In this document: positions 1 through 64,000 of the stretch, one piece after another | Position numbering within the stretch: the first letter of the stretch is position 1 | Layout of the letters: the number at the start of each line of letters is the position of its first letter | Assembly: GCA_030549335.1 (NCBI GenBank) | Contig: CM060189.1 | Coordinates: 32,821,001-32,885,000, forward strand | DNA length: 64,000 nt | Direction: 5' to 3' | Source: Pontederia crassipes | Lineage: Eukaryota; Streptophyta; Magnoliopsida; Commelinales; Pontederiaceae | Notes under the pieces: generated by a model | Seen by the model: only the letters and a program-made list of their open reading frames with translations | Databases searched by the model: none | Told to the model about the DNA's origin: nothing | Position numbers and translations under genes: made by a program

Positions 1-870
1 ATTATTTCACTAATGTTTTAATCATTAGTATTTGTGAGGCAGTGATGGTATTTTCTTTTATGTTGTTGAATGATCTTTATTCGTTTGTGTAAGTAATGCT
101 TCTCTACTAATATTAGTAGTTTACGAGCTCTATCAAGTTAGAGAAATTACTTGCGAGATTGGCAAAAGAGAGTCCAAAAAGTAAGAAGGAACGTGCTTGC
201 TTCATTTTTAATGATGAGTTCATTCTTTTTTAGCGTACTGTAGAAAAAGAAAGTTAAAAATACATGACTTATGTCAAGAGTTTAACTTGATATCCCATTG
301 CTCGCAAATTTACAAGTGTGTATTGTTGTTGACATCATTTTCTTATTGAAAATGTCCCTTAGTTGGAATAGGTAAAATTACCATTACCGATTTGACTGCT
401 CTAAGTGACAATAAATTTCTTGAAAGTGCGAATAAAATATATATTACATTCTCAAAATTCCAAAAAGTTATATTTCCACAAAAATTGATGCACATCTAAT
501 CGTCATTGTAGCATGCTTATTTTATATTGTTATGAATAAATATATTTAACTCATATATCTACTTAACATTTCATTGCCACATGAGAACATAATAGACCTG
601 AACCACATTAAAAGTATTTTTCAAGTACTTTTGTATGAAAAAAACAATCTAAATTCGTTTGGTGATGTTGGTGAACTTGTTTGCATTGATGACGACAATG
701 ATGTTGATAACGTATCAAAAATTAGAAAATATTTCAGGACCAACGATAGAATAACATTGTTGTCCAAAATATACATTCACAAAGTCCAATCAACTAAGCT
801 TTTGCAATGTGGAACTCTTAAGGGAGTAATAAATCAGACAAGCAAGATTCCTTGTGCTCCACAATGTCCC

Positions 871-1353
871 TCATACTACGAGGAAGGTGACACCAACAAC
901 TGTCATGATCGTGGCAAATGGGCCAAAAGCGAGATCACTAGTGGAGATGCCATTTGCGGTTGGAGAAATGAACTATTGTGCTGCCGGTCCTTAAGCAATT
1001 GGTCCCCGAGAAATATTACTTTGTTCCCAGTGTGAGATTAATCCTACAGGTGCGGCATCTGCTTGGGAGCCATCTCGCGGCAACGTCATGGAGCCTTGAG
1101 ATATGATTCTCTCAGCTGCTTTGGTGTCCCCATCTTCAAGTTTTTGACTCAATTCTTCCACGGAAGGCGACACTTGAGGTTTAAGTTCTCCGTTAGCTAT
1201 TGCTCTAACGTGGTCGGGGTCTCCTGTACGACCAGTTTCACCTTGCGTGTGCTTTATCATGGTCTCTATGGCAGTTTTGGTTTCCTCTTCGGTGTACGCA
1301 GCAACGTTCACAACAATAACAAACAAAGTTATAACACCCAATGCTCTTGCCAT
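871..1353 (-). pseudogene. Array copy A, small secreted protein, two nonsense codons
   Basis: The reading frame starts at the ATG at 1353 and has exactly the length of copy B (161 codons), with no indels. Codon 121, CAA in copy B, is TAA here (991-993), and codon 127, GAG in copy B, is TAG (973-975). The readable product is 120 residues: the signal peptide (MARALGVITLFVIVVNV) and the whole acidic middle domain are intact, but the C-terminal hydrophobic tail is cut off. If expressed, it would be secreted without an anchor; more simply, it is an early-stage pseudogene. The rest of the frame to 871 is still recognisable. Confidence 0.8.
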
Positions 1354-2980
1354 TCTAGAGAGAGCGAGGGCAAATGCGTGCTTGAGACGGAGAGAGGGAG
1401 AGAGAGCGAGAATACTAGATAGAATTGTTATTGTTCTTCTGTCTCATTGGAGTAGTAATAAAGGTGCACATATAGCGAGGAGATCTACGGTGTGCAAGAG
1501 CTAAGAATAACTTTCGCCTCTTTTTAGTCTTGAAGGAGAAATTTCTTTAAATAGTATGTAAAGGTTGGGAAGGTAACTAATATGTGATGAATATAGTAAG
1601 TAAACAAGAAATAAAGGCAATGTGGTTAGGAAATGCTATATGTAGGTGCCCAATTAATGATAATTGCTTTCGGTTAGGTTGAAGAACCTAAAATCATAAG
1701 AGAGGTAAATTTAAGGTAAGGGATTCAAATTAACAAATATATAAAAATTGATTGATCAAAAGCAAGGGTTCTTAACTAACAAATAAATAAGGTTTCTGTG
1801 AACTTAAATCTAGTTTATCATTTCTGACAACAAGTTAAGGACTTTCCATATTCGATCACAACTTCTTTCATGATGATTCTCAATACAAAGCATCCAGACG
1901 TAAAATGGAAAAAAACTTGAGACAAAAGAAAGATTAGCTAACTTAACATATGATCACAAATTGTGATCTTCTTTGAAACATAATTATGCATATATTATGT
2001 TTATAAATAAATCAATCACATCTGATAGTTTATGATGTGAACCCCAGTAATCATTGATCAATATTATGAATATACTCATGTGAACCCCAGTAATCAAACA
2101 CAAGTTACAACATAATGACTATGACACATATGACAATTGGATGCCAAACTTTAAAGAATAACAATTATTTCACTAATGTTTTAATCATTAGTATTTGTGA
2201 GGCAGTGATGGCATTTTCTTTTATGTTGTTAAATGATCTTTATTCATTTGTTTGAGTAATGCTTCTCTACTAATATTAGTAGTTTATGAGCTCTATCAAG
2301 TTAGATAAATTACTTGCGAGATTGGCAAAAAAGAGTCCAAAAAGTAAGAAGGAACGTGCTTCCTTTGTTTTTGTTAAAGAGTTCATTCTTTTTGCATTCA
2401 AGAGTTGAACTTGAGATCCCATTATTCGCAAATTTACAAGTGTGTATCATTGTTGACATCATTTTCTCATTGAATGTCCCTTAATTGGAATAGGTAAAAT
2501 TATCACTATCGATTTGACTGCTCTAAGTGACAATAAATTTCTTAGAAGTGTGAATAAAATATATCACATTCATAAAATTCCAAAAAGTTATATTTCCTCA
2601 TAAATTGATGCACATCTAAAGCATGCTTATTTTGTATTGTTATGAATAGATGTATTTAACTCATATATATACTTAACAATTCATTACCACTTGAGAACAT
2701 AATCGACCTGAACCACATTAAAAGTCTTCTTCGAGTACTTTTGTATGAAATAAACAATCTAAATTCATTTGGTGATGTTGGTGAACTTGTTTGCGTTGAT
2801 GACGACAATGATGTTGATTACGTATAAAAAAATAGAAAATATTTTAGGACAAATGATAGAATAACATTGTTGTGCAAAATATACGTACACAAAGTCCAAT
2901 CAACTAAGCTTTTACAATGTGGAACTCTTAAAGGAGTAATCAAACAGACAAGCAAGATTCCTTGTACTCCACAATATCCC

Positions 2981-3463
2981 TCATAGTACGAGGAAGGTGA
3001 CACCAACAACTGTCATGATCGTGGCAAACGGGCCAAAAGCGAGATCACTAGTGGAGATGCCATTTGCAGTCGGAGAAATGAACTCTTGTGCTGCCGATCC
3101 TTGAGCAATTGGTCCCCGAGAAATATTACTTTGTTCCCAGTGTGAGATTGATCCTACAGGTGCGGCATCTGCTTGGGAGCCGTCTCGCGGCAACGTCATG
3201 GAGCCTTGAGATATGATTCTCTCAGCTGCTTTGGTGTCCCCATCTTCAAGTTTTTTACTCAATTCTTCCACGGAAGGCGACACTTGAGGTTTAAGTTCTC
3301 CGTTAGCTATTGCTCTAACGCGGTCGGTGTCTCCTGTACGATCAGTTTCACCTTGCATGTGCTTTATCATGGTCTCTATGGCAGTTTTGGTTTCCTCTTC
3401 GGTGTACGCACCGATGTTCACAACAAGAACAAACAAAGTTATGACACCCAATGTTCTTGCCAT
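2981..3463 (-). CDS. Array copy B, putative GPI-anchored small secreted protein
   Basis: Intact intronless frame of 160 residues. Residues 1-19 form a signal peptide with a hydrophobic core (VITLFVLVV). The mature part has no cysteine and is rich in acidic residues, Lys, Ser and Thr, with predicted amphipathic stretches near 21-37 and 64-86 and an N-glycosylation sequon at Asn113 (NIS). Residues 131-145 are small and polar, then a hydrophobic tail (FATIMTVVGVTFLVL, 146-160) ends the protein, as in GPI-anchor signals; the cleavage site would lie near 133-139. The start is chosen because the same Met opens every copy. I do not recognise the family. Surface or wall localisation is inference from the two hydrophobic ends. 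Confidence 0.75.
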   Translation of the reverse strand: MARTLGVITLFVLVVNIGAYTEEETKTAIETMIKHMQGETDRTGDTDRVRAIANGELKPQVSPSVEELSKKLEDGDTKAAERIISQGSMTLPRDGSQADAAPVGSISHWEQSNISRGPIAQGSAAQEFISPTANGISTSDLAFGPFATIMTVVGVTFLVL

Positions 3464-3548
3464 TCTGGAGTGAGCGAGGGCAAATGCGAGCTTGAGATAG
3501 AGAGAGGGAGAGAGAGAGAGCGAGAATACGAGAGAGAATTGTTATTGT

Positions 3549-3592
3549 TCTTTTGTCTCATTGGAGTAGTAATAAAGGTACACATATAGGGA
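3549..3592 (-). promoter_or_regulatory. Conserved proximal promoter of array copies (copy B shown)
   Basis: Reading toward the gene, each intact unit has CCTATATG or CTATATG (here near 3583-3590), then about 20 bp later CTCCAATGAG, then a GA/CT-rich leader before the ATG at 3463. The TATA-like element lies about 120 bp upstream of the ATG. The same block recurs near 5915-5945 (copy C), 11440-11470 (copy D), 20955-20990 (copy E) and 1440-1475 (copy A). Its role is inferred from position and conservation. Confidence 0.45.
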
Positions 3593-3967
3593 GGAGATCT
3601 ACGATGTGCAAGTGCTAAGAATAACTTTTGCCTCTTTTTAGTCTTGAAGAAGAAATTTCTTAAAGTAGTATGTAAAGGTTGGGAAGGTAACTAATATGTG
3701 ATGAATATAGTGAGTAAACAAGAAATAAAGGCAATGTGGTTAGGAAATGCTATATGTAGGTGCCCAATTAATGATAATTCAAATAAATAAGGTTTCTATG
3801 ATCTTAAATCTCGTTTATCATTTATGACAACAAGAGTTAAGGATTTTCCATATTTCATCACCAAAGAACTTCTTTCATGATGATTCTCAACACAAAGCAT
3901 CTAGACGTAAAATGGAAAAAACTTGAGACAAAAGAAATATTAGCTAACTTAAACATTTGGTCATATG

Positions 3968-4204
3968 TATATGTATAAAAAAGACAACGAATCAAAACAA
4001 TTGCAGTTTTATGGGTGATATGGCGACAACGCAATGATTGCATTTTCAAGGGAGAAAAGTGTTATGTTGACAACATTCTAATAGTAGCTAGAAACTTGGC
4101 GAGTGAGTGGGCGAGATTATAAGATATGTTGTAATAGATACAAGTTTTTATAATGAATAAAAAATGAATGTGAGCACCTGACTCAAATCCTTTATCTTCT
4201 AAAA
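3968..4204 (+). mobile_element. 5'-truncated LINE insertion with 17-bp target duplication
   Basis: The insert lies between two copies of AAACATTTGGTCATATG (3951-3967 and 4205-4221), where other units have one copy. It ends in an A-run. A frame inside reads VIWRQRNDCIFKGEK, then LASEWARL and a stop, which resembles the C-terminal end of plant LINE ORF2. About 237 bp remain, so this is a typical dead-on-arrival L1-type copy inserted after the array was duplicated. The outermost A residues are ambiguous between poly(A) and target duplication. Confidence 0.8.
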
Positions 4205-5339
4205 AAACATTTGGTCATATGATCCCAAATTGTGATCTTATTTGAAACTTAATTATGCATATACTATGTATATAAAATAAATCAATCAGGTCTGGTAATT
4301 TATAATGTGAACATCCACTTATTTGTCCTTAGTAGTATAAATAACTCGTATTTCATTGATCAATATTATGAATATACTAATGTGAACCCGAATAATCCAA
4401 CGCAAGTTAGAACATAATGACTGTAACACATATGACAATTAGATGTCAAACTTTAAAGAATAAGAATTATTTCACTAATGTTTTAATCATTAGTATTTGT
4501 GAGAAGTGATGGCATTTTCTTTTATGTTGTTGAATGATCTTTATTCATTTGTGTGAATAATGCTTCTCTACTAATATTAGTAGTTTATGAGCTCTATCAA
4601 GTTAGAGAAATTACTTGCGAGATTGGCAAAAGAGAGCCCAAAAAGTAATAAGGAACATGCTTGCTTTGTTTTTAATAATGACTTCATTTGTTTTGCGACA
4701 GAGGTCTTGAGCGTAATGTAGAAAAAGAAAGTTAAAAATACATGTCTTATGTCAAGAGTTGAACTTGAGATCCATTGCTCTCAAATTTACAATCGTGTAT
4801 CGTTGTTGACATCATTTTCTCATTGAATATGTCCCTTAGTTGGAATAGGTAAAATTACCACTATCGATTTGACTGCTCTAAGTGACAATAAATTTCTTGG
4901 AGTGCGACAAAAAGATATCACATTCTCAAAATTCCAAAAATTTATATTTCCACAGAAATTTATACACATCTAATCGTCATTGTAGCATGCTTATTTTGTA
5001 TTGTTATGAATAAATATATTTAACTCATATATCTACTTAACAATTCATTGCCACATGAGAACATAATCGACCTGAACCACATTAAAAGTCTTTTTAGAGT
5101 ACTTTTGTATGAAAAAACAATTTAAATTCGTTTGGTGATGTTGGTGAACTCGTTTGCGATGATGAAGACAATGATGTTAATAATGTATCAGAAATTTGAA
5201 AATATTTCAGGACAAACGATAGCTTAACATTGATGTGCAAACTATTCGTTCACAAAGTCCAATCAACTAAGCTTTTACAATGTGGAACTCTTAAGGGAGT
5301 AATCAAATAGACAAGATTCCTTGTACTCCACAATGTCCC

Positions 5340-5822
5340 TTATAGTACGAGGAAGGCGACACCTACAACTGTCATGATCGTGGCAAATTGGCCAAAAGTG
5401 AGATCACTAGTGGCGATGCCATTTGCGGTCGGAGAAATGAACTCTGTTGCTGCCGGTCCTTGAGCACTTGGTCCTCGAGAAATATTACTTTGTTCTGAGT
5501 GCGAGATTGAACCTATAGGTGCGGCATATGCTTGAGAGCCGTCTCGCGGCAACGTCATGGAGCCTTGAGATATGATTCTCTCAGCTGCTTCAGTGTCCCC
5601 ATCTTCAAGTTTTTTACTCAATTCTTCCATGGAAGGTGACACTTGAGGTTTAAGATCTCCATTAGCTATTGCTCTAACGCGGTCGGGGTCTCCCGTACGA
5701 TCAGTTTCACCTTGCATATGCTTTATCATGGTCTCTATGGCTTTTTTGGTTTCCTCTTTGGTGTACGCACCAACGTTCACAACAAGAACAAACAAAGTTA
5801 TGACACCCAATGTTCTTGCCAT
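5340..5822 (-). CDS. Array copy C, putative GPI-anchored small secreted protein
   Basis: Intact 160-residue frame of the same length as copy B, differing at about 17 positions by eye. Changes are spread along the protein; both hydrophobic ends and the NIS sequon at Asn113 are kept. Charge-changing differences include E22K and K78E, and W109 of copy B is Ser here. The proximal promoter block and GA-rich leader are present upstream, so this copy looks functional. Biochemical role unknown. Confidence 0.75.
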   Translation of the reverse strand: MARTLGVITLFVLVVNVGAYTKEETKKAIETMIKHMQGETDRTGDPDRVRAIANGDLKPQVSPSMEELSKKLEDGDTEAAERIISQGSMTLPRDGSQAYAAPIGSISHSEQSNISRGPSAQGPAATEFISPTANGIATSDLTFGQFATIMTVVGVAFLVL

Positions 5823-7026
5823 TTTGGAGAGAGTGAGGGCAAATGCGAGCTTGAGCCAGAGGGAGGGAGAGAGAGCGAGAATACGAGAGAAAATTGGTAT
5901 TGTTCTTTTGTCTCATTGGAGTAGTAATAAAGGTGCACATATAGGGAGGAGATCTAGGGTGTGCAAGAGCTAAGAATAACTTTCGCCTCTTTTTAGTCTT
6001 GAAGGAGAAATTTCTTTAAGTAGCATGTAAAGGTTGGGAATGTAACTAATATGTGATGAATATAGAGAGCAACATGGTTAGGAAATGCTATATGTAGGCA
6101 CCCAATTAATTATAATTGCTTTCAATTAGGTTGAAGAACCTAAAATCATAAGAGATGTAAATTTAAGGTAAGGGATTCAAATTAACAAATATATGACAAA
6201 TGATGGATCAAAAGCAAGGGTTCTTAACTAACAAATAAATAAGGTTTTGTGAACTTGAATCTAGTTTATCATTTCTAGCAACAAGAGTTAGGACTTTCCA
6301 TATTCCAGCACCAAAGAACTTCTTTCATGACCATTCTCAAGACAAAGCATCCAGACGTAAAATGGAAAAAACTTGAGACGAAAGAAAGATTAGCTAACTT
6401 AAACATTTGGTCATATGATAACAAATTGTGATCTTCTTTGAAACTTAATTATGCATATATTATGTATATAAAATAAATCAATCACGTCCGATAATTTATG
6501 ATGTGAACATCCACTTATTCGTCCTTAGTAGTATAAATAACTCGTATTTCATTGATCAATATTATGAATATACTAATGTGAACCCGAATAATCATGTGAC
6601 ACATATGACAATTGGATGACAAACTTCAAAGAATAAGATAATTATTTCACTACTCTTAATCATTAATATTTGTGAGGCAGTGATGGTAGTTTCTTTTATG
6701 TTGTTGAATGATCTTTATTCTTTTGTGGATATAATGTTCCTTTACTAATATTAATAGTTTCTGAGCTCTATCAAGAGAGAAAGTTCGAGAAATTACTTGC
6801 GAAAGTGGCAAAAAAGAGTCCAAAAAATTAGAAGTATCGTGCTTGCTTTGCTATTAATAATGATTTTATTCCTTTTTCGACAAATTCTTGAGCTTACTGT
6901 GGAGAAAAGAACGTTAAAAATATATGTCTTATATCTTGAGTTGAACTTGAGATCCCATGGCTCGCAAATTTGTAATGTTGTTGCCATCATTTTCTCACTG
7001 AATATGTCCCTTTATCGGAGTAGGTA

Positions 7027-10000
7027 TGTCAAAACCCTGATTTAGATTGTGATTTAAATCAAAGTTCGCACCTCATTACGGACGATCAAAATTGCAAAAG
7101 ATTGCGTAAACGTAATAATTTTTTCTATAACATAAGCATATGGAATAAAAAATATCATTAAATAAACTGCACAATTTGTGATGATTAACAAACCAATTTC
7201 CTTAAGATTTACATTTCACAAAATGACTGCCTCTTACAAGTTATAAAATAACACTTATATAATGCATATAACAATTTCTCTCGACATTCTAACAAAATGA
7301 CACAAGAGTTACAACTCTCGTCAATAACATCAATTGAGTTACGCCCTGCAAAGATTATGAGCTTGCACAATCCAAGAAGTTATATTGATTTGAAAAATTT
7401 TAGAAACAAAACAAAAATAACTTAGTAAGTTGATAACCATCTAATTCTATTTGAAGAGACATGAAAAGATATGCAATAATTATAATATCACAATTAGTAT
7501 TTTCATCTATTTGAAAATAATATATACAATTTTCTAATCAAAATCATCACACTCCAATTGCAATTAATATCATTTAAATCATATCATACATATTTATGCA
7601 AATGCAAAACTCTCATATGAATGCACACACCAATTGGCTAATTTGTATAATCAATATATGGCTTTTAAAGGTGGCCCATATGGATTCTAAAGGTGGTACC
7701 CACCATGATTTCTCACGTGTAATACTTAGCTCCGCATGACACTTAACTCCATCTTATCTCATCTCATTTTTAGGGAGATGGATTGAAGTGGCTCCCTTCG
7801 TGATTTGTAGCATTTAACTCCAACCACCATATAGATAAGAAAGTCTTCTAAAGGTGGCCCATACGAATTCTAGAAGTGACTCTCATCATGATTTCTCATG
7901 ATGTACCACTTAGCTCCGTATGACATTTAGCTCCATCTTATATCATCTGGAGAACAGAATGATGCATTAGATTCTACAAGTGGCCTTTACAGATTCTAAA
8001 GGTGGCTCCTACCATAATTTCTCACGATGTAGCACTTAGCACCACATGAAACTTAGCGCCAACCATCATATGCATGATACAAATAGATAATATAACAATT
8101 GTATCTCAAATATGATAAATCATATGATCATTCAAACGGAATATAACATTTTATATAATCAATCCATAACATATCACATATGCTTTTCAATGTACAATTG
8201 ATCAATCATTCCAACATACTTTTCATAAGAATATGTCCAAAATATGTTCATTACATATAATAATTAATATCACGCCCAAATTCAAAAGGAGTGAATATAC
8301 AGTGTAGGAGAAACCAACTTACCTGACATATGCTTCTCCATTTCTTTTTCTTATCACTCATCTAACCCTATAGCAATAATATATATTATTATAGCACTTG
8401 ATGTGGATGCCAACATATATTACATAGATACAATAATGACCAAGGTTATATATTATTCATGCTGTCAATCTTATAGTTCGAGTAATTGATGAGTCACATA
8501 ATCATGACAAATTACATACTTTCTGAGACAAACTCCTAGATTTCATATGTATAATCAAATCTCATGAATCTAAGTTTATATGAAAGTAGAATGCAACGAG
8601 ATTAGCCAATAAAAATTTGAGACTTTATTTCCTTATGGTTGGTTCCCACAAAAATCAACATCCAACTTAGGTTTTCTGTTAATTCGGTGTTCTACTAGAT
8701 TAACTAACATTGATTGTATGAATTATATAAATTCTTAAATAAACCCTATTTTCATACTTTAAATTTTCTCTGAAAATAGACTTTCGAATGTCTAAATAAT
8801 AAAATTATTAGAGTCTAAATCATTATGAATTGATCACAATAAATTGTACAATGATATTCTCTAAATCCCATCTAGAGTGACTACCTGAGGCTTAATTAGT
8901 TACAAAGTAATTTATAACTTTGGCTAAAAATAACCTATTAAAATGACTCCAATTGTATATGAAGCTTGACATCAATAAATCTAAATTATGAAATAATTGT
9001 CATATATTAGATTTAATAGAGAATTTATAAAGTTGGGTAACAATTTCAATAGGCAGAACAACGAAACTTTAAAGATGAATACATAACATTTTCTCCAGAA
9101 ATTTCATTGACCTAATTTGAAATCTCAAAGAAACTAAACTCACAGGGGGGTGAGCATGCTTAATTTCATAATTTATATTGCCTTATATAAGTCTAAGAAA
9201 ATTCAGTAGTGACATATACTTTGATTACGTTTCAAAATTTAATGGACATAGATGTACCTATTGAGCTTTTATATTTATTTCTGCACAACTTATTTTTAAG
9301 TGATTTCAATTGGGTTAGAACCTTTGCTAATCTAGGTGCAAGACACATAAATTTCATATTTTAATCTTAAGTAAGATAGTAAAACATATGCTCATCTATT
9401 TACACATAACTCCCTATATAGAAATCATTTTGAGGTGATTCCAAAATCTGTAAAGATTTAGACTCATGTGAGTTCATGTTATATAAAGCTCATAATTTTT
9501 AAACGAGTATTTTACATTTACTAATAGCATGCAATTTTCGGTCAGACTAGAAACAACATATAAATGTTCAATTTATTACCTATTTAATTATATTGGATAA
9601 CTTAAAATGAGTGTACTATTATATTGTTCATGTGAATCTTGATCAATCAAAATTATTTTTAAACATAATTGTTTAATGATCTAAAATAATAAAATTACGA
9701 AAGATCAACCCTACAGACAACTTACCAGCTTTATTTTTCTTTTCTTGATCTCATCTCTAATCTTTCCCCTATTCCCCTGTTCGGCCAGCATCAAAAGATA
9801 TATAGAAAATCCCTTTTCTTTATGTCATTTCTCCTTCCTTCCCCTCTGGTTGGCAATAAAATAAAAGAAGACAATCTCTCTCTCTCTCTTTGAGAGAGTA
9901 GCTTTAACACACATGGTGGAGTTGGCAGCATGATGTGTCACTCGGTGGAGGGGTTAGAAGATGAAGTGAAGCATCTTACAATGTGGCCTGGAAGTGATAA

Positions 10001-10375
10001 GAACCAAAGGAGTGGACGGCATCTTACAATGTGGTGGTTATAAGATAATATTATACATTATTTATTGAGTGGATGGAGAGACACATCAGATAACGTGACT
10101 AACTGAACTCTATTCAAGTTAATGTTTATGTTATTTAGCTGTTAATTAATACTTGCAATACTTTAATTAGATAAAAAATTGATCAACAAAAAATAGTAAT
10201 TAGGTTAATTAATCATTATCTAAACAATTAGGTTAGGACTTCATAGCCTAGTTTAATTGGCTCCTTCTCACGATCACAAATCACTAAAATATTTATCTCA
10301 TAATAAGATTCCAATTAGCTTAATTAATATTTAATTTAGTTAATTACTTTAAAGGTAAAATGATGAGTTATTACA
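7027..10375. mobile_element. 3.35-kb LTR-type insertion (solo LTR) with AGGTA duplication
   Basis: The segment starts TGTCAAAACCC and ends GAGTTATTACA, and is flanked by AGGTA at 7022-7026 and 10376-10380. The uninterrupted site is seen in other units as GGAATAGGTAAAATTA. TG...CA ends with a 5-bp duplication are the hallmark of an LTR retrotransposon. I see no gag-pol frame, primer-binding site or internal direct repeat of the ends, so a solo LTR is the best reading; at 3349 bp it is a long one. It contains imperfect tandem repeats (see 7660-8065) and a CT-rich stretch near 9830-9895. Confidence 0.7.
7660..8065. repeat. Imperfect ~180-bp tandem repeats inside the solo LTR
   Basis: The phrases TCTAAAGGTGGCCCATA, GATTTCTCA, CACTTAGCTCC and CTCCATCTTAT recur about three times in the same order at roughly 180-bp spacing. 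This looks like an internal repeat of the LTR promoter region. No coding content is visible. Confidence 0.6.
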
Positions 10376-10874
10376 AGGTAGAATTACTCCTATCAATTTG
10401 ATTGCTCTAAGAGAATAAATTTCTTGCTAGTGCGACAAAAAAGATTACATTCTCAAAATTCCAAAAAAATTATATATCCATAGAAATTGATGTACATCTA
10501 ACCATCATTGTGTCATGCTTATTTTATTAGTTATGAATAATTCTATTTAACTCATATATCTAGTTAACAATCCATTGCCACATGAGAACATAATGGACTT
10601 GACTTACATTAAAAGTCTTCTTCGAGTACTTTTGTAGGGAAAAGACAATTTAAATTTGTTTAGTAATGTTGGTGAATTTGATTACGATGATGATGACAAT
10701 GATGATAATAACACAATAGAAATTACAAAACATTTCAGAACAAACAATAGAATAGCATTGATGTGTAAAATATACGTTCACAAAGTTTAATCAATTAAGC
10801 TTTTACAATGTGGAACTCTTAAGGGAGTAATCAAACAGACAAGCAAGATTCTTTGTACTCCATAATGTCCCTCA

Positions 10875-11351
10875 TCATACGAGGAAGGTTGCACCAACAA
10901 TTGTCATGATTGTGGCAAACGAGCCAAAAGTGAGCTCACTAGTGGCGATGCCATTTGCGGTTGAAGAAATGAACTCTTTTGCTGCCGGCCCTTGAGCACT
11001 TGGTCCTCGAGAAATATTACTTTGTTCCGAGTGTGAGATTGAACCTATAGGTGCGGCATCTGCTTGAGAACCATCTCGCGGCAATGTCGAGCCTTGAGAT
11101 ATGATTCTCTCAGCTGCTTCGGTGTCCCCATCTTCAAGTTTTTTACTCAATTCTTCCACGGAAGGTGACACTTGAGGTTTAAGGTCTCCATTAGCTATTG
11201 CTCTAACGCGGTCAGGGTCTCCCGTACGACCAGTTTCACCTTGCATATGCTTTATCATGGTCTCTATGGCTTTTTTGGTTTCCTCTTCGGTGTACGCACC
11301 GACGTTCACAACAAGAACAAACAAAGTTATGACAATCAATGTTCTTGCCAT
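10875..11351 (-). CDS. Array copy D, putative GPI-anchored small secreted protein
   Basis: Open frame of 158 residues from the ATG at 11351. It lacks one Met in the region equivalent to residue 89 and ends one residue earlier than copies B and C. The signal peptide is MARTLIVITLFVLVVNV; the tail (FATIMTIVGATFLV) is still hydrophobic and terminal. The frame stays open upstream to 11474, but the Met used by all other copies is at 11351, so the longer start is unlikely. The GA-rich leader is shorter than in B and C. Confidence 0.72.
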   Translation of the reverse strand: MARTLIVITLFVLVVNVGAYTEEETKKAIETMIKHMQGETGRTGDPDRVRAIANGDLKPQVSPSVEELSKKLEDGDTEAAERIISQGSTLPRDGSQADAAPIGSISHSEQSNISRGPSAQGPAAKEFISSTANGIATSELTFGSFATIMTIVGATFLV

Positions 11352-12503
11352 TCTGGAATAGGGAGGGAGAATGCAATCTTGAGAGGGAGAGAGAGAGCGA
11401 GAATGCGATAGAGAATTGTTATTGTTCTTCTGTCTCATTGGAGTAGAAATAAAGATGTACATATAGGGAGGCAATCTACAATGTGCAAGAGCTAAGAATA
11501 ACTTTCGCCTATTTTAAGTCTTGAAGCTTTTAGTAGTATGTAAAGGTTGGGAAGGTAACTAATATGTGATTAATATAGTGAGTAAACAAGAAATAAAGAC
11601 AATGTGGTTAGAAAATGCTATATATAGGTGCCCAATTAATGATAATTGGTTTTAATTAGGTTGATGAACCTAAAATCATAAGAGAGGTAAATTTAAGGTA
11701 AGAGATTCAAATTAACAAATATATAACAAATGATGGATCAAAGGAAAGGGTTCTTAATTAACAAATAAATAAGGTTTATATGAACCTAAAATCTCATTTA
11801 TCATTTCTGACAACAAGATTAAGGACTTTCCATATTCCATCACCAAAGAACTACTTTCATGATGATTCTCGAGATAAAGCTTCCAGACGTAAAATAGAAA
11901 AAACTTGAGACGAAAAAAAGATTAGCTAACTTAAACATTTGGTCATATGATCACAAATTATGATCTTCTTTCAAAGTTAATGATGTATATAAAATAAGTC
12001 AATCATGTCTGATAATTTATGATATGAACATCCACTTATTCGTCCTTACTAGTATAAGGAACTCGTTTTTCATTGATCAATATTATGAGTATACTAATGT
12101 GAACCCGAGTAATCAGACACAAGTTACAACATAACGACTGTGACGCATATGACAATTGGATGTCAAACTTCAAAGAATAAAATAATTATTTCACTAATAT
12201 TATTCATTACTATTTGTGAGGCAGTGATGGTATTTTCTTTTATGTTGTTGAATGATCTTTATTCGTTTTTTAGAATAATGTTTCTTCACTATCATTAGTA
12301 ATTTTTTAGCTCTATCAAGAGAGAAAGTTAGAGAAATTACTTGCGAGATTGGCAAAAAGAGTCCAAAAACTAAGAAGGAACGTGTTTGCTTTGCTATTAA
12401 TAATGAGTTCATTCTTTTTGCGACAGATGTGTTGAGCGTACTGCAGAGAAAAGAAAGTTAAAAATACATGTCTTATGTGAATAATTGAACATGAGATCCC
12501 ATG

Positions 12504-13997
12504 TGTGACGCCCCGATGTTGTACCCTATCCTAGTACGAGGTTGGGACACATCATATTCCAAGTACCTTGAAAAGCATTGTGGCAGGTGCCCAGAAGACA
12601 TTGGTTCTTGGGCAGAAGACCATCTCCAAGAGTTTGGGATGAGTGGAAAGGTCTTGGAACATGCATGGGATGTTGGGGTGCGCAAATGGCACCAACCGAC
12701 GACCAGTGAGGCATGAAGGTCTGTTACCATCCCAATATATACCCTACTGTACCAAATGAGTACCTGGGATGGAATATAGCATGTACATCGTGTATCCAAA
12801 GGATTCTTGTGGAGAAGAAGACTTTGGGATGAGTGGTTTGGCTTGGAACGTGCATGGGACGCTAGGGTGCGCAGGTGGCGCGTATCATCCCTGGACATAT
12901 CATATTGCCCCAAATGCTTCATTTGGGTGTAATATGGCGAGTAGGCTATATGGCCAAAGTATTCTTGATGAGAAGAAGTTTTTGGGACAGGGAGGCTTGG
13001 TAGGAAGTTGGGATGCCTTGGAACGTGAAGCAAGTACCAGATAGACTTGGTACCATGGCATAAGGCTTTGGGGCAGTGGAGCCAAGCAAGCTTTAGCAAC
13101 TTTAGATGACAGGGAGGTCATTCTCTTGTGAAGAGGACCGGAGGTGGTTGTGGTGGCAAGATAGTTACGGGTGGCAGTTATGGCAATGAGGTAGTTACTG
13201 ACGGTAGTTATGGCGGTGAGATAGTTACCGGCAAAAGTTATGGCGGCAAGGTAGTTATTGACAGTTACGAGTGACAGTTACCGACGATGACCATCATGCA
13301 CATCCGCCATGCTATGGCCCTAGTGTATCGAGGCACTAGGGACAAATGGCAACTGTAAAGCTGGCGGACAGGGTCGTAGGACGCCTTGGCATAAGTTTGG
13401 AACAGTCAGTTATGTCTGGGATGTGTTTGGGACATATGACACGCAGGTGGCACGTACCAATGCCTAGTTTGGCAATTACAGGTGGTACAATTACTCACAA
13501 TGAGAAATAGCATGGAGGCTATCTTTGGGCTGCGGTTGGGACATGTAGTGGCGGGAACCAATGGCCAGAAGGACTTGGGACCTTGGCGGGAAGGTTGGAG
13601 GCGCTCAAGACATACCCAGAGGCTTGGGATGGCGGAAAGACCATCCGAGGGTTTTTGAAGTGAAGAGGCACCAAGGGGTGCCTGGCCAAGGGGTTGCAGC
13701 ACTTGTATTTGAATTTAAAGGTCTAGCGGTTGCCATGATCCTCTTGTACACACAAGTAATGTGCCCCATTTTGGGCAGAGGGAGAGGAACCACATACCAT
13801 CATGGGACATAGTATGAATAAAGATATCTTTTCTCCCTTTATTTTTCTTGTCATGTCTATGTGCTTATGCATGAATATGTGGAGTTAGTACGAGAAGGTG
13901 CACTCTGCAGCATGTTCTTGGAGGCTGATTGAACGTCCAAGGAGGGGAGGTGCAGTGCCGCACGGGAGTTTTGGTGAGCAAAATCTTAGCCATGACA
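12504..13997 (+). repeat. 5' LTR of the non-autonomous element
   Basis: About 1494 bp from TGTGACG to CATGACA. It matches the 3' LTR over blocks such as GGGACACATCATAT, GTAATATGGCGAGTAGG, CATGCTATGGCCCTAGTG, GTAATGTGCCCCATTTT and TTTTGGTGAGCAAAATCTTA. It is GC-richer than the surrounding array, and its internal repeats generate many short spurious open frames. Confidence 0.75.
13140..13290 (+). repeat. Minisatellite in the 5' LTR
   Basis: Degenerate tandem repeats of about 30 bp built on GGCAGTTATGGCGGTGAG and TAGTTACCGAC. A shorter version is at 19050-19130 in the 3' LTR, so repeat number differs between the two LTRs. Confidence 0.65.
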
Positions 13998-14594
13998 AGT
14001 TGTATCAGAGCCAAGTTCAAGAAGGGAGTTGGAAAAATCCAACTTCAAAAAGGAAGTTGCAGGAACTTGGGGGCAATGATAGAACAACAAAAATAGATGA
14101 ATTCGACAAAGGAGAGCGGTTGGTGGTGACTCAGTTGCAGAAGATCATCACCCTGTGGAGGGTGTGATGCAAGGCACACTTCTACGACCTTGCACCAGTG
14201 GTGGCGTCCCAAGTGGGTGCACGGCAACGAATTTGATGGGGATCAGACCCATCAAGTGCAATTGCCACTCGACACTAAGTGGCCAAGACGCAGGATGCAA
14301 GAACCTGAGAGTGCAGAGGTAAGTCCAAGGCACGCGGGTGCCTTGGCTGTGGCAGACCACATCTACTACGGGCATGTCCTGAAAGAGAAAGGGCATTGCA
14401 GGGTGTTGAAGCATGCAGGCCAAGGAGTCTTACTTGGAATGGCCCTCATTAGGGCCATCCTTTATGAACCCACAGGGGCCGAAGCCAAAGAGGTCAGAGA
14501 TGTTGCTGGGTAACTTCTGGGTGAGTGCACACTACTAACCCTCAGACTTCAACAAAGAAGATTCACACAGGTCGGGCACACAACAAGGAGATCC
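13998..14594 (+). other. Internal region of the LTR element, no gene
   Basis: About 600 bp between primer-binding site and 3' LTR. Frames exist but none shows gag, protease, integrase or reverse transcriptase motifs. A purine-rich AACAAGGAGAT just before 14595 could be a weak polypurine tract. Confidence 0.55.
14000..14012 (+). promoter_or_regulatory. Primer-binding site (initiator tRNA-Met type)
   Basis: TTGTATCAGAGCC lies two bases after the 5' LTR end. It matches the usual plant primer-binding site TGGTATCAGAGCC, complementary to the 3' end of initiator tRNA-Met, except at the second base. It fixes the 5' LTR boundary and the element's orientation. Confidence 0.75.
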
Positions 14595-15030
14595 TGTCCT
14601 GGACAATGTTGGGACACATCATATGCCAGGTACCTTGAAGAAAAGGACACATGCAAGCAGTTGTTGTGGCAAGCGCACTAACCCAGAAGGTTCATGGGCA
14701 GAAGACCATCCCTAAGAGTTTGGGACGAGTGGAAATTTCTTGGTACATGCCTTGGAGGGGCGCATCACCGACGATCGAGCATGAAGGTCGGTTACCATCC
14801 CCTACTATACCAAACGGGTGTCTGGGATGGAATATAGCATGTACACTATGTAACCAAAGGATTCTTGTGGAGAGAAAGAGTTTGGGAGGAGCAGTTTGGC
14901 CTGGGACGTGCATGGGATGCTAGGGCGCGTAAGTGGCACGTAGCAACAGCCATGAAGGCATATCGTCCTAGGACATATCCTGCTGTCCCAAAAGCTTCCA
15001 GTGGTTGTAATATGGCGAGTAGGCTATATG
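14595..15030 (+). repeat. 3' LTR, left part
   Basis: Starts TGTCCTGG and follows the 5' LTR with many substitutions and small indels up to GGCTATATG, where the hAT element interrupts it. The other half resumes at 19016. Confidence 0.65.
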
Positions 15031-15116
15031 CAAGGGTGGAGGGACGTGCCTGCCGCCGCCTGCATGTGCAGACATTGACATTATATAAATTCCGATAGAG
15101 TAGAGCATACATATTG

Positions 15117-15190
15117 TCGTATTAGCTCAGATGGTGAAGGTGTTGTGAAACTGTGCACCCACCCAAAGTTTGAATCTGACAAAGAGCTTT
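15117..15190 (+). other. tRNA-like A and B boxes inside the hAT element
   Basis: TTAGCTCAGATGG (from 15122) fits the pol III A-box consensus TRGCNNARNNGG, and AAAGTTTGAATCT (15167) is a degenerate B box about 40 bp later. A run of seven T follows at 15188. This may be an old SINE head or tRNA pseudogene captured by the transposon. The B box differs from consensus at several bases, so activity is doubtful. Confidence 0.4.
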
Positions 15191-15881
15191 TTTTGTATTA
15201 TTTTCTAATATTTTGAGTCCAACTAGATTACACATGTTAAAAGCCCACTCCGAGCCTAGTTAGTATTTTTGTAAGTTTTTATTCTTTTTTATTGAAGGCC
15301 CACTCCAAGTCTAATAAGATTTATTATCCTAATTCAAAAAAAAAATTTCATTGTTTTGACTTTCTAACTCTATCCTATATAAGCATACCTGCAGCAAGCT
15401 TATTCTTCTATTGGGAGGAAATAAAATTCTATCCCATCATAATCCAAGAAAGAAGAAAATCTTATTTCTTAGCTCTTCAATCTTTTTGAGCTCAGGTATT
15501 ATGTTTCTAACTTTTAATTTATTTTTTACCTTAAGACTTATTTATTATTATCATAATCTTTTTGTTACAAACATAAGTACTTGTGATTTTTTATCATAAT
15601 TTATTAACATCATTTGCAATATGTATTAACTAGTAGTTTTCAACCTTTGTAATATATTTTAATAGTTATGCAAATTCATGATAATATTTCTTATTTTTAT
15701 TTTGAGGAATTAATCATTAATTTTCATAATTAATTTTTTATACATTATTTTTTGCTTTGCTCCACAATAATACAGTTCATCCATGGCCATATAATTTTAA
15801 CATATTTTTTTCTCAATAGCAAGATATTTTTATTTTTAAAATATATTTAAATTTAATATAAGAACTTTTTTGTAATTAATT

Positions 15882-18800
15882 ATGGTATTAGAAAAGTACT
15901 TTCAGAAAAGGCCACTTGCTTTTCATGATGATCAAGAAAAGTAAAAGGGAAATGATAATGACAATACTTTGAATGACTCATCACTAAGCGAAATCGAATT
16001 GATTTAAGTACTCTTCCATCCGATCCTGGAGAAAGAGAAAAAAATCTCAAGTTATCATTCTAATGGTCAAGATGAGATTCGAAGAATGTATTTATTAAGA
16101 GGTCCATTCCAACCTCAGAATTATACTTTTCCTCAAACAAACATAGGGGGTAAGTTGCATCGATTCAATCCCGATTGGTTCACACAATATCCGAATTGGT
16201 TAGAATATAATATTACAAAAGACGCAGCTTTTTGTTTGTGTTGCTATTTATTCAAATCTATTACCATAAATCAGAGCGGAGTTGATGCATTTGTCACCGA
16301 AGGTTATAATGGTGGAACAAAAAGCAAAGATTTGATATTCATGTTGGAGGAGTTGGAAGCCCTCATAATCAAGCAGTTACTAGATGTGAAGATTTAATGA
16401 AGCAAAATAAATCTATTCAAGTAGCTCTCAACAAGAAATCTATTCAAGTAAAAAATGAGAACCCTACCCATTTGCATGTCTCTTTAGATTGTATAAGATT
16501 TCTTTTACATCAAAGATTATCCTTTCGTGGACATGATGAATATGAAAATGCACAAAATAAAGGGAAATTTCGTGAACTCTTACAATTTCTTGTTGACCAC
16601 AATGAAGATATAGCTAAAATTATGTTGAAAAATGCTCCAAAAAATCACAAATGGTGTCACATGATATCCAAAAAGACCTTGTAAATTCTGCTGCACAAGA
16701 AACATCTAAACTTATATTGGATGATCTTCAAGATGATTTATTTGGAATTTTGGTCGACGAACCTCGTGACGTATCGAAGAAAGAACAAATGGCAGTTATT
16801 TTGCATTTCATAAATAAACAAGGCATAATTAATGAACTATTTCTTAGCCTTGTTCATGTCAAAGATACATGTGCTTCATCTCTTAAAGATGTAATTGATT
16901 CATTACTTTTTCAGCATAAGTTAAATCTATCACAAATAAGGGGTCAAGGTTACGGTGGAGCAAGTAATATGAGAGATGAGTTCAATGATCTGAAAAGTTT
17001 AATATTAAGAGAAAACAAATCAGCACATTATATTCATTGTTTTGCTCATCAACTTCAGTTAACTCTTGTTGTTGTCGTAAAAAATCATGTTGATGATGCT
17101 AGCCTTTTTAATTGGCTCACTATGCTCAGTAATTTAGTTGGAGCTTCTAGTAAGCGGCAAGATAAATTTCGAGAGATTCAAGCAGCTAAAGTAGCAGAAG
17201 CTTTAAGAATTGGTGAATTACAAAATGGTCGAGGATTAAATCAAGAAACTAACCTTAAAAGAGTCGGTGACACAAGATGAGGATCACATTATTATTAGGG
17301 ATGGCACCCCGACCCTGTTCGGGGTGGGGAACACCACCCCCGCTCCGACCCCGACGATCTGCCCCCGCCCCTCGAGCCCGCCCCGAATCCCCGATCCAGG
17401 GGAAATTTTATCCCCCGCCCCAATCCCCGCGGGGCTTGAATCCCCGCGGGGACCCCGAACTCCGCGGCTCGATCCTAGTTTGGACCGGATTAAATCGAAT
17501 TGAACTAATAAAAAATCGGAAAAAATCGAGTTGAACCGTATTTTTGGTTCAGTCAAAAAAATTTATTAATTTTTTTACTAAGAGATAATTTGATAACAAT
17601 TATTATTATAAATTTGGAAAATATCCAAGGTGGACTTTCTCCATAAACATTCAATATTGACCCATTAGTCTCCTCATTTATTTATACTTGTCTATTTACC
17701 CTCGCTTTCCTACTACTATCAATGTGGGACTATTGTTGTACACTCACTTTTTCTTTGGGGTGTGGGGATTCGGAGCCCCGCGGGGCGGCGGGGCGGGGAC
17801 AATTCCCCCCGCCCCGATCCCCGAAAAAGGGTTCGGGGACAATTTTCCCCCATCCCCGACCCCGCGAGGAAAAAACTCCCCGAGTTCGGGCCCCGATCGG
17901 GGATTCCCCGCGGGGCCCCGTAGGGGCGGGGAATATTGTCATCCCTAATTATTATATGCTTGTGAATTTAGAAGATATTTTTTAACTCTTCTTGAAGTAC
18001 TATAATTTGTCAAAAACGAAGCAATTCACTCTGATAAAAGAGCGGAAGCACACTTTCTTTTGAAATATTTACGATCATTTGATTTCGATTTTAGCTATAA
18101 AGTGATGCTATCCATATTGGGAATTACAAATGGTTTGTCATTATCATTACAAAGGAAAGATCAAGATATTCTAAATGCTACGATACTTGTTAAAGCGTGC
18201 AAAAAGGAGTCACAAAAAATGAGAGATGAGAAATGGAATTTGCTTATAACTGATACTTCTTTCTGTGAGAGGCATGAAATTCCAGTTCCTAAGTTGGATG
18301 ATATATTTGTTGCTGAAGGAAGATCAAAACGTAGAACCACAAAGATAACAAATCTACATCATTATCGAGTTAATTTTTTTGTGATGGTTATTGATATGCT
18401 GCTTCAAGAGCTTAATGATCATTTTAATTAAACAAATATGGAGTTGCTTCTTTGTGTAGCATGTCTTAATTTCGTTGATTCATTTCAAGCTTTTAATATT
18501 GAGAAACTGGTAAAGATGGGATGTTTCTATCCAAATGATTTTTCAGAAGCGGATTTGACAATGCTAAAGCATCAATTAGCAATATATATTGTGGATGTGT
18601 GTTCAGATGATCGTTTTCAAAGTTTGAGTGGACTTGCCGACCTTTCTCAGAAATTAGTGAAAAAAATATTATATATCTGTTGGTATATTTACTTCTAAAG
18701 TTGGCGTTGATTCTACCTGTAGCAACTGCAACAGTGGAGAGAGCTTTTTCTGCGATGAATATTGTAAAGACCAAATTACGAAATCGAATGGTAGATCAGT

Positions 18801-18901
18801 GGATGAATGATTGTTTGATAACTTATATTGAGAAAGATGTATTTTGTAATGTTAGCAATGATGATGTAATTGACATATTTCAAAAAATGAAATCTCGTTG
18901 A
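15882..18901 (+). pseudogene. hAT transposase, TTF-zinc-finger type (ZMYM1-like/DUF4371), decayed
   Basis: Consecutive frames give the ordered parts of a plant hAT transposase. They are a start region (MVLEKYFQKR at 15882), a TTF-type zinc finger near 16160-16260 (FNPDWFTQYPNWLEY then CLCCYLF), the DUF4371/RNase H-like core (ILVDE near 16750; FAHQLQLTL near 17043) and the C-terminal hAT dimerisation block (ATATVERAFSAM near 18722-18760). Damage includes a stop after FHDDQEK near 15940, frameshifts near 16338 and 16655, a stop at 17278-17280 where GDTRWGSH is expected, the second catalytic Asp changed (GYGGASN for GYDGASN near 16955), a 654-bp insertion at 17295, and about 100 missing residues after it. 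Not functional. Confidence 0.88.
17295..17948. mobile_element. GC-rich TIR element inside the hAT transposase
   Basis: The ends are TTAGGGATGGCA and TGTCATCCCTAA (one mismatch as inverted repeat), flanked by TTATTA on both sides (17289-17294, 17949-17954). The outer thirds are very GC-rich, with repeated GGGGCGGGG, CCCCGC and CGGGGA, and the middle is AT-rich. There is no coding frame. A duplication containing TTA could fit PIF/Harbinger, but it could equally be a 6-bp duplication of another group. Confidence 0.65.
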
Positions 18902-19015
18902 AATCAATTATCAAAATAATTTAAATTTATTTAAAATTTAAATGTTATTTATTTTAAGTGCTTTAATGACGGTGAACCCAGTCAAAATATTTCTTGCTCC
19001 ACCACTAGCTATATG

Positions 19016-19857
19016 GACAAAGTATTCTTGACCTGAGGACTGGAGTGGCGAGGTAATTACCGACGGTGGTTATGGCAGCGAGGTAGTTATCCGTGGCAGT
19101 TATGGTGGCAGGTGGAAGTTATAAGTGGTGGTTACCAACGATGGCGTCATGCACATCCGCCATGCTATGGCCCTAGTGTATTCAGGCACTAGGGATGACT
19201 CCTTGGCAGAAGTTTGGGACAGGTATAACTGGAATGTGTTTGGGATGTATAACGTGCAGGTGACACGTACCAATGCCCAGTTTGGTAGTTAGGTGGTAAC
19301 TATCCCAGGACATATCTACTCGTACCAAACAGTTACTCACAATGAGAGATAGCATGGAGGCTATATCCTAGGACAACAACTTGAGTGATTGGGACTTGCA
19401 ATGGCAGGAACTAACGGTCAGAGATAGTCCCACAACAACTTGAGTGATTGGGACGTGCAACGGTCAGAGATAGTCCCAGAGGCTTGGGAAGTGGGAAGAC
19501 CATCCAGGGGTTTTCGAAGTGAAGAGGCACCATGAAGGAATGCATGGCCAAGCACTTGTATTTAAAGTTAAAGGGCTGGTGGTTGCCATGACCCTCTTGT
19601 ATAAATAGTCGTGTAATGTGCCCCATTTTGGCCAGAGGGACAGGAACCATGAGAGGATGAATAAAGCTATCATCCCACCCCCCCCCCCCCCACCCCACCC
19701 CCACGTTATTGTTCTTATCATGTCTATGTGCTTATGCATGAATCACTGGAGTTAGTATGAGAAGGTGCACTCTACGCATGTTCTTGGAGGCTGGACATCC
19801 GAGGGGAGGTTTAGTGCCGCACAAGGATTTTGGTGAGCAAAATCTTAACCCGTGACA
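19016..19857 (+). repeat. 3' LTR, right part
   Basis: Continues the LTR alignment from GGACAAAGTATTCTTGA to the terminal CCGTGACA. It includes a C-run with interruptions near 19675-19703 and the block GTAATGTGCCCCATTTT shared with the 5' LTR. Several deletions make the two 3' LTR pieces about 1.28 kb in total, against 1.49 kb for the 5' LTR. Confidence 0.7.
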
Positions 19858-20408
19858 CATGGCTCACAAATTTACAAGCGTGTAACGTTGTTGCCATTAT
19901 TTTCTCATTGAATATGTCCCTTAGTGGGAATAGATACAATTATCATTATCACAATAAATTTCTTGGTAGTGCGACAAAAAGATATTACATTCTCAAAATT
20001 CCAAAAAAAAATTATATACCCACAGAAATTGATGCACATCTAATCATCATTGTAGCATGTTTTTTTTGTGTTGTTATGAATAATTCTATTTAACTCATAG
20101 TTAACAATCCATTGCCACATGAGAACATAATCATCTTGAACCACGTTAAAAGACTTCTTCTAGTACTTTTGTAAGAAAAAAATAATTTAAATTCGATTGG
20201 TGATGTTAGTGAACTCAATTATGATGATGATGCCAATGATGATAATAACATAATTGAAATTAGAAAATATTTCTAAACAAATGATAGAATAGCATTGATG
20301 TGTAAAATATACGTTCACAAAGTCCAATCTTCTAAGCTTTTACACTGTGGAACTATTAAGGCAGTAATCAAATAGACAAGCAAGATTCTTTGTACTACAC
20401 AATGTCCC

Positions 20409-20880
20409 TCATAGTACGAGGAAGATGACACCAACAACTGTCATGATCGTGGCAAATGAGCCAAAAGTGAGATCACTAGTGGCCATGCCATTTGCAATTG
20501 GAGAAATGAATTCTTGTGCTGCCGGTCCTTGAGCACTTGGTCCTGAGCAATAGTATTTTGTTGCGAGTGTGAGATTGATCCTACAGTATATGCTTGAGAG
20601 TCGTCTCGCAGCAACATCGCGGAGCCTTGAGATATGATTCTCTCAGCTTTGTTGGTGTCCCCATCTTCAAGTTTTTTACTCAAATCTTCCACGAAAGGCG
20701 ACACTTGAGGTTTATTGTCTCCATTAGCTACTGCTCTAATGAGGTTAGGGTCTCTGGTAGGACCAGATTCCCCTTGCATATGCTTTATCATGGTCTCTAT
20801 GGCTTTTTTGGTTCCTCTTTGGTGTACGCACTGACATTCATAACAATAACGAACAAAGTGACACCCAATGTTCTTGCCAT
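20409..20880 (-). pseudogene. Array copy E, small secreted protein, frameshifted
   Basis: Starts at the conserved ATG (20880) with MARTLGV. One A is lost in the stretch coding EEETKKA (near 20810), shifting the frame; the body from MIKHMQGE is open again in another frame, and a second one-base loss near 20545 shifts it before the C-terminal tail. One in-frame codon (Ile8 region) is also missing. The glycosylation sequon NIS is lost. Upstream promoter-like sequence remains. Confidence 0.8.
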
Positions 20881-22550
20881 TCTAGAGAGAACGAGGGCAA
20901 ATGCAAGCTTGAGACGGAGAGAGGGAGAGAGAGAATTGTTATTGTTCTTCTATCTCATTGGAGTAGAAATAAATGTGTACATATAGGGGGGAGATCTACA
21001 ATGTGCAAGAGATAAGAATAACTTTCACCTCTTTTTAGTCTTGAAGGAGAAAATTCTTTAAGTAGTATGTAAAGATTGGGAATAAACAAGAAATAAAGAC
21101 AATGTGGTTAGAAAATGCTATGTATAGGCACCCAATTAATGATAATTAGTTTTAGTTAGGTTGAAGAACCCAAAATCATAAGAGAAGTAAACTTAACAAA
21201 AAGGATTCAAATTTACAAATATATAACAAATGATCAATCAAAAGCAAGGGTTCTTAACTAACAAATAAATAAGGTTTATGTGAACTCAAAATCTCATTTA
21301 TCATTTCTGATAACAAGAGTTAAGGTCTTTCCATTTTCCATCATCAAAGAACTACTTTCATGATAATTCTAAAGATAAAACAACAAATAGTAAAAAAGAA
21401 AAAACTTTAGACGAATGACAGATTAGCTAACTTAAATATTTGGTCATATGATCACAAAGTTAATTGTGTATATATAATATATAAAATAAATCAATCACAT
21501 CTGATATTTTATGACATGAGCATCCACTTATTCTTCCTTACTAGTATAAAGAACTCATATTTCATTAGTCAATATTATGAACATACTAATGTGAACCCGA
21601 CTAATCAGACACAAGTTACAACATAATGATTGTGACACATATGACAATTGGATGTCAAACTTCAAAGAATAAGATAATTATTTCACTACTATTAATCATT
21701 ACTATTTGTGAGGTAGTGATGGTATTTTCGTTTATGTTGTCTAATGATCTATATTTTATTGTGAGAATAATGTTTCTTCACTAATATTAGTAGTTTTCGA
21801 GCTTAATCAAGAGAAAAAGTTAGAGAAATTGCTTGCAAACTTGGCAAAAAAGAGTCCAAAACTAAGAAGGAATGTGCTTGCTTTGTTATTAATAATGAGT
21901 TCATTCTTTTTGCGACAGATGTCTTGAGCATACTATAAAGAAAAGAAAGTTAGAAATACATGTCGTATATCAAGAGTTGAACTTGAGATTCCATGACTCA
22001 CAATTTTACAAGTGTGTAATGTTGTTGACATCATGTTCTCACTGAATATGTCCCTTAGTGGGAATAGGTAAAATTATCACTATCGGATTTGACCGCTCTA
22101 AGAGACATCAAAGTTCTTGGTAGTGCGACAAAAAGAGATTACATTCTCAAATTCCAAAAAAAATACATATACACAAAAATTGATGCACATCTAATCGTTA
22201 GTGTAGCATGCTTTTTTTGTTGTTATGAATAATTATTTTCAACTCATATATCTAGTTAACAATCCATTGCCACGTGAGAACATAATCATCCTGAACCACA
22301 TTAAAAGACCTTCTAGTACTTTTGTAAGAAAAAAATAATTTAATTCGTTTGGTGATGTTAGTGAACTCGATTACGATGATGATGATAAAATGTAATAGAA
22401 ATTAGAAAATATTTCTAGACAAATGATAGAATAGCATAGATATGTAAAATATATGTTCACAAAGTCCAATGATTGAAGTTTTTACAATGTGGAACTCTTA
22501 AGGCAGTAATCAAATGGACAAGCAAGATTCTTTGTACTCCACAATGTCCC

Positions 22551-23171
22551 TCATCACCAACAATTGTCACTAAAAACTTCAACAGAATCACTCTATTTCT
22601 CTTTTACATGATTTAAGCTCAGCTCACAAGAAGAAGAAGGAACAAATTTATCATTGTAGCTCAAAGAAGTTCAATGTGCTTCAATAGTGAGTTTTTTTAT
22701 AGTATAAAGATCTAAATGTTGTGCTTTGGCCTTCTTTATATTTGATCTTCAATAAAATGGCCATTGTGAAGTTTGATATAAATTTGGGATAAATTTGTTT
22801 TTGTCAACACTTGAGTGGGCATCCTCTTTCGATAGGGGGTCGTTTATTTAACTTTGCAGCAGATATCCATTCCCTAGTAGCGGTTGATGTGGTGAATTTT
22901 GTTTTGATGGTAATAATATAGGGGATTTGTCTAAATATTGTTATAAATATGAAACTCAGTGAAAATAATGCAATGCAAGTGATGCACTTATTGAAAAATA
23001 CAATAGCTTAAAATATCAGGGAAAAATAGAGACATGACACAAAACATGAACATTGAAAATCGTGTGTTTTAAAAATTTATACTCAGAGCATAAATCAAAG
23101 CTTCAAGTTCATATGTATCAATATGATCACAACAAGAACAAACAAAGTTATGAAACCAATGTTCTTGCCAT
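22551..23171 (-). pseudogene. Array copy F, gene with middle replaced
   Basis: Only the two ends of the gene remain: the last codons and 3' flank (22551-22570, CCAACAATTGTCA), and the start with the first part of the signal peptide (about 23130-23171). The start has a two-base loss after MARTL that gives a stop. Between them, 22571-23125 is unrelated AT-rich sequence of about 555 bp in which I recognise nothing. Confidence 0.6.
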
Positions 23172-23545
23172 TCTAGAGAGATAAGAGAATTGTGATTGTA
23201 GTTTTGTCTCCTAGGAGTAGAAATAAAGGTGTTTCTTATAGCGAGGACTTCAACAAATGCATGAGCTGGAAATAGGTTTCACCTTTTTGTAATCATTAAG
23301 AAAAAAATTTAATTAGTATGTGTATTGTCATCAAGGCTTGCAAGGTAGTAATATGTGATGAAGATGGTGAATAAACAAGAAATACAAAACGATTATCAAA
23401 TATTATATATAGGCATTCATCAAATCATAAGTTGAGGAATTTAAAATCATAAGAAACTAAATTCTATTTCTACGAACATAAAATCTCATATATCAATTCA
23501 AATTACAAGAATTAGGTACTTTCCATTTCTTTCATGAGAAAACTG

Positions 23546-24065
23546 TTAAAATATGATTCAAAATATTACTCACGTCATTATTCACATGGAAAAAGAAATT
23601 AATTATGATGGAATTAGTGGATAGTTAGTGAAGGTGATGTAATACTTATGGTTATTAATTTAGGTGTAGTGTCATTAGTGTCAGTGATATATTAGTGGTG
23701 GTATGTGTCGTTCTCTTTTATATTTTTAGCTATTATCTCCATGTTCTCCTCTTGCAAGTTGTATCCTTATTTATAGGCCACTTTATTTCAGCTTTTATAA
23801 TAAATCAAATTTTGAAGTTTTATTTTCATCAAATTGTTTTCTTAATAACTCAATTATTTTGTTCTATTTTATCTTTAATTTCCAACAAGTTTTGTTGAGT
23901 CAGATCAGATTGAATGCATTATGGCAAGAGAATCTAACCCAAACTAGCCCACGTCGGGTCGGGTTGGGGGGTTGGATTATTCGACTACCATTTTTATTTT
24001 TTTATATTATTTGATATTAATTTTGAAGCATAAAATAAGTTTTCAAATATTTGCCTATTTTTTAT
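23546..24065. other. Intergenic, right flank of the array
   Basis: AT-rich sequence after array similarity fades. A GC-richer patch near 23930-23985 (CCCACGTCGGGTCGGGTTGG) resembles the start of a small repeat. No gene recognised. Confidence 0.4.
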
Positions 24066-24194
24066 CTTTAAAATATTTTATTTTAATATTTTTTTAAAAT
24101 TTTAAATTAAATTAGGCTTAAAGTTAAAAAATGATAAATAAATAAATAAATATAATAAATAAATAAACTCAAGCCATTGTTGTTTAAATTCTTG

Positions 24195-24247
<53 letters not shown>

Positions 24248-24364
24248 ATATTTTATTTTAATATTTTTTAAAATTTTAAATTAAATTAGGCTTAAAGTTA
24301 AAAAAAATGATAAATAAATTAATATAATAAATAAATAAACTCAAGCCATTGTCGTTTACATTCT

Positions 24365-24428
<64 letters not shown>

Positions 24429-24435
24429 ATGTATA
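24066..24435. repeat. Tandem duplication, each half with a (TA)n microsatellite
   Basis: Two copies at 175-bp spacing of a segment containing AAATTAGGCTTAAAGTTAAA, (TAAA)n and CTCAAGCCATTGT, each followed by a (TA) run (about 24198-24231 and 24372-24408). The second run continues into (GT)n. Confidence 0.8.
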
Positions 24436-24441
24436 TGTATA

Positions 24442-25064
24442 TGGGGCTCCTACCTATTCAATTAGGTAGGAGCCAGATCGGACGGTTGGGATACTGAACA
24501 CAATCCAATGAACAAAAAAATAGTTGTTCCTCTCTTGTTCACCGTCAATAGTCAAGCGGGCCGATGTTGTCACCTTTCCCGATCGAAATAACGCGACATG
24601 AAGAGTAATGATCATGTGATCTTCAACAGCTCCTCATCCTCCTCCATTATCTTGGAATTCGTCGGAACAAAAAGGGTGTTCTGGGATGATTAGCACCATC
24701 GGAGATGTCATCGACTTTGGCAAGGAGGAGGCAGCTCCTAAAATCAACTATTGACTCGTTGTCATGGACACGCTCGATATTGCCGACCTCAAAGTTGCGC
24801 TCCAAATGACGCTCATCATCACCCTTGACCTTGTCGATTCTCGTCGTTGATGTTTGTGCCCTCGTCGTCGTCCCTCGCCATCATTGCTCGCGGCCGCCAC
24901 CGACGCTCATGTCCTCGCCACCGTTGATGCTTGTACTCTTGTAGCTGTCTATCACCTCGCCATCGTCACTTGCGCCCTCGCCTTTGTCATTTTTTTCTGT
25001 CCAGTGAACCTTATTCATTGTCCAAGTAGGAGGCTCCTACCTAATTGAATAGGTTGGAGCTCCA
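24442..25064. mobile_element. TIR element with hairpin at each end
   Basis: The two ends are inverted copies over about 35 bp (TGGGGCTCCTACCTATTC and, inverted, TGGAGCTCCAACCTATTC). Each end also folds on itself: GGCTCCTACCTA and TAGGTAGGAGCC flank a 6-base loop at 24444-24473. The interior is GC-richer, with no convincing gene. I could not find a clean target duplication, partly because the left flank is (TA)n. Confidence 0.6.
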
Positions 25065-25073
25065 TTACATATA

Positions 25074-25431
25074 GGGTTTAATGAGCGTGTGAAGCGCCTT
25101 CCGTGTGAAGCGACTTTAGACATACTTATGTTTATTTTTTTCGACATTTTTCTTCATTGATAGTTTAGAGGGTCATTGGGGATAACAAATATATGATTCA
25201 AATCATTGACAATAATTTTTTTTCATCATTTTTGAATTTTGACGAACTTCTGCACATTATTATCCATCATAATGGATATAAGCATTTTATATAAGTTCTA
25301 ATCTTATAAAACTATTTTTTGTTATCATGAATGATCATTTAAGCTAATAGTAAAGAAAGATATAGAAAAAATGAAAAAAAATATGTCTAAAACCGTTTCA
25401 CACGAAAAATGCTTCACACGCTCATTTTTCC
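25074..25431. mobile_element. 358-bp MITE with ~50-bp inverted ends
   Basis: The left end has AATGAGCGTGTGAAGCG and CGTGTGAAGCGACTTTAGAC; the right end inverted has the same blocks (AATGAGCGTGTGAAGC, then CGTGTGAAACGG, then TTTTAGACAT). The flanks (ATA and TATA) allow a TA duplication, as in Stowaway/mariner MITEs. A related partial copy may lie at 25479-25530. No coding capacity. Confidence 0.65.
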
Positions 25432-25969
25432 TATATAATATATATAGAGAGAGAGTGTGTGTGAGTGAGTGAGAGAGTTTAATGTAGATGTGGAGTGTTT
25501 TACGTGTTTAACGCATGTCAAACGATGTTATACATATTTTTTATTTTTTCGATAATGTGCATAAATTCATATAATTTTGAAAATAATGAATATAATTATT
25601 ATTGATAGTTTGAATTATGTTTTTGTCATCTGAACAAAGAATAAGATGTCGAAGATGCACGGCGTCGAAGCGCAATGGTCGTAATTGGCACTCGAAGACA
25701 AATGCAAAGACGTGGCACGAATCGCAAGAGGAGACGTGAGGAGCCTCCGTCGTCCTCCTCAAAGACTGTCTTTGAATTGCAAAGACCTCCGCCTCGATTG
25801 TGCTTGCCTTCCCATCGTCATCTGTGGTTTCATGAGCATTGCTTTAAGGTCGCCAAAGGGATCTGATCGATTGAGAAGGGAACCAAAATTAAAATCTTAT
25901 TCACCATCGTCACCTCCACCCCCACCACCGCCACCAGAGGATGAAGAATTGATTGAACATGTCGCCTTG

Positions 25970-26309
25970 CTCTAGTGTGTGGGCAAGTAGGCTGATCCGG
26001 ATGACGACGCCATCCCGACGGCGACCAGCCTGGTCAGGGGATTGGCGATGTTGAGCTGGAAGGTTAGGTAGAGGCACGGCGACCACGACACAATGTTTGC
26101 ATTGTTCTTGACCAGTTGCAGGCTCCCGGTGTCCAACGCACATTGGCTCCAGCTGTAGTTGATGAGCAAGTACTGCTTCACGTCCCGCCGCCGGAGCTCG
26201 AACTAGTCCACCCAGAGAGCATACTGTTTCTTATCATCCCACCATTGTCTGGCGCCGAGAGCATGTAACTCCATAGGCTTTGAGTTGTCAGCGCGTTTGT
26301 ACGCCATGG
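25970..26309 (-). pseudogene. Fragment of an unrecognised plant gene, one nonsense codon
   Basis: From the ATG at 26306 the frame reads MAYKRADNSKPMELHALGAR, then a TAG (26203-26205) in WVD*FELRRRD, then about 70 residues with protein-like composition, including YLLINYSWSQCALD, VSWSPCLYLTFQLNIANP and a C-terminal SAYLPTH. GC content and codon use are far more coding-like than the surroundings. The stop probably replaced CAG. I do not recognise the family. No intron is apparent, so it may be a processed or exon-level fragment. Confidence 0.5.
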
Positions 26310-27013
26310 CTAAGAATTAACCGATGCATTTGGTACCATATGATGATTACATGATGTGTACCCTTAGAGGTGCATACCCTCAAAAAATACCTTCCTGCTT
26401 GCATTAGAGAGGCCGAAGAGCGTCAATCGTGACCATTGCGCTTTCGATCCAACTTTGGTTCATGGATCACCATGGATCTTCGAGTGAATGGCGCATGTAT
26501 GCTCTGCATCCATGCGTCAAAGCGCCTGCATCCTAGGCATATTTTGTCCATATATATGTATTTTTTTTCTTGTGCTCATGCTCTCTAAGAAATCGGTATT
26601 TAATTTTCTTTCAGGTTGCATTCCAATCCAGCGTTCGAAAGTTTTGTCAGCTTGCATATGTGGTTAGCTGCTGCTGTGACTAATGGCAGGGATATTATTC
26701 TGTGATACGTGATCTGAGGTATTTTTCGTTTTCATATACAGCTTAGACATTCATTGAGACACACGAGAAACTTTATTGTCAGAAACAAAGTACAACGTAT
26801 CATCGCATGTTGAGCTTGCAGTAATCGAGTATGTTCATGTTGTAGTGTTGTACGCATAACAGTTTTCATGTCGATCACAGTATAATACAAAGTAATGAAT
26901 GTTTCTCAGGAGAGTGAAGAAGAAGAAGAAGAAGAAGAAGAAGAAGAAGAAGAAGAAGAAGAAGAAGAAGAAGAAGAAGAAGAAGGTGAAGGTGATGACA
27001 TTGTAGCACAAAT
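26310..27013. other. Intergenic region 3' of the ABCG gene
   Basis: No gene recognised. The last ~100 bp before the stop codon are the presumed 3' UTR of the ABCG gene and contain the GAA microsatellite. Confidence 0.4.
26919..26985. repeat. (GAA)n microsatellite in the ABCG 3' UTR
   Basis: About 22 uninterrupted GAA units roughly 30 bp beyond the ABCG stop. It reads TTC on the sense strand of the gene. Confidence 0.9.
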
Positions 27014-27521
27014 TCATGGGATCGGGGAGTTGAGGCCTTCCTGCGTGGCCATTGGATATGGCGGCTGATACCTGCGAGATGAGAAGGATCCGATCCTCCA
27101 CTGCGATGAGGTCTTCCTGCGCAGCTTCTTCACAGTTGCTCTGGCATAAATGGTTCTGAACAGAGGGGAGGCCCTCTCCGTGAACTTGAGCACGAGAAAG
27201 AAGACGAGCCTGTACGAGATCAGCAGAACAAAGATGGCTGCCAAATCGAACCACTTGGAGTGGTCCAAACTGATGCCCAAAAGATTCGTGAGAATGTACT
27301 CCCCACGCAGCTTTGGATCGCCAGGTATTAGAGGATCAAACTCCAAGCCAATCAAGTCATTTTTGTCGTTTTCCTGAAAAAAAAAATGCAGAGTTCGAAT
27401 GCATTTTATTGTTCTGCTTATCAGGCACGCAAGCGGAGAAGCAATACTTGTGCAATTTGAGGGAGGGAGGGAGTTGAGGGAGGGAGGGAGGGAGGGATGG
27501 GGGGGGGGGGGGGGGGGGGGG

Positions 27522-27561
<40 letters not shown>

Positions 27562-30500
27562 GTAAGATAAAGTAGAGTCCATACAGAATCATTTGTTTAA
27601 TTCTTAACATGTCGGAAAAATACCTACAATGAAGTCCTCCTACTGAACTGGATTTGTTTTTTTCTTTTCTTTGCTTTGCATTTTCTGATATATCAGATTC
27701 TAAACTTTATTGCAGAGCAAACGGATTGTTCTTGTACCATTAATTAGTTGCGGAACAACTAAGTACACTAGAAACAAGTAAATGTGATCAGTAGAAGTAC
27801 ATTCTACCTTTTAAGCAAAGGTTTTTGGGTCATTTACCTGCAATGCCCATGATCCATAGCTGATGATTGAAATCGGATAGCGCCAAACAGGCTTTGGAAG
27901 ATCTGGCAGCAATCTGAAAAACCCCGCTGTCATCATCATAATTCCCTGTAACAAAATAAAAAAGGACCAAAACATAGTTATATCAGAATTAAGGATCTAA
28001 GATGCATGTCTTCATGTTGCTATAATGGACAGAGAAAAGGAAATAGAACGAAATATTTAAATGCAGGAGTAGACGAGAACAGTTAAATGCTTACTATGAT
28101 GCCAGCTCCTGTTATGATGCCCATCAAGAAATTAGGAACAAGTGATGCAACAATCATCATGAGGCTCTCTATCACTGCAAGACTGGCATACAGGCTGACA
28201 GTGAAGTAGGCGTAGCGCGAGAACCCATTACTGAATTTCACCATGAAATATGTGATCGACCCTGTTGCCGCGGACATGACGACCAAGAAAGGCAAAGAGG
28301 ATAGGAAGTTGGACAATGTGTAGACGCAACTCCATAATGCCCGTTCTGTCGCTCGCGGTGAACACCTTCATTTCTTCGATGAAAGAAGGGAATCCACCGA
28401 TGGACATGAAGGTCATGAAGCCTGACACAAAAGCCCCACAGGAGGATCTTGCCAGTATGGCTGTGTAGCTTGTTCCGACATCATAATATATGCTTCCAAC
28501 ACAAATGGACACAATTATGTAGATTACTATCCTTAGCCAGTAGTATCCAATATCCCTAGACATGTTAACAAAGGACCTCCTCGTCAGGGTGCTGAGCTGC
28601 TTCCACCAGTTGGCTTGGCTTCCCTTATCTGACTTCACAGCACAGCCTTCCTGCATGGAACTCAATATGCATCAGCTGCATATAAAAATTACATCTTGTA
28701 CAGGAAAACCGCCAGCTGCGGCTAGGGGAGGCTTACATCTTTGATAGCTCGTAAATTCTTTCATCGTCATCATTGCATAGTCTGAGTTCTTATACCGATC
28801 TATGAGAATTCTTTTGATTTCATATGTCCCTAACTTCGACAAAGGATCTCTAGATGATTCTGCCTCCTAGACGAACATAAGAACAGGAATGTTCAGACTG
28901 ATAGACATAAAGAAATGAAGAACAGATTTGCACTAGTGGATTTTAGTGATGTAAAGGAGAACGCATACCGTGCGCAATTTGGTCGATCCTTTCATCGATT
29001 GACTCACACGATCAAAATCAGAATTTATACTGCGAAGAAAGTGATCAGATGGATTTCTTCTACTAGGACAGGCAAATCCAGCTTCCTCAAAGAACTGCAA
29101 CCAGAAAAATCAGCATTAATACGCAAACAAAAGTTAGTCCTCGAGGGAAAAAAACTGCCTAACACTGTATTTGACAAGAAGCTCGTTAAGGGGGAAGGAA
29201 GAGAATGAGAGGGAGGGAGGGAAAAAAATGAAGATTCCCCTCCATTCCTCTCGGAAAAAAAATTTCTCTTTCCCTCCCCCTCTTTACTCTCCTTTCATCT
29301 CAATCCAAACACAATGTAAGTTTAGTCTTGATATCTACTAATCTTAGATATACTGAAAATATATACAAGAATGTGGGCACTGTTGGATTGCCTGAGTAGC
29401 TAATTTGGCATCTCCGAAGTAAACAGCTTCTCCCCGGACAAGAGGCACAAGTCATCGAAGAGGGCAAATACTTCGCTGCTCGGCTGATGAATGGAGGAGA
29501 TAATAGTCTTGGTGCCATCCAAAGCAATCTGCCGTAACGCTGGACCACGAAGAAGGCGGCGGCGCTGTCGAGCCCGCTTGTAGGTTCGTCCAGGAATAGC
29601 AGCCGTGGTCGTGTCAGAATCTCCAGTGCAATGCTCAGCCTCTTCTTCTCTCCACCACTTATGCCCCTCAGGTGCAGTTCCCTATGGCACGGTCTGCGCA
29701 CTCCTGCAGGCCCATCTGCTCGAGAGTCCCTTCGATCACATCTGCTACATCTTTCTTCTTCATGTTTGCAGGGAGCCTCAGATGAGCGGAATACGTGATG
29801 GTCTCCCGAACAGTGAGGGTGCCAAGAAACACATTTTCTTGTGTCACATAGGCCTAACAGAAAGAAAGAAAGATAAATTTTAATTGATTGCTTCCTTTAA
29901 GAAAGAGGCGTAGCACAAAATCGAGCTGAATTTGTGTGCTAGTGTTCATAGTAGCTCATAATTCTCATCAAGGTCAACATCCAGTTACCGAATCTAAAGA
30001 AAGGCTTTGCGAACTGTAGTCTCAGATGCTATCTTATTTCAATCTTCATATATTTTTCTTTCTGTTATCCAATAACAAGTGAAATGAGTAGAAAAGAAAC
30101 CTATGCAGCATTTTATACATATATACGTATATGTATATATAAGTAAACACAAGAAATCAGTACACACAGTGATTACAGCTCGAGAAGACTGAGTTGAATC
30201 TCTTTCCTTTTTCTATCGCGAAGGAACAAAATGTCGAATATACAAATTAGAAATAAAACACACACGGAACAAGAATGTCTCCTGCGCAAGATGAGATATC
30301 AGATATTAATTTCTACCGTCAATTACTCTTTTTGTCTCGATGATTTTTTTTTGTGTGTGTGTGTTCGGTCTCTTCTTTAAAATATATTTCCTTCTGATTC
30401 CATATTCAACCTTATATGCATATATAAAGAGTATTCAATATTAGTTTTAATATATATACCATTTATGGCAGAACCCTGGAGTAGAGGAAACCTTACCACA

Positions 30501-30962
30501 ACTCCGTAGTCCAACCTTCTCTTCTTTCCATCGAGTGTTACCCTTCCGCTCAGTACAACATTCCTTCCCAGCCTGCCTGTTCAATATTCAGTGATGGAAA
30601 GCTAAATCGCAATTCAAGTATTATTGTACCTGCATCTGTATATATACTCATTTGATGATACCATACATATACTTTAACATATAATTAACATACCTGCCAG
30701 TACCTGCCAGTGAGTCCAGAAGCGTGGACTTGCCGGAGCCAGAAGGCCCCATGACGGCCAAGATCCGGCCGGGGAGAGCAAATCCGTTCAGCCTCTGGAT
30801 CAGTTTCTTCATAGGCTTCCCGGTGCCGTAGTTGGGCAACACAGCCGTGAGGTCCTCCCATACCAAGTAGGCTCCTGCGGCCGCTGTCATGGCCGGAGGC
30901 GACGCCGCACCGCCACCACCGCCAGTCGTCTCCATCTCCATCTCCATCTCCATACTATCCAC
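27014..30962 (-). CDS. ABCG: ABCG half-size transporter (ABCG11/12/15 class), several frameshifts
   Basis: Eight exons read: 30962-30704, 30576-30497, 29853-29392, 29094-28969, 28866-28737, 28650-28095, 27945-27838, 27373-27014. Order is nucleotide-binding domain then six-helix membrane domain, as in WBC half transporters that dimerise in the plasma membrane; this class exports cuticular or sporopollenin lipids. Visible are Walker [10 protein letters not shown], signature ISGGEKKR, Walker [15 protein letters not shown], and H-loop SSIHQPSSE. Corrected length is about 694 aa, normal for the class. Single bases are missing near 29675 (GNWHLRG), 29542 (VVQTLRQ), 29432 (LSGGEA), 28357 and 28323. 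Exon 5 has 130 nt, and joining it to exon 6 gives a TGA. Either a pseudogene or indel errors in the assembly; most losses are in GG, CCC or GGGGG runs. Confidence 0.85.
27499..27559. repeat. Poly(G) plus (GA)n tract in ABCG intron 7
   Basis: About 25 G in a row followed by about 17 GA units, preceded by GGGA repeats. It lies in the last intron (27374-27837), and is a likely sequencing trouble spot. Confidence 0.9.
30691..30710 (-). other. 10-bp duplication giving two splice donors at ABCG exon 1
   Basis: TACCTGCCAG occurs twice in a row, so the sense strand has two CTGGCAG/GTA donors 10 bp apart. Only the first (exon end 30704) joins exon 2 in frame (DSLAG-RLGRN). The second (exon end 30694), whose GTATGT matches the donor consensus better, shifts the frame. 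Confidence 0.7.
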
Positions 30963-31465
30963 CTTTCAACGGAGAACAAACAACATTGCTCGCATAGTCG
31001 TAGACCCAGTAACTGGAAGCTTACATATAGCTGGACGAACAGCGTATGCATTCGGATATCGATCAGTTGGTGCATTAATGATGCTGCTTAGCACATGACA
31101 AACGTCGCAATTTTACACATCATCAAACGATCGGGTCGCCGTCACGGTGGGGGGGGCGGCTGTGAGATAGTAGTAGTAGTAGAAGAAGAAGAAGAAGAAG
31201 AAGAAGAAGAAGAAGAAGAAGAAGAAGAAGACGACGACGACGACGCATGGAGTGGACAACGCAGTTGGGAAATCAATTTAAGGACGCCATTTTCAAGAGT
31301 GCTGATGACATATCGCAAAGAGGAGCACGTAGTTAACAGTCTTGAATTAGTGATAGTAAGTTTTAGGGAGGGGACCTCACGAAAATTAGATGCATCTCAC
31401 CAACCACGCATTCATGCAGATGAGGTTGTTGGGTGTCGATATTCATTCTACGCGTCATGCAACAG
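30963..31465. other. ABCG 5' flank with microsatellites
   Basis: Upstream of the ABCG start. It holds a (GTA)(GAA)(GAC) trinucleotide tract at about 31168-31243. I see no certain TATA box. The N-terminal coding stretch itself contains GGAGAT repeats that give MEMEMEME. Confidence 0.5.
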
Positions 31466-32101
31466 CAATGTTATAAAATTCGGTCCAGACCGAATGGTCC
31501 AATCGGTTGGAATGCGAACCGGCCGATTCGGTTCAATTTGTTATTAAAATCAGAAATACATAAACCAATCATATTGATTCGAAAAAAAATAGAAAAATCG
31601 GAGTGATTTCGATATTTTATTTAAATGATAACTAATATGAAATGAATTTATTAGGGATATGCATAAAGATACCAAAAATACAATTTATAATGAAATCTGA
31701 AAGTTCCGAAAGAAAAAGGAAAGAATATAAAATAAGAAAAATAAAAGGAAACATATTAGTTGAAAGAAACGAGTAAAATGGAAATATATTATTAAAATGA
31801 TAATAAAAACAGAAGAGAATTATAGATGGAAAAAGAGAATAAATTGTAAATATAATTTTAGGGTGAAATAAAATACGCTATCATGTGAATAAATATATTA
31901 AATAAAATTATTATTAAATTAACATCTACTAAATAATAATTATTATTAAATTGGTTTGATCATTTTTGTAGTAATTTATATATTATATTACTCTCAAATA
32001 GTTAAAATAGTATTATTATATGAAAAATCTTGAATAGTTAAAATGCAACGCGACTAGGTTGGCTTGTCAATCTAATATCCGCTCTGATTTTTATAACATT
32101 G
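31466..32101. mobile_element. hAT-type MITE with CAATG ends, copy 1
   Basis: The ends are CAATGTTATAAAA and its perfect inverted copy TTTTATAACATTG. Flanking 8-mers are TGCAACAG (31458-31465) and TGTAAAAG (32102-32109), matching at 6 of 8, as for an old hAT target duplication. The interior is AT-rich, with CCGGCCGATTCGGTT-type sequence near the left end and no frame. Confidence 0.65.
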
Positions 32102-32222
32102 TGTAAAAGGGCTTGAAGTACTAGGCATATACTAATACTGGTGATTTATTTATTGCAATTAAGTTATGATGAAAAAATCGATTGTCAATATCTCTTTTCA
32201 AAATTCTTAGATTCGATTGACG

Positions 32223-34719
32223 TGTAACATCCTGAAATTCGACCTTGCCACATGACGAAATCTCCTTTCGGTCGCTACTTTCTTCGATCCTTTTTTATTT
32301 CAATAAAATGACATTTAAGCGGAAGACTTAAATGAAATTATTATAATAAAGAATATAAGAAAGGCGGAATCTAGATAAATAAAAAGTACATCAAATGTCT
32401 CGGTATAAGGCATACAAAGGTCCATGCTATAGTACAATAAATAAAAGACTTGATAACGACTCTAGATAACCATGTGCAAGGCCATCTGAGTTGTATTCAC
32501 CGTGCACGCACTTGCAATCATCTCATATATCTATGGGGATCACACAAGGGAGCAAGCTTAACCGTTAGCATAACGCCAAGTGTGAGTTCGTATAGGCCAT
32601 AAAATAATCCATCAGAATATGCATGAAGTAAGCATATAAATTAAGTATGAGAGTAAATCATCATGGAGAATCAATAAAGAGATGATCATCATGGTTCATG
32701 CCTTTTTTTTCATTTAATTTTCATGTCCATAGCCCATTGTTCATGTTCATAATTCATAGTTCATAGTTCATATTCATTTTCATAAGGACAAAGTCTTTTC
32801 ATTCATTTTTTTGCCATTCATATTCTTTCATCATATCCATGGGTTGAAAGATCTCTCTATTTTTAGGGAATACCATTGTAAACACACAAGTGTGTATCTA
32901 TCTAAACCATAGTGAGTCAATGAAAGATCAGTGCCACGACCAATGCCCTATCGGGCAAAGATGACCTCGCTCAAGGCGAAAACATAGGTAGAGAGAAACT
33001 CCCATCTAGATACGCAACTAGTAATCCTCATTTTATCTTATTAATCATGAGGTTCTTTTTCGATCACTTGAATCAATCAAAGTTGTAGAGAGCAAAATGA
33101 CTCCAAATCATCTTTAGATTCATAATCGACCGATATTAATCAGGTGGATAAAAACTTGTCAAATCGAAGGGGTTTAAATTAAATTCACATTTTTCCACAA
33201 ATTGGACGCTCGAAAGTTAAACGATCATTCGGTTTAGGTTCCTTCAGATGTCGTCCGAAAGGGGAGCGGATACATGTTAGTCTATGTTCTTCGGTTAATT
33301 GAAAAGGATGTAGTCATTCGTTTGGAGTTCATTTGTCGACTTTTCCAAGTTCATATACGATTGGTCGACCAATAGAGGTTTGGACATCCATTATAACATG
33401 AGAGGATTCTCATACTTCGATCGACGGAAACTTGATCGGTTGTCCACCGGGAATAGGGTCATCTTCCTCGGTCAGTCGGGAATGGTTTTTCCATCCATCG
33501 TCGAAAACTCTTCCGACACAATAATCTAGATCGATCGTCCAAAATAGTTTCGATTGACCGACCGGTTATCGACATCATTTTTTATTTCGATATTTTTTAG
33601 TTCAATCATCCGAAAGAGTTTCAGACTTCTATTCTGGTTCATATCAGTCATCCGATCGAGTTTTGGACGTTCGATATAGATGTCTCTATACTCTTGCCAA
33701 GCTGAATCGGATGCTCGAAAGGATTTTAGTCATCCACTTCAGTTCAACATAGCCTCATGTCATTGTGGAATCTTTACATTTTCAATCAAATTTTTCAGTG
33801 CAAGCAAGATTTAACACTGTCTAACATAGTACCCAACACATAGTGCAGTTCAGAGACATATCTAATCGTAAATACCATCCTAAACATATCATTCAATCAA
33901 TTTTCCTTCATATAATGTAACTTGTTGATTTTCTATCTTTAAACTATAACACGATTCCAAGACTATCTTAGTCCAATCATCCGAAGCTATTAATTAAATG
34001 ACATGAAATCAATCATCAAGTAACTATCTAAGTCGTACACTAAAAGATCTAATCATTCATCCTGCTAACAACTCATACATAACATACAAATCATTCGACC
34101 ATGATTAAGAATCAAAGGAAAATAGATCTATATCATCATAATAATTGTAAGGCACGATCTCTACCCATACTAGTATGAACCTTAACCTTTCTATAACCTT
34201 AAGATGCAATTTCCTCAAGAATTCTATTCCATGATCCAAATCCCGAAAACACAATTTTTAGTTATGTTTTGTGGTTTGTCTTTGCTAGATCGAGCTTTAA
34301 CTCCCCCCTCCCCCCCCCCCCCCCCCCAACCTAACTTGACCCTTCGTGCTCTTGTTGAGACCAAGGAGAAGAAACACGAAAATAAAAATGAAGAAGGTGA
34401 GGAAGATGAAGAAGAGAGGAGACAATGGCTTTAAAGCAAAGGGGTTTTGTGTCCATTAAAGTCCAAAGATCATCGCTTTGTGAGTTATCAATATGTGGGA
34501 GTAATGAGGGTGTAATGGGGGAGGGGAGAAGATCAAAATCGATCTTCTTTGTCGTATGCCCATTGCACTTCCGAGCGTCCGAAAGTATTTCGGTCGTCTA
34601 GTCATGTGTCGATTAAGATCATCGATCAGTCGCGATAATGGGCTTCCATTTTGAGTTTCAGTCGCCCGATAATCCGATGTCAGCAAAAATAAAAGTTTTA
34701 ATTTTTTTTACGTGTTACA
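32223..34719. mobile_element. Probable solo LTR (TGTAACATCC...GTGTTACA)
   Basis: About 2.5 kb bounded by TGTAAC and GTTACA, with early blocks (CACATGACGAAAT, AAGCGGAAGA) that also occur in the LTR at 36621. I find no matching 5-bp duplication (TGACG left, TACTA right), so it may be a recombinant or truncated LTR. It has a C-run near 34302-34327 and no coding frame with known motifs. Confidence 0.45.
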
Positions 34720-35920
34720 TACTATTGTAAGATTTTCAAGTTTTATTTCTTTTTACATGTTACATACTGTTGCAAGATTTTAACTTATAAAATAACAATT
34801 ATTTTTAATGTAAAATATGTATCTATTTACAAATATTACATAGAAGTGAGGTACTTAACTATCAAATATTGATATTTATCCTAAACTTTTAATTTTAAAC
34901 CCAACATATATTATACAAGTTGTGAATCATAACATGATTTTTAATATTTATTAAAATTAATAATTACATAATATTGCATTTTAAAGAAGTATAATATTGC
35001 TACATTAAAATAAAGCATTATGCTAGTTTGTGTACAAATATGGCTTAATTTTAATAAAGGACCAAATAGTCAAACAAAAATCATTTGAAGTCTTTTAGGT
35101 CTATTTTATTTTTTTCTTTATTGTAATAAAAAAAACTCCTAATAAGATCTAAATCATTTTATCTTTGGAATATCATCATATTGTAAAACCTTACTAGCTC
35201 ATTGTTATACTCACTAGTCTAGTTTATTAATTTTATTATGTACTTGTTGCAGTCCCTTTACTTTCCCACTTATAATCGGTTTCTTACAAATTTCTTGATT
35301 AGATAACACTCCGCTAAATTTATAAACACTTATTTATTAAAACATCTAACCGAAATCATCATTCGTTATTCGTCATCCGCTAGTTAAATCGTCATCTGCT
35401 ATCAAATTGTTATCTACTTATCCATTCAAATAGAGCATTAATAGACTAATTGAGTGCATTCGATACTTATTGAATGCTTTATTCATTTTATTATCGTACT
35501 CGTCTTTTTTTTAATTTTTATTTCCCTTATTTATGTATTGCAATCGTGATTGATTCTATTATAATATTACTATGATTAACAAAAGGAAAAGGAAGACAAT
35601 AAAAAAAAGTGTTAAAAACAAGGAAAAACACACATAAAATTATTATCAAAATAATTATTTATACGACATGTTTGGTCGTTAAGATCTATTAGACCAATGT
35701 TAAGATCTATCTGGCTGGCTCAGACACATCTAAACCTTTTACCGAAATATCAGAGACCCCACACAATAAATTAACGGATCACACCGTCAAGCCCATCTCT
35801 CCTTCCTTGATCTATGCCGACATTTCCTCTCTGTCCATGGGGGGGCTCTCCCACACCTCAATTATTTGTACATATGAAGGAGGGAATAGTAATTTGAAGT
35901 TAGTGATTCATATATACATC
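34720..35920. other. AT-rich intergenic sequence
   Basis: No gene. Near 34705-34785 a ~50-bp stretch with GTTACATACT is tandemly duplicated. The rest is AT-rich without recognised features. Confidence 0.45.
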
Positions 35921-35937
35921 CCACAACTGATTTTTTT

Positions 35938-36114
35938 TAGTGTCAATTCGGATTTAGGTGAAGTCACAGGTCATTAATGTTTGACTAATTCTAAATAAAA
36001 AAGATAAAATAATAGTAATTTATTTTCTAATTAAAATAATAACTTTAAGACGTGAATGGTGATTACTAGCACTGATCGAATATTTGAAACTCAACTCTAC
36101 TATCAGTGGACCCA
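35938..36114 (-). mobile_element. SINE related to the copy at 43953, minus strand
   Basis: On the minus strand it shares TTAGAAAATAAATT and GAATTAGTCAA, in the same order and spacing, with the SINE at 43953. The flanks CAACTGATTTTTTTT and CAACTAATTTTTTTT differ at one base and look like an old target duplication. The tRNA-like head is too diverged to be certain. Confidence 0.5.
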
Positions 36115-36538
36115 ACTAATTTTTTTTCTCAATTTTCCCTACTGAATTTGATAGTCTGTACTTCAAGAATGTACAGTATATTTGATTCCTCTCAAGGGTC
36201 CCCCACTTCAAATTTCATAAGTAGGAAATTTCAATGACCGATCATTTTTGCCCTAAAATATAACAATCTCATTTCATGTCAGGTGTTGTTGTACTGTGAA
36301 TGTTTGAGAACAAAAAAAAAATGATCAGTATGAGTCATAGTTTGAGCCGGAGAATGGTCAACTATTAGCATTGTATCTCTACATATTTAATTTCGTAAAT
36401 TTTGTTATACTAGAATATTATATCATTTTTTCTCATGGGCAAATTATCTAAATAGAAATACGAATCCTCTTACAAAGTTGGGAAAAAAACTTAAAATTTT
36501 TGAAATGCTAAAAACATTGACTAGCTTCTCCAATTAAT

Positions 36539-36604
<66 letters not shown>
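36539..36604. repeat. (TA)n microsatellite
   Basis: About 31 uninterrupted TA units just before the solo LTR at 36621. Confidence 0.95.
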
Positions 36605-36620
36605 GTGTGTGTTTTTATAT

Positions 36621-38385
36621 TGTAACACCCACATATGCATCTCGTCACGTGACAGAATACGCTTTTAAAGACGCTATGAATCATCCTTACATGCACATCA
36701 TACTGATCAAAATGAGACTTAATTGGTCAACTCAACATCATATAAAGCGGAAGATTTAATCATCATTAAATAACACTAAAAAAGTGTATAATATCATAAG
36801 ACGCAGAAAGACTGGTAAAGAAGTCTAAAGAAAACTAATATGCGGAAAAGAAAATCTATCCCATAATTTGAAGGATTAAAAACACTCACGTGCAACAACC
36901 TACGAGCTTGTTCGGTCATCGTTGGTCATCTTCATCATTCTGATCTGTTCCTGCATTTAAGAACATGCAGATGAGAACCTCTCTATGAGTTTTACAACTC
37001 AGTATGAAAGTAAAATAGAAACAATCATATCGTGATACTAGACATGAATAATAAGAACATCATCATATAAAAAGAAGTAATCATAATCATCATAAGAGTA
37101 GAGAAATCATGTAAAGTGACATATGAATAAGAGATCAAGGAGATCATAATCACATCATCATAAAGGAGTAGAATCATATCATCATAAGTTTCTTTATTCT
37201 AATGTTTTCATTTTCATCATCTTATTATTCATCTTTGACTTATTTGGGGTATATTTTAATACACGAGGAGGTCTGCCTCAACGCGTTCATCATCGTCATT
37301 ATAATTGAAAGAGTCAGCCCATAACTAACTGTAGTCAACTCATAACCTGATTGTCATCGATCTATCATAAAAAAAAGAGCTCTCCATTTAATTATTTTCG
37401 TATTTTATCTTACGACTTTTAATTAATCTTCATAAGGGCTCTAAATTAATATAACAATATAGGATCATGAAAAGTAAATCAAGAATATTAACGACATAAT
37501 TATCATCATCATTAAGATCTGAAGTATGCACGTGAATCAGGGATCTGAACATCATAAAATCAATATAATTTGTTTCGAACCCCGGGCCGAGTTCATTTGA
37601 CATCATTGTCGAAAAAATTGGGGTTACACTTGGGCCGGGTCGAGTCATCTTTGAGTCGGGACAGCCGTCGCACCCGACCGTCTCGTCGTGCGTAGAACTC
37701 GGGCCATGTTGTCTTCAACTCGGGCCAGGTTCGTCCTATTGCAAAGTTCTGAGCGTCGGCAATGACGGATTCGGGCCGAGTTCCGATGAACTTGGTCCGG
37801 TTATGGACCTGCTTGGATCGGATTATGGTGAATTCGAGCCGGATTCCCCTTGCGTCAAAACTGCGCTGACGCACAGTGCGCGTTCCGATCGTCTTTTCCG
37901 ATGTGACCGGCATAAAGCATCATCACACAATATTTTACTATAATTAGGAATCAACTAGAACATGCTTCAAGTCTAAAATCAAAATTTTATGATGAATTTA
38001 TCTTAGTTTCGTACATTGCAAGTTTCTATTTGAAAAACTAGTTCGTTCTTTTTTCTCTTCCTCTTCTTCCCACTCCCCTCATTCAGACGTGGGTCCGACG
38101 ACGTCCACTTCCTCCGGTGCATCCCCTGTTGGCGACGGTGAATCAAAAATACGAGAGCAAGAGAAAAATGCACGACAATAGGAGAGACCTAAATCGGATT
38201 CGCAAATGCAAAAGGGACTGATTTGTTCAACTTAATCCCATATATATATATATATATATAAAAGAGAATTCGAGTTTTGGTTGAAACGAAACTCTCCCTC
38301 AAATTTATTTCAGATTTTTATCTTTTTCCCCTTCTTAATTTATGTTTTCTTTTCTTTTTATTCGTGATAACTCTCGGGCGTTACA
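36621..38385. mobile_element. Solo LTR with TATAT target duplication
   Basis: 1765 bp from TGTAACACCC to GGGCGTTACA, flanked by TATAT on both sides (36616-36620, 38386-38390). No primer-binding site or internal domain follows either end, so it is a recombined solo LTR. TGTAACACCC...GGCGTTACA ends are common in plant Ty3/gypsy LTRs. A short (TA) run near 38237 may be the LTR's TATA region. Confidence 0.75.
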
Positions 38386-38390
38386 TATAT

Positions 38391-38988
38391 ATAGTGCTAA
38401 TAATATTTGACTGATTCAGGTGGGATAAAAAGACTGTAACGATATTTTTCTAAAGAAATAATGATGGTAGAAATAAAACTCTAATTAAGCTATTACTAAT
38501 AAATTGCGTGTACGCGTGGCTCCACGAGGCTATAAATGAAAGCAGCGGACGTGGAGTGGGATTTGTACCTTCTTGTGGGCAGTTGGAGGTCTGGGGGCGT
38601 GCGTTTATGGCATGTCGAGATCGCGCATCTTTCAGTTGCTCTGTTGCGTCATCATGCACCAGGAGGGTCAGTTGAATGATTGATACGAGACAAACAACCG
38701 ACGCGTCGTGACAGTGAATGTAACGCCATTTGATTTGAACATGCATACCATACAAGGAAATTTCTCAATCCTCTCGTGAAGTATAAGCCAATCGAATCGG
38801 GGAATCATATGAAAAATGATACATACTTCCAAAATTTTACCTTAATATTCTTCCTAACATTCACATTTTTAAAATACCTCTAATTGTATATTAATTTATC
38901 AAGTATGCTATTGCAAGATGATTAAGAGGATATATCATCTTAATTTATGAGGATATAGCACTGCTCGAGTCATATCCTCTTAATTAAT
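38391..38988. other. Intergenic sequence, no gene recognised
   Basis: GC content is a little higher around 38510-38740, but no frame there resembles a known protein. Confidence 0.4.
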
Positions 38989-38996
38989 GTTATCAA

Positions 38997-39653
38997 CAAT
39001 GTTTTTTTTAATCGGATCGGCGATCAAATCAAAGTCATCATTAAGTCGCGATTGGATTGGATTGAATCATTTTTTATCAAAATAATATTATTTATAATAA
39101 TTATAAAGATATAATATAAGTTATATGATATAGTATATGAATATTGTACTAATAACTTACTAAAAATATTAAAAAAATAATATAACATAATTTTTATTTA
39201 TTTAAGGTCTATTATTTAATGATGATAGATGTTATATTAATAAATATTATCTTCAATTATTCTTATTTCTCTCTTTGTTTACACTTTCCTTTTCATTTCT
39301 TTTATTTATGTCCTTTGATAATTTTTCATTTTAATATTATTCAACTTTAAATACTTGCTTTTTTATTTCAATTCCTATTTAATTTTATACATGTCATATT
39401 TTCTCCTCTTTAACCTTCCTTATATTCCTTTTCTTTTTTTTCTCATTTAATTTTACTACTTTTATCATTTTTATTTTTGTTTTTTCCAAAATTTGCATTG
39501 ATCCGGGTTGAACAAGTTCAACCGGCCCGGTTCAATTGGTTGATTTAATCAATTTTTCTTGATTTAATGTTAAAATTAGTTTTGATGATTAACCGGACCA
39601 ATTCACGATTGAACCGGTTGAATCGGTGGTCCGATCCGATTTTGACGACATTG
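38997..39653. mobile_element. hAT-type MITE with CAATG ends, copy 2
   Basis: Both sides carry the perfect 8-bp duplication GTTATCAA (38989-38996, 39654-39661). The ends share CAATGT, then AATCGGATCGG in inverted order. The right third contains CCGGCCCGGTTCAA- and AACCGGTTGAA-type palindromic sequence. 657 bp, no coding frame. It belongs with the element at 31466 by end sequence, size and AT-rich middle. Confidence 0.78.
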
Positions 39654-39661
39654 GTTATCAA

Positions 39662-40426
39662 GATAAGACCAAACAGTGAATCGAAAAAGTCTATGTTTCA
39701 AAACATACATATATGGAATTAGTCAAAAAAATTTACAAGAACTAAATAAATATATTTGTCATTCAACTTACTAAATTATATCTCTCGCATCAACATTTTT
39801 ACATTTATGTGCATTTTCTTAGATGTTGAATCTCAAGACAGGAAGAGAAAGAATAAAAGCTATCTATGCATAAATCAATAAAATTAATTTATCAAATCAA
39901 TTGCGAAAGTATGAAATCATTTTGTATAACTTTAATCACAACGCAATTAGAATGAGAAGGACGGCAAGAGAAAAAATGCAAACACAATAATATTGTAAAT
40001 TTGTTATGCATGTTTGGCTACATTTTTGTTCTGAGTTCTCGACATTTAGACCTTATATAAATTAACTAAATTCTTACTTTTTCCAAAGTGGGGTTAAAAA
40101 AAATTACATGCATCACTTTCTCCCCCGTAAGATATATGCACATATCTTATTAAAATAAGTTTAATCACATCACACACAATTTTTTTCTAGTCTTAAGGTA
40201 AGATGACAACCTCTCGTACATAATCCAATTAAAAGTTAAGTTCACACACAGTCTCTTTTTGTTTAACATCTCAGACACAAAAAAAGAAAATTGAGGAGAA
40301 AAATATGCAAATGAAGCTCTAAATGCTCTAAACCTCTATAATTACTTTCCTTTCAATTCTTGCGCTCTCTTTTGTCTTTGGCCTTTTTGTATAGGCATTA
40401 AAAGTGTTATAACTATTATGAAGACA
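39662..40426. other. AT-rich intergenic sequence
   Basis: Nothing recognised. Confidence 0.4.
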
Positions 40427-40437
40427 TTAAAATTTTA

Positions 40438-40893
40438 GGTTATTTTCATAAATTAGTCTTAAACTATCATGATTTTTTTTCAAATTACGAGCATATTTTT
40501 TTGGATCTTTTAATTATCGCGATTTTTCTAATTTAATTCTTCCATTGATTTTTGTCATATTTTTCGTTAATTTCATTTATTTTGTATTTATGAAAAGTCG
40601 AAGATAGCACTTTAACCTTTAAAATAATCCATAATAAATAAATAAGAAAACAACCCGGCCACCACTCGTAGGGGAAGGGGGGTCGTCGCCCTGAGCTTGC
40701 CGGTGCCGGTGAGCTCACGAGGAGAGTCGACACACGAGCTTGCACAGGGGGCGCCGCCCCCGTTTTACTTCCTCAACGCGCACGAGGAAGACTCAAGAGG
40801 GGGCAGTGTGCGAGCTCATACAAGGGGCGCCAACCCCAATCTCAGTGGCGTCAGCCTCCTGGCCCCATGGGGCATCGCCCAAGCCTTTCTCTT

Positions 40894-40953
<60 letters not shown>

Positions 40954-41144
40954 TATTTTAAAGGTTAAAGGAGGTAACTTTGATTTTTCATAAATGGAAA
41001 AAAATAATGAAAAACATAACAAAAAGTCGACGGAAGGATGAAATTAGAAAAGTAGTGATAGTTTAGGGATAAAAAAATAAGTTTATAGTTTTGGATTAGA
41101 TGTGGAAAATTGTGATAGTATAGGGGTGGTTTATGAAAATAACC
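40438..41144. mobile_element. Foldback element with ~200-bp inverted arms and GC-rich core
   Basis: Left arm 40438-40632 and right arm 40953-41144 are imperfect inverted copies, starting GGTTATTTTCATAAA and sharing TTTCTAATTT, CTTCC, TTTATGAAAA and TTTAACCTTTAAAATAAT in order. Flanks TTAAAATTTTA and TTAAAATTTTTA look like a 9-11 bp duplication, as in Mutator-like elements. The core (about 40650-40890) is GC-rich and unlike the arms, then a (TA)26 run at 40899-40950. The core could be captured host sequence. Confidence 0.7.
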
Positions 41145-41689
41145 TTAAAATTTTTAGATTTAAAACTAGTCATATTGCACTTTTAGAAAATGTTTGAGCG
41201 TTCTACACCTTTGAACTTCTGAAATGTACAATCGTTAATAGTCATTGTGATTGTCAAAAAAAAGTTCTAACATTTAAAAGTTTAGAAAGAAGTATGAATC
41301 TCATCGTTTCTATAAAGTGTCCTCTATTATGCAAATTTGACCATTGATACTTTTAGATTGAACATTCAATCTTTAAGTAAGAATGATTGTCAGATTGATC
41401 AATTCGCATTATTTTAGAAATCATTTTTCAGCTTGATCGATTTTCATCATTTTAGAAATAACTTTTTCACACAATTATCTAAATGGGATAATACTTATTC
41501 TTTATGATGATGTTTGGTTGATGGATAATAATTCTCGGAATAAGCATAATTGTTCTAATAGATTAAGAATTTTTGGGAGTTTGTGCAAAGAATACATTTT
41601 ATTTCACATTTTTCACAGAATAACTTATCTTTATAAAACACACTATTCAAAAAGTTAAATTTTTATAATACTAATTTTGCCCTTTATCT
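41145..41689. other. AT-rich intergenic sequence
   Basis: No gene recognised. Confidence 0.4.
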
Positions 41690-42304
41690 TTTTTAAGATT
41701 TAACTACCTTAATTGAAAGAATAATAAAGAATAAAACTCTATTCTTATATTTATACTCAAAACAAACAGGGCCTAAGGCCCGTTTGACTTTGGGTTTATA
41801 CTCTAAACCAAACCGGGCCTAAGGTTTGTTTGACTTTGAATTTTCTACTCTTGAATTAACAGCAAATAATCCAATAGATGTTCTTGTAATGCTAATCCAG
41901 CGAGAGCAGAAATTCTTCTTTGGAGCAAGAACACAGTGCCCCCATTTTTTAAGGTTTAATTACCTTATTTGGAAGAATAATAAAGAATAAAACTCTATTT
42001 TATATTTATACTCAAAACAACCAGGGCCTAAGGCCCGTTTGACTTTGGGTTTTTTACTCTAAACCAAACAGGGCTTAAGGATTGTTTGACTTTAAATTTT
42101 CTACTCTTGGATTAACAGAAAATAATCCAATAGATGTTCTTGTAATGCTAATCCAGCGACAGCAGAAATTCTTCCTTGGAGCAAGAGCATGGTGCCCCCG
42201 TTTTTTTTCATATTTCTGTAATAATTGATATGGGGCCCGCCATGGTACAAAAATTGCTGGTTGGCAAAAAAATGTTGATTACTCTGGATCCAAACGCCCC
42301 CTAA
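41690..42304. mobile_element. Tandemly duplicated Tourist-like sequence
   Basis: A ~255-bp segment is present twice (about 41690-41944 and 41945-42200), with shared blocks such as GAATAATAAAGAATAAAACT, CCCGTTTGACTTTGGGTTT and TAATCCAATAGATGTTCTTG. A TAA-GGCCCGTTTG start (41774) and a CAAACGCCCCC-TAA end (42304) fit a PIF/Harbinger-type (Tourist) MITE with a TAA duplication. Confidence 0.55.
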
Positions 42305-43937
42305 GGGCGTGTTTAGTTGGATGTTAACTATAGGAATACGTGGATATTCCTTGGGTTATAATTAAACAAGCGTTTTATTCATAAAAAAGTATAAAGGGTA
42401 GATTTGTCATTTTTTAAAAAAAGTTAATTTTATAAATAGTGAAAAGTTGAGAGTTATCGTACTCTTTTCAAAAGGTAGAATACAGATAATCTGATGCAAA
42501 TTTCGAAAAATGACTAATCCAATGAAATAAGTGTCTTAATTCATACATTTTTAATCTTCATCCAAACGACACTTAAAAGTTAAGAATTATATAAAACTTC
42601 TGTATTCACCTTTTAATAAAAAACTAGTAAAAAAAAGTCAAACATTAATTAGACATTTAGCCAATAAAATTATTCATTCCTAATTAGACTTTTTTAAACT
42701 GCACTTTTTTAAAAATAACTTTTTTATATGGTTATTCAAATAAGGTGATTTTTTAATTTTTTTAAAGTTAAGATAATTATTTATCATATGCAATTATCAA
42801 TTCAAATTTAATGAGAAAATGATAAAATATTAAGTGAAAGTTAAGTGCACACAACAATTCATTTCAAATAAAATGTTATGGTATGTCAAATTGATAACTC
42901 AATACTTGAATTTGTACCATCAAAACATAATTAATTAACACTTAAAGTTTAAGTTCTACCAATCTTCACCACTTTGATGATGATAAATAAAAAATTATGA
43001 AAATTGAGAAGGAAAATATATTATAGTCAAAATTCCATTCCTCGTATGTACTCTCCATTGTAATATAAATATACAAATCAATCTTAATTTTAAGCTATTT
43101 TTCATATAAAATTTAATTCACAAGCTTCAGAAGATTAAAGACACTTTATATATTGTATAATTATGGGTCATATTTCTTTTACACTTCTCGCACCTTTGCT
43201 GTTTTTACAAGTTAGTAATCACATGAAAGGCAAAAATGTACTTGCTCCTAATTGTGTGTTTTTATCATCATTAATCATTTTTACTTCGTTAGGTTTCACA
43301 TAATTATATATGATTTTTAGACCTTCTAACAAATTTTCATTTCATCTTCAGGCATATATGGTCCTTTGTGTTCATATTTTTCACTCATGTATCCATTATA
43401 CCATTTCAAAAAGAATATTCAAATTGGTATAAAGAAAATAGGCAACTTTTCTTTTGTCATAAAATTAACTTTCCCTAAATTTGTGTATGGTTTATAAGAA
43501 TTAAATGATAAATTCTAAAAAAACCAAAAGCTGGCATGGAGCTAAAAATTTATAAAATTAAAATATTGTATAAAAGTTTAAGATAATAATAATATGTAAA
43601 ATATGATTTGATTACACAACTTTTCAACATTAACATGAGTAAAATCATTTCATGTTTATCAAAATATTGAGGAGTAATGTTCCTTCTATTATTATGAAAT
43701 TTTATATTTTCCTTTTTTTTGTCACAATATATTTAATCATATTAATTACATGTTTAGAACTGAAAAAGTAACCTTTGACATGTCAAAAGACACTAATGAA
43801 TACTATAAATTCTCGTAGAGAAAAAAATATTCTCTTTTCTATGAAAATGACATTAGATCATATTAAAAAATGATTCCTCTTAGTTATCATTGACGTCACT
43901 GACGTCACACAAAAATATTTTTGTTTTTTCAATTAAG
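42305..43937. other. AT-rich intergenic sequence
   Basis: About 1.6 kb, very AT-rich. It starts with GGGCGTGTTTAGTTGG, possibly the end of another small TIR element. No gene recognised. Confidence 0.4.
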
Positions 43938-43952
43938 AAAACATTGCACAAT

Positions 43953-44125
43953 CTAATCAACGATAGTTGGCTTAGCTGATTAGCAAAGTTGACTCTCGTA
44001 CCCTCGTTAGATGTTAATAGTTCTAAGTTCGAGTCTTGAAATCGTTTCTTAGTTAGAAAATAAATTTGCTCTATTTTTTCTCTGAATTAGTCAAGTGTTA
44101 ATAAACTTGTCGAAGGGCAACAAAA
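43953..44125 (+). mobile_element. tRNA-derived SINE with 15-bp target duplication
   Basis: Flanked by AAAACATTGCACAAT at 43938-43952 and 44126-44140. The head has an A-box-like TGGCTTAGCTGATTAG and, about 50 bp later, a B-box AAGTTCGAGTCTT, both near the pol III consensus. The 173-bp body ends in an A-run that merges with the duplication. This is the standard layout of a plant tRNA-derived SINE. Confidence 0.8.
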
Positions 44126-44204
44126 AAAACATTGCACAATTTCCTCTACGAAGGTCAGCAATCATACTCCATTTGTTTTTGCAATCACTTCACACGTGAC
44201 TTTG

Positions 44205-44880
44205 AACACTCCAAACGCTTTAGACCCATACATGATCCACGGGGAAGAAGATCGACAAGGTTTTCACCCTAGCACTTAATATGATCCACAGATTTATTTT
44301 ACAACAAGAGGCTACCTCAGATACACATGGCCGAAGAATAATAATTATAAAAAAATTACAAAATGAACAGGCGGTGACAAGGAGAGTTGAGGGCGACGAT
44401 GAAGTGAGGCGGCGATGCAGAGGACGCATTGAGTCGATCGGGCGGTGAGGACGAGGGCGAAGTGAGTCGAGGATGATGACGAAGCGAGACGGCAATATGA
44501 ATGCTGCAATGAGTCGATCAAGTGGTGAGGACGAGGGCAAAGTGAGTCGAGGGCGATGACGAAGTGAGGCAGCGACGATGGGGCTTCAACGAGTTGAAGC
44601 GAGGCGAGGGCGACGACGAAGAGGAGGGCACAGTGAGTTGAGGCCGCAACGAGACGACGAGGTCAAGGCGAGGTGACGAGCGCGGCGACGGGATTTGGAA
44701 TTCGGGAATGTGGATTTCGCATTTGAGACGATGAGGGTACGAGACGAGGGAGGTTTGAACCGATGGTTTTGTATTTGAACCGTGCTTTCTAGTGTTTGAA
44801 CCACACTTTTTTGAAAGAATCGTTGCGATCCTATGATATCCAAGATAGGTAGGACGGTCCTACCTCTTTAATTTGGTAGG
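44205..44880. other. GC-rich purine-biased segment ending in a hairpin
   Basis: Many GACGA/GAGGCGA-type repeats on the plus strand. The right end (about 44850-44880) has GGTAGGACGGTCCTACC and then GTCCTACC...GGTAGGAC around a 10-base loop. This resembles the hairpin ends of the element at 24442 and may be the end of a related element whose left end I could not place. Open frames here look like composition artefacts. Confidence 0.35.
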
Positions 44881-46680
44881 ACAAACATTAAATTCTTATA
44901 ATTATTATAAATTCTCCAAAAAATTTTAAAAAATAAAATAGAGGGATTATTATATTGGAAAACGTTAAAGACTTTTTAGAAATTTAAATTTTTGTTTAAT
45001 TATTTAATCTTAATTTCCGCATTCAAAGACCAATTCTGTGCCATCAATTTCTGTACGACTTATTACCTTCAAGCCCGCTCAGTATATTAACTAAGATACA
45101 AGATAAATTTTGCCGTCCACGGTTATTTTTTTTTGGGATAGGCTGTTCGTCCACGGTTCAATTCATATGGTACATTATTCATAAGTTGCCGATTGATTAT
45201 TGAGCTTAATTAATTTGATAAAATTATCTCACGTTATGTGTTTAATAATACAAATTAATTTTCATCAAGACCAACTCCACCCAATCTTGTTTATAAACAT
45301 AAAATTTTAATGCGGCAATTTGAAATCAACATATTTTTTTATCCAAATACGCTACATATTTTTGTTTGATTATTACACAACTTTTACCAGAATACATTTG
45401 TTCTGAAATTTCGTTTATACAATAAATAATTCAATCATCAGGAAAATGTTCTGACATGTACAAGGACTTTTTCCGAGTGACGATTAAAATTTTTGTATTG
45501 GACCAAACCCCCCTGAGAATATTTGGTTTCCGGGCCATTATCCTGTAAATATCAATTTTTTTCTTTTTTTTACGACGAAGAAAGGGTCAAGGGCAAAGAT
45601 AAAATAAAAATAAAATAAAATATATGACATTGAATTGAAGTCTTCCAAGTTAAGAAATCTACGTTGCACCACATCCCAATTCTCAGATATGGCAGTTTTA
45701 TTAACAACATCCTGAATTTTTCTCTTTGTCGTTGTTATGTTATGTAACTTGTATTATTCCTGTTACGAAATTACCTTTTTGCATATATTTTTTTGTTTTA
45801 AGTTTTTTTTTGTGTACAGGAATACTTTTTGGGAACTATTATTAAATTGCAATCCTTAATTTACCCGGAATATCAATTTTGGCATGCCGAGTCGAAAAAA
45901 TAAATAAGTTTTCATTGGGTTACCAGTCCCATATTGACTATATATAATATATAATTATATGTATTATTGCTAGTTCATTGAACTCAATTAATTTTATAAA
46001 ATTATTTCGCGTCGCGTACAAATTTTTTTGAAGATGTCACAAATAAACAAATAAAAGTCATTGTGAAGAAATGGAATCACTCAAGGCCAAAGTTTTTAAT
46101 CTTATTAGGTTAGACATTTTATAGATGATTTATAAACAAAATATTTTAAAGAATGTCAATTAACCTTGATTAATATTATTTTTTTATATTTATAGGCAAT
46201 ACAAAAGATATATATTATTATATAATTTTGGATTAAAAATAAATAAATTTCAGCATTATAAATAACTAAAAATTAAAAGAAAATAGCTATGCCACCTGTA
46301 TCAAATAAACAAATAATTGGAGAACATTTTTATCAGTATTTACTTTTATGTTTTGTCTCTTTTTTTATCAGAAAATAGCTATGCCAACTAAAATTACTAC
46401 ACATACTTTTTTTTGTCTTTTCTGGTAAAACACATTTTTTTCAAAAAAATAAAAAAATATACGTTATATATTTGTATGTTCAAGATTAAACTTAAGAGAA
46501 TAAATATGACTATAATTTACTGCGCTATCAATGACAAATAAAATGTAAACTCCTTTTTTTTAATCTAATGATATAAGACGAGATTAATATTCAAGTGATA
46601 ATAATATGTATGAATAATTGCTACATTTATAAATCTCTTTATTTTCAAAAAAAGAATTCGTTTATCTAATTTCGGCAAAA
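44881..46680. other. AT-rich intergenic sequence 5' of the Nudix gene
   Basis: No gene recognised. A short block around CTCAATTAATTTTATAAAATTAT occurs twice in diverged form (near 45205 and 45988). Confidence 0.4.
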
Positions 46681-46914
46681 AAGAAAATCCCCCCTTTTTT
46701 TCAATCGATCTCTTCTCTCATTTTCTTTCTGATTTCGGTTCCTTCTTAGCCATCATCTGTCGCCGCATCAGCCGGACGCAAATAGGCAGAATAGTCTCTC
46801 GACGGCCGTCGGAGATCGGCTGTGGATAGCAGAGGAGGAGAGATTTATACGAGAGAGGGAGGAAGAGGAGGAGGAGGAGAAGGTGGTGGTGGTGGTAGTA
46901 GGGGGTCGGAGAGT
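46681..46914 (+). promoter_or_regulatory. Presumed 5' UTR of the Nudix gene
   Basis: GC-richer than the DNA upstream, and ends in GAGGAG and GGTGGT repeats. An in-frame ATG at 46822 would add 31 low-complexity residues; the family-like N terminus starts at 46915. Confidence 0.45.
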
Positions 46915-49900
46915 ATGTGCGATTTGGTAGCACGCACGGGTCGACATCAGCAGCGATACGAGGACGGCTGCCGTCTTGTTGCCGGGTCATTCTCTCCAAA
47001 CTCCCCTTCCCTCGTCTTCTTCTTTCGCAATCTTATTCCTTGCGTCCATTTGGGAACGAAAGAAGAACGGTTGGGGAACAATTAGGTCATCTTTACTTGC
47101 TGCAAAAAAAATTGTGGGCTTTTTATCTGTACGATCCCCTTGCGGCTGAAGGAAAAATGGTTTTTTTTAACTGAAAGCATTAATGCTGCCTTATTTATCG
47201 GCATCTCAACCTGTGGGACGTGATCTTTTTTTTTTTTTTTTACCTCAGTCGCCGTCCCTGTCTCCGTCGGCCTCTATGTGTCCGAATGATTTGGTTCTCG
47301 TTGTCCGCTCGTGGCTGTCTTTGTCATCTGGACATAGTGGAAGTTTCCCATTTTCGTTGACTGCATCTGATCTGTTTTTGTTGGTCGGTTGGTTCGTCCC
47401 AATGATCTACCTTTTCCTGTTCATTAGACTTTCCGTAATTGGCTGGATTTTTTTGGTGGTAGGATTTTGGATGGTGGATTAATGTATTTTCATTCACTGT
47501 GATCCGCGATTTTTACCATCTTATTTAGTGTTGGAACAATGTGTCCCTTCTCTCTCTTATGATGCAAGTATCTCGATTTTGTAATATAGATAGAATGAAA
47601 GGTGTCGGATTTTGATCAGCTCTTACCAAGTTTTCTAATATAGTTGAACCACCGCTTTGTCTATCATTTGGTGGAACAAAATTTGAAATTGAAAGAGCTG
47701 AATAGTTCTGAATTTAAATAGGAGAGAGATTTACTAGATCATTGTGGACAAAGATGTCTCCTGGAAAGTTAAATTGTGTGTAAAAGGCTGCTACTTTATG
47801 GCTTAGTGCCACGATGCACAGTAATTTCAAGGACAAAATAACATGGAATTAGGGGAACAATACAACGTTCAAGGGTGTTCTTGTTCAGCATCTGTCTGGA
47901 TAATATCACATTATCTGGAACAAAAAAAAAACAAATTAGCTTGAACAATAAGCATGGCAGACATTTATTTCCGAGTTTTGCTCTTTAGGCTCTCATAGTT
48001 CATTTTCATTAATATGATGTCTGGTTTTACGTTGTCTTTTTAACACCATTCTTTCTTCTTCTTAAGAAAAAAAAATCCATTATCTCTGCTTTGAGGTTTT
48101 ACTTTTATTTTTACTTTTGTTAATATTAGTGTACCAAGTTATTTCTTTTTCAATTGTTTTTTTTTTGAGGGGAAAAAGGATGAGCACCAAGTTAGGTTGT
48201 CATCCGTAGATATATTATATAATAATCCACTCAAAATTATACAATATGATGTCTGGTTCTTTTCAATTGTTGGGTTGGCGCTGAGGATTCTTTTGAGGTT
48301 GGAAGGGATAAAATACCTTATACACTATTGGTATTTTGAAAAGAAAAAGTCGAGGTCCCAACCAGTTCACCTGGGAGTTGGCTGGTTTTTATGCTATTGA
48401 TATTGGGAGCAATACATGGTTCTCCTCAAAAAAAAAAAAAAAAGAAGGAACAATACATGGTTGCCGTAAAATTTGTTTACCACTTATTATTGAAGAAATG
48501 AATGATACATAACCATAAATACTGTAAAAAAAGTTCTGGAAAGTATTTCTTTCCTTTATAATTACAAATCTGGCATTATTTTGGCACAGTTTCTGAGTTT
48601 AGTCAGTAATCTGTGAACATATAACATCTTAGACGAATGTTCCAAATTTGGAATATAACATGCAGCATCATGTAAAAATCTATTGAGGAACTGCCTGCAG
48701 CTCCAAGTAGTTCTAGATTCATGGATATAGATTTTTGAAGTTAAATTTAAATGTTAAGGCCCTGTTTGGATATTTGTACAAATGTACAGAAGTTTTTAAA
48801 GCAATGCAAAACATATTTTGAAAAATGTCTTATAATGTATAAGAAGCATATGAAAATAAGTAAAATATCATGTTTAGATACACATTAAAGTACTTTGAAT
48901 TATAAAAATTATAACATTTTATATTATTAAACTCCTTTGAGACAGCAAACAAGAAACAGAGATCAATGATTTGAACCAAATTTGATACCTTACATCAAGA
49001 ATCAAAACAATCTCATTTCAGCATGAAAAAGAAGTTCGACACTTTGAAGTTTAGATAATATTTTTTCTATTTCCTAGGGACAATTAAACAAAGTGCATGA
49101 AAACGAATAAACTTGACAAATCCTCAAAGCAATATTTTCATAATTGCATAAGTAATTTACATTTCCCTGTGTTCCATCGTCCTCTGATTTTCCACTTTCT
49201 AACCATCTAGACATAAAAAAAGATATGATATTATATGTAGAAAAATTGACTGCACAGCTTGTAACCATCCAGAAGCGACAAATACATATAAAAAGGCATA
49301 GCTTCAACTAAATAAATTTTTATACTGTTTTAGAAAACAATGTTATTTTGTTGGAACAAATTGAAGCTGAACACCAAAAAGTACTTGTATCTATTATCCA
49401 AAAAACACAATACAGAGAGATATGTAATACTTTAAAAATACTGTGCATCCAAACAACAACAACAACTTGACGTGAATTGTCAAGGTCGTACACAATATTC
49501 TAAGTGTTAAATCATTCAATTATCAAGTTACTATGTTGAGCTTTCAAGTTCGTGCTTTGTTTCTCATTATATTGTATAATTTTGAGTGGATTATTATAGT
49601 TTTAATTGGTATATGTATGGAGCTAACATGTATGCCTTCCACAGCTGTATTCCGTACAGATATAGAAACTGTGATGACATTCTTGGTGAAAGATCGAAGA
49701 AGATTGTTGAAGTTCTTATGATAAACTCAACGAGTGGACCAGGCCTTTTGTTTCCAAAGGTACCATGCTTTGCACTAACATCTTTAGAAAGAGAAAGAGT
49801 GGGTGTTATGCATAACATCTTTAGAAAGATAAAGAGTGGATGATATAAACTTTTCTTGAATGAATTTGATCCTGTATATTTGCTAAAGACTTTTTTTATC

Positions 49901-52900
49901 TCACTTGAATAGTATCTTTTTTTCTTTTCTGATACAATATGCATGGATGCCAATGCTTCAATGGTCTCCGGCTATTAGCTTTATCTTTTTTAATGAGAAC
50001 CGACATAAACTTTTTTTTTACGAGGAAAAGGATGACCACCAGGATTACGATGTCATCCATATATATATATATGTATATATATGAAAATGTCAATGTACAG
50101 ATATAGGCTCTCCAGGCGAGAGATAAGTGTACAAAACTGATGAGAGCTTTGGCGAATAATTGAACATTCTCTCTCGTGCTAGCTTGTTTCTTGTCACCTA
50201 CCAATTATACTTAGATGTAGGAATTTAACATGTGACATACTAGATGCAGGGTTCAAAATGCATGAATATTGAATATACATGTACATGTGAGCGTTCCACA
50301 TGTACATGATGTTTCCTTTTGGTGATATATATATACCCGGATGACAACCTAATGGTAGTCATCCTTTTCCCTCTCAAAAAGGAAAAAAATGCATGAATAT
50401 TGTCATCCTTTTCCCTCTCAAAAAGGAAAAAAATGCATGAATATTGACTAAGCATTCATCACTTGATGCAAATGTAGGATCCTGCTCCTATGCATTCATC
50501 ATTTCCTTCAGGAAGGTTTAAGTTTCTTCGCTTGATGCAAATGTATGCGATTATTTTTATTGGTTTCAGTTTCTTCTCCAAGCTATGGGATTATTATGTG
50601 TTCTGTATTAGAGAGTTAGAAAAGCAAGGAAAAAAAACTTGAATATTTGAATCATTTGGAATCTAAAACACCCAACTTGAATTCTTTGATATTTGAACTA
50701 TTTTCACTGGACATGGAGGTTGATCCAAGATATTGGTCTTTGACTGATGTGACCTAGGAGGCAGAATTAAGCACTATTTGGGCTTAACTGATAAGCATTT
50801 TCTCCCTTTAACACAAAGACTGAGCTATGCTTGGCTTGTTCTCATCCAAAGGCACTAAAAATAGCGGCCTGATGGTATTTAATCCTATCCTAAAATTATT
50901 GCTCAAATTTGAAATTTGTCTCTTTTTAAGATGGAATTTTCGCTATCTTTAGCTGACATTCCGAGTATTTAAAAAGTGAAAACATGCAGTAGTAAAAAAA
51001 ACTGATGAGAGTTTGAAGGAACGTAACCGAACATGCTCACTTATGCAAGCTGTTTCTTTTCACTTAACCATTACACTTTCCATCGCGTCTTTCATGAAGG
51101 TTCAATTGTATGTGGTTTAATCACATTGGTTTCAGTTTTTTCTCCAAACCCTGGGATCATCATGAATTTTCATTTTATGATGTCACTTTTCCAAGGGAAT
51201 TTATTCTCTCTTAAAGTCATGGCTGATAATCCTAATGAATATTTTCTGTATACACATGAGTTCAAACTCAAAATCTAATTAAGCAGTGATGAAATGATTA
51301 GTACTTTATCCCAATGCTATCATTTTTTTAGGGGAGAAAGGATGACTACGAAATTATGGCTTTCATCCGTGTATGTATTACTTGAAAATTCCTCATGTAC
51401 AAGTGTATACTCTTACGGAAAGAGCGCAAAAAAAATTGATAGAAATGTAGAGCCATTACCAAACCCCCACTCTCAAATAAGAAAAGAGATATGGTGTACA
51501 ACGTTCTCAACAAGAGATCTCTCCCCACAAAGCTAGATAGCCTAGGTACCTGCCAAAAATGCCACCAGCGGTGCTCTCCAGCTCTGACTCCGGCCACCAC
51601 GAGCTTTGAGTGACTGTCAAGAAGCCTCCATCCTTGAAAGGGTGACACCTATGATGCTCATCCATGCCCATACCTTTCGAGTCATAGTGAACTCAAAGAA
51701 CAAGTGTGCTACGTCCTCCTCCCCCGAACCACAGTACACAAGATGTGTTGGTGTTGGGCACCCATCTCATCTTGTATACTCTAGTAAGGATCTTGTTGTG
51801 TCACATAAGTCAAGTAAAGATTGTCTTTGAGAGGCACAAGGAATCTCCAAATAAGTCTGTAGTCAGCCCTGAATGTATTCGGGGTCATACTATCAGGGAA
51901 AGTGGAGGGAGAGGTTGTGAGTTGAGAAAGTGTTTGAGCCAAGCCGGCCCTGGAGGGCAGATTGGAGCAATCCACTGATGGTGTGCCATAACCTCAAGGT
52001 TGTGTCGATCGGAAAGTGAGGATCCCAATTATATTCTTAGAAAAAGATCTAAAGTTGAATCACAACTAAAAGTGGAGTTGAGATGTTATAGAGGAGGAGT
52101 CTTCTTCGGGAGTGGGGATTTGTTTAGTCATCTTTCTCTCCTTTTTGCCGCTCTCCACTGGAGAGCTTTCCATATATGTACATGACGTTTTGTTTCAGTG
52201 ATATATATACCCGGATGGCAACCTAACTGGTAGTCATCCTTTTTCCTCTCAAAAAAAAAAAAGATGTTATAGAGGATCCTCTAAAAAAAAGATGTTAAAG
52301 AGGAGTGGGATGTTGAGCTTGGACCACACTACAACACCACTAATATGCTCAATGATGCAGGAATCACAATATATATAGATTTTAAATTTTTTTTAGGGTA
52401 CAGCTCTTGAATGTTGAATACCTATGTTAGGAAGCAATCATGAATGTTTGAATTATTTGGAATCTTAAGCACTCAACTTGAATATTTGAGCTATTTTCAT
52501 TCAATCTGTAGTTTGGACATGATTGGAATGATCTAGTTGGCATTCTTTGAGTATTAATATTCATGTTATAACCCAGTTGCCTGAATGTGGAGATGGTTAA
52601 GATGGTTGTAATGGATTCAGCATGGTCTGAGTCAGAAGGTTGAACTAGATCTTCACAGTTTTTTTTTTTTTTGAAGAAAAATTACTTATTCATGTTCAAC
52701 CTAGCAGAGTGGTAGGGTTGCTGGAAATTGAAGAATGAAGAGATTTCTTAGGGCTTGAAATGGGGTTAGGAAATGGAAAGATGAACATATGGCTACTTTT
52801 TTACATTGCTCAATTATGTTACAATGACTTCTTTTGGAATGAATTAAAGATTGTTTTTTTTTCCAAAATCAACTAAGAAAAGTTATGATGATTTTTGGAT

Positions 52901-55900
52901 AGTAGATTGGTAAATGTAAGTAACTTTTTTCTTCCAAAAAAGATATTATCTTCACAAACATTTGAAGAGTCCGATGCATGTTAAGGTTTACCACATAATT
53001 ATTTTCCTTTAATTCTTTATCATATTTCCATAGGGAGGATGGGAAAATGATGAAACTGTTGAGCAGGCAGCTGAAAGAGAAGCTCTTGAGGAAGCTGGCG
53101 TTCGAGGAGACATAATGGTAAAATTGTTGCATGCTAAGTTTTTATTTTCTAATTACATAATAACAATGGGAATCATGACTTATTATTTGTATATTTAGAT
53201 AAAATATCATGATCATTGTTTAATGTAATGGACTTTCAACATAATTCCATTTTTGCACATGAGGATGTCCATAATTAGTCCTTAAAAAAATGGTGAAATA
53301 ATGGTTGCATCATCTCTCGTAATTCTAAATTAGTCAGCTGTCTATCTAAATACAATCTAAATCGAGTGACCCAATTACGATGACTTTTTGTTCTTGTTTA
53401 CTTCGTATCGCTGATCACATTGGTCATCCTTTCCACTTTCCAAAAAATTGACTTTTCATGCAGGCTTTTATTTTGGCAGTATTTTGAACTCATTTTGACA
53501 ATATGGAATTTGAAAAGTTGATGGTAATACATGTTGACATATGTGCTATTTTTTTTCCAAATATAGCTTTTGAGTTGTGGTTAAATGAATGTTGGCTTGT
53601 AGTAGACAGTAGTTGCAGAGGTATATTGAAAGAAGCTAGCTATGCACTCTAAGGAGCCTTCAGTTGCCAAATAAATTGTAGATCAAGACTTTTTTCCTCC
53701 TAATTTAGCCAAAGACCCTTTGTTGAAATGTTAGGGAATATTAGAATAAATGGTTAGAGGGAGAGTAATGTAGCAAGACTTAGTTTTAAAAATATTGATA
53801 GTTAGAAAAATATTCAAGTTTATTTTTTATAGTGTGGATTCACGATGCTTTCGCTGGAGCTATTATTGTTCCGATCAAATTGAAGCAAATTAGTTGCATA
53901 TCGACATTGTTGGTGGATTTCAAGATTTTCGGATTGATTGTTTGCTACTTGCCCACCTCATCACCATCGCCTCACCTGCGATCATCTTCCGCTCTCTTGT
54001 TGTGTCACATCCCCGATCCATTTTTTATCCTAAACTTGAGTTAAACCCTAATCCCGCAAAGCTTCACTCCCGTGGACCCAAACACGATGTTGATGCGTTT
54101 GAACCCACCGTTTTTGTTGTCCACCTCAACTTACTGATTGGGCCTGATCTCATTCTGCGCGAGCCTAATTAGAGTTTGAACCAAACCTTGAGCCACATTT
54201 CAAAAGCAAGAAACAAAAATTTGGCATCAATAGAAGAAGAAAGATAAAATCATGTATCCAACAGACCTTCAAGCTCTCGACAGGTTTGTAATATGAGCAA
54301 TAATATTTCCCACGGAGCATCTACCACTCTGAAAAACAACTGTAGTCATATTGCTCACTGCTGTGAAGATCCTTATCATATCCTTCCTGGGCATGTATTT
54401 GCTCACCTCCATTGGCTTCTGCGTCCATGGAGGAGTTTGGCATTGCCATTTACTCGATTGAGGCTTGACAAATTCTAGTTCCTTGGAGATAGTAGAGGCC
54501 CACCATTTGGTATGTGTGCAAGCTTGGAGTGACCCATCTCAAGCTACTCTCCTCTCATGTGGTCATTCGAGGGTTTGTCGGGCGGATAACTCATCGAGAT
54601 AGTTTGTATATTCACATTGAGGAGTTTGGCATCATCATTTGCTTTATTGAGGCTTGATATATTCCTATAGTTCCTTGGAGATAATAGAGGCCCACCAATT
54701 GGTAGGTGTGCAAGCCATGGAGCAACTCATCTCAAACCACTCTCCTCTCATGTTTCATATTTGAGTGCTATTGGCTCATAGAGGATGCAATCTGTGGCCA
54801 ACTAGTGTCTTGTACTCTTGCCTCAAGCTCAACAACCATGACACTGGAGACACGACTTGCTTTTCCTTTTGAGATGTCCTTAGGGGACACCAGAGACTGA
54901 TATGAGAAGAGAGGGAGCAATGAGGCACCAGCAGTTATATCATGCTTAGACCAAACAGAGGACTCTTGTGACCTCACCCTAGACGAAGCTCCCAAGAGGA
55001 GACCTTATGAGGAGGTGATCAATATAGATGGCAAGAAGTTGGAGATCTATCGGAGGCAACATTCTTAAAAACTTGGCTTTAGTAAAGGAACGCTAACACA
55101 AGATTCTTTCACCTATGCGTGAGTTGTCAAATGTTCCTAACGGATCGATCACCTCAAGGTGCAGGGCCAAGCGGTCATGTGCCACAAAAGTATCGAAGTA
55201 TTTTTCTCCACATTGGACATTTACCTCTGAGAGAATTAGTTTCCGTGGTACATTCTTAGTACAAGATCATATTTCTTTCTTCCATCTATTTTGGCCATGA
55301 TATGACAGCATTGGGCTTTCAAAAAAGCTTTTTTAAGGCAAATAGGATGACAGACATGGTGACTGTCATCCATTTTATTAATCAATAAATCTTCCAGAAG
55401 CTTGTTTTTGACGACATATTCAACACAGTTGCATGCATCACAGTCCAAACCTCTCTTGTCATAGTGCAACAAAAAATAAGTGATGTGAATCCTCCACTTC
55501 AATTTGGCAAAGAGCGCAAGACGCATCATTGATTGTAACCCACCTCATCATATAGGATCTTTTTTTTTTTGAAACAAGAAAGGAAGACTAGCAAGGTGGT
55601 AGTCATTCGGTAGTTTCATTGGTGTAATAAAAGTTACAGCATATTAAAAAGTAATGGCAAAATAGAGTTGGTAACTCCACTAGGTTACAACTGTTACCAC
55701 ATTATAGATCCTCAGCATGGTAGCCAACATTCTCAGCATAAACACGACCATTGCGAAAAATGGCATCATTCCTCTGCAATCAGATGGCCCGAATGTATGC
55801 CAGGGGACGAGCTCTCTGCCATCTGTAGGTGTACACACGTTCTTGGAGGCCTCTGCAGCTGTTGCAGGACTGCCAGAAAGATGAGCTCTATCCTCAAATA

Positions 55901-58272
55901 TGAACAGAAAACTGACCAGAGTTCCACTTACATCCATCCCTTTTTGTAAAATCCAAGGAGAAGTCATTAGCAATCTCTGATTCTGTTCTGTTTCTGCTCA
56001 AAAAAATCTCTGATTCTGTTCATCCAAAGAGTACCAGCAAATCTTCTATTCTCTGATTCTGACAGATTGGACTGAAAAGAAGGCATCCGGTTCCCTCCTT
56101 GACTGGAACTATGCCAGCATCAGCCAATGACCGGTCCAATGTCTGAGCATATAATCTAGGAAAAACCGTAGCAAATGTTCCCCTTGATGTCCTGTTGTCT
56201 TTCCAAAAATGGAAATAATTACCTGCACACAATGGACACTGAGAAAAAGTGTTTGATCTTGGGTATAATTCCAGTAACACTTCTCCCCCAAATACCTAAA
56301 ATAGAGATGATCATAGAAAAATGGAAATGTTTGATAAGATCCGTCTCGGAATGTGGAATTCAGAGAAATTCAAATTATGCGAGGCTTAGAAAGAAGTCCT
56401 GCATCATAGAGTCCAAGGAGAGCCTGACTTTTGTTGAAGGGGCCTGCCTCACCACTCCCCGAGGTCAAGGATGGGTAGAACCGTCATTACAGGATTTGCA
56501 GTCCGATACATTTCCATTATGTTACCTAGCCAAAACCCCCACCTCATGTGCCAAAGTGAAATGGTTCTTCCCCTTCTCTCAAACAAGTATTTATATAGTC
56601 TCTCAAATGGCGAGGCCTTATATTCCCTCCGGGGGATGTTCAGAATGGAATACTTGTTTTGCTCCTTGACTCAGTCCAAAAGGATGAGCAGCCATTATTT
56701 CCAGCATCCTTGTATCCCGATCAAGATCTCGACCATGATAAACAAAGAAAACAGAGCAACAAAGGTCATTTTCACATCTCATAACTCGGCACACCCATTT
56801 TGAGAGCAGCATGATGTTCATTTTTCTCAACGAGAGTATGCCCAGACCATCTTCCTTCAATGCCCATACCTCGCCCAAGCCACTAACGCTACACCACGTC
56901 CGGTCATACCTGAATGCTTCCAGAGGAATTGTCTCCGCAGTTGGTCAATTCTCTTCAGCACCTGTTCAAGCATCCTTAATACTGACATAAAATATACCAG
57001 TAAAGCAGTGGAATTTAACTTGAAGTTTTGGTCCATATAAGAATGATACTTTTATAAGAAGAAGAGCAAGCAATGGAATGTGGTTATCTTCAGGAATGGG
57101 TGATGCTACACCTATAATATTGCCATAAATGCTGTAGAGTTAACCTATGGTCGTGCGATTAATGGTGATGAAAAAAATACAACATACAATTGATTTGTGA
57201 TGTATTCATGACACTTTTTTGGCCAATAATAAATCTGGATGTCTACCAAACTGGTGGCCCTCCTTTCCATTTTCCAGAAAAGAGGAAATCTTCCCTTCAA
57301 GAAGAAAATAAGAACAAATGTTGATTCTAGCATCGAGTGAGTTTCCACATCCATTGTGTTGAAAGGGAGGATCCGATCCATAACATTGTTCAACTAATTT
57401 TGTGCTCACTCATGGACGCTCATGTACCATTTAAAAAAAACTTTACTTTTAATGATATTGAACTTCTATGACAACTCATATCACAATTCTTTGTGAACAC
57501 TGCCCTCATTATATTATTCTAAGGAAAATATGACAATATACTGAAGGTCAATTTGATGCATGATGTGTTCCACTGGTAAGCTGTGAACATGGGGTCATGG
57601 TTCTTAGATTATTATATGTTTTCCCTCTTTTATTGATTAGTCATTTCCCACTGACAATTACTATCACAGTTATATATATACCTGGATCACAATTATAGTT
57701 TCTGGTTGTCATCCTCCCTTTTCTGAAAAAAGATATTTTATTTGGTATCTAAATTCTGAGTTGGACCAAAATTAAAAGAACATAAAATTAACTAGTTCAG
57801 TAAGTGCATTAACCTTGTGCAACGATTAAGCAGTTACAAGCCAAGATATAACACATGGAGCATGCTATCTTCTAGGTTTTCTCTATGTTTCCATGTTACT
57901 TGTGCTTTCTGTAATTGGTATCTGATTCTCTTGATTCTCACGAGGGAAACCAAATCATTCATGATTTAGTCATTGACGTCGTTTGCTTTTTTATTTCAGT
58001 CTTTCTTGGGGTGCTATCATTTCAAAAGCAAAAGTCATCAAGATGAGTTCAGCCCCGAGGGCCTCTGCAAAGCAGAGATGTTTGCCCTGCATGTCAAGGA
58101 GGAACTCGACTCATGGCCGGAACAGAGCACACGGTGCAGGACGTGGGTGACCATTCCAGAAGCCTTGGGCCAATGCAGACATCCCTGGATGCGTGATGCT
58201 CTAGTTGATGGGTTTTCAAAGTGGCATGAAAGCATAGAGTCTGAGACTGAAGAAGGTAACAGCTCCAGATGA
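46915..58272 (+). CDS. NUDT16: Nudix hydrolase, NUDT16-like, complete
   Basis: Four exons: 46915-46985, 49645-49759, 53034-53117, 58000-58272; all introns are GT-AG and phases join cleanly to give 180 aa. Exon 1 encodes MCDLVARTGRHQQRYEDG, the typical start of the plant NUDT12/13/16/17/18/21 group. Exon 2 gives INSTSGPGLLFPK. Exon 3 is the Nudix box itself (residues 63-90): GX5E, seven residues, then REALEEAGV, with the metal-binding REXXEE present. Exon 4 supplies HQDEFSPEGLCKAEM and the CRHPWMRDAL end. Relatives hydrolyse nucleoside diphosphates linked to other groups or diphosphoinositol phosphates; substrate cannot be told here. Length matches NUDT16. Intact. Confidence 0.93.
48157..48208 (-). 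mobile_element. LINE 3'-end fragment with hairpin (intron 1)
   Basis: A T-run (poly(A) on the minus strand) is followed by GAGGGGAAAAAGGATGA...TTGTCATCCG, the same terminal block as at 50011, 50289, 51324, 52172, 55322 and 57671. Confidence 0.5.
50011..50062 (-). mobile_element. LINE 3'-end fragment with hairpin (intron 2)
   Basis: A T-run, then CGAGGAAAAGGATGACCACC and GATGTCATCC followed by (TA)n, in the same order as the other copies of this tail. Confidence 0.5.
50289..50447 (+). mobile_element. LINE 3'-end fragment, sense, partly duplicated (intron 2)
   Basis: TGTACATGATGTTTCC, then GTGATATATATATACCCGGATGACAACC and GTAGTCATCCTTTTCCCTCTC, then A-rich. The last ~45 bp (TCATCCTTTTCCCTCTC to ATGCATGAATATTG) are repeated once in tandem. 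Confidence 0.6.
51324..51990 (-). mobile_element. LINE ORF2 3' remnant with zinc-knuckle domain (intron 2)
   Basis: On the minus strand, frames near 51775-51600 read TSCVLCGSGEEDVAHLFFE then RKVWAW. This is the reverse-transcriptase zinc-binding domain (zf-RVT) at the C terminus of plant L1 ORF2. About 350 bp further along the minus strand it ends in the hairpin tail and poly(A) (T-run at 51324). Truncated and frameshifted; antisense to the Nudix gene. Confidence 0.7.
52172..52262 (+). mobile_element. LINE 3'-end fragment with poly(A) (intron 2)
   Basis: TGTACATGACGTTTTG, GTGATATATATACCCGGATG, GGTAGTCATCCTTTTTCCTC, then 12 A. Nearly the same as the copy at 50289. Confidence 0.65.
54428..54756. 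repeat. ~190-bp direct repeat in Nudix intron 3
   Basis: GAGGAGTTTGGCAT, TTGAGGCTTGA, TTCCTTGGAGATA, AGAGGCCCACCA and CACTCTCCTCTCATG-type blocks occur in the same order at about 54428-54560 and 54618-54756. Confidence 0.65.
55322..55550 (-). mobile_element. LINE ORF2 3' remnant (intron 3), first
   Basis: On the minus strand, a frame near 55525-55470 reads CALCQIEVEDSHHLFF, a zf-RVT motif. It runs to a hairpin tail (GGATGACAG...CTGTCATCC, 55338-55367) and a short T-run at 55330. Stops and frameshifts throughout. Confidence 0.65.
55558..57000 (-). mobile_element. LINE ORF2 remnant (intron 3), second
   Basis: A T-run at 55558 marks the poly(A) end. On the minus strand, frames give pieces of plant L1 ORF2 in order: GGLGILSLRKMNI-like sequence near 56850 (here DGLGILSLRKMN), ENDLCCSVF, FWKDNRTSRG and FPRLYAQT (near 56210-56150), and RAI*LQRNDAIFRNGRVYAE near 55790-55730. 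Several stops and frameshifts. About 1.4 kb, 5'-truncated, antisense to the Nudix gene. Confidence 0.75.
57671..57732 (+). mobile_element. LINE 3'-end fragment with hairpin (intron 3)
   Basis: TATATATATACCTGGATCAC, GGTTGTCATCCTCCCTTTTC, then an A-rich end. A diverged sense copy of the same tail. Confidence 0.5.
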
Positions 58273-59600
58273 TCCACTCCGCCGGTTCAGTTTGATTTCT
58301 TTTCTCTTTTTTTCTCTTTTCCCTTCTTTCAACGATCAGATATACAGCACATAATCTTTGTATCTTTTTAATATCTCAGACGCATTTGGCTTCTGAGCTT
58401 TGTTACTTCATGCATAGCACTAATTGTCATTTAAATATGTAATGTTTTGTCCTTCTCTTATATAAATTGCATGCAAGTGCTTCGTGAATATATAAAAAGG
58501 AAGAATGAAGAATATATCTTTTTTTTCCAATAATTTAATATATATGGAGTATGGGTTGTATCATTTTTCCTCTTAAGAAAACATACTAAAGACTGAAGTT
58601 AGTTGTTTTATTATGTGTACGTTGGAGAAAAGTCTCCTTAAAATTCCCATGCACTATTGATTTCTCGTCAATTGTATGTTTTTTCTATTTATTAAATGAT
58701 TTTTATTTCCATCATCTCTCTTCATCGTCTAAATTCATTTCAAATTAAATGTAAAAAAATAATTCGGAGAAAAACAAGAGTGGGCATCCCCCATGTGCCC
58801 ATTGGATTTCCTTGCTTCTGTTTTGGACCAACAATAATGATATCATTATTTTATTTTCTTTTGTTCTAATTGTTATATTCTTTCATTCTTCGAAGGAGAG
58901 AAAAGTGAGAAGACATGACGAGAAAGTGGAGATACAAGAAAGTTATAGATAGGCGAAACAGAGAGAGAAAATAAAGGAGCAATGAGAGAGAAAAAATAGA
59001 AAAATTAAAGGAGCAATGAGAGAAAAAAAATAGAAAGATTAAGAGAGAAAGGGAGCAAAGGGGAGAGAGAAAGGAGAGTAAAATAAAAAAGAAAGGTGAT
59101 ATATGAAATAGATAACATCTTTATTATTGAGTCTCTAATAAAGAAAAATATTATATTCAATATATTTTATTAAAAAAATCTACTTGTGCGCGCGCGTGTG
59201 TGAGAGAGAGAGGATAAAAGCCGCACGCCCACATTTGACATTCCCCGCTACATTTTAATTTAATTTCATTATATTTTCAGTTAAATGCTGCATTTTATTT
59301 TCTTCTTCAAGTCCACGCCCTCCCTACCAACCGTTTCGCTCGGGCTTACAAATTATTATAAATATAAATTATTTAATTACTTATTTGAAATTAAATTACA
59401 GTTATTTAATTAGTTCCATGGTCATATACTAATTTATTTATCAACTACCAACTTTATTTTCCATTGTTTATTTGTTCGTTATTGGAAGAGAGAGCCCCCA
59501 CAAAATATATATACATATAATAACTAAATTAAAAACAATACTGTTTTTTATATATTCGTTTCATTTCGCATTTTTGTTTATTTTTTGCATCACGCTTCCT
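58273..59600. other. Intergenic between the Nudix and DUF630/632 genes
   Basis: Contains the Nudix 3' UTR at its start. There is a purine-rich GAGAGAAA tract at about 58895-59095 and a short (CG)(GT)(GA) microsatellite near 59186-59213. No gene recognised. Confidence 0.5.
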
Positions 59601-59878
59601 TCGTTCCATTGCACAAGGCATTTGGACTTGGTCGGTCGCGGTCCTCTATTTTGTGTTCTCTTTTTTCTTGCTTTCTCTTCTTCTTCCACTTCAAAGTTCA
59701 AACTTTTCGAAAAGTATTAAAAGTTGTTTGTGCCGCCCCTTTCTGGTTTCCTCGACCTCTCTGGAACGGACGAGATATATATATACATGAGAGAGAGAGA
59801 CTGAGGAATGGTGTTGTACTCCTTTGGAATTGAGATTTCGAGCGATTCGATTCGATTTGGTGTTGCTCGATTGCGATC

Positions 59879-61684
59879 ATGGGCTGCGGGCAGTCCATGA
59901 TCGAGATGGACGAGTCGGTCATGCGGTGCAAGGAGCGGAAGGGCTTCATGCAGGACGCCGTCGCCGCCCGCAACGCCTTCGCAGCTGCCCACGCCGCCTA
60001 CGGCGTCGCCCTCAAGCACGCCGGCGGCGCCCTCTACGACTACGCTCAATCCGACCTCCTCCTCCTCCACGATTCCGTCTCCGGGGGGCATCCCCATCAT
60101 CATCATCGCTCCCCCGCGATCCCCGCCGCCTCCTCCGCGGCCCCTGCACCGGTCGTTGCGCCGCCGATTGACAAGTTCCCCCCTCCGCCGCCCCCGCTCC
60201 CCGACCTGTCGCCCCCACTCCAGCGCTCCGTCAGCATGCCGGAGATCGCTATTCCTAAACCCAAGAAGAAGATGCCTCCCGCCGAGGCCTCCATCCGCGA
60301 GGAGGACGCCTTTGAAGAAGACGACGGTGAAGAGCAAGAGGAAGGGCCCGTCACCGATGAACCCACCCCTGCGGACGACGACCACCGCGGCTCTACAGGA
60401 GCCTCGTCGTCTTTCCCGCCAGACGCCAGTGGCTCTTGGGACTACTTCGGTTTTAACGCGGAAACTCCTCCGCCCACCCTCAGCCAGCCGGAGGAGCAAC
60501 CTTCTTGGAATCAGCAGGATGTTAGGTCCACGAAGAAGGCAGCCGCGGCTCAGCCTACCACATCTTTCGTCGAGGAGGTGCTTCCCAAAGTGGAGCCGTC
60601 GCGGCCACCGAAACCGTCGAAGAAGTCGAAACCACCCGGCGGTTCATTGCACCACCAGCACGCGGCGCCTGCTGGAGGGGTCCCGGATACGAAGAAGGGC
60701 AAGATGGTTGCAACTGCCGTGCCAAGCATGGGCCTTATGCAGGTCGTCGATGAGCTGTACGAGCATTTCCTTAATGCATGCCGTAGCACTCATGATGTCG
60801 GAAAGATGCTTGAGGCTACTCGGCTGCATTACCACTCAAATTTTGCTGACAACAGAGGTAATTCATTGTATTTTATTTATTTGATCTTCATTCTTCACTT
60901 TGTTTGGTCGAATTTCTTCGTATTGATTGATGACTCTTACGCCTCTGATGGCTGTTGGCATACGCTGGATTTTACTTGTGTCGACAGGTGTCAACCTAGG
61001 ACCAAACTTTGTACATACCTCTATTTGTCTCATCTTGAGTAGATGTTATGTATGTCCGTCAATCTTCTGCAGCTGAAGTTTGTTAAGTATGCATTTCCTG
61101 CAATAAACACACCATTATATTGTGAGGAGAAAAATGAGAATTCTTGTAAGGTAGTTGTCATTGTTTTGAAAACCGTAAATCTAGATACGATCTTATATTA
61201 TATCCCTTTGCAGTGTTATTGTATACTCCTAGATGGTTTCCCCACATTTTCTTCATGGTTCACAACTTTTCTGGATATATTGGGTGTAATTCTCACTGTA
61301 CCCTATCATTCATCAAAATGGATGTATAGCATATTCAACAATCTGAGAATGAGGTGACATCTAGAGTGACTAATTTTAGTAGTACAACATCCATTTGAAT
61401 ATTATGCAGATCATGTTGACACATAACTTGATCATAATGCCCAGAAAATAACCATAGTGAATAATTAGTATTATTTTCATTTATCAAATTTATTTATCAC
61501 ATGATCAGGGCACATCGATCATTCAGCAAGGGTTATGCGAGTAATCACATGGAATCGTTCAATTAAAGGCATGCCTCAAACCAATGAAGGGAGTGATGAT
61601 TTTGAAGACGAAGAATGGGAAACTCATGCAACCATTCTAGATAAGATGCTAGCATGGGAGAAAAAACTTTATGATGAAGTGAAG
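59879..61684 (+). CDS. DUF630/DUF632 protein (NRG2-like), 5' part
   Basis: Exon 1 59879-60857 and exon 2 61509-61684 (GT-AG, phase 1 join) give the first 385 residues; the rest lies beyond the window. The start MGCGQSMIEMDESV carries a myristoylation-type Gly2 and Cys3, as usual for DUF630 proteins. DUF630 spans about 1-60 (CKERKGFMQDAVAARNAFAA). A low-complexity linker follows, with a His run, KFPPPPPPLPDL, an acidic stretch and Lys-rich PKPSKKSK. DUF632 begins near 290 (LMQVVDELYEHFLNACRS). Relatives include Arabidopsis NRG2, a nitrate-signalling factor; that role is not proven for this paralogue. Exon 1 is strongly GC-rich, as in many monocot genes. Confidence 0.9.
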
Positions 61685-63273
61685 GTAAATCTTGATTTAG
61701 AAGTCACATGAACAGACAAATGTTTTGCCTTTTATCATTTTGTTTACTTTCTAAATTTAGGATGTTGTCATTATTCTTTATGATAAAAAGGGACTTAAAT
61801 TGAGTTGTGATAACTATAACATTGCCCTTCTTCCAAATTTATACGCTGTGACTTGGCAGAGCTAAAAATACTTACAACATTGTACAACATGATAAACAAT
61901 ATTTCCAGTTTGAAACATTCCTTTGAACTAGATTAGTGAACCTTCGCTGTTGTTTGAACAAAAGATTTACATGTGGAAACCATTATAGTGAAAAGTGAAT
62001 ACAATGCAGACTCTTCTTTTCCTCAAAAAAAAAAAAAATGCACTCTTCTTTCATTTATTTCTTTTTGCTTAGATAACTTTTTCAGCAGCCATACCCATCA
62101 ATCAATTAGCTGTTTAGTTACAGTATTGGCACTTCCCATCCATTCCAATGTTCAGTGGAAAATTGGGCATTGTTGTAATAATTTTTAGTCATCTTTAAGA
62201 ACAGGTTATTGTGTGTTTAACATCCTCAATTTTTGAACTTTGTCTCGCACAGTTTTATCAAAATGTGTCCTGCCATGTCAAAGACATGTTTTCATTTATA
62301 TCCAACATCTCCCTCCAGACTTGCCCATGTGAAATTAATCTAAGCATTGCCTCATGCATCCTTCGATCTTTAGAAGACTATGTGGTCTCCCACCATTGCA
62401 TAAAGGTCATGCGGAGTGGCTCTAATATTTAATATAGCATCCTTACACTTTCTTTAGGGAACATCCTTACAATTGATGCATGAGACATGCCTTGAGTTAG
62501 TTTCGCATATAAAATGGTCTTGACTAGATGTGACAGATGTTGATAAGTTCGTACAAGCCACCAAAGCGCACAATATCACGTGTTGGTTAAGAATGTTGCA
62601 TATGATGTCAAAACTACTTTGCGGGGGACCTCTGTGCCATGGTGGAAAATCACTCAAGGAGAATGTTGAGTCCTTAAGAGGAGAAGGATGCAATAGGCAT
62701 GCCTTAAGTTAGTTTTGCATTGGCAGATCATAAGAGAGATGTTTTTTTTTTACATGAGAACATAGTCTTGAATAAGAGGGATGCATTTTGGTAAAATCGC
62801 GTGGGTCAAAGTTTAAAACGAATAATCTCACGTGTGGTGAGGGATGTTACTGGTGTATGTGAGATCTACCTTTTGTATTTCTTGGTAACTCTGCTGTGTG
62901 AGTGGAGGATAAAGCTTTTCCATTACTCTTCTGATATATGTTGTTCCTTTTTCCTTGACGTCGAAGGAAAAACTTGGCATGCAACTTTGTTATATATCCT
63001 TGGAATAAACTCTATAGGATGGAGGATTGAGTTTAAAAAATATGGATCTCATCCATTAGAAGAAAATTACAGACATGTACTGGCACATTTGTAGCTGGTA
63101 AGAACGACCCTTTACATGATTCCTTCTTGTATCTTTCAACATGGTTAACACCTTTTGTCAAAAAGAAAAAGGTTGACACCTTGTGATAGAAACATAAAAT
63201 AAAAAATGTAGATAAGGTATATATTATCAATGGTAAAAGTGCAAGAATCATAAACCCAATTATAATTACTATT
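61685..63273 (+). other. DUF630/632 gene, start of intron 2
   Basis: Opens with GTAAATC after the codon for the last Lys of exon 2. AT-rich, with a repeated phrase CATGCCTT(A/G)AGTTAGTTT at about 62488 and 62699. I see no third exon before the window ends, so this intron exceeds 2.3 kb. Confidence 0.6.
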
Positions 63274-63280
63274 TTGACTG

Positions 63281-63440
63281 TTACAACAACAACAAAGCCT
63301 TATCCCACTAGGTGGGGTCGGCTACATGGATCATACGACGCCATTCGTTGATCCATGTTCATGAGATTCGATAGGGTTTTACGCTGGCTGTCGGGGCCTA
63401 ACACAACCCTCCTCCTTTATCCGGGCTTGGGACCACTATG
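63281..63440 (-). mobile_element. Au-type SINE, minus strand, in the DUF630/632 intron
   Basis: On the minus strand it reads GGTCCCAAGCCCGGATAAAGG, then CCGACCCCACCTAGTGGG, then AAGGCTTTGTTGTTGTTGT. The TTG-repeat end and GGGATAAGGCTTTG block are typical of plant Au SINEs. TTGACTG flanks both sides (63274-63280, 63441-63447). The tRNA-like head is missing, so it is 5'-truncated at 160 bp. Confidence 0.65.
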
Positions 63441-64000
63441 TTGACTGATAGAGAGATAAAATTTCCATAATAAAATAGTCCTTGTGGAGTGGTCCAGACT
63501 CCAATTATAAGGTTGATAAACAGGCTTTCAGAGGCTGCTCACAAATTTAGGATTTTTTTTAGAAGGATAACATGAAGGATTCTCCAGAGCTGAGACCTAT
63601 CATTCAGATAGACGGGGACTAGTTCTGACAACTATAACAAAAGTAGTAATGAAGAATATTGATTAGTGGAAACTTGTGGGTTGTAACTAACCACTATTTT
63701 GTTAACCAATATATTATCTTATTAATATGGATGGTTACACAGGGTACCCATTCCTTAGCTTTTCAAAAATAAAGCAATCTATTATCTTCTAATACAAATT
63801 TGTGTCATACTAGTACATCCGAAAATTTTGCCTTGGTCTCATGGTAGAAGGACATTGCTGTCTTTCCATTTTCTCACCGACAAGGCTTCATTTTGTTTAG
63901 GCTTCTTCAAACTCATGAAACTCCATCTTGATGTTAAGCTGTCAAGAATGATGCTTGAATCACAATGAAGTTTTAGCTTTATTTTCTTACTCAAAAATAA

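What the first reader, a model, noticed from the sequence alone, without database searches (positions are those of the whole stretch)
1..23545. Lineage-type tandem array of unrecognised small GPI-like secreted proteins
Six units carry versions of one intronless ~160-aa gene. Seen directly: signal peptide, cysteine-free mature domain with two probable amphipathic helices, one NIS sequon, and a terminal hydrophobic tail. I recognise no family. Recent segmental amplification of a small surface or secreted protein, with copies at every stage from intact to dead, is the pattern of a fast birth-and-death family (recognition, defence or reproductive proteins). That role is inference only.
Basis: partly seen in the sequence, partly recalled or inferred. 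Interest (0 to 1): 0.75.

Follow-up and report, generated by a model that had tools for sequence, protein, structure and literature searches.

The report
Tandem array of plant surface-protein genes
A plant chromosome carries a run of copies of one small, apparently secreted and surface-anchored protein gene that matched no family in the libraries searched; the run has been growing and decaying separately on two matching chromosomes, a familiar pattern of fast gene turnover.

Summary
In window 1-22.6 kb five units carry one intronless ~160-aa gene: A (two stops), B, C, D (open), E (frameshifted); a sixth unit has lost its coding part, and the array runs at least 2.5 kb further left. A whole-genome protein search (31 rows) gives 22 family places by my grouping: 9 open, 13 broken. 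The 9 open copies lie on C7 (3) and C8 (6), which look homoeologous here (88.5% identical over 10.5 kb). Each also has an older cluster with no open copy found; one diverged remnant lies on C3. C8 has its own recent burst of ~2.16-kb units, two of them differing at 1 of 2160 sites. The frame is under moderate selection: codon-model dN/dS 0.48-0.54 over the 9 open copies, 1.0 rejected (2 delta lnL 7.2-10.0); flanks collect indels, the open frames almost none. Birth-and-death turnover is supported. Pfam, NCBIfam, PDB sequences and a prokaryote scan gave no relative. Plant proteomes, GPI predictors and RNA-seq were not available: anchoring is rule-based inference, and role and lineage restriction are untested.

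The parts
874..1353 (-). Copy A, broken: stop codons at codons 121 and 127
2981..3463 (-). Copy B, open, 160 aa
5340..5822 (-). Copy C, open, 160 aa; its positional counterpart on C8 (43772762-43773219) is broken
10875..11351 (-). Copy D, open, 158 aa from the homologous start (one codon deleted, one residue shorter at the end; an in-frame upstream ATG would give 195 aa)
20412..20880 (-). Copy E, broken by frameshifts
21677..22554 (-). Sixth unit, downstream part only, coding region missing
23122..23413 (-). Remnant of the 5' flank (23184-23413) with a doubtful signal-peptide scrap (tblastn E 1.4)
16008..18901 (+). Degenerate hAT-type transposase (DUF4371 and hAT dimerisation domains) in the extra DNA between units D and E

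Best explanation
A plant multigene family of small cell-surface proteins that turns over by tandem duplication and decay. Each ~2.1-2.3 kb unit carries its own upstream region, a pyrimidine-rich 5' leader, one intronless gene and its 3' flank. The product is most likely secreted through an N-terminal signal peptide (cut after residue 19), exchanges a C-terminal hydrophobic tail (about 144-160) for a GPI anchor, and leaves a ~115-120-residue, charged chain with one NIS sequon, nearly always free of cysteine, on the outer face of the plasma membrane. Unequal crossing-over between units makes new copies; stops, frameshifts and deletions remove others; selection keeps some frames open. After the C7/C8 split the arrays went separate ways: C7 kept B, C, D and has four broken copies; C8 amplified one ancestral copy to six and has two broken copies, one of them the positional counterpart of C. 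SHOWN: the arrays, the copy states, the selection on the frame, the main tree groups and the homoeologous layout. INFERRED from sequence rules: secretion, anchoring, glycosylation. INFERRED from pattern only: a dosage- or diversity-sensitive surface role (defence or reproductive recognition).
For: Repeats and copies. dN/dS over 9 open copies 0.484 (MG), 0.524 (MGK), 0.542 (GY), with omega=1 worse by 5.0 lnL (MG), 4.0 (MG2K) and 3.6 (GY, kappa grid 2-4); interpolated 95% range on a coarse grid about 0.34-0.82. Indels, 5' flank plus about 450 columns of 3' flank against coding: C-D 12 in 1111 vs one 3-base loss in 477; B-C 9 in 986 vs 0 in 480; B-D 12 in 999 vs one 3-base loss in 477. Tree: A, B, Z together (100), six C8 copies together (100), the two groups joined (98). 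C8 units 4 and 5 differ at 1/2160, 3 and 4 at 7/2158. Head KD 1.9-2.7, last 14 residues KD 2.1-2.5, five proteins; the 9 open copies all keep head and tail. CTATATGT and a similar leader upstream in the five copies printed.
Against: No transcript evidence. dN/dS near 0.5 is moderate constraint; B against the open copy C8_1 is 0.71, and pairs with broken copies reach 1.28. Picking open copies leans toward low values, and the broken copy A also shows no coding indel against B. No positive selection was shown, as many recognition families would have. GPI signal judged by rule, not by a predictor. No confident fold. Deeper tree nodes are weak (32-63), and copy Y is poorly aligned at its 5' end and sits on a very long branch.
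Confidence: 0.7

Rival explanations
1. A once-functional family now drifting to extinction: the open copies are simply those not yet hit, and the array is a neutral tandem repeat that happens to carry a gene.
For: 13 of 22 places are broken (my grouping); no open copy was found in the two older clusters; C8 copies 1 and 3 differ as much in the gene (14/480) as in the flanks (16/698, 20/797).
Against: omega=1 rejected over the 9 open copies under three codon models; frame-respecting indels; a crude simulation gives 1.2% (5% divergence, 1% indels), 0.3% (5%, 1.5%) and 0.15% (8%, 1.5%) for one copy staying open by drift, but 10% at 3% and 0.5%, so it says little for the young C8 copies.
Confidence: 0.17
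2. A secreted single-pass membrane protein, or a freely secreted one, rather than a GPI-anchored protein.
For: The tail is strongly hydrophobic and no GPI predictor was run.
Against: The protein ends on the hydrophobic run with no basic stop-transfer residues after it, the usual look of a GPI signal (recalled rule).
Confidence: 0.2
3. A peptide-hormone precursor whose active part is the segment GPSAQGPAxxxFISP, one of the stretches kept towards the older paralogues.
For: That segment is recognisable in the array, in the decayed cluster and, in part, in the C3 remnant.
Against: Known linear plant peptide families usually sit at the extreme C-terminus (recalled); here a hydrophobic tail follows. 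The helix-like stretch KPxVxPxVEELxxKLEDGD matches better across the C3 copy. In passages of a peptide-hormone review (PMC11756074) the string SGPS was not found in the held part.
Confidence: 0.08

Closest known systems
GPI-anchored plant surface proteins as a class
   Same: N-terminal signal-like head, C-terminal hydrophobic tail
   Different: No sequence match in the libraries searched; anchoring not shown
Arabinogalactan proteins / chimeric AGPs
   Same: Probable secretion and GPI tail, a few AP/SP/GP dipeptides
   Different: Only 36-38% P+A+S+T in the mature part; charged, helix-prone sequence instead
LORELEI/LLG co-receptor proteins
   Same: Small, GPI-type, a surface role in reproduction (passages of PMC11756074)
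   Different: No conserved cysteines here; LLGs have a conserved cysteine pattern (recalled)
Birth-and-death tandem families of secreted plant proteins
   Same: Tandem units, intact and dead copies, homoeologue-specific expansion
   Different: The protein family is unrecognised in the libraries searched

Membership tests
GPI-anchored proteins | Cleavable N-terminal signal peptide | tested here: inconclusive
   Rule-based: hydrophobic head (KD 1.9-2.7) ending VGA/IGA in the five proteins measured; no predictor available
GPI-anchored proteins | C-terminal hydrophobic tail with no following basic residues | tested here: met
   Hydropathy for five proteins; the same ending seen in all 9 open copies
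GPI-anchored proteins | GPI attachment in vivo | not testable with these tools
   Needs PI-PLC release or mass spectrometry
Arabinogalactan proteins | At least about 50% P+A+S+T in the mature protein (recalled threshold) | tested here: not met
   36-38% in the five proteins measured
LORELEI/LLG, LTPG, early-nodulin-like (cysteine-patterned) | Conserved cysteine pattern (recalled) | tested here: not met
   No cysteine in the five proteins measured; one open C8 copy has a single Cys at residue 69
Any Pfam-A / NCBIfam family | HMM score above curated cut-off | tested here: not met
   Pfam: 4 proteins (best E 0.069) and 4 (none); NCBIfam: 9 members (best E 0.056); all below cut-off
Linear peptide-hormone precursors (PIP, SCOOP and the like) | Conserved peptide at the extreme C-terminus (recalled) | tested here: not met
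   C-terminus is the hydrophobic tail in the 9 open copies
Birth-and-death tandem gene family | Intact and broken tandem copies with lineage-specific gains and losses, frame under selection | tested here: met

The most novel reading that the evidence does not exclude
An undescribed family of essentially cysteine-free, GPI-anchored plant surface proteins whose copy number and sequence are being reshaped independently on two homoeologous chromosomes, acting as a fast-evolving recognition factor in defence or pollen-pistil interaction.
Probability: 0.15. Interest if true: 0.65.

Novelty: new member of a known kind. Interest (0 to 1): 0.4.

Why it matters
If expressed, the locus is a clean natural experiment: the same small gene array, present on both homoeologues, kept three copies of mixed descent on one and grew from one ancestral copy to six on the other. 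That would let dosage, gene conversion and homoeologue loss be compared in one plant. The protein would add an unrecognised family to the plant cell surface. Fast-turnover orphan families are common in plant genomes (general knowledge), so without expression or phenotype it is of moderate interest.

Tried and rejected
Known family by profile: rejected. Solved structures by profile: two chance-level hits, E 0.2 and 1.1. Fold comparison was not attempted because the model was too poor (mean pLDDT 41). Prokaryotic origin or contamination: 85 pattern matches, none a relative. A wider family elsewhere in the genome: only C3, plus one C11 row at E 4.55 that I read and dropped as chance. AGP and cysteine-patterned GPI families rejected on composition. 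Organism: from genome size I guessed Zantedeschia, searched (listing) and saw passages of PMC12884619; these speak of two old duplications before the Araceae species diverged, which does not fit the C7/C8 similarity, so the guess was dropped and the species stays unknown. Paper searches for such a family gave nothing to the point (no paper; listings of 14 and 13); one search used a peptide string as a term and was a poor query. The codon-model test was repeated after the draft because the model first used has a third parameter; simpler models agree.

Full report
WHERE IT LIES. The window is G000:C7:32821001-32885000 of a 1.13-Gb, 43-contig genome. Gene pieces in the window (ABC-transporter domains at about 28-31 kb, a DUF630/DUF632 gene at 59.8 kb) suggest a flowering plant (inference). 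Species not identified.

THE OBSERVATION. Direct-repeat and self-BLAST analysis confirm tandem units of about 2.1-2.4 kb, with extra DNA between C and D (about 7.0-10.4 kb) and between D and E (about 12.5-19.8 kb); the second stretch contains a degenerate hAT transposase. Copy states: A two in-frame stops, B and C open at 160 aa, D open at 158 aa with one codon deleted, E frameshifted, sixth unit without coding sequence. Two further broken copies lie just left of the window (C7:32818526-32820148).

THE WHOLE-GENOME PICTURE. A protein search of the genome with copy B returned 31 rows. I grouped them by place: C7 array 7 copies (9 rows), C8 array 8 copies (11 rows), older cluster on C7 3 places (5 rows) and on C8 3 places (4 rows), C3 one place, and C11 one row at E 4.55. 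The C11 row I dropped after reading its frames. Two of the older-cluster places have weak protein E-values (0.126 and 0.214) but are also found by DNA. That leaves 22 places, 9 of them open: B, C, D on C7 and six on C8 (43798814, 43800900, 43803070, 43805237, 43807402, 43809567). The tool warns that such counts are lower bounds. Searches with the two C3 pieces found no further place.

HOMOEOLOGY AND HISTORY. C7 and C8 align at 88.5% over 10.5 kb around the older cluster, in inverted order. On both, a young array and an older cluster lie about 200 kb apart. Pieces of the older cluster are 33-64% identical to copy B in protein, so the family split before the C7/C8 split. In the tree (19 sequences, mostly coding region plus flanks) the two older-cluster copies used pair across the homoeologues (100, 100), with branch sums of about 0.09 and 0.07. 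A, B and the left-hand copy Z form one group (100), the six C8 copies another (100), and the two groups are joined (98). Deeper nodes are weak (32-63), and the badly aligned copy Y has a branch of 0.5. By position, C7 copy C matches the broken C8 copy at 43772762-43773219 within one 4.5-kb alignment. Thus different copies survived on the two chromosomes. The C8 burst is recent: units 4 and 5 differ at 1 of 2160 sites, units 3 and 4 at 7 of 2158. Unit 2 departs mainly in its 5' flank and unit 6 in its 3' part, which may partly lie beyond the repeat's end. This is compatible with unequal crossing-over or conversion. An assembly duplicate for units 4/5 cannot be excluded.

IS THE FRAME SELECTED? 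Nei-Gojobori dN/dS among the open window copies: C-D 0.28, B-C 0.38, B-D 0.37; with the open C8 copy 1: B 0.71, C 0.45, D 0.38. Over all 45 pairs of the ten copies in that call, broken ones included, values run from 0.28 to 1.28. The highest, all with broken copies, are B against broken C8 copy G 1.28, B-E 1.15, A-E 1.09 and H-E 1.04. Codon models over the 9 open copies give omega 0.484 (MG, lnL -1139.29; omega=1 -1144.29), 0.524 (MGK, -1129.71) and 0.542 (GY, -1140.10; omega=1 at best -1143.72 on kappa 2-4). MG2K gives -1129.71 free and -1133.68 at omega=1. So 2 delta lnL is 7.2 to 10.0. With the two nearly intact broken copies added it is 8.5 (MG2K) and 11.1 (MG). Indels against flanks: C-D 12 in 1111 flank bases, one 3-base loss in 477 coding bases; B-C 9 in 986 against 0 in 480; B-D 12 in 999 against one 3-base loss in 477. 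The broken copy A likewise shows 0 coding indels against B and 11 in the flanks. A rough simulation puts the chance of one copy staying open by drift at 0.15-1.2% for 5-8% divergence with 1-1.5% indels, but 10% for 3% and 0.5%. Constraint is therefore real but moderate. Positive selection was not shown; no site test was run.

THE PROTEIN. Head hydrophobic (KD 1.9-2.7), probable cut after residue 19 by rule; mature part 36-38% PAST with no cysteine in the five proteins measured. One open C8 copy has a single Cys at residue 69. One NIS sequon; tail KD 2.1-2.5, ending on the hydrophobic run. Variable positions among the 9 open proteins: 5 of 19 in the head, 14 of 69 in residues 20-88, 16 of 48 in 89-136, 8 of 24 in the tail. 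Amphipathic moments exceed shuffles at p 0.009 to 0.081 for four hand-chosen segments of copy B. AlphaFold with six window rows gave mean pLDDT 41 and pTM 0.22, so its helices (22-36, 46-53, 65-73, 77-86, 143-159) are no more than a hint. The segments best kept in the C3 remnant are KPxVxPxVEELxxKLEDGDxxxAxRIISQGS and a weaker GPSAQGPAxQ. The C3 remnant itself is frameshifted between these two and its 5' part was not found in the 1.2 kb read.

WHAT IT IS NOT. No Pfam, NCBIfam or PDB-sequence family, no prokaryotic relative. Not an AGP by composition, and not a cysteine-patterned GPI family. Paper searches (none; 56, 57: listings) held nothing on such a family by title or abstract start.

VERDICT. 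A genuine, probably partly live, fast-turnover tandem family of small, probably GPI-anchored plant proteins, expanding separately on two homoeologues. The pattern is a known kind; the protein family is unrecognised in the libraries searched; its role is open.

Noticed in passing
window 16008-18901: Degenerate hAT-type transposase (DUF4371 and hAT dimerisation domains) inside the extra DNA between units D and E.
   Followed up: partly
window 63283-63434: A ~150-bp repeat about 90-97% identical at several fetched places on C7 and C8; I recall it as looking like the plant Au SINE, not tested.
   Followed up: no
window 56461-56531: tRNA-Cys (GCA) gene, minus strand.
   Followed up: no
about 110-125 bases upstream of the start in copies A-D and one C8 copy: Conserved CTATATGT (TATA-like), a pyrimidine-rich leader and an upstream ATG that is in frame with the gene in D but not in B or C.
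   Followed up: no
L012 359-5363 (C7:32811359-32816363) and C8:43788295-43795295: A second set of repeated DNA beside the array on both homoeologues, pieces 71-82% identical; part of L012 reads like a retroelement gag (my reading, not tested).
   Followed up: no
window 28228-30965: ABC-transporter gene pieces (ABC_tran and ABC2_membrane) on the minus strand, ABCG type by my reading.
   Followed up: no
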